A stretch of 64,000 bases of DNA, from the NCBI RefSeq assembly GCF_048128805.1, contig NC_136008.1, forward strand, positions 16,843,572-16,907,571, in the 5' to 3' direction. The DNA is from Centroberyx gerrardi (Eukaryota; Chordata; Actinopteri; Beryciformes; Berycidae). A program made the translations under genes and the position numbers. The notes below the pieces were generated by a model that made no database searches, was not told where the DNA came from, and saw only the letters and a program-made list of their open reading frames with translations. Shown piece after piece: positions 1 through 64,000 of the stretch (positions are counted from its first letter, which is position 1; each line of letters starts with the position of its first letter).

Positions 1-1147
1 TTTTTAGGGCAAGGCCACTTTGGCCTTTGATAAATACAAATTTATTGGGACATCGCAGCCAAAATGTAGGGCACCAAGGCCAAAACCAATGGTTATTAAA
101 ATCCTTTTTTCAGTCCTTTTTCCTCAACAAATAAATATCCTAATAGAAAAATTAAGTGCTGCAGTGTGATACAGCACATATGTAAGATGGCTCAGACTGC
201 AAAGTTAGTTACATGTCCAGTAACACACGATAATGTAAGTGTAACCCAGGTTATTTTCTGTAACTACAAATTACAGATGTCCCCTAAACGCCTCATGCAG
301 ACTATCGGTAGGTGCTACAATTTACCGATGTTCCCTAAACGCCTCATGCAGACCACTGCTACTGATAGCGTTTTTGCTGCTCTCAACCCAGTTAATTTTG
401 CTATATTCTTCATTACAGCAGCTACCCGCTGTACATTTAAACTTACACTAATTCTGCTCAAGCACTCATAGCTCTCTCCTTCTTTTAGCGACTTTCTTGC
501 TAATCCCACAGTTGTTTACACGCTTTTCAGATCTGCTAGTTACTTAGCTTAGCAGTTAGCGATAGCTTAGCAGTTAGCGATGGCGTCTTTCTCTCCCTCT
601 CAGTTTAATTAATAATTAGCTGTTAATGTTTACGTTAACGAGTGGGAGAAATCTCGCGCTACTGTTGATGTCCAGCGTGATGACAGAGACTCTGGAAAAC
701 GAGTTTGTTTATTTGCTGCGTCGCATGTAGTTTTAAATGAAGAAATCCGCAACTTTCTTTTAAGGGCACAACCTGGGCACAACGGCCAGTTGAAAATAGG
801 GCATGCCAAACTGGCCGTGTGGATAGTTAATTTTAGAAGGGACATTACGGCCACACTCCGGGGCATCCACGGCACTGGCCGTTTGGCCGTGGTATACATT
901 AATTCCTGCCCTGCACCTGGGTAGTCTAATATGTACATCACATTATATTGATAACTCAGCGGACAAATTGAGTCGAAACTATTTAATTCAAAGGGATTTG
1001 AGGGAAATTTAAGGACATTTTAAATCTGTTTAAAACATGAATAATTTTTTTTTAATGTATCGATACGAGGGGCTGGAAAATCGATACAGTATCGTGGAAA
1101 AAAATATTGCAATACTCAGCTGTATCGATTTTTTTGCACAGCCCTAG
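1..1147. repeat. Repeat-like AT-rich DNA with a hAT-like end
   Basis: No coding region is supported. A duplicated motif (GCTTAGCAGTTAGCGAT twice near 545-580) and a stretch of CGATA-rich DNA ending TTTTTTTGCACAGCCCTAG (about 1128-1146) look like the end of a fish hAT-type element. The matching other end was not found, so the family is uncertain. Confidence 0.35.
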
Positions 1148-1585
1148 TGAGAATATAAGTGAATATTATTTGTGGCTGAAACTTTCCTTACTTGCTCTGA
1201 TTTTCACATTGAACCAACCTTAACTTTCAAAAGTGTACTTTTTGCTATATTTAAACAAATACATGTCCATGTTTTATTGTCTATGTTGTATGTTGAGTGA
1301 TCGATTTATCGTGTAATACGCAAACAAAAGAGACATGGTGGATTTGGGTACAGTTCATATGTAGGTGTCCTAAGTGAAAAAGGTTAAATAGCTAATCGTT
1401 GTTTTCCAGATAGTGTAATAATAAAGATTTTGATCCACAGGTCCAATAATGTGAGTTCAACAACCTCAGGCAACCAGACACTCTCCAAGCCTCGTTTCCC
1501 ATCCCCCAAAAGGTACTTGGCTCACTTCTCTTAAACTTGACCATTTGACACCATATAGTACATTGAAAATTGCATTATTATAATT

Positions 1586-1588
1586 GCT

Positions 1589-1624
<36 letters not shown>

Positions 1625-1668
1625 GATTATAGTATATGAAACTTGTTGTTGTTGTTGTTGTTGTTGTT
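1586..1668. repeat. (TTG)n microsatellite
   Basis: Two runs of TTG triplets are separated by a short AT-rich spacer. Nothing else is recognised between 1150 and 2120. Confidence 0.9.
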
Positions 1669-2120
1669 AATGGGCCTCAGCCAGCCAAGATTCAGCAAAT
1701 ACAATGAGGTACGTACTAAAATTGCCGCTGATTTATTCACAAATAATACATCCACTACCAAGCTCTCGAAGTATAATGACTGTAATTTCTCACAGGACTT
1801 TGATGACGATGATGCTGATTATACAAACACCGCGGACCTCAACATCTATGGAAACCTCTGAAGCAATATTGCCTTCCAAAGAGAGAGGTCAAGATCAAAG
1901 CAACCGACAAATCTAATCACCTCCATAATGATTGTTTGCATTTAGTGCACTTAATGATTGCAATTCTGTTATCCTGTTTATTCAGCCCACTCAGTCTCTT
2001 CTACAGAGCAAAATGTATTTAATTCTTTCATCTTGATAATTTGATCATCAGGAAAATTAAAATGCATTTTGAAGTAATGCACAATATCTTCATGGAAATT
2101 ACATCAGGCTCTCATTTACA

Positions 2121-2448
2121 GAAGCGTAATGCATTCACTTGAGAAAAAAAAAATTGCCCTGTTTTTCTGAATTAACAAGATAATTATCTCAGAAAAACAG
2201 AGCAGAATTTTTTTTAAATGCTCTGTTTTTCTGAATTAACAAGATAATTATCTCAGAATTCTGAGAAAAGTTTTCATGGGAAAAAAAAATTCTGCTCTGT
2301 TTTTCTGAATTAACGAGATAATTATCTCGTTAATTCAGAAAAACAGCATTTAAAAAAAAAAAAATCTGCTGTTTTTCTGAGATAATTATCTCGTTAATTC
2401 AGAAAAACAGGGCAATTTTTTTTTTCTCAAGTGAATGCATTACGCTTC
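2121..2448. mobile_element. Palindromic MITE (328 bp)
   Basis: The outer 24 bp at both ends are perfect inverted copies (GAAGCGTAATGCATTCACTT inwards). The interior is built from several inverted copies of the CTGAATTAAC / GATAATTATCTC theme with poly-A/T linkers. It is a non-coding fold-back element; the target-site duplication is not clear. Confidence 0.7.
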
Positions 2449-3600
2449 CATACTCGCTTATGATTTTAGAAATTTATTTATTTTTTGACAGTCTTTATTG
2501 TGTTTCAATACTCTTTTACATTATAGTCAAATCATTTTCATGTAACATCACGTAATAATAATGGTATCTGCATTATTTTTAAATCTTAAAAATCGGGGTA
2601 AAAGGTTAACAAGTATGAGATGATTTCAAAGATGGGATCAAAGTAAATAAGTAAATAGAAATTAAGAGAAAAGAACATTAAAAGGTAAATAAAAGTAAAG
2701 AAGAAAAAGAGGAGGGATAAATAAATAAAATAGCAATAATAATAATAAATAGAGAGGGGTGGGGTGAGGGAGACCTTTCCTATTTTTATGCATATACTGT
2801 ATACACCCATTTATACAAACATATATACATACATATACACATACTTACAGATGTACACTCACACATACATACGTCTACATACATAGCCTACATACATGCA
2901 TACACCTCTCTATATAAGCACCCATCAACATTAAGACATACTGTATATTCACCTGCACCTATGTATTAAATGAATTTGTACCGTATGTGCATATGCTTGT
3001 CTTTGCGTGTACATATCCAAACCCTTAAGACTACAGAGACATGCCATTTTTTTTTTACATAATGCATGATGTTATATAACAGGAGTCCATTTGATGTAAA
3101 AAAAAAAATATCTGTCTTTAGTTGAAGTTTAGCTGTTATACGCCCCATAGTATACACTCTTTCCACACTCTCTGTCCAATTTTTCACTGTTGGTGGTTTG
3201 ATTTTCTCCAGGAAATTATAATCATTTTCTTTGCAATAAACAACAACAATTCAAGTAAACATATTTGATGTTTGTTGTCTATTCCTTTTGGCACCTCTCC
3301 CAGTATACAGTATAGTGTGCTGGCTCCACATGTTTTTGTAAATAGTGTCTCAATTTCAAAAATCTACAGAAATAACATGTACATGAACCAAAATCCCGCT
3401 GAAGCTTTTCAAATGACCTTATAACTTCCCCATCAAACAGCTGACCTATAGCGGTCAACCCCTTGTCAGCCCATTTTCTAAACCCGATATCTACAGTATT
3501 TAACTGGGGAAAAACTCAATATAAGCCACTATTTTCAGTCTCCTTTCACATTTGACCATATTTTCAAATTAAATTTTATCCATTCATTGCCTTTTCATTA
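2449..3600. other. Intergenic, no gene seen
   Basis: AT-rich DNA with ATACATAC-type simple sequence around 2820-2930. Small open frames on the minus strand are low-complexity. It may include the 3' tail of the adjoining L1-type remnant. Confidence 0.4.
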
Positions 3601-4040
3601 CCATTTTTGTCATCCATGCTACCAAAATTCTCCGCTGTGCTGCTCAGAGTAGTATTTGATGTTAGGCAAGTTAAGGCTTTCTTTTTGTTTTGGGTATGAG
3701 AGTGTCTTTAATCTAATTCTAGGCTTTTTATTTTGCCATATAAATCTCAAAAGTTTGAATATTGCCAGGGGAACCAGTATAGGTGAGGACTGATATAAAA
3801 AAAAAAAAAAAAGAATGGTAAAATGCTCATTTTCACAGTTTCCACTCTTTCAATCAATGATGAGGGAAGAACCTCCCATCTTAGTAAATCTGCTTTTTCA
3901 TCTTCCATTAACTCTCTGTAGTTGGCTTCATATAATTGGAAGGAGTGATGGTAACTTTGAAGGTATCTAAATCCACAACTAGACCAGTGGAATTTAACCA
4001 TTTCATCAAGTTGTGGAGGGCTTTTACCTGATAACATCAC
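3600..4040 (-). mobile_element. L1-clade LINE remnant (ORF2 C-terminal part)
   Basis: Minus-strand frames read LMEDEKADLLRWEVLP, ERVETVKMSILP and, after a break, FIWQNKKPRIRLKTLSYPK. These match the region after the reverse transcriptase in L1-type ORF2 (DLxRW, GRxxxxKMxILP, FIWxxKKPRI). It is degraded by several stops and poly-A/T runs, and is an old fragment. Confidence 0.6.
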
Positions 4041-5719
4041 TGCTTCTGGCTTTGATGACTGATTTTATATTCAGACATTTCACCATAATCACTTAAAATT
4101 TGCTTTATAACCAGAATTGTTAAAATTGGGTTGCTGACATTCAACATGATATACTGTAGTTCCAAACTTGTAGATGTTTGAAAAAAATGTGATTGTGCTA
4201 AATTAAATTGATTAAAATGAGTTTAATGCCACTACATCTTTTATCATCAATTGTGAATATGTTTTTAGTCCTTTTTGTGCCCAGACTTTTAATATATTGT
4301 CCATTTTTGTACTGGAGGGAATACTCCTAAACCACATGTAAATCAGTCACACATGTTCTTTTTCTGCCCAGTATTAAACCTCTTCTGGTATGTACTATTT
4401 TAGGAATACCAAAACTAGAAATAACTCAGGAATCAGATACGTATTTATACAGGATTCTTAAGAGTAGCTGCTATGAAACAAGTGACTGGTTGAAGGCTAT
4501 CTGCCAGGCCAGCAAGTTAAGAATCAACAATGCAAGGAATATTAAAAATGGAAAGGATAATAAGGAATCAAGAGGCAGAATTTGAAAGACGCTGGAACAA
4601 ATGCTTAAACATTTTCTATATTGTGAGACCGAGGTAGCTCAATGGGCATCAGCACATGAATTGATATGTAGATCGAGACCTAACACCATCACATCTTAAC
4701 ACTGAGAGTGAGTGTGTGTGTGTGTGTGTAGAGGATATTCAACTTTATTTTTTCTTTTCTTTTCTTACCCAGTTTTCCTTTTTTGTTCTCTCCTTTCTTA
4801 CCGTTATTCACTTTTGTTTACAAAAAACTAAAACAAAGAATATTGCAATTATATGAATATGATTTCTATATGTAAATGTATCATCAAGAAAGATTGCAAT
4901 AAAGTGTTACATTTTCCTTAAATTAGGTGTAGGCTACTTATAGACCTTGGTTAAAGTAGGAGCTCTTCTAAAAAAACAATTATAGAACTCTCCAAGTAAG
5001 CCATCCTGATTTTACAATTTATTTAAAATCATCTAGATATTTAATAAAGACTTATCCAGTTCCTTGTGTTTCACTTAATAAGATTTGAAGACTGAATATC
5101 ACACTAAATGATATTAATGAGATTTTTTTGCAGTGCAAGTGCATGATGTATTAGGGAGATTTTCATACTTCCACTGTCATTTCGAACGAAGAATTTTCCA
5201 ATACGTAGGTTTACAGACACCTGTTAGCAAGAAATCACATGTGGGCAGCGTAACATACATTTCCTGCCCTCCCTTTTCTGCATGAGTTCTCACATGTTTT
5301 TTTTTCACAGCTATGGCTAAAATTAACTTGTGATTGACCTGAAACTTTGAAAAACCTGTTCTGGTTCAATACTTTTATGGTCTCAGAAAGCAGGGTGATG
5401 CATTTAACCACAGGGTGTTTTTCTTAAGGTGATGGGTGGAGTCTGATGTGCACTGTGCAATATGTAGAACAAATTATATTGTAGGCCTATTACTGTCGAT
5501 ACACTGAGCAGCTATGCTCTAACATCTACATTTTCACATTGTTTAACAAGGAAATTTGCATTTCTGCAAGATAAAAAGGTAAGTATTGAGAAATGTTAAT
5601 TAATTGTCATTCACAGATTTGTGGTCTAATTTGTATTGTCTAGTGCAAATGAAACAATAATATAATGATAACTGAGATGGTCATTTCATATGGCTTTCAG
5701 GTGTGTGGTATACCTCAGG
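4041..5719. other. Upstream region of the Siglec-like gene, no other gene seen
   Basis: AT-rich, with a short (GT)n run near 4710-4730. It should contain the promoter and 5' UTR of the Siglec-like gene; no clear TATA or CpG signal could be assigned. Confidence 0.35.
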
Positions 5720-8700
5720 ATGGCTGGATTTATCCAACATTTTCTTCTTTGCATGTTGATTCAAGGTAAGCTACTCTGTTTTTTGTATTCTTCAATTGTC
5801 GTTTATCATAAATGTAAACATGGAGCGTTTGACCCAGCCTGAAATTTAGTGAAATGAGCATGATATAAAAGTGAGAGAAATATGTGTTTTACGGTCTATG
5901 GTTTCCACCAAGAAAGGATTACGTGAAGGAGGCACAACTAGAAACAGGAACTAAGCTGACATTGAAAGTCAGGGTGGAAAATCAGGGTGAAATGGTCAAG
6001 GTGGTGGATGAGCGTAAGCATTTGCCTTCATGTCCAACTAGACAGGTTCGATTCCCAACTCAAACCAAGAATATGTCTACCGTGAGTGAAGTTGTGATTT
6101 TTAGCTGAAGTTTGTCTTATTTTACCATGACCAAAGCCTTTCCCTAACCTCAACCAAATTGTTTTAGTAACCCTAACCTAAACCATAACCTTAACCAAAG
6201 TAGTTTTGCTTGCCTAAACTTGAAAGCAGTGAACATGGCGTATCCAAAAAAAGGGAAATGGGCCTGCAAAAAAAACAGACACTATACTGTAGATTTTCAA
6301 GGATTTCATGTATTTTGAAAAACTGTAAAATTGCAGTTATTACGCTTTATTAAATTTCTGTTCTGTAATTTAACAGGTTATATGCTTTGTTGATAAGTAA
6401 ATACATTTTCTGTTTTAAAAAAGACAATAGTGCTAATTTTACAAGCAGCATTGTATTTTTTACAAAGATATATCAATACAACCAATATTATCATATTGTC
6501 ATAGTTTTTTTTACAGCTTTTTGTTTGTAATTGAAAAGTACAGATAACATCAGTTTTTTTCCCCCTTTAAATAACAGTAAAATGTTGTGGAATGGGCTGC
6601 CAAACATTAACTGTAAAACAGTACAGTTAGAATTTGTAGAATGGAATAACATGCAGTCTGTATATTTACAGTATCTAACACTTTTTTACATGAACATAGA
6701 GTGTTATTTCACAGAAAAATCACCTTATTTCAATATACTAACCTGAATTGTAATTTTACGGTTAACATTTGGCAACGTGTGCTGTCAAGCGTTTGACCGT
6801 TGTTGTTTTTTTTTTTACAGTTTTTTTTTTTTTAGTGTATTGTCACATAGTCCAATTCATGGTGGAAGAACGTAACCTTGACATAATTCATGTCCACAAC
6901 ACGTAGTCTGCGTTTCAGAGTTCAAGAAATGTTATGAGATCACGTGACCTAAACTGATGTGTGGTTTTTATTTTGCCTGTTGCCGATTGGTCCTCTCCCA
7001 GGGTGCCTTCTCTGCATTTCCAGAGCCTGGAATGTAAAAATGCCAAGCAATATCAAAGGCTTGAAAGGCTCCTGTCTCGTCATCCCTTGCAGTTATGACT
7101 ACTATCAGCACCCACCCTCAAACCCAAACCGTTTGGTCTGGTACCAGTATGTGAACCATGGTTATCCTTTGGTTTATGACCCCTGGTATCCAAAAGACAT
7201 CATTGCACAATTTAGGGGGAGAACGCACCGAGTTGCCTCTACACATGGTAAGGTATGTAGTCTTGAAATCTACCCAGTGGATTGGTCTCACCACAGGCAG
7301 AAGATCTACCCTTGGGTGGATCCAGAACATGTTGGGAGAAGGACCTACGCATTCTTTGATACAACTGTAACAATTGAAGTAGTGGGTAAGTTATCAAGTT
7401 GGGCTTATAAAAAGTTTTCACGGCACTATTTTCAAATTGATGTTTAGTCATTCCATCAATAATTCTTCACATTTTCTTTGTAAAGACAGGGCAGAGAACC
7501 CAGTGATTCAGATCTTTGGCAACCTGATGGTGGGACAGGAAGTGACCGTCCAGTGCACTGTTTCCCACACATGTCCATCTTACCCACCCACTCTGAGTCT
7601 CAACATCCCCTTGCGAGGGCACAAACTAACTCGTGAGTCACTGTCTGATGGCACATCCAAAACCATCTTGACGACCACGCTGGTCATAGAGAAAGACCAC
7701 CAAATTGTGGAGTGCTCTGCCCGACATCTTGGCGGTATAGGTGCCAAAGCTCGTAAAAACCTAAATGCAGGATGTAAGTGATGGAATTGGAAAAATAACA
7801 TATGCTTTGTCTGCAATGTTGACCTGAAATTTTAAATGTTTAACCAATTTTATCTCAGGTTCTTTCTGGCCAGTGACTATCAGCTCCCAATCACAGGAGC
7901 TTCTAGAGGGAAAAGCAAACAAAGTAACCTGCTCTGTCTACTACACCTGCTCTAAACAAATGCCAGTTCTCACTTGGAACTATGATGGCATGCGTGCCCC
8001 CACTGAAGTTGAAAAGACAGAACCTGCGAAATGGAGGTCTACGTCTATACTGACATTCACAGCCTCAGCTAAGGACCAAGGAAAATCTCTGACATGCTAT
8101 GCGAGCTTCCCTGAGGGACGCAGGCAGGAAATGAGCATCACTCTACAGGTTAAGAGTGAGTGGAAGTCACAGTAATGTTAGGTTAATGATTTATTTAAGT
8201 AAAACAAATCAATATCGTTTCTACTCTACAGTACTGGCCATTATAGAAGTCTTCCAATATGCTATATCCATCCTGCATCTATCCTGTATCCTGCATCATA
8301 AACAAATTTTGCCATGGGGATCATTAACAATTTATTTACTCATCAAATCTTACCTATCCTCATTTAGTACTGCACTGCTTACTGCTACTTTAGCCTTTTC
8401 TTTCCAAAACATTGTAAAGATTATCCTAAAAAGCGTCTTTCATTATTGCCAGATCAAGATTTCATTTTTCTCTGAGGTGGAGCAACAGTGGGCAGTAGGC
8501 TAATTCTCTGTGGCATGCAGTAGATGCAGTATTAAGTGTGAAAACCATGATTACTACTTCTGTGGATAGTGAACAGTAGAAAGAGACAGATGGGAGAGGA
8601 GTTAGATTTAGGGTCAGTCAACAGAGATTTAGTTAGACTTGAATTTATAATGTCACAGGAAGGCATTTGCCCAAGCCCGCTGCAAGACGCACTGCTGAAA

Positions 8701-11700
8701 GTATTTTTTTTTTCTGTTAACGCACTTCCTTAAAATAAACAATAGGGTTTTTGTTTGTTTTTTAAAAAAATGAAGCATCAGACAACTGCATAATCTTCTA
8801 CATTTAATTTCACAGTGTTGGCATGGTAAAAAGATATTTTAACAATTTGGCATCAAATTGTTTCTCTGTTTAAAGGATCTATGCTGTCTCGTGGTTGGTC
8901 CTTCACCACTCCTGGCAGCATCACAGGCATGAGAGGCTCCTGTGTCGTCATTCCTTGTAGCTTCACCTACATTGCCTCCCAGCCTGCCGACCTCAGAGTG
9001 ATATGGTATTTGTACCAGAGCCATGAACACCCACCTGTATTTGACGAAAGAGGGACGATCATTCACAAGTATACAGGGAAAACCAGCCTTGTTGGATTTG
9101 TGAATGAGGGGAATTGTAGTCTTCAGATTAAGAGGCTGGAGATGTCCCACAACCAGGACAGACTCTACCCATGGATAGATAAGAACCCTATTACCTCCTA
9201 CCATACGTTAGATCAAAACTATTATGATAAAACCAGTCAACTTCTTGTCTCTGGTAAGACATATCTGGATACCTTCTCTTCACAGAGTGAATTTGACCCA
9301 CAGTTCCAAAAATGCCATTTATGCAAATGTTTATTCTCTCTCTGGATTTAATAGACCATGCACAGCAACCACAAGTGAGCATCATTGGTATCCCCAGGGT
9401 GGGAGAGCAGAGCAGCGTGTCCTGCAGTGTCCGCCATACATGTCCATCTGCTCCCCCCACCCTGACCCTAAATGGCATACCTGGAGGAGACCGCATCACA
9501 CACACTGCAGTGTCTGATGGGATATGGGAGAAGACATTAGAGCGGACTTGGAATGTCAGAGAGGAGGATCAGGGTGTGATGTGCACTGTTAAGTACCCTG
9601 GTGGTCAAACAGCCACGACTGAGGTCAAGCTTAATGTTGAATGTGAGTAGGCCTGCAATATGAGGTGATGTGATAATTTTAGTTAAAGCTGCAATAAGTG
9701 ATTTTCCGACCACTAGAGGGTGACAGAAACCGCAACACATTTGTAAATGAAGCACAGCAAAGCCACTGCACTATGGAGGCCGCTAAGGACAAACCTAGCA
9801 AAGCAACGTACATAAAGGCTAACAGCAAAGCTAAACGTACCTGCTGAGAAGTCTCGCTGGTTATCAGTCTCGTTTTGCCAGATCTTTCTCCCACTGAAGG
9901 TTATAAGGTGGGTCAAGGTTAAATAAAAATAACAATAAAAAAAATAAAATACATGTCCTACAATGACAAGTGAAGAGGTGGGTTGGGAGGAGCTTTGTTC
10001 CGGAGCGGAATATGACAACAAGTTCAGGTGAAAGAGGTGGAAACAGCAACACAGCTGGCCCTCGTGTGTGGATATTGGTTTATATCATTGTCTCAATGAA
10101 ATCTCCACATATAGCACACATTAGTTTCAGGATTGGTTATAAGGTCTGATATCGCTTATTGCAGGTTTAAATGAAAGCGCTCCCAGTTAGATTTCAACCT
10201 CACTGTTACATTCCTACTCAGGTCCGTTTGAAGAAATCACGATGGATGAGAAGCCAGGAGAGTTAACAGAGGGTGTGGCAAAGAATGTGATTTGCTCTGT
10301 TTCCTACAAGTGCAAGAAAAATACACCAGCCATCAACTGGAACTACAAAGATATGCAGAGTTTAGTTCATACCAAACAGGTCTCCAGCGATACCTACAGC
10401 ACAATGTCTAATCTAACCTTTATCGCCACTCTTGATGATAATAGTAAACGTTTGACCTGCACTGCCCAGTTTATTCATGGGCAGACCTCAGCCTCTGCAC
10501 ACCTACTTATAAAAAGTGAGTTTCAACAAGCCAAGCATGGCAGTCATTCTATAATGTGAGAACACTTGGTGAATACTTGTTTGACATGTGCTTGTTGCCC
10601 TTCTCTTTCAGAATATGAGAAACCAATTGAAGAAATAGTTCCACATAAAAGTGACAGTGGGTGTACTTCTCAATTTACCCATCTCAGTCTCATGTTACTT
10701 TACCAGTGGACTGATCTCTAATGGGCAACCCAACATGGTTTGTTTCTCTGTTTACAGCCCTCCATGTTCTGGCTGCTGACGTCCCCTCCAGACTCAGTGC
10801 CCTGACCCGCTCCTGTGTGGTGGTCCCCTGCAACTTCCAGGTGGAGGGTGAACCTATCACCAACCTGCGTGGCATCTGGCACAACAGAGCCGGGGGCTTT
10901 GTGTACCACAATGGCCAGAGCCGAGTGCTTGACCATTTCAAGGATCGCACCAGAATATTAGGAGACCTGAACCAGCAGAACTGCTCGCTGGAGATTGATG
11001 ACATCAAGCCCTTTGACAACGGACCCTTCTGTTTCCGTGCAGAGAGGCGAGATGGCAAATACAGCTTCAACAACAGCTGTGTATTTATTGTTATGAGAGG
11101 TCTGTATTCAGGATCACTGAAATGTGCAATGCTATTAATCTGTATGCACTCTAAAGAATATTTTGCTTTACATTTACATTAAGCTTCCCCAGAAAAGCCA
11201 GTGATGACCCCAGTTCCAGCAGAGGTTGATGCTGGCTCAGCGGTTAGTGTCACATGTTCCGTGACACACACATGTCCCTCACATCCTCCGGTGTTTTCAT
11301 GGAGTGTCCCTACCCTGACCACTGAGGTCAAGTACATTTGGAAGGCGCAAGGCATCTGGGAGACCTCCTCCACCATAACCTTCATGGCCACTGGAGGAGA
11401 CGGGGTCAAAAACATAACCTGCACTGCCCTCTTTTGGCGAGGGAAGCAACAAGCCAGCACAGTCGAGCTGAATGTGAAGGGTTAGAGCACCAGTCTAATA
11501 TGCACAAGATTCACCTGTCCTGTATATGCTCTGCATTGATGTAAGATGTTGAGTTGCATTTTCCTTAATACATTTGTATGAGCCTCCAATGTACAACCCA
11601 CTTTGACCAGGATCGCTGATGTTCCAGTTGAGAGGCGCTCTCCCGGTAGCTGGTCCTGTTGCCCTGGTCATTATTATCCTAGCTACAGTGGTTGGAGTGG

Positions 11701-13297
11701 CCATATGGAGGAAAAGGTAGAATATGTGAAATTAGAATAGTCATATTTAAATATTTAAAAAGTGTCACTATTGGTAAATAATACTAAAGCTGTTGATATT
11801 TTATCCTGTAAAAGTCAACATTTATTTGTTCAAGAAATATTCACTTTTTTGCATTTTTGTATGCCATGTTTCAAACAGGGGGCGCTCTGACAACTCTCTC
11901 AGACCACCGCCTCGACCAGAGAAAAGGTATGAGTTTTAATGCCTGAATGTGCATAATATGTGGACTACATACTGTATGTTACAGGTTAACATTCATGCTA
12001 ATAGCTTCATCTGAAGACAAATCATGCCCTGTCTTGAGAACCACAAGTCCTTTATTTCTACCAGAGGAATCAGTTCAATACACTTTTTAAATTCTGTTTC
12101 GAATATATGAACGTAAATGTGATAATAATAATTTGTGATTCCTTTCATAGGAGATCACTATGGGATAGATTATCCAGGTAGGCTTGATTAATAAATGGTT
12201 TAAAAATGGGTTAAAATATTGGTCCCATATTGTGCTAATTAAAAAAACACTGACGAATTCTAATCTCTAAACCTATTTACCTTTTGTTGCTTAAAATCAT
12301 TTCACAATGAAAAATATTACCTATCCAAATTTCCAGAAGATACCCTGAGGACAGACAGAGACCTCCAAGGCCTGAAAAAAGGTTTGTCTACAGACGCTTA
12401 TTTCAGACTACTACACAAATATGTTGACAAATAGTGAGACTCTGCTTTCTATATAGGAGATCCATTTGGAGCAGATTTTCCGGGTAAGAGCACCAACAAA
12501 GCAACATTTAATGTTTTATGAAATAAAACACCACCTTCTCTTCCCCAATAAAACGCCATGTTTCCATTTTACAAGTCATGTCTTTTCTACTTTCCTCAGC
12601 GGAGCAGTGGAGGGGCGTGCCAACTGGCAAAATCAAAGAAAATCCAAGTAGGTGCTCTCTATTGTTGGTGGTTTTAGCTACTACTGTTTTCACTGTTAGG
12701 GTGGATAAGTATTAGTTTTGTTTACTAATTCCGCTATTGCTATAGGAGGTCATTCTGGAGCAGATTTTCAAGATACTTTTTCCAATCTCTGGTTAATATT
12801 ATATTCAATTGAAATATCAGTCATCAATTAAAAATATCCACATGTAACTTTGATCTTATTCATTATCTTTGCAGACACCAAGGCAACACTGCTAACCTCG
12901 GTGTTGGCTACCTGTAAGTGTTTAATCAGTCGTACACTACTTTATTACAGTGCGATTCCTGTGCACACTGACTGGCAAAAACTGATATTGTGTGTCCTGA
13001 TTTCTTCCTCTTAGAAGCAACACCAAAACTGTAAACTGTGACACTCAGATCTCCAAACAACGCTTTCCATCCCCCAAGGAGTGAGTATCAATGACACACC
13101 TATTTCTCACTCTTTTCAAAGCCATAACACTACCTTTCATATTCACATTTTCTTTTGTATTTGCAAATCACAAGTTCATTATTTTCTCACTTTTCTATTC
13201 TTGTTTGAGTAATCGGAGACCTCCTCACTCGGTCAGGCCTGGGGCTGGCTGCACAGACGTGAGTAGTAATGCCCAGATCAGATGTAAAGATTATTAG
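5720..13297 (+). CDS. Siglec/MAG-like Ig-superfamily receptor, complete gene (about 1027-1040 aa)
   Basis: Type I membrane receptor of the Siglec family (MAG, CD22 and their teleost relatives), expected to bind sialylated glycans or partner proteins at the cell surface. Exons read: 5720-5765 (signal peptide MAGFIQHFLLCMLIQ), 7026-7385 V, 7486-7773 C2, 7859-8155 C2, 8876-9253 V, 9355-9642 C2, 10222-10515 C2, optional 10612-10650 linker, 10758-11099 V, 11184-11480 C2, 11611-11716 TM, then tail exons 11879-11926, 12151-12177, 12337-12381, 12457-12483, 12600-12647, 12875-12913, 13015-13080, 13210-13297. Every Ig exon is phase 1-1, and the sum closes in frame at 1027 aa (1040 with the linker). Family hallmarks are the V-set Cys pair (GSCLVIPCSY, GSCVVIPCSF, RSCVVVPCNF) and the C2 Cys (HTCPSYPP, HTCPSAPP, HTCPSHPP) that forms the Siglec inter-domain disulphide. 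No ITIM is seen in the tail. Some tail exons and the linker could be alternative. Confidence 0.85.
7026..8155 (+). other. Siglec-like gene: first V-C2-C2 exon set
   Basis: Three phase-1 exons encode residues about 16-330. The V-set (7026-7385) has SCLVIPCSY and, near the F strand, IYPWVDPEHVG, so the aromatic-Arg (FR) sialic-acid motif of classical Siglecs is replaced by YPW. The first C2 domain (7486-7773) carries CTVSHTCPSYPP; the second (7859-8155) carries CSVYYTCSKQMP and a WNYDG C-strand. This fits teleost proteins usually annotated as MAG-like or Schwann cell myelin protein-like. Sialic-acid binding by this V domain is doubtful. Confidence 0.8.
8876..10515 (+). other. Siglec-like gene: second V-C2-C2 exon set
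   Basis: Residues about 331-650. V exon 8876-9253 (SCVVIPCSF; RLYPWIDKNP in the F-strand region), C2 exon 9355-9642 (CSVRHTCPSAPP) and C2 exon 10222-10515 (CSVSYKCKKNTP, WNYKD). The order and phases repeat those of the first set, so this is an internal duplication of a three-exon cassette. Introns hold a piggyBac-type MITE (9687-10166) and otherwise unremarkable AT-rich DNA. Confidence 0.8.
9687..10166. mobile_element. piggyBac-type MITE in a Siglec intron
   Basis: A 480-bp element is flanked on both sides by TTAA (9683-9686 and 10167-10170). Its ends are inverted: AGCTGCAATAAGTGAT against ACCTGCAATAAGCGAT. The TTAA target fits the piggyBac superfamily; no transposase ORF is seen. Confidence 0.65.
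10758..11480 (+). other. Siglec-like gene: membrane-proximal V-C2 exons
   Basis: Residues about 651-863. V exon 10758-11099 is the most MAG-like of the three (RTRILGDLNQQNCSLEI) and keeps the F-strand Arg in GPFCFRAE, the position that contacts sialic acid in Siglecs. C2 exon 11184-11480 has CSVTHTCPSHPP. The second C2 of the cassette is missing here. A small linker exon (10612-10650, 39 nt, phase 1-1, residues YEKPIEEIVPHK) may be spliced in before it. Confidence 0.75.
11611..13297 (+). other. Siglec-like gene: transmembrane and cytoplasmic mini-exons
   Basis: The TM exon (11611-11716) encodes VALVIIILATVVGVAIW followed by basic RKR. Seven or more short exons follow, several only 27, 45 or 48 nt, in phases that permit skipping. 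They alternate two repeated themes: Pro/Arg-rich (RPPPRPEKR, RPPRPEKR) and RRS-(L/I)-W-(D/S)-R-(L/F)-S. A further 27-nt exon look-alike at 12746-12772 (RSFWSRFSR) lacks a GT donor and was left out. The last exon (13210-13297) ends in CKDY. No tyrosine inhibitory motif is present. Confidence 0.7.
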
Positions 13298-13499
13298 ACT
13301 GTTATTGTCCCCAGACTTCATATGAATTACACTGGATCCATCTGAGATCATCCAGCATCACTGCTATTTAAGCTGTCTCACTTTATCTAACATATAACCT
13401 AGGACTGATACAGCTATGCAGTGCTCTTGAAATGCACATCTGTTTCTTTAGTTATGTAAATTACAAAAAGCATAATGTTAAAGGCTAATTGCCTACAGA

Positions 13500-13886
13500 A
13501 CAATTTGAGATTGTAGATCAGAAGAGGAACGCTGCATGGGCTTCAAACGTGTGGTGCTCATTGGACATATGTGAAGAAAAGAGAAGAGAAAATCCAAGGC
13601 ACTCTCCTGAAGTTAAAAAGCCTTTATTGACCTTGGCTATTTCATGTTAAAACGCACCAACGCGTTGCGGCCCCACCAGGCCTTCTTCAGGGTGCAGAGA
13701 ACAATGTTGTGTGGATTTTCTCTTCCCTTTTCTTCACAATTTGAGATTGTAATTGACTGTAATTTCCCTGAATTTTGTTGTAGGATTACAACGTATATGC
13801 AAACTTTTGAGTCCTTCAAGATATCCTGGACACATCAAGCACTTCCAGGCCCATGACGCTGTGTTATTGTTTTGCATTCACACAGA

Positions 13887-13931
<45 letters not shown>

Positions 13932-13950
13932 AGTGTGTGTGTGTGTGTAT
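13500..13950. repeat. Interspersed repeat plus (CT)n(GT)n microsatellite
   Basis: A block containing ACGCACCAACGCGTTGCGG and CTTCTTCAGGGTGCAG resembles a common fish dispersed repeat. At 13,887-13,950 a CT run passes into a long GT run. Both recur in copy B at 37,680-38,135 with different run lengths. No gene is seen between 13,298 and 15,787 apart from probable uPAR-like 3' UTR. Confidence 0.6.
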
Positions 13951-15787
13951 GTGTGTATACACGGATGTACCTGTGACTTTACAGAGCTTTTCTGGAAGAC
14001 TGAAAAGTTTCTAGGTGATAGACATTCATTGACATTAATGGCCCATCACTTAATGAATCTGTCTGTCAGTCTTTCTGTAGTCCCTTTCATTTACAAAGCT
14101 TCTTATTTTATGAACCGCTTTCATTTAACAGAATTTCAAAATGTTCATTACTAAGCCATTTATGTGCTATACTTGCTATAAACCCTTAATAGAGAGGTAG
14201 TTGTAGGACATGCAGTTTGGTCACTCTATAAGTTCTGTAGAAGAAACCTTTGGAAAACCTTCACACAATTACAAGTTGGGTTTTAAAAAAACAAACTGAA
14301 GGATTAATTAATAGTTACATTTTGTATATTTACATATTAAACAATCTGTTTATATTCTCTGTGACTCACTACATGGTGTCATTATTTATTTCCTATTAGA
14401 AAATCTATGCCATATACAAACTAACATTTGTTGTTAGTAGTTTATTACTTTAACTGTCATTTCATTCATAATAGTCAGTTCTTTTTATTGAAAGACATTA
14501 AATCTAACATTAAGTGTTCGACCACACATGCATATGAATTCAAATTAGCAGTTTTGCTCACATTTACTGCATACAATTTAAAATGAATGTAGAATTTCCG
14601 AAAGTTCTGCTATGATGGCTAACCCTAACCCTAACACATGCCACTGTAATAACAAAATAGAACTCAGTAAAGTTCAGCTCAAATCAGGGACTGGAATGAG
14701 CAGATAAAGACCGTAAGTCTGATTCAGACCTGGACTTCCTCGACTTTGATTCATAAGGTCTGTGTTGCACTCTGTTGCCACTGTCTGCATTCTCATCATG
14801 AATCGTATATGCATGAATACCTTACACACCTTTTTACCAACTTTATACCAACTGTCACCAACTGATAAGACTGCTTTCTATGCCTGCATGTCATTAAAGT
14901 TATAAGTGAATTTTGGATTTTGAAAGTCTTGAATGAGACTGAGACATCATGGGACTTTGAAACCCCAAAGAAAACACAAAAATAGAATATATCAGTAATT
15001 AAACACATTTATTCACTTCTGCTTTTTTGTTAAACTTTTTTTTGCCTTTCTGGGTCTCTTTCTCCTTTTAAAAAAAGTAAGTAAACAGTAAAAGTAACAA
15101 TCAATTGATCCTATTTCTAATTACAAAACAATTAGGATCAGATCACCCAAAACCCAGAAAGGTGTGTATGAGCACATGAGTTTTTACATAAACATAGTTT
15201 TACTTAAACAATAGGACATCAACTGTAGAGGGCTGTTGCTAACAATTGTATAATGCAAACATACAGTATATAAACAATTGCTGTTTAATTTAACTTTATA
15301 GGTAATATGCAAACAACATAAGAAGGAAAAAACTTGAGGGAGAAGGCAGAGGGAAATTGAAAAATTCCTATGTTCATTTGTCATATATTGCTGGCTATAC
15401 TTTCTACTAATTCTCATCAAAATTAAGTTGATTGTATGGGAATTATTTTGGCATAGCAGTACACTGAACACAGTATGTGCCTATAGCAAAAAATATGTCC
15501 TGTGCATAAAAGCTGAAGAGAGTGTGGGCGGGGTGTGTGGGTGGACAGGTGGGATGGTTAGTGGATCTCATTCCAAAAAGTGTGTTGAATATTCCACAAA
15601 TTGGTGCGGCATACACAGAAAAGGAGTGGAGAGAGACCTTGTGTAAAAATGGAACACAGCAGACACTGGTTAACAGGCAGGGTTAGGGATTGGATATCAA
15701 GAGGGAGGATAAGGAGTGGTGAGGAGCATGAGGCCATACAGAGGTGAGGAGGGAAACTGAATGGTGAGGTTATTGTGTCTCCGTCAG

Positions 15788-16631
15788 TTAAAAGAACAGG
15801 GCAAAAGAGACCATTGGTGCCACCAGGAGCAGGAGGCTAACACCAGTGCTGCTGGCGCTGTTGCACATGTCACCCTCACAGCAGCTAATTTGTGCTCCTA
15901 TGGCTCCTGCTGCCTGTGCAGATGTTGTACCTAAGCAAATGGTCTGGGAGGCGCAGCCCTTCAAGGTCGTCTTCTTACCTGCTGCATCCACTATGAGAAC
16001 GAAAACAATGTTAGTGACTGGGCTTAATGCTTTACCAATCTAGCTGCATCACTAAACATTCCTATCAAGGGCGTAGAATTGGGTAGGGACGGTAGGGACG
16101 TGTCCGTACCAATATCAAGCGACTCTGAAATGTCCCTAGCAATTATTTTGATTGACAATAAACGTTGTTTTGTCCGTCAGTGTCTAGTCAATGTTAACAG
16201 ATCGCGTTCTCTACTACGAGTCCCGCTGCATTGGTGTAGTGCATTGGTGTCCCGCGTCGGCATAGCAACGGACGCTGTAACGAAACGCAAGAAGAGCCAA
16301 AGCTCCGCCTACCGGCGAGCATGCGAGTGAAGACTCCATGCTATTTTATATTAGTAACAGTTGTGTTTAGCCATTAAAGTTAGTTTATTTAAGTACCGTG
16401 TCGCGTGCGTCTGTGACGAGTGACGACCGTAAGTAGCCTACATGTCACAAGTGAGATTGAACAGTGCTGATGTGTGCCACACTGGACAACACTGATGTAA
16501 AACAAATATGCCAACAGTTCATCTCTGTTAATGACAGGCGTAGGCATGTGTTTGGCTCCTTCAAATAGGAGCACGGCAGTGGACACTCAGCTGTTTGTAT
16601 GTAGGGTTTGGATATAGTTTACAATATCTTA

Positions 16632-16675
<44 letters not shown>

Positions 16676-19600
16676 TTAAATGTAAATACAGATCGTTGGT
16701 TTGAATAGGCAACAGTACTACAGTACCTGCCTTAAAACAAAATGTGCTCTTCAAAGTCCCATTCAGCTGGCAAATTTGAGTAAAGGATTCATTAATGTGC
16801 TACTCCCTGTGTCTGTGTGTCTGTTAATGAGTGTATTGGCTACCATAACTATCTAGATCAGTGGTTCTCGACGTGGGGTCCGGGGACCACCAGCGGTCCT
16901 TGAGGAGGTTCCAGGGGGTCCCCAGCAAATTGATGAATTGTTAAACTTCAGCATTATTTAATTTACAAATAGTTAACACAATTACAGAATGTAGAAGAAT
17001 TACTGTTTTGATCTTAGTTTCACTGTTATCTCTCTACCTACAATACAGACAGTCATGGGATTCTGGATCAAAATCATATCTAACAATAAAAGTATTCTCA
17101 GATTTGGGTCCGAGAGACAAAATCTCATCAAATGGGGGTCCATGGCTCTAATGTGGACTAAACTAGGGGTCCTCGATATGAAAAAGGTTGAGAATCACTG
17201 ATCTAGATGACATGAAATGGCGGTCAGAAGTCTATCATAAATGTAAAATGCCTCAGCTTCCAGTGGGGGTTACATCCCCTCCGGACCTCCCCCATTTGTG
17301 TCCCTACCAATGTCAAAATCAAACCTACGCCCTTGATTCCTATGAGCTGAAGCATAGAGTGAGTCATGCCATAGGCCTGTTACCTGTTGTTGTGATGCAG
17401 CGGTCCTCATCCCCCAAGCAGTTTAGAATGCTTTTGCATTCCCCCTTGTCATTGCAGCCATAGCACTTTTTACCATTGGGAGAAGGGACACGGGGCGCTG
17501 TAAGATAAAACTTATATTGTTCATAGTGCTACCGTACATTAGATGATAATATAAAACTTGAATGATCTCCATGGGGAAATTGTGTCATTGCAGCATCAAA
17601 GAATTAGCCTTGTCGAGCGATTCAGAGAAAAACTGGGGTGATGCTCTAGTCAACGGCTTGGCTTGTTCTAGCCATAGGTTCTAGCTAGCAACAATCGAGC
17701 CAATCAGTGCCTTTGTGGGCGGGACTAAAGTTTGAACCGTTTTTGTCAAAAACTACCTACATTCTTTGTGAAGTTAGTAAATAGCCTACGCCCAGCATCA
17801 ACTAAATAAAGTCAGAGTGGCCGGATCGGTCAGTCATTAATGATTGGTTCGGGGAAAATCCCCGCCCCGCTGCCCCCCATCACACACAGAAAACGGCTAA
17901 GGAGGCAGTCAGGCTCGACAACAAAATGCCCATTCAGTTTGAATATCAGGCTATCAAAGAATAGGATAGGCTATAGATAAAAATAGAACAAATAATGAGT
18001 ATTGAAGATAATGCTTCAAGTAATTACAATAAAAGAATATCTTGAGAATAATACAATAAATTAATTCATATTAGGCCTACAGTCTTAATTGACAAATTTA
18101 GAGATTAAAGGCATGGGCGGAGATTGCGGGGTGCGCATCTGATTATCAAAACACAGTAAATACAGAGAAGTTACCAGGGATAGTTTGGGAGTTGCAGAGG
18201 TCAGTGGAGCAACACTTGGTGCTTATTGAGGTCCTGGAGACTCCAAAGTTGGCCGAGCCGCTCATACACTGATCAGCCACAATACAAGACTTCATGTGGA
18301 CATTGAGGAGTTCTGTATCACCTGCAGAACAAACAGCAGCCTTTGTCAAATTATGTAGAATGCCAAAGAGTCTTACTTGCTGAAAGAAAAACCATGCACT
18401 ACTACATACCCAGGTATGAAACGACTCTTGCTGCTGCACATTGACCGAGTGAGGAACAATCTTTGGATGTGTCTGTGCAGCTTCCTGAGGGTCCAGGGAC
18501 GCATTCGTAACATGTCAGGGTGTAGGCTGAGAGAACAGATGAACAAGTCAGACAAGTTAAATATGAACTTTTTGCAATTTAAACATGTAGAGTGTAGTGG
18601 AAATTATACTATCCCACTATTCATACATTAAGCACTGTCTTATTTTACCTTGAAGTGCTCTCTGTACTTTGTACTTTTATGACAAACAATTTCTCTCCGT
18701 ACCTGCAGATGGTCACGTAGTGACCATCTGCACGTACATGTGCTATCACGTACATGTGCTATCACGTAGTGATAGCACATGTGCTATATAAGGTGTATGT
18801 ACTCTGTATACTTGGCTCTTTGCCTCACACTCTTGTGTGCTGTCATTGAACCTGCTTGCAAGCATTAAAGACACAGAAAGACAACTTCTACGATCTCAAG
18901 CCTCTTTATTAAGATACAGAAGTTTCCACCACATAGAGTTCTATAGCTCACTGAATTAAAGGATTTTTTTTTTTTTTACTAAAATGCACTAGGCTACCTT
19001 TACATCCAAAGCAGTTGAATGTTTATTCAACATGTTTCAACATTCTAAATTATCTTTCGGCAGAAAAAATAGGCTATATCAAAGGCACTCTTCCCATCCA
19101 AAAAGTAAAAATAGCCAATAAATAATAAAGGCTTTTTATTGTAAGGTACCAATAGGCTAGTTAAAGTGGAGTAATATACATTTTTAAAGGTTCAGAGTGT
19201 CACCAAAACAGGTAACCTGCCAAGGGACTGCAGATGAAAATGAGCTCTAAGCTAAATCTGGCACAATATATCAAATGGTAACATTTACATTACATGACGT
19301 CATTTAGCAGACGCTTTTGTCCAAAGCGACTTACAATAAGTGCATTTTGTCAACAGTAATGAAACCAACTGTGCATCAGTCTTCATCAGCTATGCCTTTT
19401 AATAGGAAAAGTAGCATTTGTTGAATCTGATATTTTTTTTTTTTTTTTTTTTGGAAGATGGGGAAGAAGATCGTTACATGATAGGTTAGTTCAAGAGGGG
19501 TCCAGGTAAATGTTTTTGGAGGAATAGATCTGCTTTTATGGCTAGCTGCTGCACATGAATTAGACCAGGGAGAACAAAACCCCAATATAAACATTAAAGC

Positions 19601-21028
19601 TGCAAGCAGCGATGATCGGGCCCTCGCACTTTGCGCACGTTGGGGTGTGCTGCAGCCGCGGCGGCGTTACTGGACACTGACTGACATCATTTCCTTTTGC
19701 CAGTAGGTGGCGCTATGACTATGATTTAAAATCGGCGTGTAGATGTCTTCAGGGCAGGACTGTCATCAATCGTGTGAAGTTTGGGGCAGATTTGACCATG
19801 TACGGTGGAGTTACAGAGCACTTCCTGTGTTGCCAGTAGGTGTCGCTATGACTATAACTGAATATTGGTATGTAGATGTCTTCAGGCCGGGGCACTTATC
19901 AAACATGTGAAGTTTGGGGCAGATTTGACCATGTACAGTCGAGTTACAAGCCACTTCCTCTGTTGCCAGTAGGTGGCGCTATGACTATGATTGAAAATTG
20001 GCTTGTAGATGTCTTCAGGCCGGGACTCTCATCAAACGTGTGAAGTTTGGGGCAGATTTGACCATGTACAGTTGAGTTACAAACCACTTCCTGTGTTGCC
20101 AGTAGGTGGCGCTATGACCATAAGTAAATATTGGCCTGTAGTTGTGTTCAGGCCGGGACTGGCATCAAACATGTGACATTTGGGGCAGATTTGACCACGT
20201 ACAGCCGAGTTACAAACCAGTTCCTGTTTTGCCAGTAGGTGGCGCTATGACTGTAACGGAATATTGGCCTGTAGATGTGCTCAGGCAGGGACACTTATCA
20301 AACATGTGAAGTTTGGGGCAGATGTGACCATGTACAGCCGAGTTACAAAGCACTTCCTGTGTTGCCAGTAGGTGGCGCTATGACCATAACTGAATATTGG
20401 CATGTCGATGTCTTCAGCCCGGGACTCTCATCAAATATGTGAAGTTTGGTGCAGATTTGACCATGTACAGTGGAGTTACAAACCACTTCCTGTGTTGCCA
20501 GTAGGTGGCGCTATGACTATAACTGAATATTGGCCTGTGGATGTGTTCAGGCCGGGACACTCATCAAACATGTGAAGTTTGGTGCAGATTTGACCACGGA
20601 CAGCCGAGTTACAAACCACTTCCTGTATAGCCAGTAGGTGGCGCTATGACCATAACTGAATATTGGCATTTAGATGTGCTCAGGCCGGGACACTTATCAA
20701 ACATGTGAAGTTTTGGGCAGATGTGACCATGTACACAAGGGCGGATATTTCATTTCACTGTTGGGGGGGACAATAAACAGAAAAATTTCTCAAGAGCAAT
20801 TCCTGAAGGGGACACCAAAGGTGCCTCTAAAAGTACTGTTGTATTAAATGTATATAGAGGTCCATTATAAAACATTTCCATAAGCACTTCATTCCTTTCT
20901 TATGAAGATTTTATCAAATTGCCTTTGATATTACTGGGGTCTTTCTACTTGGCGTTTCGGTGCACTGAAAAATGATCGGATGTCTGTTTTTCTTTTCTCT
21001 GCCATTTTAACTGACTGGCTGACAAATA

Positions 21029-21073
<45 letters not shown>

Positions 21074-23594
21074 CACACACACACACAGCATGCAGGTTAT
21101 TTACAGTAGTAGGTGAGATGCAACACCCATTAACTGAACTAAAGCTAATATATGCCTAATTAGATTTAGTTTTCCCGAAAAAGCAGATCTCTAATGTTTT
21201 GCTGTCAATGTGTAAAAGTCCAGAACGCTATGAAGCCTGCCAGAAACTTACTTAATATTTTAACATAGTGTTTGTTGTAATTATGTATTTTTTATGAATT
21301 AAGTCTTCATTTATTTCCAAAATTATAAACAAAATTACATAGTGACAGCCATTTTACATGCAGTAAGAAAAAAATAATATACTTAGAACCTAATTACGTA
21401 GGGTAAGTTAATCTTAAATATTATATTATAGAAATATTACTGTTACCATCTACCAAAGATAATTTTGGTATGAAAACCCGCATTTTCATTTAACCAAGTA
21501 TCCTGTATCATAAATACATGTCTGGCATTTGTAACAAACCAAACCGCTTGAAAATCGGTCGAAAATTCAGCGAGTTATGATGATTTTAATTGTGGACAGA
21601 CCTCCTGCCTCCATACACATACATGCATTAGGAGACGCGGCTCCGTACCAACACGCTGACGCACAAGATTCAACCGCGAGGTAATGGAGCCAACAAAATG
21701 TAGTCTGGTTACATTGTGAATGTGTTTTATTCTATTGAGTGGTAGAAGTAAAGAAAAATGTCTGACACATCCTTTGTTTTAAGTTAACCTTTGCAAAGTA
21801 GCTTCTTACTGGAGGTCTGCCACCACTGACACACTTCCAGAGATCCTCCACAGACACTCGTACCGAGGGCTGATGTGTGTGGGAGTTCGGGGAGTCAGGT
21901 AGGCAGTGGACCAAACCACTGTGAGGCGTATGAGGGGGGGACGCAATCTTTCGAAACTTAAAAACGCATTGTTTTGTGTCTATAATTAGCACAAGTGCTT
22001 TCAATGCATATTATTATATTATTTAAAATTATATAGTTATGTTTACAATGATATATTGAGGGGGACAACTCTCTGTTTTTCCCAGGAAGGGGGGGTCCGG
22101 ACCCCCCTGTCCCCCCCGTAATTTCCGCCCCTGCATGTACAGTGGAGTTACATACCACTTCCTGTTTCGTGGCGAAACATGGAAATGCGACGCCTCGCCA
22201 CGCCCACGCCGTTGGACGAAAACTCAAGCTTTTAACAACTTTTCATCGTCAAGGTCTGTTATATACGCTGAGCAAGTTTGAGGTGGATCCGATGAACCGT
22301 CTAGGAGGAGTTCGTTAAAGTATGACCCCTGTAAATGGGCAAAAATGCACAAAAATGCCACAATCAATTCAAAATGGCTGACTTCCTGTTGGGTTTAGGT
22401 CATGGGAACTATTGATGTTTTTTGTAGGTCTGGACATGATACATGTGCCTACCAAATTTGGTACATGTAGGTGAAACGTAGAGCGATGAGTATTTTTTTG
22501 AAATTTTGTAGGGGGCGCTATTGAGCCATTTTGCCACAGACATGTGCAAGACCCATAAAATATTAAATTTTTCACCACTTCTGAGGCATGTGCAAAGTTT
22601 AGTGAGTTTTCGAGCACCTTTAGCCCCTCAAAAATGCGATTCATTCGGCAGAAAAATAATAATTCCTTGCATTACAATAGGTCCTCGCACCGGTCGGTGC
22701 TCGGGCCCTAATAAAAGCAGAATTAAGCAGGTGGAGCTGGGGAGGAGGTGGGTGAACAAAAGCAGCAAGACTTATGACAGCAGACAACAGCAGCAGAGTG
22801 GCAGTCTGCACAGCCAGCTATACAATGAGTGAGTCTATATGTTATTTAAAAGGTTTGAAGTTATGTATTTTGATTGGTTTACTTATGAAGGCGCGCTGCT
22901 GAGTTCGTCCAGTCAGCTGAAGACAGTCAGCCTGAGTTTCCTGCCTGAACTTGCTGCTCACTATGGAGAGGTTCTTACTGAAGCTTGGGTGGCAGGGTCA
23001 TGTTTCGGCAGAAAACATAATAGGCAATCTTCCCAAAGGCCTTTATTATTTATTGGCTAATGCATTTACTGCTAATGCTGGTTTTGTCTTCAGTGTACAA
23101 GCTATTTAAGTAAAAAGCCTTTATTGTTTATTGGCCAATAGCCAATAAATAATAACGAAGAATGCCTTGGATATATTTTTTCTGTTGAAACATGACCCTG
23201 TCACCCAAGCTTCAATGAGCACCTCTCCATGAAGCCAAAGCAGCGTTCCTCTTTAGTATGTATTAGCCAATAAATAATAAAGACTTTTTACTTTTTGTAT
23301 GGGAAGAGTGCCTTGGATATGTCTTTTCTGCTCAAACATGACCCTGTCACCCAAACTGCAATGAGCACCTCTCCATACTACACTGAAGCCAAGGCAGAAT
23401 TCCTCTTTAGTAAACTGGTAAATTCTAAAATTCTACCTTTGAATCCATAGAAGTTGACTGTTTTCTAACTTGTATTCTAAGTCAAAACTCTTAATACTCA
23501 AAGGAAAACAGATAACAAGAGTTAAAAAAAAAAAAAAAAAAAACTTGCCTTTGGGGAGAAGCACACTCCCAAGGATCAGTATAAGCAGATGCAT
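15788..23594 (-). CDS. Two-domain Ly6/uPAR-like GPI-anchored protein, copy A (208 aa)
   Basis: A small cysteine-rich surface protein of the Ly6/uPAR (LU) superfamily, probably GPI-anchored outside the cell; ligand unknown. Exons (minus): 23549-23594 signal peptide ([15 protein letters not shown]), 18410-18526 and 18175-18321 (LU domain 1: CYEC at 21-24, CC at 91-92, CN at 97-98), 17384-17497 and 15788-15990 (LU domain 2: CYGC at 115-118, CC at 178-179, CN at 184-185). The tail [18 protein letters not shown] is a typical GPI-attachment signal, omega site probably about 185-189. All junctions are phase 1 and the 627-nt CDS is open. Intron 1 uses a GC donor (AAAG/GCAAGT). The two-domain build resembles fish proteins annotated as uPAR-like; human PLAUR has three domains. 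The large introns are swollen by transposons. Confidence 0.85.
16066..17335. mobile_element. Non-autonomous hAT element (1270 bp) in uPAR-like A intron 4
   Basis: Perfect 8-bp target-site duplication ATTCCTAT (16058-16065, 17336-17343). Ends are inverted: CAAGGGCGTAG at both termini. Copy B has the uninterrupted site at about 41,606-41,616, so it inserted after the duplication or was lost cleanly from B. The interior has an (ATT)n run (about 16,632-16,675) and a nested MITE; no transposase is recognised. Confidence 0.85.
16859..17200. mobile_element. hAT MITE nested in the larger hAT element (342 bp)
   Basis: 8-bp duplication ATCTAGAT on both sides (16851-16858, 17201-17208). Ends are CAGTGGTTCTC and, inverted, CAGTGATTCTC. 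The same family is present at 30,571-30,914. Confidence 0.85.
17605..17952. mobile_element. 348-bp insertion with 10-bp direct repeats, class unknown
   Basis: ATCAAAGAAT occurs at 17595-17604 and 17953-17962; copy B has a single ATCAAAGAAT at the same place (about 41,875). The insert contains CCAATCAGTG and GGGCGGGAC, promoter-like boxes. Ends are weakly inverted (TAGCCT, AGGCTA). The target length would suit a Mutator-like element, but this is not proven. Confidence 0.55.
18593..18933 (+). mobile_element. Solo LTR (341 bp), retroelement fossil
   Basis: Begins TGTAGTGGAAA, ends TTTCCACCACA (short inverted TG...CA ends) and is flanked by a perfect 5-bp duplication TAGAG (18588-18592, 18934-18938). 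It has a TATATAAGG box about two thirds of the way along and a downstream ATTAAAG. No internal region remains, so it is the product of LTR-LTR recombination. It is absent from copy B, so probably younger than the duplication. The family could not be settled. Confidence 0.8.
19281..19530. repeat. Dispersed fish repeat with TTAGCAGACGCTTTTGTCC core
   Basis: Core TTTAGCAGACGCTTTTGTCC and AAAGCGACTTACAATAAG, then poly-T and GAAGAAGATCGTTAC. A second copy lies at about 45,160-45,390 in different flanks, so it is an interspersed family (SINE or MITE; class uncertain). Confidence 0.6.
19594..22710. repeat. GCTGCAAGCAGC-type fish repeat with a 133-bp tandem array
   Basis: Starts GCTGCAAGCAGCGATGATCG and ends GGTGCTCGGGCCCTA. 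From 19,699 to about 20,735 a unit containing GCCAGTAGGTGGCGCTATGAC recurs every 133 bp (19699, 19832, 19965, 20098, 20231, 20364, 20497, 20630) with no length change. The last unit is split by a hAT insertion (20,736-22,133). It lies in intron 1 of uPAR-like A and is missing from copy B. Confidence 0.75.
20736..22133 (-). mobile_element. Non-autonomous hAT element (1398 bp), copy 1
   Basis: 8-bp duplication CATGTACA (20728-20735, 22134-22141) within the 133-bp array. Ends CAAGGGCGGATATTTC and, inverted, CAGGGGCGGAAATTAC. It contains a (CA)n run near 21,030-21,085. On the minus strand a short frame reads [15 protein letters not shown], like the N-terminus of hAT transposases, so it is a deletion derivative of a coding element. 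Confidence 0.85.
22990..23430. repeat. Short tandem/dispersed repeats in uPAR-like A intron 1
   Basis: Two or three related stretches repeat CATGACCCTGTCACCCAA, GAGCACCTCTCCAT and CCAATAAATAATAA. A related piece sits at about 19,081-19,140. No coding content. Confidence 0.5.
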
Positions 23595-26500
23595 TTCAGG
23601 ATGGCGGGTGGAGTCCAAGTGGCTCAAAGTTTGGGCAGTTACAGCTTTAAGTAGTTCTGCTAAGTAGGAGTGGTCCCAGGATGACATCCATCATCCTTGA
23701 TAAACACAAACATATTTGACTGTTAAATCTAATTTACTTTGAGATAGGTTTCATATACAGTCATTTCCCCATAAACACTGTCTAGTGCCCCCCCCCCTCC
23801 CCCCGCCGATGACAGCACAAGTAAACCTTAGGTTTCATTTCTTGTCTTCTTAAATGTGAGTTACCCTGATCAAGCCAATTCTAAGAAGGATCACAAGAGA
23901 AGGATTAGGTTTCATTTATCATTCTCTAACGTGAGAAACTGTAAGAAAGCCCCAGGCGTTACTGTGGGGACAATATTTCCTGTTGCCATATACATCTTTC
24001 AACATGTATTTCGAGAATAAGGCGTGTTCAATAACGGTAAAAGTCAGGTACTGACATGACAGGGGCAACTGTGAAACACTGGTTGATACATTTTAGCATT
24101 TTACACAAAAAAAATACCCCTTTACAATGTGATTTTCTTTTTTTTGCACTGCTCATGTTCAGGGTCAAAATTAAGTAAACACCAACACAAATTGTCACTG
24201 CAGTAAAGGATTCTGGTGGTGAAGTTTTCTTTCAGGGCTCTTTCTAAAAAGTTTGAAGGTTGTGCTGGGGTGCCACTGATCAAAAACACTGATCACATAC
24301 AGATTTCACGTTAGTAACTTTATCCCATGATGCATATTTGATGCGAGTACAGCATAGACCATAAAATGGCAATGCCCCTACCAACAAGGCGAGAGCAGTC
24401 AATAGTTTGAAAAGCATGATAGTGATGTTAGATAATATAGCAAGGTCTTCTCAATAACCAAATATGAACACAAGTACAGAACACATGAGGAAGTACAGAA
24501 CGCATGAGAAACTTGTTAAACAAATTGCTCATGTTGCCCTAGGGTAGCGATAGGCAACTTCGTGCCATGGAGCGCCAAGAGTCTACATGATTTCATTCCA
24601 ACCGAACACGACCGATTGGCACACCTTCAACCACGGATGAGGAAGTCATGTAGTCTGTAGAAAAGAGAAGAGCGGGGACGTCCCAGACCCTAAACATGAC
24701 GCAATGGCCACAATCATGTTTTCAAATAAATGACTTTTCTTCAATCAAATGATTAATTTAAATGCCATACAATCTATAGAAGAAAAGTGGAGTTAGGTCT
24801 TACAGGAAGACCGACAAATTTTTTATAACCTGCTTTCGTAAGAGCATCTTCCCCTTCATTCTCCTGCAGAGGCAGCAGGAACATGTTGACTTCAGTGTCC
24901 AATTGTTTTAGGGTCAGGGTGTATCATTTGCATACCAAACTGTATGGATTTAAGTTTTTTATCTTTTTGTTGGTTTGTTTTTGTTTGTTTATTGTCTTGT
25001 TTTTGGTTACGAGTACTTCCTAGTGTTTTCCATCCATCAACACCCCGCCCCCACCCCCGCCCCCGCTTAGGTTTCATTTCTTGTTCTGTTATTTTTAAAT
25101 GTGAAAGTTACCCTGATCAAGCCAATTCTAAGAAGAATTCTCATAGAATTGTATTTTATCGGTAAGGTACTTTTATAAGCCCACTTGGGTTTCAAACCTC
25201 TCCGGCACATGGCCTTTTTTTTGTTTGTTTTGTATTGTCTTTATTGGTTTTCTTTCATGGTGCGAATAAATAAAACCTAAACCCAAAACCTAAACCTAAA
25301 CCCTCAAAATGTATTTATGTATGAGTAGTAGATTCTCTCTGTGTGAGTTTTTAACCTTTGTATTTGAGATGAGAATGGGCCATCAATTTGTCCACCACCA
25401 TATGCATTTTCTTGAGATTCCTAGGGCAGAACTCGTACCGCCTGGCTTTATTCTGCAGGAACACTAGATGGAGGAGGAATAAAAAAGAAAGGAGCTTTCA
25501 TTTTCAGTATATTAAGTGTGTTGGTGTATGTGTGTGTGTGTGTTTCTGCATAGAAAGGTCACCTATATGGGGATAGTACTCAGCTCCATCATCACTGCTT
25601 GAAGAGCCAGTGCTGTCATGGCTTGCTGAGGGAGTGGAGGGCTTCAGCATCTCAGCAGTCTGAAGGAACCTACCCAGAAACATGCCACAAAATTTTCTGC
25701 ACATGGTGTGAGGCTTCAAATGGGCCACGGCCACAAAGTGCGGGACAAGTGATATGCCCCGCTCTATTTCTATGGGCAAAACAAAAAATAATTTTCTGTG
25801 GTTAATTTTTCTGTGTTCTATGGTGTAAATAATTGTCGTCACCTATTCACAGTTATCAGAGACCTCCATTATCATTAAAATGTTTATTTTCTGGAAGTCA
25901 CAAAATGCAAGCTAGCAAACTTCCGTGCAAGAGAGGAGTCATGCTAGCATTTTGAGACTTCAAGAAAAAACATTTTAATGATCATGCTGTTGTTTGACAA
26001 CCGTGAAAAGGTAACGTCAAATTATTTACACCATATACATTTCACATAAATTATTAGAACACAGAAAAGGCAACCACAGAAAATGTCGATTTACTGTTTT
26101 GCTCATAGGAATTGAATAGGATTTCGCTCTTGTACCACACTTTGCAGGTGTGGCATTTTGCCGTGTCATCGCAATTCTAATCTATACAAATAGACAACCT
26201 TATAAAATGAAAACAATTGTATAATGTAAAAAATTCTCAGCTGCATTTGTAGGACTCGGCGCTAGATGCTGGCTATTTAGAGTGTTCTTATTTACAGTTA
26301 ATCAGCTACATTTTCACAATTCTTTACAGTTTACATACAGTATGTTCAGTTCCAACTCATCACATTGTCTGGCCAACATTTATCTGATTTGAACTTTTGA
26401 ATCCATATGAGATGGAGAGCAAGAATGAAAACAAATCCAGTTATTTTTATACTATTATGAACAGGTGTTCATAACATGAGGAACAGTGTACTGTCCTGTG

Positions 26501-26929
26501 TGTGTTGGCATATGCATCACATACACTACACTTCATTCAGTCACAGCATAGCTACTAATTTTACATTTCAAAATGACATACTGTTTAAAGACTTTTTGTT
26601 GAATGAATTTAAAGATTTTGGTCATTGTTTAGTATGATGTATGCTGTTCATGCCTGGGCGATGTAATTCTCAAATAGGCCATATCTGTCTATAGCCAAAT
26701 CTTTTTCTTTACAACAAATATACAGTAATATGTGAATTCACACTACTTTTCCATAATTATTATGCAAATTCCCAAACTTTCCAAAACCTGTAAAATATCA
26801 CATTTGGTGTCCATACATTTCCAGACTCAATAGGCCAGTGTAGCTTACATACTTTTTAACAGCAAACTGTTGGAATGCATTTATACTGTAGCTACAATTA
26901 AAACCAAAACCTTATCTGGCAAGATCAAA

Positions 26930-28060
26930 ACAGGATGGAGAAATTGGGCAGGCATTCAACTGTTCAAAAGAGAGTAGTCAAGCCACAACCTCTATGACAA
27001 GTTCCAATCTGGTTTTCCATTTCTAACACAGAACTTAAACTTGTTGGTTGATTCTGATGTCAGAAAGCTATCTGTACTTGTTTTGATGGATCTTAGTGCA
27101 GCATTTGATACAGCAGACCATAGCATAGGTTCTCAGCTGGTTTAAATCTTATCTGGAAGGCCAAAGCTTTATTGTGTCCCTTGGTGACTTTAACTCGGAC
27201 AAAGTAAATATATCATGTGGGGCCCCACAGGGGTAAATTTTAGGGCCCTTTCTATTTAATCTCTACATGCTCCCCCTCAACCATATCATCAGGAATCACA
27301 ATATTTCTTATCACAGTTATGCAGATGATACACAGCTATATATTTCATTGTCCCTGATCTGAGTCCTCTTAATTCCCTGGTCAACTGTTTGATTCATATA
27401 GATCCCAAACTTTCTTGTTCTTGTTCTGGGACCACAGGCTCACAGAGAGAAAGTCTTTCCTCTATTAGAGTCTCTCTCATTAATTAGTGGCAGCAAAGTC
27501 ACATGTCAGCAGCATCACAAAGTCTGCTTTCTATCATTTGAGTCAGAGGTTTCTTATCGCAAGCTGACACTGAAAAACTTGTATATGCTTTCATAACCAG
27601 CAGGTTAGACTATTCCAATGCACTTCTTTGTGGCCTTCCCAAGAAAACTATTGGAAGACTGCAGCTCATCCAAAATGCAGCTACTCCTGTTTTAACAAGA
27701 ACTTGGAAATCTGACCACATTATTCCAGTCCTTAAAAGCCTTCATTGATTACCTGTTAGCTTCAGAATAGATTTTAAGATTCTACTTATGGTGTACAAGA
27801 CCATAAATGGTCTGGCAATGCAGTAATATCAGATATGCTTTCTAGTTATGAGACAGACCTCTAAGGTCATCGGGCACCGGTCTTCTCCACACCCCCAAGA
27901 CTAAATCTAAATCCAGTGAATTAGCTTTCAACTTTTATGCTCCTAAGAAATGGAACAGTCTGCCTGCTGACATTAGGGCGTCCTCGACATTAACTTTGTT
28001 TAAAAGCAAAATCAAAATATATATCTGCTACCACTAAGCTGGCTTCAGTGATTGTGCTCA
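26930..28060 (+). mobile_element. L2/CR1-type LINE remnant (reverse transcriptase, 3' part), copy A
   Basis: Plus-strand frames show [21 protein letters not shown]-like and [10 protein letters not shown] reverse-transcriptase motifs, then [20 protein letters not shown]-like C-terminal sequence. Several stops and shifts make it dead. It is almost identical to 50,060-51,190. Confidence 0.8.
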
Positions 28061-28089
28061 ACTACCACAGACAAGTAGTATACAGCCTG

Positions 28090-28424
28090 CAGAATTATTA
28101 TTATTATTATTATTTTTTTTTCACCTTTATTTATTCAGGGGGTGTTTCACTGAGAGCAATGCTCTCTTTTTCAGGAACGCCCTGATCACATTCACACACA
28201 TTCACACCTGGAAGCTGACCAGTACAACCACAGTCTGATCTGCTGCCACTGAGCAGCTCCACTGGAGCGGTTGGGGTTAAGGGCCTTGCTCAAGGGCACC
28301 TCAGTGGTGGTAATGAGGGAGGGGCAAGCGCTGCTTTTTACTTTCCCCACCCAGATTTATCCTGCCGGTCCGGGGAATTGAACCGACGACCTTCCGGTCA
28401 CAAGCTCGCTTCTCTACCTCTCTA
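28090..28424 (-). mobile_element. tRNA-derived SINE, copy A (head truncated)
   Basis: On the minus strand: box B-like GGTTCAATTCC, core TGCCCTTGAGCAAGG, then a tail in AATAAATAAAG and (ATA)n. The tRNA-like head is cut, compared with 51,230-51,584. Confidence 0.7.
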
Positions 28425-29239
28425 ACACTGTCCCACTCGTAGTGTGATGCATAAGTATCAGCACATTTTAGATAGGTAGTCTGTCATCTTCAAAAGGTCT
28501 TAAAATTTAATTTGGCAGTACATAATGTTTTCTGAAACAGTACTGAAAACATACAAGAATGAAAACTCTCCAGGGAAAGTGACAGACGAGACAGAGCAGC
28601 ACCGTGCAGCAGAGAGTTATTCAGACCATGGGGGAAAGCGAGAAGAAATATACACAAATCTATTATATTGTAGGCCTAATTTATTCCCATGCATGCTGCT
28701 CAGAGTAATCTCAGTCAGCGGCTCTTCTGCGTCTCTCCCTCTCCTCTCGCGCCACGCAGGCAGGAGTGAGATTGAGTTACTATGGTTACGGGGACGCTCT
28801 GTGTCTGTCGCTCTGGAACTTTCTCGCGATTCCATAATAGGTTTTTAGGTTAGTATGCCTATGCAAAGTCATGAATGTAAGCACCTCAATGCTGAAATCT
28901 AGTAATATAACATAATTTTACATTTTTGGTTAACATTATACAGGGTTGCTGTTTCTTGACTTAATCCAAGAGGTTAGGTGGTGTAGAAATGCAGGAAATT
29001 TGTTTTAAATTACTATTTTTTTTACGTTACGTTAAACAAGCAAGACGCTGTAAGGATTGTAAGACTTCAGTTTACTGAAGCACGCGTCTGCGCTGTACTG
29101 GGTTCCCTTTACGCCCTGGAGAAAAAGTTGACCCCCCCGATTGTCATTGTATAATTCGCACTCTGGTTGCAGCCACATGATTCACTGTTTGGATGAGCAG
29201 GCTATTTGTGTTAACAAGCAGGTGCTCCTAATAAAGTGG

Positions 29240-29415
29240 CCTTGAGTGTCATATTTATAAGATACTATCTTATAATTATGACTTAGCATTTCATAATTAT
29301 GAGAAGCTTTCTCATAATTTTGAGATACTAAGTCATAATTATGAGATAGTATCTCATAAATATGACTTAGCATCTCATAATTATGAGATACAAAGTCATA
29401 CTATTGAGAAAAAAA
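29240..29415. repeat. TCATAATTATGA palindromic low-complexity repeat
   Basis: Alternating TCTCATAATTATGA and TAAGTCATAATTATGAGAT units in both orientations. It lies in the block of copy A (about 28,580-29,480) that has no counterpart in copy B. Confidence 0.6.
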
Positions 29416-29997
29416 TCTCACTTGATGATGAAAAAAAAATAAAAAAATGTAGGTGGCGGAAACAGGCTTCCATAGGTATGCCTTACCCATGTGCACAGCC
29501 ACACATACATACTGACTTTGCTAACATTTGTTTTCTATAAGTCTCATTCAAAGAATTACAATATTGGCCTTATGAAAAAGTAGATGTCAAATATCCTCTC
29601 AAGCTACAAGATGAAATTCTCAACATTCCTGAGGGGAGGTGAACTTTTAAAATGTCGTCAGAGCCTTCATATGAGCTCCCCTTGCCTTTTCTCCTGTGTG
29701 TCTAGGCAGTAAGTATATCGCAGGTCTATAGCAGATGGAAAGTTACCTACCTGTAGAGGTTTATGTCAGCGAACCAGTCTTGAACCACTATAACCACATG
29801 GCACACTGTGAACAGGAAGGCGGCGATCTGAAGAGACTGTTGATGACACATTATAGAAAGAGTTCTCATGTGCTTAGATGTGAAGGTGCATGTATAAAAG
29901 AATTAAAACGTGAAACAATGAATCAGAGAATTTAAAGTAAATATTTCTCCTCAGCAGTTACTCATTAGCCTTCCCATAAAATCGTAAGTAGTAATTA

Positions 29998-30235
29998 TGG
30001 CTGCAAGCAGCAATATGGCAACCGGGCTAAGTCTAGCCATTTCGTAGTTTACGGGAGAAAAAACGTAAATTACATTTTTTAGTATTCATTCAGAATTCTT
30101 TGTAAGCCTATATAAAATCTAAAACAATGGCAAAAAGAGTTTAGTCAGGGGAAAGAAAGAAAGAAACCTTTAAAAACTTAAAGGTTTTAGAATTTATAAA
30201 AAAAAAAAAACATTTGAGAAAAAAATCATGCATAC
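29998..30235. repeat. 5' part of a GCTGCAAGCAGC-type repeat
   Basis: Starts GCTGCAAGCAGCAATATGG. The part from about 30,077 matches 52,797-52,910 downstream of SMG9 exon 8 in copy B, where the element continues to about 53,710. The right edge of the duplication therefore falls within or just past this repeat. Confidence 0.6.
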
Positions 30236-30570
30236 TTTACATTACCATACTAAACCCACTCCATGTGCTATAAAACCATACAGGATTAAGTTACAATTTC
30301 ACTACAATTCCACAGCAAACAATACACCCATCGACCCCAATAGAGTATAGCAATTAGGATAAACAGATAGAAACATCAATAGCTCAGCGCTTGGTTTTCC
30401 CAAATGAAAAACAAAAACCAGGAGCCCCAATACACAAGAACATTACGTGCACACAAAATAAAATCAGTTTCAGAGTGGGCCGAGCCGGGACAGTCACCCG
30501 CAATTTCGTAGCGGCTATACACCCACGTGACCAAACGGTCCACAATAACCCCAGCCAGAATACTATAGAC

Positions 30571-30914
30571 CAGTGGTTCTCAACGTGGGGTAACCCACCA
30601 GGGGTCCCTGAGGGGCTTCCAGGGGGTCCCCAGCAAATTGATGAATTGATGAATTGTTAACCTTCACCATTATTTAATTTACAAGAAGTTAACACAATTA
30701 GAGAATGTAGAAGAATGACTATATGATCATAGCTTCACTGTTATCTCTCTACCTACAATACAGACAGTCATGGGATTCTGGACAAAATCGTATCTAACAA
30801 TAAAAATATTCTCAGATTTGGGTCCGAGAGACAAAATCTCATCAAATGGGGGTCCATTGCTCTAATGTGGAATAAATTAAGGGTCCTTGATATGAAAAAG
30901 GTTGAGAATCACTG
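30571..30914. mobile_element. hAT MITE (344 bp)
   Basis: 8-bp duplication CTATAGAC (30563-30570, 30915-30922); ends CAGTGGTTCTCAACG and, inverted, CAGTGATTCTCAACC. Same family as 16,859-17,200. The inverted relative at about 44,780 has the empty site. Confidence 0.85.
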
Positions 30915-31289
30915 CTATAGACCATGCCACACATTTGATTTCCCCCAGTAGCACACGATACCGCTCTGGAACAAATCCTCTTTTCCAAGTCCGGAGCCCT
31001 TCTAAAAGATTCACTGCAGCATCACGTCACTCCCCGGAAACATAGATTAGAGTCAGGGCTATTCAATTACAAATTCAATTGGGCCAGATTTTAAAACCAG
31101 GAAATGTAGATGGGCCAGACATTTTCAGCAGCCTATTTAAAACCTTTTTTTTTTAGCTTTTGGTAATGAGAAACAGAATAAAAAAGAGCTATCAATGCAC
31201 AGAATCATAACAAGTGGCAATAACAGTAACCAATAACACACTCTATCTCTCTCTACCAGTATCTCCCTCCCTCCCTCTCCCCTCTCTCT

Positions 31290-31291
31290 CC

Positions 31292-31323
<32 letters not shown>

Positions 31324-31487
31324 CACACACACAACAATGTTTATTGTTTCACTTTTGAAATAAAAAAATATATTTTTGGTCACATCTGACCCAGGCACAT
31401 CACAAAGTGCAGAAACAGAACAAAAAAGAGCTATCAATGCTATCAGTGCACAGAACCATAACAAGTGGCAATAACAGTAACCAATAA

Positions 31488-31530
<43 letters not shown>
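31290..31530. repeat. Paired (CA)n microsatellites
   Basis: CA runs at about 31,291-31,333 and 31,490-31,526, each preceded by the same 75-bp segment (AGAGCTATCAATGC, AACAGTAACCAATAAC). Confidence 0.8.
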
Positions 31531-32114
31531 GCGGGTCGTCTTATATTCGAGGACTAGACAAACGTGTTCACAACATCAGATATTCTTTTTGAATGGATAA
31601 AGTACCGGTGTAAAACCGACTCCTACACGGAGTGTTGCATTATGGGTTGTTTGTAGCCTTAATGTTGCTAGGCTAGCGAGTGTCTTAAAGTCTGTTTGAG
31701 TCTGTTAGAGTCAGTCAGCCCCAGAAGTGTTTCGTTAGTCCAGTTTAACCTGCAGGAGTTTCTGAAGGCTCGTGTAACGTGTTTTTCTGCCACGGAGGAA
31801 ATAAATTCACGACGAGTGAAAACGAGTCCAAATTTTTATAAAATAATATTAAAATTAAAATATTAAAATTACTATTAAAATAGCTTATAATTCAAGCTCG
31901 CTGGGCCACTCGGAGGTTGCTTCTGGGCCGGATGTGGCCCGCGGGCCGCCAATGACCTGGAGTACCTCCAAATAGGTGGGTGCCAGGCTCTGGTGGGTGC
32001 TAACTCCAAGTGGGAGGTGCTTAGCTCCAAATGGAAGGGCTGACGACGACAGCAACAGAGACCCATGACAGAGACTGACATTAGCTGCCATTTGGAGCAC
32101 TGCTCGACTTTAGC

Positions 32115-33049
32115 TAGGGGTAGGCGATACCGCAAAATTTGGTTTCGATCCGATACCAAGTAATGCTGGACCAGAATCGCCGATATCGATACCGATACCG
32201 ATATTTTTTATTATTAAAAGCGGCTTATGTACTTTCATGTAGGGGAGAGCAGTGTGTCATGATTTATGAGGTGAATGCATCATCAATAGGCTAAATCTGA
32301 ATACATTTTCATGACCACTAAATTACTTGCCAAAGGTTAGCAATCATTGTAAGGTGAGTGGTAGAATTTATACCTGCCACCTGTGAAACTCGGGTTTGAT
32401 TCCCAACTGAAGCATGTATGTAGCAAGCAAAGCAAAAAAAAATTGGCTTCATTCATTTATGTAGCACTTTGTAAAAAAGTGCTACATAAATGAAGCCAGT
32501 TTTTTTTGCTTTCCACTGTTAATTACTTAATCACATGCATGTTAAAACACAGGACAGTTTTTAAAGGCAAATAACAAAAATATTTTTTTTATTATTGTAA
32601 ATTGAATGTGCAAACATGAAAAAAAAAATTTGAATAAACAAAGTGCACACAATTATTTGTGGAGAACAATGAATGTTTTAAAACTTTCACAACTTTTATA
32701 AATAAGCAAAGTGCAAATAACTAAACAAAAGCACAAACTACCCTCAACCATTCTTCTTTCCTTCAGTTAGAGCACTGGTTCTCAGGGTGCGCGCCGTGGC
32801 GTGCTGCACGTGCGCGAACGCGTATGTACAACAGCAGTGGAGAAGCAAAGAGTGCATGCATGCACTAAGATGTGTTCACGACAACGGAATGTTGTTTGCA
32901 CAGACAGTTCTACTCTTTGATGAAATGGGTACAACGTAGAAGAGAGAAACTGAAACTGATATCGATCCTATTGACGCTAGAATCGAACTTCAAAAACGAG
33001 ACGTAGTATCTGTAGTATCGATATTTTGGGATCGATCCGCCCACCCCTA
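32115..33049. mobile_element. Non-autonomous hAT element (935 bp)
   Basis: 8-bp duplication ACTTTAGC (32107-32114, 33050-33057). Ends TAGGGGTAGGCG and, inverted, TAGGGGTGGGCG. Contains a near-perfect hairpin at 32,431-32,510. No transposase recognised. Confidence 0.8.
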
Positions 33050-35239
33050 ACTTTAGCATGCTTCGTTAGGAAAGTGGAAGCTACGATGGAAGTGAGTATG
33101 GCTTATCACAAAGATTTGCTTGAGTCGAACAGTTTTCAGATGTATATAACACCAAATGTAGCATCGACGATGAACATAGAGTTTATGTTAAATCGGATTT
33201 GACAACGCCCTTTTAATAATTAGACTTAGGGTTGAGTTTTGATTGCTTTAAAATTTTAAACTGATGCCAGTGTGAATCCTTTTTTGTCTATCAGAAGCGC
33301 GATTTGTGACATTAGGTAGATGGGTGATGATGGGTGAACCTTCCTCATATGGGATCATCATTACCAACACATGCTTCGCAGCCAAGCCACATAACTTTAT
33401 TTTTAATTTCTAGTCATCGCTGTATAGGCAATAATGGCAGTGAACTACACCCTCTTGTGTAATATTTCTTAATTATAAACTGCTAGGTCTACATATGCAT
33501 TGACTATGTCCTGCCAGGCCTATATATTGTGAACCATAATCCGGAGTGGGTTATTCTTATTCCCACATCATCGTACAATTTTGTGACAACTTGAAACCTA
33601 GATTCTCGCTACTGATCGTGCTTGTAGCCTACTGTATAGAAATCATGTGAAAGCATGCACTGCAGACATTATCATTTCCTTTACAACTATATCAAACTTG
33701 GGTCAGATGACTCATCCATCACACCAATTGTTAATTCCAATGCACAGATTATTAATTTGAGAATATGGACGTGTTAAACCAGGTGCACGTGTTGCTACAT
33801 AAATATTTTTTTCCTATGTGACCCATGGGGGGGCTCTGTATTTTTTTGTTTTTACAGACACACATTTAAAAAAAAAGGGGAGGAACCCAGGCTGGACCAA
33901 CATCCATGTAGAAAATGTGGCCTTCATCACTGACATGATGAAATAATGTTATTACAAGCACGTAATGGAGCCTTAAAATACTTATTTTTTAAGCACTACG
34001 CATTCAGTTTGGTAGTTGCATTAAAAATAAATCCATACTACTGAGTGAGCTTTGTGTAAAACTATTTGTGGCCAAATTGAGTTTGATAATTATAGAAAGG
34101 ATTTATGTGACAACTTGTGTGTTCTGTTTTTTAAGGTAACCATCAACATTCTGCAGTGCAAAGAGGGTTCAGCAGGCACCAGGCTGAAATCGTTTTGGCC
34201 ATGGGAACAAAGATTGTGAACAAAGTGGATGAAATAAATTAAGCCTCAAAACCTGAACTCTGGTGTTGTCGTGTTGACTGTCATTTTGTCTTGTAACTCT
34301 GCTTGCTAAAAACCTAACAACATCTGTATTGGCTTGTGTATATGCACAGGCTTCTGTTTGTTTATCAGTTGATATTGGTTAATACTGGGGAGACAGGATG
34401 GGTGGGTATAGAAACTGTTTTGTTTTCAATAGGCTGTATTGTGGTTTCTTTCAGTCTTGATTGCATCAATGAGTACTACAAAACTTTAAATGTGTTATTG
34501 TTGTTAGTGTGTGTTAGTGTTAGTGTTGTCTTATCATGAAATGGTCCCAAATTTATCTGTAAATAGATGATGGATAGGCACGCCAGGGGCTTCTCACTGG
34601 AGTTGGTGGGGAAAACTATGAGCGTGGCAACCCTGTCCGTCCCACTTGGAGGCCACGCCCACTTGGAGGTGAGGCCCCGCCCATTTGGAGGTGCTCCAGG
34701 CTGCAGCTATACATACTTGGAGTAGAAACATAGGAGAGAACAGAGGGACAGCCGATCAGAAATGCACTGACCCGTATCAACAAATTATACCAACACACAT
34801 TACGTAAAAATATAGAAACATGGAAACAAAACTAAAAAAGTCAAATACAATAACAGTGACTCGCTATACCCCACTATGCATGCAAACTATGGAGATTTTT
34901 TCCTATCTTTATTCAAGAGCGTGGTCTTTCAGTTTGAGAGCATGATTTATTGATTTCACGTTCAGATTTTGTAATGCTTTCCCTCAAACCCTGTCCTCGC
35001 ACTCAAATATCTCCTGCTTGCACTTAGATTTGCTCTGCTTCTGCTCAAACTGTATGCTTGCACTCAGATATAATGTTGCTTGCACACAGATTTCCTGCGC
35101 TCCAGCTTCAGCCCTTCTCCTCGCACTCAGGCTGCTTCTGTGCGCTCGTGAAACGTCTGCTCTCGGATTTCTGCTCTGCTCTCGGATTTCTGCTCTGCTC
35201 TTGGATTTTTTTGTCCAACAACCCTGTCAAAATTCCCCA

Positions 35240-35620
35240 ACCAATAGAATGCCAGGTGTAGTGTTGACCAATGAAATTATCCCTGCCTCGTTGCGGGTGC
35301 GTTCGCTTTACTTCTTAGAGCATCCCGTACGGGCGGTTACTGTTTAACCGGGTTCATCCACTCCCGCCCTCCGGGGTTTTATTAAATACGACTTTTGGAA
35401 TAAAAGGACAGTTAATGTATATACCAGCGCCTGTACTTTTTCTTTTACTATAATAGCTACATAAAATAGTAGCCGTATAGCACACCGGCCTCCCGTCGGT
35501 GTGCTAGAGGAGAAAACAACGTCACCTTCATGACTCAGGAGCGGGAGTCTTGCGGATCACTGGCCAATATGGACTGCCAAAGTCAAGGACCTCAAGTAAG
35601 TTTTTTATTTTAATGGTGCT
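35240..35620 (+). promoter_or_regulatory. CpG-richer stretch with hairpin and possible first exon
   Basis: This stretch has more CpG than its neighbours. It includes a 10-bp-arm hairpin (TAGCACACCG, 35478-35487, against CGGTGTGCTA, 35497-35506). An ATG at 35530 opens 22 codons (MTQERESCGSLANMDCQSQG...) that end at a good donor, CAA/GTAAGT. No downstream exon was found, so the gene is not established. Confidence 0.25.
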
Positions 35621-35952
35621 ATTACTTCCTTCAAATTGAATTGGTTAAGTCATATTTGCGGCACGAGAATGCATCCATGATAATATGCTTGGCTTTCAAG
35701 TGTTGTACGTTATGGGAACATTGTTGCTAGGCAACTAACAACAAAATGGACACCGCCGTGTTTCTTTTTTCCTGTATTTTAGTGTTTAGGAATGGGAAAA
35801 GTACCAACAGCAAAAGTAACCAGCTAACACATTAAGACAGTAGAAAACAAAAGTAAATTCAATGAGCTACTACATTTTAAAAACGCAGTTGGTGTGTTGT
35901 GTATATATCCTTCTCTTCAAATGATGTTTACCGTTGCTGTGTCAAACTATGC

Positions 35953-36185
35953 TCTATCAGAAAGGTTTCACATATTGGAAATACGGTAAACACGTCCCCA
36001 CTTGCAGGTATCATATTCATATCTGTAACATATCTACAATTAAATCAGTTACATTGCAGACATTAAGCACTAGCTTTCCAGTTGAACAACGAGGGGTCTG
36101 TTACTGTTAAAGCTGAGGAAATCCTTAAATTAAATTGTGGGGACGTGTTTACCGTATTTCCAATATGTGAAACCTTTCTGATAGA
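35953..36185. repeat. Perfect 49-bp inverted repeat at the duplication edge
   Basis: Arms 35953-36001 and 36137-36185 are exact reverse complements, 135 bp apart. The right arm ends 5 bp before the start of duplication copy B (36,191). Confidence 0.9.
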
Positions 36186-36190
36186 AAGAT

Positions 36191-37476
36191 AGGGAAGCAA
36201 CAAGCCAGCACAGTCGAGCTGAATGTGAAGGGTTAGAGCACCAGTCTAATATGCACAAGATTCACCTGTCCTGCATATGCTCTGCATTGCTGTAGTATAT
36301 TGAGTTGCATTTTCCTTAATACATTTGTATGAGCCTCCAATGTTCCTACAACCCACTTTGACCAGGATCGCTGATGTTCCAGTTGAGAGGCGCTCTCCCG
36401 GTAGCTGGTCCTGTTGCCCTGGTCATTATTATCCTAGCTACAGTGGTTGGAGTGGCCATATGGAGGAAAAGGTAGAATATGTGAAATTAGAATAGTCATA
36501 TTTAAATATTTAAAAAGTGTCACTATTGGTAAATAATACTAAAGCTGTTGATATTTTATCCTGTAAAAGTCAACATTTATTTGTTCAAGAAATATTCACT
36601 TTTTTGCATTTTTGTATGCCATGTTTCAAACAGGGGGCGCTCTGACAACTCTCTCAGACCACCGCCTCGACCAGAGAAAAGGTATGAGTTTTAATGCCTG
36701 AATGTGCATAATATGTGGACTACATACTGTATGTTACAGGTTAACATTCATGCTAATGAATAGCTTCATCTGAAGACAAATCATGCAGAACCACAAGTCC
36801 TTTATTTCTACCAGAGGAATCAGTTCAATACACTTTTTAAATTCTGTCGAATATATGAACGTAAATGTGATAATAATAATTTGTGATTCCTTTCATAGGA
36901 AATCACTATGGGATAGATTATCCAGGTAGACTTGATTAATAAATCGTTTAAAACCATTTTTTTATATTGGTCCCATATTGTACCAATTAAAAACACTTTT
37001 TTCAATTATAATCTCTAAACAGCCTATTTACCTTGTGTTGCTTAAAATCATTTCACAATGAAAAATATTACCTATCCAAATTTCCAGAAGATACCCTGAG
37101 GACAGACAGAGACCTCCAAGGCCTGAAAAAGGGTTTGTCAAATCATTTGTCTGGCAAAAACTGATATTGTGTGTCCTGATTTCTTCCTCTTAGAAGCAAC
37201 ACCAAAACTGTAAACTGTGACACTCAGATCTCCAAACAACGCTTTCCATCCCCCAAGGAGTGAGTATCAATGACACACCTATTTCTCACTCTTTTCAAAG
37301 CCATAACACTACCTTTCATATTCACATTTTCTTTTGTATTTGCAAATCACAAGTTCATTATTTTCTCACTTTTCTATTCTTGTTTGAGTAATCGGAGACT
37401 TCCTCACTCGGTCAGGCCTGGGGCTGGTTGCACAGACGTGAGTAGTAATGCCCAGATCAGATGTAAAGATTATTAG
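36191..37476 (+). pseudogene. Siglec-like gene, 5'-truncated tail copy
   Basis: Duplicate of the 3' end of the Siglec-like gene. It starts about 40 nt before the end of the last C2 exon and keeps the TM exon (36366-36471, identical protein), 36634-36681, 36899-36925 (one Arg to Lys), 37088-37132, 37194-37259 and the final exon 37389-37476. The four tail exons between 37,132 and 37,194 are deleted. There is no signal peptide or Ig domain, so it is not a receptor gene. Confidence 0.9.
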
Positions 37477-37679
37477 ACTGTTATTGTCCCCAGACTTCAT
37501 ATGAATTACACTGGATCCATCTGAGATCATCCAGCATCACTGCTATTTAAGCTGTCTCACTTTATCTAACATATAACCTAGGACTGATACAGCTATGCAG
37601 TGCTCTTGAAATGCACATCTGTTTCTTTAGTTATGTAAATTACAAAAAGCATAATGTTAAAGGCTAATTGCCTACAGAA

Positions 37680-38065
37680 CAATTTGAGATTGTAGATCAG
37701 AAGAGGAACGCTGCATGGGCTTCAAATGTGTGGTGCTCATTGGACATATGTGAAGAAAAGAGAAGAGAAAATCCAAGGCACTCTCCTGAAGTTAAAAAGC
37801 CTTTATTGACCTTGGCTATTTCATGTTAAAACGCACCAACGCGTTGCGGCCCCACCAGGCCTTCTTCAGGGTGCAGAGAACAATGTTGTGTGGATTTTCT
37901 CTTCCCTTTTCTTCACAATTTGAGATTGTAATTGACTGTAATTTCCCTGAATTTTGTTGTAGGATTATAACGTATATGCAAACTTTTGAGTCCTTCAAGA
38001 CATCCTGGACACATCAAGCACTTCCAGGCCCATGATGCTGTGTTATTGTTTTGCATTCACACAGA

Positions 38066-38106
<41 letters not shown>

Positions 38107-38135
38107 TGAGTGTGTGTGTGTGTGTATGTGTGTAA
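37680..38135. repeat. Copy B of the 13.5-13.95 kb repeat and microsatellite
   Basis: Nearly identical to 13,500-13,950 except for CT and GT run length. No gene is seen from 37,477 to 41,332 apart from probable uPAR-like B 3' UTR. Confidence 0.6.
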
Positions 38136-38630
38136 ACACGGATGTACCTGTGACTTTACAGAGCTTTTCTGGAAGACTGAAAAGTTTCTAGGTGATAGAC
38201 ATTCATTGACATTAATGGCCCATCACTTAATGAATCTGTCTGTCAGTCTTTCTGTAGTCCCTTTCATTTACAAAGCTTCTTATTTTATGAACCGCTTTCA
38301 TTTAACAGAATTTCAAAATGTTCATTACTAAGCCATTTATGTGCGTTGCCTTATAAATTCAACCTGTTAAACAAGTATTGCTGTTTTTATCTCATTTTTC
38401 CTCAGTTGACTGGGTTATGTGTAACATACACAACATAACTGTAAAATGATATACTTGCTATAAACCCTTTATAGAGAGGTAGTTGTCATGCAGTTTGGTC
38501 ACTCTATCAGTTCTGTAGAAGAAACCTTTGGAAAACCTTCACACAATTACTGGGTTGTTGGGTTTACTTTAAAAAAAAACAACAAATAAACAAACTGAAG
38601 GATTAATTAATAGTTACATTTTGTATATTT

Positions 38631-39846
38631 GATTGGGGTGTCACGATTTCGATTCTAAATCGAAAATCGATCAAAATGAGCGTTCGATTTCGACCTTCGA
38701 AATCACAATCAGGTAAGCGATTCTCCCAGTGTTTTTTTCTCTCCACCCCTGCCTACTCGCACGAGTCTGAAGAAAAAAAACAAAAACATTTCAATGAGGA
38801 CAGCATAGCTGCTAGATAGCGCCCGTTCTGTTTCACTATAGCGCCCAAGAGCGCCCGTCATTTTTATAAATCATTTAAAATGTACCAAAAACTGAAAATC
38901 AAGTTATCAGCTTTGTTTTATATATACTTCAAGTTGTCATCGATGAACCGGAACCGGAAAATACTGTATATCTGGTGACACTGAGACGTTTGCTTTTCCC
39001 CGGGTTTAATCGTCTTTCCACCGGTAAAAATGGCTTCGCCGGCTCAGCGTCACGCTTTTAAAACCTTCTGGAAGCTGTCAGATTGTGCTGTGAGACAGAA
39101 CCTGACCCGCCGTATGTAGTGGAAAGTTACGAAGACATTGTGAGTTGAAGTCTTTTGATCGAAATCGCTTGTTTATCGCTCGATTATACAAGACACAAGA
39201 TCACCTTCACTAAACAGCGAGACCTACCTGCTCTCGCCGCCGGAGACGGACGCTGTTTTCCGGGAGGCAGTGCGCCGAAGAGTCGGTAGGAGGACTGGCC
39301 GGGTTGCAGCGACTTTTATCCATATAAGTTTGGCGACTTTTTCCATATGTTTGGCGACTATTATTGTCTGATCTTATTACTGTGTGGGCTGAAGTGCTGG
39401 AGGTTTTGTATGTATTTTGAAAGCTTATCGTTAGCCAAGATAGGAAGGATCTGTTTTGTTGTCATACTGTGAATGTTGACACTGAAGTAAGGAGACGCCC
39501 TGAATCGCCTTGCCATGTATTTGGTACCAAATTAAAGGGAAAGTTGTGTTTTTTTAAATGGAAAAACTTTGAAAAAAATTTGACCATATGGCCTTAGTGT
39601 GGTACATTCCAAAAAAAAATATGGCAGTTATATCACACATGATACCATCTCTTTAAAGAAGAATTTGAAAATGTAAATGACAGTTGTCAGGGCATAAAAC
39701 CAATGATCTGTTGATCTTTACAAATCAAGACTCAATAGTCTAACAATGGCATAGCCGTCAGTGCTGAAAAAAAAATGTTTAAATCAAAAATCAAATCGAA
39801 TCGTGACCTTAAAATCGAAAGTCAAATCGAATCGTGACACCCCTAA
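38631..39846. mobile_element. DNA transposon insertion (1216 bp) with GGGGTGTCACGATT ends
   Basis: Copy A has the empty site GTATATTTACAT (about 14,324); here TATTT is repeated at 38626-38630 and 39847-39851. The ends are inverted (GGGGTGTCACGATT, AATCGTGACACCCC), followed inside by TCGATT-rich palindromes. No transposase frame. Probably hAT-like; the 5-bp repeat is shorter than the hAT norm. Confidence 0.75.
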
Positions 39847-40649
39847 TATTTACATATTAAACAATCTTTTTATATTTTCTGTGACTCACTCAAAATCTAT
39901 GCCATATTGCTATATACAAACTAACATTTGTTGCCAAAGTTGTTTATTACTTAAGCTGTCATTTCATTCATAATAGTCAGTTCTTTTTATTGAAAGACAT
40001 TAAGTCTAACCCATTAAGCTTTACATACTTGTGATTAGCATAGTTTTGCTCCCATTCACTGCATACAATTTAAAATGAAAGAAATTCTGACAGTTCTGTC
40101 ATGATGGCTAACAGGAAAATTGGGATAGGTATGAGCTTCCCACACATGGCAAAGGCACTGTAATAACAAAATAGAACTCAGTATAGACATAGTTCAGCTC
40201 AAATCAGGGACTTGAGTCAGCAGATAAAGCCTGTGGGTCTGATTCAGACCTGGACTTCCTCGACTTTTGATTCACAAGGTCTGTGTTGCACTCTAGCCCT
40301 AGGTGTAACTATGTGTGGGCAGTATAAGCTAATTTGTCTGGTGGTGTGCTTCCTTCTGAACTAGCCACCTTTGAAGTGAACATTTATTTTGCCACTGTCT
40401 GCTCATGAATCTTATTTGCATAAATTCATTGTACACACCCTTTTGCCAACCTTACACCAAATTTATAGCTGATACAACTGCCCTCTATGCCTGCATGTCA
40501 TGAAAGTTAGAAGTGAATTTCGTATTTTGAATGTCTGGAATGAGACTGAGACATCATGAGACTTAGAAACCCCAAAGAAAACACAAAAATAAAATGTATC
40601 AGTTATCAAATTATTCATTTTTTACGGAAGAAGATTAAGGTCACATGTG

Positions 40650-40820
40650 AGAAATTTATTTGAGTTCTGAGATTAATCTCAGAATTCGGAGAAAAAAGTC
40701 AGAATGCTCACTTTAAATCAGAATTCTGACTTTATTCTCAGAATTCTGACCTTAATCTCAGAATGTTGCAATTCTGACTTTAAACTCAGAATTCTCACTT
40801 TGAATTCTGACTTTTGCTGT
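40650..40820. repeat. TCAGAATTCTGA-type repeat
   Basis: Tandem, partly palindromic copies of CAGAATTCTGACTTTA / TCTGAGATTAATCTCAGA. Present in copy B only. Confidence 0.6.
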
Positions 40821-41332
40821 TTAATTGAGCTTTATAGGTAATATTCAAAACAATATAGGTGGGAGCAGGTAAAAAATTGTTTGAGGCAAAGGGCAGAAAT
40901 GCTATGTTTATTTATCATATTTTGCTGGCTATACTGTCTGCTACCCTACTTCCTGTTTCTCATCAAAATTCAGCTGCTTGTATGGAAATTATTTTAACTT
41001 AGCAGTACATTGAACATAGTATGTGTCTATACCAATCAAAGCTTTTGTGCATAAAAGCTGAAGAGAGTGTGGGCGGGGTGTGTGGGTGGCCAGGTGGGAT
41101 GGTTAGTGGATCTCATCCCAAAAAGTGTGTTGAATATTCCACAAATTGGTGCGGCATACACAGAAAAGGAGTGGAGAGAGACCTTGTGTAAAAATGGAAC
41201 ACAGCAGACACTGGTTAACAGGCAGGGTTAGGGATTGGATATCAAGAGGGAGGATAAGGAGTGGTGAGGAGCATGAGGCCATACAGAGGTGAGGAGGGAA
41301 ACTGAATGGTGAGGTTATTGTGTCTCCGTCAG

Positions 41333-44291
41333 TTAAAAGAACAGGGCAAAAGAGACCATTGGTGCCACCAGGAGCAGGAGGCTAACACCGGTGCTGCTGG
41401 CGCTGTTGCACATGTCACCCTCACAGCAGCTAATTTCTTTTCCTATGGCTCCTGCTGCCTGTGCAGGTGTTATACCCGAGCACATGGTCTGGGAGGCGCA
41501 GCCCTTCAAGGTTGTCTTCTTACCTTCTACATCCACTATGAGAACGAAAACAATGTTAGTGACTGAGCTTAATGCTTTACCATGTCTAGCTGCATCACTA
41601 AACATTCCTATGAGCTGAGGAATGTGAAATATTAGAGTGAGTCATCTGATGCCATAGGCCTGTTACCTGTTGTTGTGATGCAGCGGTCCTCATCCCCCAA
41701 GCAGCTTAGAATGCTTTTGCATTCCCCCTTGTCATTGCAGCCATGGCACTTTTTACCATTGGGAGAAGGGACACGGGTCACTGTAAGATAAAACTTACAT
41801 TGTTCATAGTGCTACCATACATTAGATAAGATAAAACTTGAAAGATCTCCATGGGGAAATTGGGTGATTTCAGCATCAAAGAATAGGATATTAACTAATA
41901 TGCTATATGCAAATAATGAGTATTGAAGATAATGCATGAAGTAATTACAACAAAAGAATATTTTGATAATAATACAACAAATAAGTTAAAATAACAGTGT
42001 CTTAATTGACAGATTTACAGATTAAAGGCATGGGCGGAGATTGCGGAGTGGCCAGGAGGGCACTCTGCAATACAAACAGTGGCTGAGAGGTGACATAACA
42101 ACCCTTGAATAGTTTATTTGTACCTCTGCACAAATTAAACTATATCTATGTGTTATTGTATGAGGCTATCCAATTTGACAGGCATCTCAGGGATCTTGTC
42201 TATAAAGCTCTGGTGGTTGAGTCAGACAGTAGGCCTATGCAAGCGAAGCGATAGATAAATCTGTTATCTAAGAGTGTTAGGCAGACTAGACTGCTTTTGT
42301 TTGTCTGGGACTCAATGAGAGTGTCTCACATTAAGACCAATATCTTTTTTTTCTGCCAGAGGCTTCTGTGATTTAGGCAAAATAGCGTAAAAGTCAAACT
42401 CACCTATGATTAGAGGATGTTTGTTTTTAACCAATTAAACATTTTCTGTAAATATTAAAATTAATCTGAATTGTATCTTTTAGTCGATGAAACCAATTTT
42501 GTTGGTGTTACATGCTAAATTCTGTTAAACACTGATGATTTTGCTGAAAATTTGAAACATGCCAACACTAACATTTATGGGTGTCAACCACACAATTTTT
42601 CAAATTTTGGTGAGTTTTTGAGTCATAGAACCAAATGCATTCCATTTTCAACGAGTACAGGAGTCGGTCCAAAGAAGCATCTGATTATCAAAACACAGTA
42701 AATACAGGGAAGTTACCAGGGATAGTTTGGGAGTTGCAGAGGTCAGTGGAGCAACACTTGGTGCTTATTGAGGTCCTGGAGACTCCAAAGTTGGCCGAGC
42801 CGCTCATACACTGATCAGCCACAATACAAGACTTCATGTGGACATTGAGGAGTTCTGTATCACCTGCAGAACAAACAGCAGCCTTTGTCAAATTATGTAG
42901 AATGCCAAAGAGTCTTACTTGCTGAAAGAAAAACCATGCACTACTACATACCCAGGTATGAAACGACTCTTGCTGCTGCACATTGACCGAGTGAGGAACA
43001 ATCTTTGGATGTGTCTGTGCAGCTTCCTGAGAGTCCAGGGACGCATTCGTAACATGTCAGGGTGTAGGCTGAGAGAACAGATGAACAAGTCAGACAAGTT
43101 AAATATGAACTTTTTGCAATTTAAACATGTGTAGCGGGGTAGAGCGGGGCACTGTTATTGTATTTCATTTTTTAGTTATTTTTGTTTCAGTGTGTGTTGG
43201 TATCAGGGGCGGAAATTACGGGGGGGACAGGGGGGTCCGGACCCCCCCTTCCTGGGACTAACAGAGAGTTGTCCCCCTCAATATATCATTGTAAACATAA
43301 CTATATAATTTTAAATAATATAATAATATGCATTGAAAGCACTTGTGCTAATTATAGACGCAAAACAATGCGTTTTTAAGTTTCGAAAGATTGCGTCCCC
43401 CCTCATACGCCTCACAGTGGTTTGGTCCACTGCCTACCTGACTCCCCGAACTCCCACACACACACACATCAGCCCTCGGTACGAGTGTCTGTGGAGGATC
43501 TCTGGAAGTGTGTCAGTGGTGGCAGACCTCCAGTAAGAAGCTACTTTGCAAAGGTTAACTTAAAACAAAGGATGTGTCAGACATTTTTCTTTACTTCTAC
43601 CACTCAGTAGAATAAAACACATTCACAATGTAACCAGACTACATTTTGTTGGCTCCATTACCTCGGGTTGAATCTTGTGCGTCAGCGTGGTGGTACGGAG
43701 CCGCGTCTCCTAATGCATGTATGTGTATGGAGGCAGGAGGTCTGTCCACTATTAAAATCATCATAACTCGCTGAATTTTCGACCGATTTTCAAGCGGTTT
43801 GGTTTGTTACAAATGCCAGACATGTATTTATGATACAGGATACTTGGTTAAATTAAAATGCGGGTTTTCATACCAAAATACTTTATCTTTTGTAGATGGT
43901 GACAGTAATATTTCTATAATATAATATTTAAGATTAACTCACCCTATGTAATTAGGTTCTAAGTATATTTTTTTTTTCTTACTGCATGTAAAATGGCTGC
44001 CACTATGTTATTTTGTTCATAATTTTGGAAATAAATGAAGACTTAATTAATAAAAAAGACATAATTACAACAAACATTATGTTAAAATATAAGTAAGTTT
44101 CTGGCAGGCTTCATAGCGTTCTGGACTTTTACACACTGACAGCAAAACATTAGAGATCTGCTTTTTCGGGAAAACTAAATCTAATTAGGCATATATTAGC
44201 TTTAGTTCAGTTAATGGGTGTTGCATCTCACCTACTACTGTAAATAACCTGCATGCTGTGTGTGTGTGTGTGGGGGGGGGGTGTGTGTGTG

Positions 44292-44322
<31 letters not shown>

Positions 44323-46330
44323 CTATTTGTCAGCCAGTCAGTTAAAATGGCAGAGAAAAGAAAAACAGACATCCGATCATTTTTCAGTGCACCGAAACGC
44401 CAAGTAGAAAGACCCCAGTAATATCAAAGGCAATTTGATAAAATCTTCATAAGAAAGGAATGAAGTGCTTATGGAAATGTTTCATAATGGACCTCTATAT
44501 ACATTTAATACAACAGTACTTTTAGAGGCACCTTTGGTGTCCCCTTCAGGAATTGCTCTTGAGAAATTTTTCTGTTTATTGTCCCCCCCCAACAGTGAAA
44601 TGAAATATCCGCCCTTGGTTGGTATAATTTGTTGATACTGGTCAGTGCATTTCTGATCGGCTGTCTCTCTGTTCTCTCCTATGTTTCCGGGGAGTGACGT
44701 GATGCTGCAGTAATCTTTTAGAAGGGACTCCTTCTGTGTGATATCTTGTGCTACTGGGGGAAATCAAATGTGTGGCATGGTCTATAGTATTCTGGCTGGG
44801 GTTATTGTGGACCGTTTGGTCACGTGGGTGTATAGCCGCTACGAAATTGCGGGTGACTGTCCCGGCTCGGCCCACTCTGAAACTGATTTTATTTTGCGTG
44901 CACGCAATGTTCTTGTGTATTGGGGCTCCTGGTTTTTGTTTTTCATTTGGGAAAACCAAACGCTGAGCTATTGATGTTTCTATCTGTTTATCCTAATTGC
45001 TATACTCTATTGGGGTCGATGGGTGTATTGTTTGCTGTGGAATTGTAGTGAAATTTTAACTTAATCCGGCATGGTTTTATAGCACATGGAGTGGGTTTAG
45101 TATGGTAATGTTTCTCCAGTGAAATCTAAACTTTTCCCCAGGATACATATTACATTAGGCTACATTACATTACATTACATGACGTCATTTAGCAGACGCT
45201 TTTGTCCAAAGCGACTTACAATAAATGCATTTTGTCAACCGTAGCGAAACCAACTGTATAGTCTTCATCAGCTAAGCCCTAAGAATAAGTAGCATTTGTA
45301 GAATCAGTTTTTCTTAGTTTTTTTTTTTTTTTTTATTTAGTCGTAGAAGGGGAAGAAGATCGTTACAGGTTAGTTCAAGTGGGGTCCAGATGTAACAAAC
45401 GTAACAAAACGAAAAGGTGGGGCAGAGAAATTGAGGGATAAAAAAAATAAAGGCCCATGAAGCTGAGGCATCAAAATGCGCAATAATTACTGACCTTTTC
45501 AGTAGTGCAAGGCAAGCACCAGCAGCATTTCCACTGCCGGTGATGAACGGCATTAAGAGGCTCAGTGCCTCTACACCTTCCCCCTGTCCTGAAGGGAGGA
45601 CAGTGGGCTCAGTGCCTCTCTCTACATACCCACCCCTTTACTCCATCTTTTAATTGTTTATTGTTTATTGTTATTAGACAACGTTATAGTTTATTTTCTT
45701 GTCCCCTGCTATACACCAACGCGACCAAACGGTCCACAATAACCCCAGCCCAGAACAGCTACTAGACCATGCCACAAAAGTTAAAGCCTCGCTCGCTCTG
45801 GACAGTCCGGAGCCCTTCTAAAAGATTCACTGCAGCATCACGTCACTCCCCGATCAGAAATGCACTGACCATTATTAACAAATTATAGCCTACCAACATA
45901 TTACGTAAAAATATAGGCTAGAAAACAAAAATAACAAAGTGAAATACAATAACAGTGCCTCGCTGTATACATGCAAACTAGTAGCCTATCTGTTCTGTAG
46001 CTAATTGAATTACAGGCTTTTTTTTGACTAAAATAGCCCACACAGGCTACCTTTGAATCCAAAGACATTGATTGTTTATTCTACGCGTTTCAGCATTCTA
46101 AAATATCTTCCTGAGTCATGACAGAGTTCTTGAAGGGTTTCTGACAATACAGAGAACCTGTTTTGGTGACACTCTGAACCTTTAAGAATGTACATTCCAC
46201 TTTAACTAGCCTACTGGTATCTAACTATATACTTAATACTCAAGGGAAAACATAACTAGCGTTCAATAAAAAAAAAAAACTTGCCTTTGGGGAGAAGCAC
46301 ACTCCCAAGGATCAGTATAAGCAGATGCAT
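41333..46330 (-). CDS. Two-domain Ly6/uPAR-like GPI-anchored protein, copy B (208 aa)
   Basis: Tandem paralogue of the gene at 15,788-23,594. Exons (minus): 46285-46330, 42952-43068, 42717-42863, 41667-41780, 41333-41535; identical lengths and phases, all open, same GC donor after exon 1. Domain 1 differs from copy A by one residue (Pro to Leu in the CYECVPG loop). Domain 2 differs at about 12 positions, including AP to VT, Tyr to His, Asn to Ser, AA to VE, ICLGTTS to MCSGITP and AQ to KE, while all cysteines and the GPI tail are unchanged. It looks functional. Intron 1 holds a 2.9-kb inverted-arm insertion with a nested hAT element. Confidence 0.85.
43131..45985. mobile_element. Insertion with long inverted arms in uPAR-like B intron 1
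   Basis: Left arm (43,131-43,203 plus 44,618 to about 44,850) and right arm (about 45,715-45,985) are inverted relatives: the left has GCACTGTTATTGTATTTC, the right GAAATACAATAACAGTGC. Copy A instead joins the flanks directly around its solo LTR. The middle holds a TTAGCAGACGC repeat (about 45,160-45,390). Fold-back or composite element, family unknown. Confidence 0.6.
43204..44617 (+). mobile_element. Non-autonomous hAT element (1414 bp), copy 2
   Basis: Same element as 20,736-22,133 in the opposite orientation, with its own perfect 8-bp duplication GTTGGTAT (43196-43203, 44618-44625). An ATG at 44347 opens a 24-codon frame containing [15 protein letters not shown], a hAT transposase N-terminus relic. 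A long (GT)n/(G)n tract lies near 44,258-44,322. Confidence 0.85.
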
Positions 46331-47851
46331 TTCAGGATGGCGGGTGGAGTCCAAGTGGCTCAAATTTTGGGCAGTTACAGCTTTAAGTAGTTCTGCTAAG
46401 TAGGAGTGGTCTCAGGATGACATCCATCATCCTTGATAAACACAAACATATTTGACTGTTAAATCTAATTTACTTTGAAGATGGAAATGTGTATATTTGC
46501 AAGTACAGCAAGTTGAAAATATAATCTAACCTATATGAGGGTCTTTGTTTTGTATCCTGTTGCCAAGCACTTCCACTTACTTTCTTATTAATGCACCTGT
46601 AAATGGCAACTTTATTTACACATGCCTAGTTTTAAAACTTTTAAATATAGGGTTAGATGGGTGAGATGGGTTTCATATACAGGCATTTCCCCATAAACAC
46701 TGTCTAGTGTTTTCCATTCCCTTTTTGCACTGCTCATGTTCAGGGTCAAAATTAAGTAAACACCAACACAAATTGTCACTGCAGTAAAGGATTCTGGTGG
46801 TGAAGTTTTCTTTCAGGGCTCTTTCTAAAAAGTTTGAAGGTTGTGCTGGGGTGCCACTGATCAAAAACACTGATCACATACAGATTTCACGTTAGTAACT
46901 TTATCCCATGATGCATATTTGATGCGAGTACAGCATAGACCATAAAATGGCAATGCCCCTACCAACAAGGCGAGAGCAGTCAATAGTTTGAAAAACATGA
47001 TAGTGATGTTAGATAATATAGCAAGGTCTTCTCAATAACCAAATATGATCCAACTTGAGCAAATATATACATCCTAAAACTGCCTACAATTGCATTTAGA
47101 CAGGACGCCCTTAGAGATTACCCCAAATTGTTACAGTACATTAGTAGTGATTAGCACTGGCCTTCGAGCAGATGAGTGGACCAAAATGATGCCATAAAAA
47201 GCACCACACAATTTAAGAACCACAAACGGAAATCCTTGTCCTTGGGTTTCCTTTTATTTTGAATTTACCCTGTATGTGATGAGTACTAAGAGACAAATTG
47301 TTTTATATTGTATGCTTTAATGAAAATAAAAAAAAACAACAACTGACAGAGGCGTGCTGCTTTTTCATCTCAGAAACCATCTCTATACCACCACGTACAT
47401 CAGGACTGTGGTCACAACATACACGGTCAATAATGGCTTTCAAATAAAAACATCAACACATTCTGTTCAGACATGTACAGAACACAAGTACAGAACACAT
47501 GAGCAAGTACAGAACGCTCTTGCCCTAGTGTAGCGATAGGCAACTTCGTGCCATGGAGCGCCAAGAGTCTGCACGATTTCATTCCAGCCGAACACTACCG
47601 ATTGGCACACCTTCAACCACGGATGAGGAAGTCATCAGTGAAATCACCTGGTGTAGTGTTTGGTTGGAGGGTATGTCCAACTCTTCACCACCAACAGGTC
47701 TCCCGCTTTAACCTTTCCCTCCTGCGAGGTGCGAATGACATTGTCCATTTTCAGATCCACCTTTCTCTTTGCGTGACTCTATTATAGGACTGAGGACCAC
47801 CCGTTTTTCTCGGGGGTGATGGTGCTGTATCGCAGCAGTCCAACCAAGGCG

Positions 47852-50800
47852 CTAGGACAGCAGGCGGCTGTATTCAGAGAGGGCCGATGACTTTTTCACC
47901 CCGTCCCAGATGCGAGCTGCATAGTGAAACCTGCAACAACAGCACAACTCATTTATATAAGATCTCAATATCTATTCACCTGTATGAATCTCATGTGCTT
48001 TTTGTTTCAAGGTAGATATGTAGATGTAGATATGTTATGAATGATGAGTGATTAAAGTAGAGTGTGTTGAGTCTCTGTTTCCTTTACCAGTTCTTCTCAG
48101 TGAGGATGGTGTGTGACAGCTGACAGCGGGGCATGGCTAGTATTTGGCTGCGGAGCTTGGAGACCATGGTGGAGAAGGTAGGGTGTCCTCTGTACCCCGG
48201 TAGAAAAGAGAAGAGCGGGGACGTCCCAGACCCTAAACATGATGCAATGGCCACAATCATGTTTTCAAATAAATGACGTTTCTTCAATCAAATGATTGAT
48301 TTAAATGCCATACAATCTATAGAAGAAAAGTGGAGTTAGGTCTTACGGGAAGACTGACAAATTTTTTCTAACCTGCTTTCGTAAGAGCATCTTCCCCTTC
48401 ATTCTCCTGCAGAGGCAGCAGGAACATGTTGACTTCAGTGTCCAGATAGTCCCGCCCCAGGCCAGGGAAGATATTGCAGTCGAGCATGGATAATGTGCCT
48501 GAAACCAGATACCAAACCACAGGCAGGATGAGCATGGGCATGTCGCAATATCTGACGCAATCTGAAATAAAGATTGCGTCTGAAATAAAGATTGCCCCCC
48601 CCCCCACCAGGTTTCCTTTTTTTTTGTTTTGTATTGTCTTTATTGGTTTTCTTTCATGGTGCGAATAAATAAAACCTAAACCTAAACCCTCAAAATGTAT
48701 TTATGTATGAGTAGCAGATTCTCTCTGTGTGAGTTTTTAACCTTTGTATTTGAGATGAGAATGGGCCATCAATTTGTCCACCACCATATGCATTTTCTTG
48801 AGATTCCTAGGGCAGAACTCGTCCCGCCTGGCTTTATTCTGCAGGAACACTAGATGGAGGAGGGATAAAAAAGAAAGGAGTTTCATTTTCAGTATATTAA
48901 GTGTGTTAGTGCGTGTGGATGTGTGTGTGTGTGTGTGTGTGTGTTTCTGCATAGAAAGGTCACCTATATGGGGATAGTACTCAGCTCCATCATCACTGCT
49001 TGAAGAGCCAGTGCTGTCATGGCTTGCTGAGGGAGTGGAGGGCTTCAGCATCTCAGCAGTCTGAAGGAACCTACCCAGAAACATGCCACAAAATTTTCTG
49101 CACATGGTGTGAGGCTTCAAATGGGCCACGGCCACAAAGTGCGGGACAAGTGATATGCCCCGCTCTATTTCTATGGGCAAAACAAAAAATAATTTTCTGT
49201 GGTTCATTTTTCTGTGTTCTATGGTGTAAATAATTGTCGTCACCTTTTCACAGTTATCAGAGACCTCCATTATCATTAAAATGTTTATTTTCTGGAAGTC
49301 ACAAAATGCAATTCTAATCTATACAAATAGACAACCTTATAAAATGAAAACAATTGTATAATGTAAAAAATTCTCAGCTGCATTTGTAGGACTCGGCGCT
49401 AGATGCTGGCTATTTAGAGTGTTCTTATTTACAGTTAATCAGCTACATTTTCACAATTCTTTACAGTTTACATACAGTATGTTCAGTTCCAACTCATCAC
49501 ATTGTCTGGCCAACATTTATCTGATTTGAACTTTTGAATCCATATGAGATGGAGAGCAAGAATGAAAACAAATCCAGTTATTTTTATACTATTATGAACA
49601 GGTGTTCATAACATGAGGAACAGTGTACTGTCCTGTGTGTGTTGGCATATGCATCACATACACTACACTTCATTCAGTCACAGCATAGCTACTAATTTTA
49701 CATTTCAAAATGACATACTGTTTAAAGACTTTTTGTTGAATGAATTTAAAGATTTTGGTCATTGTTTAGTATGATGTATGCTGTTCATGCCTGGGCGATG
49801 TAATTCTCAAATAGGCCATATCTGTCTATAGCCAAATCTTTTTCTTTACAACAAATATACAGTAATATGTGAATTCACACTACTTTTCCATAATTATTAT
49901 GCAAATTCCCAAACTTTCCAAAACCTGTAAAATATCACATTTGGTGTCCATACATTTCCAGACTCAATAGGCCAGTGTAGCTTACATACTTTTTAACAGC
50001 AAACTGTTGGAATGCATTTATACTGTAGCTACAATTAAAACCAAAACCTTATCTGGCAAGATCAAAACAGGATGGAGAAATTGGGCAGGCATTCAACTGT
50101 TCAAAAGAGAGTAGTCAAGCCACAACCTCTATGACAAGTTCCAATCTGGTTTTCCATTTCTAACACAGAACTTAAACTTGTTGGTTGATTCTGATGTCAG
50201 AAAGCTATCTGTACTTGTTTTGATGGATCTTAGTGCAGCATTTGATACAGCAGACCATAGCATAGGTTCTCAGCTGGTTTAAATCTTATCTGGAAGGCCA
50301 AAGCTTTATTGTGTCCCTTGGTGACTTTAACTCGGACAAAGTAAATATATCATGTGGGGCCCCACAGGGGTAAATTTTAGGGCCCTTTCTATTTAATCTC
50401 TACATGCTCCCCCTCAACCATATCATCAGGAATCACAATATTTCTTATCACAGTTATGCAGATGATACACAGCTATATATTTCATTGTCCCTGATCTGAG
50501 TCCTCTTAATTCCCTGGTCAACTGTTTGATTCATATAGATCCCAAACTTTCTTGTTCTTGTTCTGGGACCACAGGCTCACAGAGAGAAAGTCTTTCCTCT
50601 ATTAGAGTCTCTCTCATTAATTAGTGGCAGCAAAGTCACATGTCAGCAGCATCACAAAGTCTGCTTTCTATCATTTGAGTCAGAGGTTTCTTATCGCAAG
50701 CTGACACTGAAAAACTTGTATATGCTTTCATAACCAGCAGGTTAGACTATTCCAATGCACTTCTTTGTGGCCTTCCCAAGAAAACTATTGGAAGACTGCA

Positions 50801-53800
50801 GCTCATCCAAAATGCAGCTACTCCTGTTTTAACAAGAACTTGGAAATCTGACCACATTATTCCAGTCCTTAAAAGCCTTCATTGATTACCTGTTAGCTTC
50901 AGAATAGATTTTAAGATTCTACTTATGGTGTACAAGACCATAAATGGTCTGGCAATGCAGTAATATCAGATATGCTTTCTAGTTATGAGACAGACCTCTA
51001 AGGTCATCAGGCACCGGTCTTCTCCACACCCCCAAGACTAAATCTAAATCCAGTGAATTAGCTTTCAACTTTTATGCTCCTAAGAAATGGAACAGTCTGC
51101 CTGCTGACATTAGGGCGTCCTCGACATTAACTTTGTTTAAAAGCAAAATCAAAATATATATCTGCTACCACTAAGCTGGCTTCAGTGATTGTGCTCAACT
51201 ACCACAGACAAGTAGTATACAGCCTGCAGAATTATTATTATTATTATTTATTTATTTATTTTTTTCACCTTTATTTATTCAGGGGGAGTTTCACTGAGAG
51301 CAATGCTCTCTTTTTCAGGAACGCCCTGATCACATTCACACACATTCACACCTGGAAGCTGACCAGTACAACCACAGTCTGATCTGCTGCCACTGAGCAG
51401 CTCCACTGGAGCGGTTGGGGTTAAGGGCCTTGCTCAAGGGCACCTCAGTGGTGGTAATGAGGGAGGGGCAAGCGCTGCTTTTCACTTTCCCCACCCAGAT
51501 TTATCCTGCCGGTCCGGGGGATTGAACTGACGACCTTCCGGTCACAAGCTCGCTTCTCTAACCTTTAGGCCACCACTGCCCCACCATAATTATAATTTTC
51601 AGTAGTGTATTGACAGTTAATTCAAACAGTAAAAATGTACTTTTGATGACAATTCTGACAGCTTATGAAAAGAATAGTATACCTCAGGCAAGTGGCTTGA
51701 CTATTAGGCTAGAAGTATTCAAATCCCTAGTCATAATTAAAACTAAAGTCATCCTGTTCACATAGTCCTGAATCGAGGATGGCGTACTGAACAGGGTGGG
51801 GTTTTTGGTTTGTTTTTTTTACATATACACTGTCCCACTCGTAGTGTGATGCATGAGTATCAGCACATTTTAGATAGGTAGTCTGTCATCTTCAAAAGGT
51901 CTTAAAATTTAATTTGGCAGTACATAATGTTTTCTGAAACAGTACTGAAAACATACAACAATGAAAACTCTCCAGGGAAGATAACAGGCCTCCATGGCAT
52001 CATAGTTTTTCAATTCAGTTTCTATTCTTTGTCCAATGCAAGTGTTTGGCGATAAAATCCAAAAATGTAATTATTTTTTATTTTATTTAACCACCAGAAA
52101 AGCCTCACTGAGATACATGATCTCTTTTATAAGAGGGACCTGGCCAAGAAAAGCAGCATCAATGACAGACACAAAGGTTAGAGACACACAAGATAAAACA
52201 ATATGAAGCATAAACACAACAAATAAAAAATAACACCAAGTTAGGAGCAACGGCTTATAACAAAAGAGATCAGTTGACGTCCACCAAGTCCATAAAGTCC
52301 ATATGAAGAACCAATCCAAGCCAAGACATTAAGTCATGCAAAACAGCAGCAACTTCTTATAGAACTTAATTCTCAGTTTTAAATTCATGTGACATGAAGC
52401 AAGGGTATGCCTCACCCATGTGCACAGCCACACATACATACTGACTTTGCTAACATTTGTTTTCTATAAGTCTCATTCAAAGAATTACAATATTGGCCTT
52501 ATGAAAAAGTAGATGTCAAATATCCTCTCAAGCTACAAGATGAAATTCTCAACATTCCTGAGGGGAGGTGAACTTTTAAAATGTCGTCAGAGCCTTCATA
52601 TGAGCTCCCCTTGCCTTTTCTCCTGTGTGTCTAGGCAGTAAGTATATCGCAGGTCTATAGCAGATGGAAAGTTACCTACCTGTAGAGGTTTATGTCAGCG
52701 AACCAGTCTTGAACCACTATAACCACATGGCACACTGTGAACAGGAAGGCGGCGATCTGAAGAGACTGTTGATGACACATTATAGAAAGAGTTCTCATTT
52801 TTTAGTATTCATTCAGAATTCTTTGTAAGCCTATATAAAATCTAAAACAATGGCAAAAAGAGTTTAGTCAGGGGAAAGAAAGAAACCTTTAAAAAATTAA
52901 AGGTTTTAGAATTTATAAATGAAAAAAATCAGAAAAAAATTCCCATGCATACTTAATCATTTTGAAAACATTTCTATATAATTATTTTGAATGTGGTTCC
53001 TCTCAAAATCATTTTTTCAAGTATGCTAAATTTCCCATTCATTTCTTTTATGAAATGACCACAGAATTTTTAAAAAATGCCAAAATTACAAATTTTAAGA
53101 TAAATGGATGAAATTTACCACGTCATCTACAACATGTCCTCTGTCAGACAAAATGTTTCTGTGAAGATCTGGAAAAAATTACCTCAGTTATTATGAAAAA
53201 TGTGAAAAGTACCATTTACAGTAAAACATTTCAATGCACTGTGGGCTCAATTTTTGATGTATCAAAAATCTGAATTGATATTTTGTCGGGGACAGTCTGA
53301 AGATGCCGTCTACCAAGTTTGGTGTCAATTGAACGTAAAATGTAGGAGGAGATAGGTTTCATTAGTTTTACAGTTTTTGAAAAAATGAGAGTGATGGACT
53401 TCATAATTTGCACTAGGTTGCAGCATATGAAAGTTTCTTCTCATTTGAGCCAACATTTTGGTGAAAGTTGCAAAGCCGTAGCACTTACGGCTGATTTTTC
53501 ATGAATTTTCAAAGTTTAGGCGCTTGCTGCAGCACCACCATGGGGAGAATTGGCACCAAACTTGAGCTGCACTGCTGTGCAAAATTTTGTGCATATTCGT
53601 TCATGGGAAGGCAGTTTTAGTCAGAAGAAAGAAGAAGAAAGAAGGAAGAAAGATAATAGCAGCAAAAACAATAGGCTACCAGCCCTGTGGGCCCGGTCGC
53701 CTAACAACTGTTTTAGCCCACTGCCCTCTGCAGGCCAAACACTGACCTGCATCTCTATATACGTGTGAGGAAGGTTATACTCTGGAGGCAACTTCCGATC

Positions 53801-56800
53801 ATTGTTGATGAGATGGTCCAAAATAGAGGGGCTGAGGATAGGCTGAAGAAACAAATTTCATTGATTTTCCAAGGCTGTATTTTACTTTTCACAGTTCATA
53901 ACTTACTCACTTTTAACATTCTGACAGCAAAGTGAACATCTGAGAAGTGGCTAACAGATGACATCATCCTACAGTACAGCCAAAGAAAGAGAGAAGCTCC
54001 CAATTTAAATAGTCCTTGATTCTTACCTGTGTATCCAAGAAGATGACTCTCTCCTGTGTGATATAGAAATCAATCCCAGTGCTCTGGTTTCCTCCTCTTT
54101 CCTTGATTTCTTGAGTCTGGGCTCTGAATACATAGCCCCTGTGCAAGCAAGCACACATGTCAATGTCCTCCCTCACTCATTCTTTCAATCTGCCATTCTG
54201 TCAGTGCAAGTACACATGTATGTTTATTTCAGATGTTTTCAGAACCTAACAGCTGGGAATGGGAATTTTAAGTATTTTTCACAGATCTATTACATAATTT
54301 AAAGTGACCAAACTGATGAAGCCAATGGAACAGGCTGATTTTAGAACTTCTATTAACAGTACACATTGTATAGGTTGTAAAAGCATGAGTTGTTTTGGCA
54401 ACATTGCTTCTAAGAAGGAAAAGATTAATTGGCCAATAATCGTGAGCAACAGGAATATAAAGTGAACAGAAAGCCAAATTAGACCTAACTCACAGTCTGC
54501 TTTCCAATTGTGTGCCTATCAATTAAATGAGTGCAAACTGTTCCTGGGTATTACAGACATTTGTATGAAACTCATAACACATTTTGCTTCCTGATAAGCT
54601 ATAATAACTAGTGTGGAGTTTGGGTGCTACAGGGTATTATCTACAAACCTTAAATGTGTCTGTATTCTGCTTTTTAGATTACTTTTCAAGCCCTCATGAT
54701 CAAAACATTCAACATTTTTTAATGTATGTTGTCATTAGGCTAGTGCTAATTCCTCCCAGTGCACTCTTGTGGAAACCAATAAAGATACATGTATTACCAA
54801 TTTAGACAAAGGTGTGAAAAAGCATTGGAAATTCCTAACTAATCTAACATGCAGCAACTAGGCACAAATTTCTGAGTAATTTGTGATGCAAAATGCTGCA
54901 TGTAGGATTCTAACTGGTACAAATAAGCAAAATCCCATCACTCCACTTCTGGCATCTCTTCACTGGTTACCTGTAATTGATTGAAGATCTCACTGATTAT
55001 GATTTTAAAGCCCAGTTAGGTCTGAGTCCAAGCTATATTGCAGACTTTTAACCCCCTATGAGCCAGTGTGCCGCTTCAGATCCTCAGGCAGGGGCCGTGT
55101 AGCTGTTGTAGCTCCCTGAGGAGCTTAGGGTAGTAGAATCAGTATCCACTTTGAAGTCACTTCTAAATACCTATTTTTATAGACTGGCTTTGATGTGATG
55201 TATTTTATCCTATTAGTATAGTTTTTACTGTCTAATCTTATCATTTTACCATATTTCTTTGAATTTATTTTATGAGTATGTTTGCTTTTATTTGATTGTT
55301 AAATCATTCTGTAAACCCTTTGTAAAAGTGTTATACAAATAAATGTTATTGTTACTTTATTAATAAATAAAATGTAATAACTCATTAACCTATTTGATCC
55401 ATCAGTTCAAACTTGAGCCACTTAATCATGCCCATCCCTACCAACTACCTTTGGTCTTCCTCAGGTGTGTTGGCAGATAACAGCGACATGATGGTGGATT
55501 TCCCAGTTCCCTGCAGGCCAATGACTCCCACTACCAACATATCTGTCTGGTCCCTCAGGTACTAGAACAACAAAACACAACTGTTGCTGAACAGTAACTG
55601 TATTAGACTTAGAAAATATAATGTAATATGTCAAGCAACAGCTACACAATCACAGAAGTGAATTAACTGATGACTCACCTCCATGGCGCTGTCACACCAA
55701 TTCATCTGATCATCCACTAGCTTGATGCTGTGCTTCATTTTCTCTGGAGGAAGTAGTTTCGACTGGCCAATCACGGCTGCAAGTCACATGAATGGATTTG
55801 AGATGTGCATTTAAAATCTATGCAGCTGTCATTTTGCCTTCATGTGTGCATCCAGGAGAGGATTTATCACATAAACAGTACAGAAAAAAAATGACAGGAC
55901 AGTGTGTGAAATCAGTGTTAACTCACGGTCCACAGCGATGCTTGATGCAGAAGCACCCATTCCTCGGTTTTGGATCTGGTATACCGGCTGGGTGGGGCGC
56001 TGTCCTTCCCTCTCCAACTTGGATGGCCCAGCACCAGAGGGCAGAGGGGCCGCCTCTTGAGGGGTCCCCGGCTTCCCTCCATCCTCCCTGGCTTTGATTA
56101 GCATGATGGGCTTCTCCAGGGCAGGGGCTCCACTGACGGGCGTGTTCTGAGAGGGCTTGGACTACAAAGGGATCCAACCGCACAAGTCAAGATAACGCTA
56201 CCTACGGGGTAGCAAATAACTGAAAACATATCTTTTTAATCACGCTTTTAACTAGCAGCAGCCTGTTTACCATTCTTAACTATTTTAGATATTTGCTATC
56301 TTTATTTATTATTTTAACTTTTTAAAAATAAGCACATGAGAACTTTTTTATTTGTACCGTCTTATTGCTCTTTTATCACTAGTTGCACCCTTTGATTTAT
56401 TATTCCTTTTTTTTATTTTTTTTTAAACTTTTTTATTTATTTTATCTGTAATTTTTCTTTTTACATACAGCAATGATTTGGTGCAGCGTTTGTTTGGCAA
56501 TGTGGGCTTATGTTTCTCCCTGTACATTTCAAATGTGTTTGTGTCAGCTTTAGCTTATCAATGTCTTAAGCCCATAGACTGCAGTTTTGGCATAGTGGTC
56601 TGTCTGATGCATTTTATGTATGAAAGGTGCTACACAAATAAAGTTTATTATTATTAATATAATTATTATTATAAGCAAATATTTCGGATAGGCCTACATA
56701 CCCTTTCCCCAGGGGGTTTCGCCAGTATGATGGGAGTCTTCTGAAGGAGTGGACCTGGGGGATCCTCGCTCCCATCCTGAAGCAAGGAAGAACTGTGAGT

Positions 56801-57477
56801 CATGATCCCAAATGCATACAGCTATTTTAAGACTAGTCTAAGCCTTAGACTGGTCTTAGATTCTCAGGTTGGACTAGGCTAATTAAGACTGTCTGTTACT
56901 TAAATTACTTAAATTACAAATTACTTATTTTGAGGTAGGAAAGTTAGCCGCCTTCCCCCTGGCAAAGCTTGGGTTAAGAACTTTGTTGTTATGGCAACGA
57001 GTTTGCCTAACTGTCAGAGTGGGAAGTTTAAATACTGTAGCTATTTCATACAAGACGGCAATCTTTGGTTTTTGGAAAGACCTGAACAAGAGAGAGAGTC
57101 TTTAGAGACAGAAACAAGCCATTAGAGATCTACAACAATCAAGAAGTAGGAACAGGTAAATATAACTAGCGTTAAGTGTCTATAGCAAGTTTGACTAAAG
57201 GTCACATTTAAGTATAAGACTAGGTCTATCTTTATGCACCTACAAAAGCAAAAGCAAAACAAACAGTCAAATAAACATGCCTTTACGTCGTGGACAACCT
57301 CGTTGGTGTGAACATGTGTTTATACATTACCCTGCGCTCTCTGGGGGGGTATTCCCGATCCCGACTGGGACCGGAGAGGTTTTGCCCCGGAGGACCTGCA
57401 TCCCTGTCTCCCCGGCGTCGCCTCCTCCTGCGTCCCTGTCCGTACATCCCGGGTTGACTGTGGCCGGACTCTGACAT
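47852..57477 (-). CDS. smg9: SMG9, nonsense-mediated mRNA decay factor (508 aa, 13 exons)
   Basis: SMG9 forms the SMG1-SMG8-SMG9 complex that controls UPF1 phosphorylation in nonsense-mediated decay. Exons (minus): 57331-57477, 56702-56776, 55927-56161, 55679-55776, 55449-55561, 54027-54138, 53747-53842, 52680-52765, 48964-49070, 48742-48849, 48373-48498, 48088-48232, 47852-47930; total 1527 nt, in frame. The start [10 protein letters not shown] and end EYSRLL match vertebrate SMG9 (human 520 aa). Landmarks: an Arg run at 16-22, low-complexity N-terminal third, [12 protein letters not shown] before the G domain, P-loop-like GLQGTGKS at about 200-207, [19 protein letters not shown], and LPGYRGHP near the C-terminus. 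Exons 8-12 lie in duplication copy B; exons 1-7 are unique. A minus-strand AATAAA at 47253-47258 could serve the 3' end. Confidence 0.97.
50060..51190 (+). mobile_element. L2/CR1-type LINE remnant, copy B, in SMG9 intron 8
   Basis: Near-identical twin of 26,930-28,060, with the same reverse-transcriptase motifs ([21 protein letters not shown]) and the same inactivating differences, so it was carried along by the duplication rather than inserted twice. Confidence 0.8.
51230..51584 (-). mobile_element. tRNA-derived SINE, copy B (full length)
   Basis: Minus strand: tRNA-like head GGGGCAGTGGTGGCCTAAAG, box B-like CAGTTCAATCCCCC, core TGCCCTTGAGCAAGG, tail of AATAAATAAA and (ATA)n. This head with a conserved core and simple tail is the usual fish SINE plan. 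Confidence 0.75.
52797..53710. repeat. GCTGCAAGCAGC-type repeat, 5' end missing
   Basis: Matches 30,077-30,235 at its left and continues through CTTGCTGCAGCACCACCATG and a GAAGAAAGAAGG purine tract to GGGCCCGGTCGCC, the typical far end. Sits in SMG9 intron 7. Confidence 0.6.
54890..55360 (+). mobile_element. L2/Rex-type LINE 3' end in SMG9 intron 5
   Basis: Reads as a degraded reverse-transcriptase C-terminus ([24 protein letters not shown]-like frames) followed by the common tail TGTTATACAAATAAATG. Old and broken. A similar tail alone is seen at about 56,615-56,650 and 58,085-58,120. Confidence 0.6.
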
Positions 57478-59493
57478 GCCGCTGCTCACCTGATATTACA
57501 CTAAAACACGACAACTGATGGTATTAGAAAGCTAGCATTAGAATCCCAGTCCGCCCAGTAACTTAGCGAGCTAACAGTAACGTCAACGTTAATGTCGCTG
57601 TAACGTTACAGAAGCGAAAGATTTGTTCTCAGCGGTAATGTTAGCTAGCAGTCCTGCAACCGTTAACTGTTACTTTGTTTAATGATTTTAAATTTTCCCT
57701 GGTAACTGCGTGTTCAGTCTGCCTCCAGAAGACTTGTCAATAAACGTAGCTAAATAACGTTAGCATACACTTTCCGTCAGCGCGCATGTTTTGTAATACG
57801 ACGTTAACCGCTTTAGTACGATAATGGAGTTTGGTAGCGAATATTACCGCGCTGGAAGAAACTCCACCCACCTGGCATTCAGAGTGTTGACAATCAAACG
57901 CACTGCGTTCGTCTGTCAAATGATCTCGTTAAGAAACATCCTAATGAAGTTTGTAGTTCCGACCTTGTACTAAAGCTTAACGCCTGTAGATGTTACCGTA
58001 TATAGCATACAGAGGAAGATATGACATCCTGTCATTTTCGTGTGCTTCTGTGCCTTTTGTTTGTATTGGCAGCGAAGTACTTTGTAAACTTTGTTTGAGA
58101 AGTGCCATACAAATAAAGTTAATATTATAGTTTGAAACGTTAGGGGTGTTATTTTGTAGCCATAACACTTGCTTTGACAAACCTCCCAGTTGCATGGACA
58201 ACACCATAATAATGATCATGTGATGTCTTGGCCTGAGATCTCTACTTAAAGGTATAGTTCACCCATACATAGGCCTAAATAAGCCTGCCGCTCTAGACAA
58301 CAAGTAGCCTACCATTTAGGATACCTAAAAAAATAAAAAATAAAAAATAAAAAATAGGCTACTCATTATCCAAGACGCCTTCAAAGGCCCTAAAATGTAT
58401 TTTCAAATCGAGAAGTCATGCTTATTCTAAACCTGAATACTTTGAAAATAATTTTAAGGGCATTCATAAATTCACATTGCTTTACATCTAAATCACTACT
58501 GACTAAATCACTGTAGCCTAATTTTCGAATATATAAGGGGGTTAAGAATTTTTAACATGAAAGTTGCGAGAAATGGTCTCTGATGCATTCTGGGAGTTGT
58601 AGGCCTCATAACTCCACCTCTTCCGGCTACAACAGGATATTTGGAAGATAGCAATGGAGGCGCCATCAACAACATGACACTGTCTTAAAATGTGAAAATC
58701 TCATAGTCATAGGTGCTGAATATTTCTGTGTTAATGTCACCTGTACAGCTAAACGCGCGTCAGAGATGAATATCGATTAGAGCCGGCTCATTTCTCCTAG
58801 GCTCAGTCATTACAGATATAATCGATGATATTTTTTTTATATATATATATATTTATTTTTTTTAATAAGTAACTGACTCGGACTAACGTCACCATTTAGT
58901 TTGGCTGAATCCACAAATTGTTTCACCGTCGCTCCGTGCAGCTGCAGGCAGCAGTTTTTGACCCAGTAGGTCTTGTGGACAGAGGTACGTAAAGTTTTCC
59001 TTTGCTGGTGAAAGCGAAAGTCTCCTGAGTCTTCTGTTTTTAGTGGCTCACCTGCAATTCCTCCGTCTTCGTCCACGAAAATACACGTTGGGGCGGGAAC
59101 CAGAAGTGCGAACCAGCTTTAAAAGTTATTTGACAGACTGAAATAAGTGCCGATTGGTGGGGCGGGTGTATGCCGAGTGGAGGAGTGGACCCTGCCGATT
59201 TGTAGAGGCTCTTCATTTAGGCTGTTTTACGAGGTCTGTGTGCTAAACAAGATAACGTTATACTGGCAAATTTGGCACGCAGGTTGACGTGACGTTCTCA
59301 AAGACAGAAAAAGCGATCAGGGCCAAGTTAGGCCCAAGCCTGATGTGTTCATGTTAAGACTGAATATCTGCTGTGATGCAATAGATGAAACCTAGCATGC
59401 ATTTATTCATAAATATTCCCACTGTCTGTAAGTGATGCTGTCAATCCTCCTTTGAAATGCAGCTCAGCCAGAGGGAGCCCATTTCAGCTCTAC
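57478..59493. promoter_or_regulatory. Head-to-head intergenic region between SMG9 and the zinc-finger gene
   Basis: Two kilobases separate the SMG9 start (minus) from the zinc-finger start (plus), so it should hold both promoters. CpG and GTTAACG/AACGTTA motifs are enriched just above SMG9 (57,540-57,800), and GC-richer DNA lies at 58,900-59,200. A minus-strand open frame at 58,837-59,076 starts MDEDGGIAGEPLKTEDSG; no family was recognised. Confidence 0.4.
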
Positions 59494-61977
59494 ATGTCTG
59501 AAGACTCGAGCAGTGATGAAGACTGGTGTGCATCAGCAGACAGGCTGGCTGTTGGTGCAGACCTGGGGGAGAAATGTTGGGAGTGTGGAAAGAGATTCCA
59601 GTGCATACAAAGATTAATGTCACACTACAAAAGCCACGATGTCCAGGCCACCTGCCACATCTGCAAGGTGACTTTCCGGCGCATGACATCACTCTCCACA
59701 CACCTGGATAATGCACACTCGCCCCACTGCAAAAGGTGCAATCAGTGGTTTAGCAATGTATGGGAGTGCAACAAGCACGCAGAGACACATTCAACGAGCT
59801 CTGCACCTTTTGAAGGAACTCCCTCTCATAGTTACATAATCGTATCTCAGGATCAGAACAATGACAAATTCCATAATGAGTTGACCGACTCTGAAATGGC
59901 TCCACTATCTCCCTCTGAAGACGCCCCACCAAATGAGGGTTACACACACGTGGTGGCAGATCACACATGTAATGACAGCTGTGGAAATGACAAAGCTATT
60001 CAACATCAAAGCACCGACACAGTCTCCGAGTCAAGGCCCCTAGAAATTGGTGAGATAAAGTGTGGGAAACCTGAGACAGGTGTTGATCACATAGATTATA
60101 CATTGGAGATTAAAGATGAATTTGAAGATATCAAGATGGAAAATCCCTATCAAACAAGTGATGAGTGTGAGAACACGGATGATTCAACAAGCTCAGGTGA
60201 CACAGAAATGAGTTTGGCCGATGGGGATGAAAGACCCTCAGATGTACATGGAGATGAAGAGGAGTATGTAGAGGAGCAAAGTGATGATGGCACACACACA
60301 GACACACACTCTGAATCTGACTTATGTCCAGATGATCCAGCATCAGATTCTGGCTCGCACTCCAGTTCAACTGGGTCTTCCAGTGGCTCTTCCTCTACTC
60401 TTAAATACTCCAACAACCCCCCCAGTGCCAATAGATCAATGTGTACTGTGTGTGGTAAAGGGCCATTTAGGAATGTGAAGATCCATTTGCTCCACTGTAC
60501 TTCTAGAAGTAAAATATTTCCGTGTTCAGCGTGCAAAGGGCACTTTGCAACTGAGAAGTTCCTGCATAAACACCAGATGCGTTTGTACTCCTGTGACATC
60601 TGCGGCCAAGTTTTCTCTCACTGGAACTCTTACAAGCACCACCTTTGTCACAAGGGAAGCAAGTCAAGCTCTCACACTGTCCGACTCTATTGTTCTGAGT
60701 CAATGCCAAAAACATGCCACATATGCAAAGCCTTTTTTTCTACTGAGAATAGTCTGTTAAACCATGTAATTACAGCTCACAGTTCAATGGTCAGTACCAA
60801 GGTATGCATTATTACTAAACCGTCTGCCTCGACTGATAAAAAGATGTCACCAGTCGTCTCTGCCACAGTGGCCCAGTTAGCCGCCAGCGGTTCTGGACAT
60901 GTCCTGGTCTCCAACCACGCTGCGACTTGTCAGAGCCCCCGTGCCGTCAACCTGATCATTAATGGGAAGCCCTCTGCTGGCCAATCCTATGCTGGGCCTC
61001 TGTCCGCAGTCGTGCAATCTAGCCCTTCCTCTCCCTCCCTGTCCTCTTCGCGCCCAGGCTTGGTTCCCGTGACATCCAGACTATTAAATGGGGGAGTAAC
61101 CAAGTTCATGATTCTCCAGCAGACGCCACCTACTGTCACTCAGGTTGTCCCGCAGAAGAGCGCCACAAATCCACAGGTGACTGTCATGACGCAGAATAAT
61201 ACACACAGCCGGCCCCCAATTCTGTCCTCTCAGAAGATGACAACTTCAGAACAGTCTCTTTTAAACACGCAACCACCCGCCTCCCCATCACCTGTCAGAC
61301 CCCTACCACCTATATTAATGGCTGTTCCCAACACAGCTGTCAGATCAGGGACAAACAGTGCCTTAGGCCAGGGGACAAACCATCCCCCGGGACATCGTTG
61401 TACCCCTGCATCTGTCCCCATTAGTGCCACTAACAAAACTCCAGCTACTGTAGCCTCTCAGTCTGTGTCTCCACTAACGCCCCCCCTGAATATCGTGGCC
61501 CTGTTTAAGAACGACAGCCGGGAGGTGGCCCTGATGAAGCGTATGAACGCAGGCTGGCGCTCCAAGGCCCCTTACCCCTGCAGGCAGTGCGGCGCCGTCT
61601 CACGGCAGCCCTCCCTCATCATCAGCCACCGCTACCTCCACCGAGGCCGCCGCTCACACCGCTGCCAGTGTGGCCGCGCCTTCAAGCACCGGCTGCACCT
61701 CCTGCGGCACTGCATGCAACACGCGGAGGCCACTAGCTACATCTGTGTCAGCTGTGGGGAAACTTTCACAGGAGCAAAACTCTTAACTGAGCACATGAAG
61801 GGCAATTCAAGGAAATCCCTTTCTTCTGGATGTTCTTGGAAACACAGAGGCAGGAGGAAGTGTAGCATGCCCTTTTCTTGCGATTGTGGACAACTCTTTT
61901 TAAGGCCTTCTGCTTATATATGGCACCAACTTAAAAACAGGACAAAAGCTAAACACTGGAAGAAGCCCTCAAAATAA
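59494..61977 (+). CDS. C2H2 zinc-finger protein (827 aa), intronless CDS
   Basis: Probable nuclear DNA- or RNA-binding regulator. The start chosen is ATG 59494 (MSEDSSSDEDW); the frame is open 42 nt further up, but only from TTG, and splice acceptors (ATGCAG, TTTCAG) lie just upstream, so a 5' UTR exon is likely. Fingers in order: 28-48, 54-75 and 79-99; a long acidic Ser/Asp/Glu-rich stretch about 115-310; then CTVCGK (317, HC-type end), CSAC (343, lacking the last His), CDIC (366), CHIC (406); a Ser/Thr/Pro-rich stretch 430-690; and a C-terminal group from about 693 (CRQC, CQC, CVSC, CDC), several with one-residue Cys spacing or missing ligands. No KRAB, BTB or SCAN domain. Exact orthology is not recognised. 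Confidence 0.85.
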   Translation: MSEDSSSDEDWCASADRLAVGADLGEKCWECGKRFQCIQRLMSHYKSHDVQATCHICKVTFRRMTSLSTHLDNAHSPHCKRCNQWFSNVWECNKHAETHSTSSAPFEGTPSHSYIIVSQDQNNDKFHNELTDSEMAPLSPSEDAPPNEGYTHVVADHTCNDSCGNDKAIQHQSTDTVSESRPLEIGEIKCGKPETGVDHIDYTLEIKDEFEDIKMENPYQTSDECENTDDSTSSGDTEMSLADGDERPSDVHGDEEEYVEEQSDDGTHTDTHSESDLCPDDPASDSGSHSSSTGSSSGSSSTLKYSNNPPSANRSMCTVCGKGPFRNVKIHLLHCTSRSKIFPCSACKGHFATEKFLHKHQMRLYSCDICGQVFSHWNSYKHHLCHKGSKSSSHTVRLYCSESMPKTCHICKAFFSTENSLLNHVITAHSSMVSTKVCIITKPSASTDKKMSPVVSATVAQLAASGSGHVLVSNHAATCQSPRAVNLIINGKPSAGQSYAGPLSAVVQSSPSSPSLSSSRPGLVPVTSRLLNGGVTKFMILQQTPPTVTQVVPQKSATNPQVTVMTQNNTHSRPPILSSQKMTTSEQSLLNTQPPASPSPVRPLPPILMAVPNTAVRSGTNSALGQGTNHPPGHRCTPASVPISATNKTPATVASQSVSPLTPPLNIVALFKNDSREVALMKRMNAGWRSKAPYPCRQCGAVSRQPSLIISHRYLHRGRRSHRCQCGRAFKHRLHLLRHCMQHAEATSYICVSCGETFTGAKLLTEHMKGNSRKSLSSGCSWKHRGRRKCSMPFSCDCGQLFLRPSAYIWHQLKNRTKAKHWKKPSK

Positions 61978-62365
61978 CAAAGTATTGACACAAGTCTGAC
62001 TTATTCATGGTTAACAAGTCTTTTGTTTTCTTTCCTGCATTTTGTGTATGAATAACATAAACTGTGTGCAGTTTGTGTGGCTTTATTGTGGTGTTGCATC
62101 ATACCCCAGAGCAAAATGTTTAGTCAAGAGTGATCTTTCACACATGCCATGTAATTATTGCCATTGTATGTTTGTTTTTTTAATTTATTGTATTACTAGG
62201 TTACAAAAGCAAAGCAAAATCACATACGTTTACTCATTAATGGCTTTTAATTAGAAGCATGTCCTGGGTAGTTCTTCACAATGCGTTTTTATCATGTGCA
62301 AATGATACACAGTAAACGGGGTTATAAAAACCTTGTAAGTTCATTTCACAACTTCCTAGAATAGA

Positions 62366-62992
62366 AATAAACACATTAGGAACCTTTTTCAGCATTGGTT
62401 TAAGCTGAAACACTCCAGTTTATCCTCCAGAGAGAGGATTTGTCCAGTTTTAGCCAATATTTCTCACAAAGTGCTTGGTTCACCATGTGGTTTGATGAAC
62501 ATCTTTGTCAGACCAGGTTAACTCATAAAGAAATCATTTCTTTGGATTTTTAAAATTGAGTCCTCTTGGTTATCCATTTATATTTCATTTCAGAACAACA
62601 ATCCTAATTCAAATGTTTCGGTTTATCAGGTTTATGCTCCTGTGTGATGCTCCTGATATAGAGTTCTTGGTATTCAGGTGGAAAATTGCATACTATATAT
62701 GATTCTATTATTGTTATTATTTTTTGTCTGTAGGATCCAGACATTAATGTTTCCAATATTATGTACTTATCTTTTCCTACATGTATATCCACTAGATGGA
62801 GCTGTTTGGTTGCTAAAAAGACTAGGTTACAAGGCAACTTCTACCAAAGTTTCTATGTTGTCCTCAGAACAGGTGTAAGCTGTTAACTATGTTCCCCACA
62901 TACGCATCAGATGACAACAACCTTAATGGATCAAAAAATCTATCAGTTGCAGTTGACAACAATTGAAAAGCATTTACAAGAGCCAAAATAAA
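62366..62992 (+). promoter_or_regulatory. Candidate polyadenylation signals of the zinc-finger gene
   Basis: AATAAA at 62366-62371 and 62987-62992, 390 and 1010 nt past the stop codon. Either could end the mRNA. Confidence 0.4.
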
Positions 62993-64000
62993 TGTTTCTT
63001 CCCACAGAACATGAGTTGAAGTTTTGTGTTTCTTCTCCTGGGTCTCATTCCCCAGTATTGCTCAGTGGGTTAGAAGAGAGCAGAACAGAGAGGACATGCT
63101 AGAAAGGAGAGTATATTATAGACAAATTCAATAAATACAGAAGCTTTGTGAACTAAAGAAAACTGTCTTGTAATACACTGATTCAACTTTGCATTTTCCA
63201 AGGAAACAGATGATTAACCGTTGAGCTTTATGCTTGTGAAAAGGAGAATTTGAGAGAAACTATTAAAAGTGACTACTAACACTGTAAAACATTGCAAGAA
63301 ATTTACTTTCCTTAAAAATATCTCTTATTCCACAGGAATAAGGCAATAATGGATCCCTCAATTAAATTTTGCAAAATCCCAGAATGAAGAAATCATCAAG
63401 TAACTCAATCCGCTGTTAGACAGTAAGCCGCGGAGCTTTTGATAATGTGGACCACAAGGCCCTCCACAGCCCTTGTTTGAGATTATTAATGCAGTTCTTT
63501 GTGCATAGTCATAAATACAGCTATTAAAACACAATGGGCTTGTCACAATATATTATGACTCTGCCGTAGTAAAAGGAAGTCTTTTCTTTATGATTTTACA
63601 ATTATGAGTCATTCTGCAGTCCACTCAGCGCTGGGTCAGAAGATGAGATCTCTAGTAGGTGTGCCAGTCCTCCAAGTGGTGCAGCAGGCCAAGAGTTTAG
63701 AGCAGCTTTGGGAGGACAGGATTACCATCCCATTTTCAAGGATACTGTAGACAATTACACCAAGGCCTATCATATATCTCCAGTCTCTGACAAATGCATA
63801 TAGCCACGTCACCTGTAAAGAAAAAAAAAATCTTAACCTTAGGACTAATAATCAATGCACTGGATTTGTAGCACACTTGCTCCGTTACAGTTATGACACC
63901 ACAATTGAGGTCTACAACATGTCCTGCACGGTGTTATTGTTGTTACCAGATCTGGGGAGCATCACTGCACGCTGTGAGTTATGTTTACGCTACCTGATCT
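62993..64000. other. 3' flank, no firm gene
   Basis: A short plus-strand run at about 63,434-63,470 reads GAFDNVDHKALH, like a reverse-transcriptase motif, and may be a small LINE scrap. On the minus strand a strong acceptor (TTTTCTTTACAG, ending 63,813) precedes a 58-codon open stretch (63,636-63,812, starting VTWLYAFVRDWRYM), a possible terminal exon of a gene outside the window. Both calls are weak. Confidence 0.25.

Follow-up and report, generated by a model that had tools for sequence, protein, structure and literature searches.

Two tandem genes for two-LU-domain proteins in the genome of Centroberyx gerrardi are nearly identical in the exons that encode the first domain and differ, mostly at amino-acid positions, in parts of those that encode the second. 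We consider it likely, at a probability of roughly 0.8, that this half-identical, half-different pattern is explained by tandem duplication followed by partial rewriting of the duplicates through interlocus gene conversion. Identity between the copies is a mosaic, the introns within the conserved half are frozen together with the exons, and the divergent stretch changes at neutral-like rates. Because a mosaic of this kind can explain the pattern, the pattern alone shows neither protection of the first half nor selection on the second.

The gene pair and the duplicated unit around it

Both genes, copies A and B, lie on the minus strand of contig C12 (the genome comprises 779 Mb), within the window, that is, the whole stretch of 64,000 nucleotides that was analysed. 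Copy A spans positions 15788-23594 and copy B 41333-46330, and matching exons are spaced 22.7 to 25.5 kb apart. The gene models are open in both copies, each joining five exons (46, 117, 147, 114 and 203 bp) into a frame for 208 amino acids, with a signal exon followed by two exons per LU domain:

23549..23594, minus strand: copy A exon 1, putative signal peptide (by eye), GC donor
18410..18526, minus strand: copy A exon 2, first half of LU domain 1 (gene model and Pfam)
18175..18321, minus strand: copy A exon 3, second half of LU domain 1 (gene model and Pfam)
17384..17497, minus strand: copy A exon 4, first half of LU domain 2 (gene model and Pfam)
15788..15990, minus strand: copy A exon 5, second half of LU domain 2, hydrophobic GPI-type tail (by eye), stop
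46285..46330, minus strand: copy B exon 1
42952..43068, minus strand: copy B exon 2
42717..42863, minus strand: copy B exon 3
41667..41780, minus strand: copy B exon 4
41333..41535, minus strand: copy B exon 5

In both copies, intron 1 is of the GC-AG type, with a GC donor, and the remaining three introns are GT-AG; all are in phase 1, the cumulative exon lengths (46, 163, 310 and 424) each leaving a remainder of 1. The encoded proteins have a signal-like N-terminus, as judged by eye, and 20 cysteines, 10 per LU domain, all at the same positions in A and B, in agreement with the initial annotation, which had found the cysteines kept; the CC...CN domain end is present in both domains. Two stretches per copy match the Pfam profile UPAR_LY6 (PF00021), with 59.8 and 58.1 bits against a cut-off of 24.8, and these scores above the curated cut-off, the cysteine pattern, and the exon and phase structure jointly assign the pair to the LU-domain (Ly6/uPAR) class. 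Judging by eye from the hydrophobic C-terminal tail, both proteins are probably GPI-anchored. The name "uPAR-like" that had been given to them serves as a label only: it accords with the LU fold and with the top solved-structure match of copy A, uPAR 3laq (residues 73-188 against 151-274, E 7.8e-10), but not with the presence of two LU domains instead of three. Domain 2 of copy B, searched alone, matches SLURP1 (6zze, E 0.00086) ahead of uPAR (E 0.008).

The genes sit inside a larger tandem duplication, with the following approximate limits (unstranded):

11440..30237 (about): duplicated unit, copy A
36191..52954 (about): duplicated unit, copy B

The unit was aligned as a colinear chain of 20 blocks and 9440 columns, which takes in roughly half of the copy A unit. 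The level of identity shifts abruptly both between and within these blocks, and a two-state hidden Markov model outperforms a single rate by a wide margin (2dlnL 360), resolving a low class of 15 tracts (7607 columns, 0.6% different) and a high class of 14 tracts (1833 columns, 11.9% different), the tract boundaries being derived from the very mismatches they account for. As expected of gene conversion, tracts of paralogue identity exceed chance: over the whole unit, one run extends for 1766 identical columns, where no permutation exceeded 470, and in the gene region runs of 323 and 272 columns both surpass the longest permuted run, which has 221 (10,000 permutations each). The longest run, at 25846-27871, includes a piece that we take, by eye, to resemble a LINE reverse transcriptase; a Pfam search with two pieces of this run gave no match at 0.01, and the LINE label is unproven. 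Coding columns are not over-represented in the high tracts (115 of 627, compared with 1833 of 9440 overall), and the differences left in the low state amount to 4/512 coding and 40/7095 non-coding columns. In and beside the genes, the tracts are the following (unstranded; coordinates of copy B preceded by B):

18135..18588: homogenised tract in copy A, exons 2 and 3, intron 2 and intron edges; 2/454 columns differ
42677..43130: homogenised tract on the copy B side (exons 2 and 3)
15507..15886 (B 41052-41431): homogenised tract, 3' half of exon 5 and 3' flank; 3/380 columns
15887..16038 (B 41432-41584): putatively unconverted island, 5' half of exon 5 and intron edge; 13/152 columns
17487..18113 (B 41770-42030): high-divergence stretch, first 11 bp of exon 4 and alignable intron 3; 25/236 columns
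23537..24472 (B 46273-47473): homogenised tract, exon 1 and upstream DNA; 5/581 aligned columns

When the mosaic is shifted circularly, a difference in rate between the domains as large as that in the genes arises in 20% of the shifts, and the split itself, with domain 1 carrying no more than one difference and domain 2 no fewer than 16, in just 1.8%, a rarity that counts against the conversion reading. The domain-to-domain contrast is a weaker signal than the identical runs.

Frozen DNA in domain 1

From exon 1 to exon 5, the copies differ at 0, 1, 0, 4 and 12 nucleotides. The counts of the initial annotation are thus borne out by exon-by-exon comparison: exons 1 and 3 are identical, the single difference in exon 2 is a replacement (P28L), and in place of the estimated 16 or so differences in exons 4 and 5, about 13 of them replacement and 3 silent, we find 16 differences over 14 codons, with 13 replacement and 3 silent steps yielding 12 amino-acid replacements. 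One of the affected codons, 104, straddles exons 3 and 4 and has its changed base in exon 4.

The contrast of a frozen domain 1 with a changing domain 2 is better accounted for by gene conversion, given that the introns and silent sites of domain 1 are frozen as well. In the non-coding part of the domain 1 tract (intron 2 and the ends of introns 1 and 3), 1 of 190 positions differs, compared with 65 of 638 in the reference divergent non-coding DNA around exons 4 and 5 (P 4.5e-7). Domain 1 further shows no silent change in about 74 silent sites (obtained as whole-CDS minus exon 4 and 5 values), an outcome with a chance of 0.003 at an intron rate of 7.6% and of 0.0003 at 10.2%. The homogenisation therefore spans introns and silent sites alike; it is the DNA itself that is frozen, which argues for interlocus gene conversion and not for protein constraint. 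Purifying selection on the protein would account for the fact that exons 1-3 differ by one amino acid only, but is barely credible as the force that holds domain 1 constant, with neither intron 2 (0/88) nor the beginning of intron 1 (0/62) differing at all, with silent sites that are just as frozen, and with a domain 1 that, in a related gene cluster on contig C9, varies as much as domain 2; evidently, domain 1 is not intrinsically frozen in such genes. We rejected this explanation on the strength of the intron and silent-site identity.

The accompanying claim that intron DNA is as divergent as domain 2 is borne out by intron 3 (24/245) and by the 3' flank at 15278-15557 (37/270), less so by the alignable edges of intron 4 (4/123), and not by intron 2 or the beginning of intron 1. 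Also frozen is the stretch made up of the 3' half of exon 5 and the adjoining 3' flank (2/323).

Under the conversion scenario, a unit of about 17-19 kb containing one two-LU-domain, probably GPI-anchored gene would have undergone tandem duplication, long enough ago for unconverted sequence to reach about 12% divergence and for many insertions to accumulate between the copies. Later, repeated interlocus gene conversion, that is, non-allelic homologous repair, would have overwritten most of the alignable DNA, bringing it to about 0.6%, in tracts among which one would have taken in exons 2 and 3 together with their introns, another exon 1 and the DNA upstream of it, and a third the terminal part of exon 5 and the 3' flank. 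The older divergence would persist where conversion did not reach, in the 5' half of exon 5, which spans domain 2 from the tip of loop 2 to loop 3, and in the opening bases of exon 4; within this island amino-acid changes may have accrued at an approximately neutral rate while frame and cysteines stayed intact. We infer conversion as the mechanism, along with its direction and age, and presume that both copies are functional. The three tracts of the gene sit on exons and UTR, and selection might have played a part as well.

Two other histories could produce patches of about 12% in a background of 0.6%. The duplication might be recent, with a diverged allele or a third copy as the source of the divergent patches, and the extent of the low class (7607 of the 9440 aligned columns) would fit; we nevertheless deem this improbable, given that genome-wide DNA searches with the stretch 15507-16038 and with the domain 1 tract returned, among the best-scoring candidates, the two known copies each and no third, and that the large copy-specific unaligned stretches suggest age. 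Alternatively, two haplotypes or wrongly patched repeats might have been set in tandem by the assembly. Mis-assembly can yield identity mosaics, but the 264 kb that contain the window are, like the window itself, free of N, and a divergence of 12% with differing insertions is, in our judgement, large for alleles, so that an artefact appears highly improbable.

Domain 2: rates of change and the case for selection

Exon 4 belongs mostly to the low class (mean posterior 0.82), and the change in domain 2 is, accordingly, chiefly located in the 5' half of exon 5, together with the opening codons of exon 4. The exon 5 island covers domain 2 from the loop 2 tip to loop 3 (loops are named after the LU scheme as laid out in the pertinent passages of PMC6600238). 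By place, the 12 replacements fall into the linker before domain 2 (2), loop 1 (2), the loop 2 tip (2), the part before C160 (1) and the segment between C160 and C178, in loop 3 (5). No replacement hits a cysteine, the chance of avoiding the seven cysteines of the stretch being 26%.

In the island (codons 142-175), replacements occur at 9 of 76.3 sites (11.8%) and silent changes at 2 of 25.7 (7.8%), next to 212/1718 (12.3%) in the high-state non-coding reference, and the larger patch of codons 104-175 does not differ from any of three non-coding references (P 0.46, 1.0 and 0.13). Across exons 4 and 5 as a whole, the replacement rate (13/242 sites) is lower than that of divergent non-coding DNA (65/638, P 0.024), a deficit that we ascribe to conversion of the 3' half of exon 5; the rate does not fall below that of introns 3 and 4 (P 0.32) or of the intron 4 edges (P 0.44). 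The little constraint that had been proposed for domain 2 is thus supported for its changed part, where the replacement rate equals that of high-divergence non-coding DNA and an omega of 0.5 or less is rejected.

Pairwise maximum likelihood puts omega at 1.84 for exons 4 and 5 (P 0.33 against 1), 2.8 for codons 104-175 (P 0.14), 2.19 for mature domain 2 (P 0.28) and 1.98 for the whole CDS (P 0.26), in tests that, with two sequences, have low power; values of 0.5 and below are rejected in all four likelihood profiles. An omega clearly below 1, which the initial annotation had named as one outcome that would overturn its reading, was looked for by the same pairwise likelihood and not found. The positive selection on the domain 2 loops that it had offered as the other option is not proven for this pair. 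Under random mutation, at least 13 of 16 changes are replacements in 26-45% of cases, and in the patch at least 13 of 15 in 13-26%, depending on transition bias. Exons 4 and 5 contain no indels, compared with 12 events in 638 non-coding columns; an indel-free patch has a chance of 0.017, or 0.063 when scaled by substitutions. Freedom from stops would arise by chance in 53-73% of cases, so the absence of a stop is little informative.

It is unlikely that the loop 2 and loop 3 replacements were driven by positive selection favouring new ligand contacts, with or without conversion elsewhere, although this is the most probable of the alternatives to conversion alone. Such selection would be in keeping with the point estimates of omega above 1, with the placement of 5 of the 12 replacements in loop 3 and 2 in the loop 2 tip while the cysteines are spared, with an island free of indels, as though the frame were selected while residues change, and with the selection seen in the related C9 cluster. 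However, none of the four likelihood tests departs from an omega of 1, the share of replacements is what random mutation yields, the island accumulates replacements at the neutral rate of the high tracts, the avoidance of cysteines is unremarkable at 26%, and two of the replacements, Y116H and N129S, lie at positions that, by eye, vary little among the C9 genes. A diverging ligand-binding face of domain 2, as first suggested for these genes, is possible; the C9 cluster makes it plausible and proves nothing for the C12 pair.

Selection could also have acted against conversion, purging tracts that erased functional differences in loop 3 and leaving a "peak of divergence". The island has the shape of such a peak, with 13/152 differences flanked by 3/380 and 4/178 (aligned columns to 17486), and the 5' half of exon 5 (11/110) tends to exceed the intron 4 edges (4/123, P 0.058), but not introns 3 and 4 together (28/368, P 0.43). 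Comparable islands occur in non-coding DNA of the unit (21/110 at 12175-12284 and 12/127 at 24473-24614), so an unconverted island requires no selection, and we regard this scenario as improbable, on a par with imported patches. Slightly better placed, although still quite improbable, is a combined version, in which conversion would hold three parts alike in the two copies, the promoter-side DNA, domain 1 and the membrane-anchor part, and selection would hold loop 3 of domain 2 apart. If it were true, the receptor pair would represent one shared scaffold with two ligand faces, and the C9 cluster would be an enlarged version of this arrangement, positively selected sites occurring in each of the two domains.

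Relatives in the genome and known systems

A protein search of 264 kb including the window found copies A and B only, and genome-wide protein and DNA searches revealed no close third sequence among the best-scoring candidates, which limits the case for conversion. More distant exons were detected by protein searches, two of them run at E up to 10, on at least contigs C15, C3, C8, C9, C2, C19, C18, C7 and C4, and among the best-scoring candidates only places on C9 reach E 0.001. Apart from the pair itself, the top-scoring match to exon 3 in the genome lies on C9 and is 46% identical, and lower-scoring matches are up to 51% identical. Polarisation of the replacements with the C9, C3, C15 and C2 exons was dropped, these being too distant. 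A search for the PF00021 family in the whole genome and 14 control genomes returned none, a result that carries no weight for a domain split between exons.

On C9, at about 21.27 to 21.35 Mb, there are six copies of a related two-LU gene, among which K4 has Pfam support for both domains, K3 was read with exon 1 outside the stretch and exon 2 cut, and two look damaged in exon 5 (K2, with a stop soon after the last cysteine motif, and K6, with a different tail). Comparison of K3 with K4 gives 0 silent and 3 replacement changes in exon 5, 0 and 2 in the part of exon 2 seen, 6.5 and 21.5 plus a five-codon indel in exon 3, and 1 and 9 in exon 4, roughly a mirror image of the C12 pair. The evidence for conversion there is only suggestive because the DNA beside exon 5 is less frozen (intron 4, 8/104; 3' flank, 28/705), with 22/134 in intron 2 and 39/491 and 5/77 in intron 3.

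We applied self-written site models (M1a against M2a) to the six C9 copies and obtained a 2dlnL of 47.5 over 175 codons (K3 missing in exon 2), 37.6 over 155 codons with gap columns removed, and 36.2 over 129 codons with two neighbours removed as well; in this last run, omega is close to 6 for 30% of the sites. The value is 58.6 on a star tree and 27.8 when only the four copies whose exon 5 is unbroken are used, and the maximum in 60 null simulations without recombination was 7.1. With each exon on its own tree, the signal resides in exon 3 (P 3e-6) and exon 5 (P 0.0013), with P 0.5 for exon 4 and P 0.16 for exon 2 (5 copies); by domain, P is 7e-5 for domain 1 (5 copies) and 0.003 for domain 2. 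Conversion within exons among the C9 copies could inflate this signal. The results suggest that both LU domains can be positively selected in this genome, which is not shown for the C12 pair, and with six copies and a statistically strong signal the C9 cluster is better suited to examining how selection acts on LU domains of fish. More generally, when only exons are compared, gene conversion imitates the conservation of one domain and the selection of the other; here, it is intron 2 and the silent sites that tell the conversion reading from that of conservation and selection.

Among known systems, the closest in architecture are the teleost LU clusters, exemplified in the relevant passages of PMC6600238 by seven two-LU-domain GPI-anchored genes on zebrafish chromosome 21: they share with the C12 pair the two LU domains, the 10 cysteines in each, the tandem copies and the phase-1 exon set, but are larger, compared with only two copies in 264 kb here. 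With uPAR (PLAUR), which supplies the best structure match of copy A, the pair has the LU fold in common; it differs in having two LU domains in place of three, and hence is not orthologous by that measure, and in retaining 10 cysteines in domain 1, where mammalian uPAR has eight. The sections of PMC6337849 on this lineage place three-LU-domain uPAR in lungfish and tetrapods and assign two-LU genes to the teleosts studied, with one three-LU exception, Lates calcarifer. A carp gene labelled uPAR-like is, according to the part of PMC10974277 that deals with it, strongly induced in leukocytes during koi herpesvirus infection, a result that says nothing direct about the C12 pair.

For the mosaic itself, the nearest parallel is provided by the primate L/M opsin genes, which, as portrayed in the pertinent portions of PMC3924837 and PMC3213168, are likewise arranged in tandem at a spacing of about 24 kb, mostly homogenised, and endowed with one divergent exon; theory and the opsin case, as presented there, show that a peak of divergence can be left standing by selection in spite of conversion. 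The divergent opsin exon, however, contains known functional residues and is attributed to selection against conversion, whereas the C12 island behaves like the non-coding islands of its own unit. Human segmental duplications, as covered in the corresponding passages of PMC3790853, exhibit the same over-long identical tracts between paralogues, a GENECONV-type signal that we recover here from two copies only and by permutation rather than by GENECONV.

First intron of the two LU copies

Both copies of the five-exon, two-LU-domain gene have a first intron of the GC-AG type, which begins directly after exon 1, and this intron carries repeats:

23549-23594 and 46285-46330, minus strand: exon 1 of copies A and B
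19697-20735: tandem array of a 133-bp unit, 7.8 copies (copy A)
20736-22133 and 44617-43204: 1.4-kb element, 97% alike between copies A and B
19294-19347 and 45179-45232: UnaL2 LINE 3' elements, one each in copies A and B

The 1.4-kb element lies in opposite orientations in the two introns and, because of this, was probably inserted twice. For the 133-bp array, no counterpart was reported in copy B at the score threshold used.

Duplicated unit and its surroundings

25846-27871, with the copy B side inside 48617-51564: longest identical run between the two duplicated units, 1766 aligned columns
6959-11482, plus strand, and also from about 36191: Ig-like exons adjoining the LU genes
59452-61977, plus strand: long single reading frame, 841 aa

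Within the identical run, one fragment looks, by eye, like part of a LINE reverse transcriptase; two pieces of the run had no match in Pfam. Among the four frames of the Ig region compared with Pfam, one contained a V-set domain above the cut-off (8881-9351), two gave weaker Ig matches under it, one of these CD22-like, and the fourth had no Ig match. From 11440 on, the final part of the last Ig frame falls inside the duplicated unit. Separately, the 841-aa frame displays zinc-finger-like motifs, as judged by eye.

Related two-LU genes on another contig

C9, about 21274826-21344528: six two-LU genes related to the window pair, read from the sequence

Two of these six copies have a damaged-looking exon 5; length changes are present in the loops, and across the six genes the signal for positive selection at individual sites is strong.
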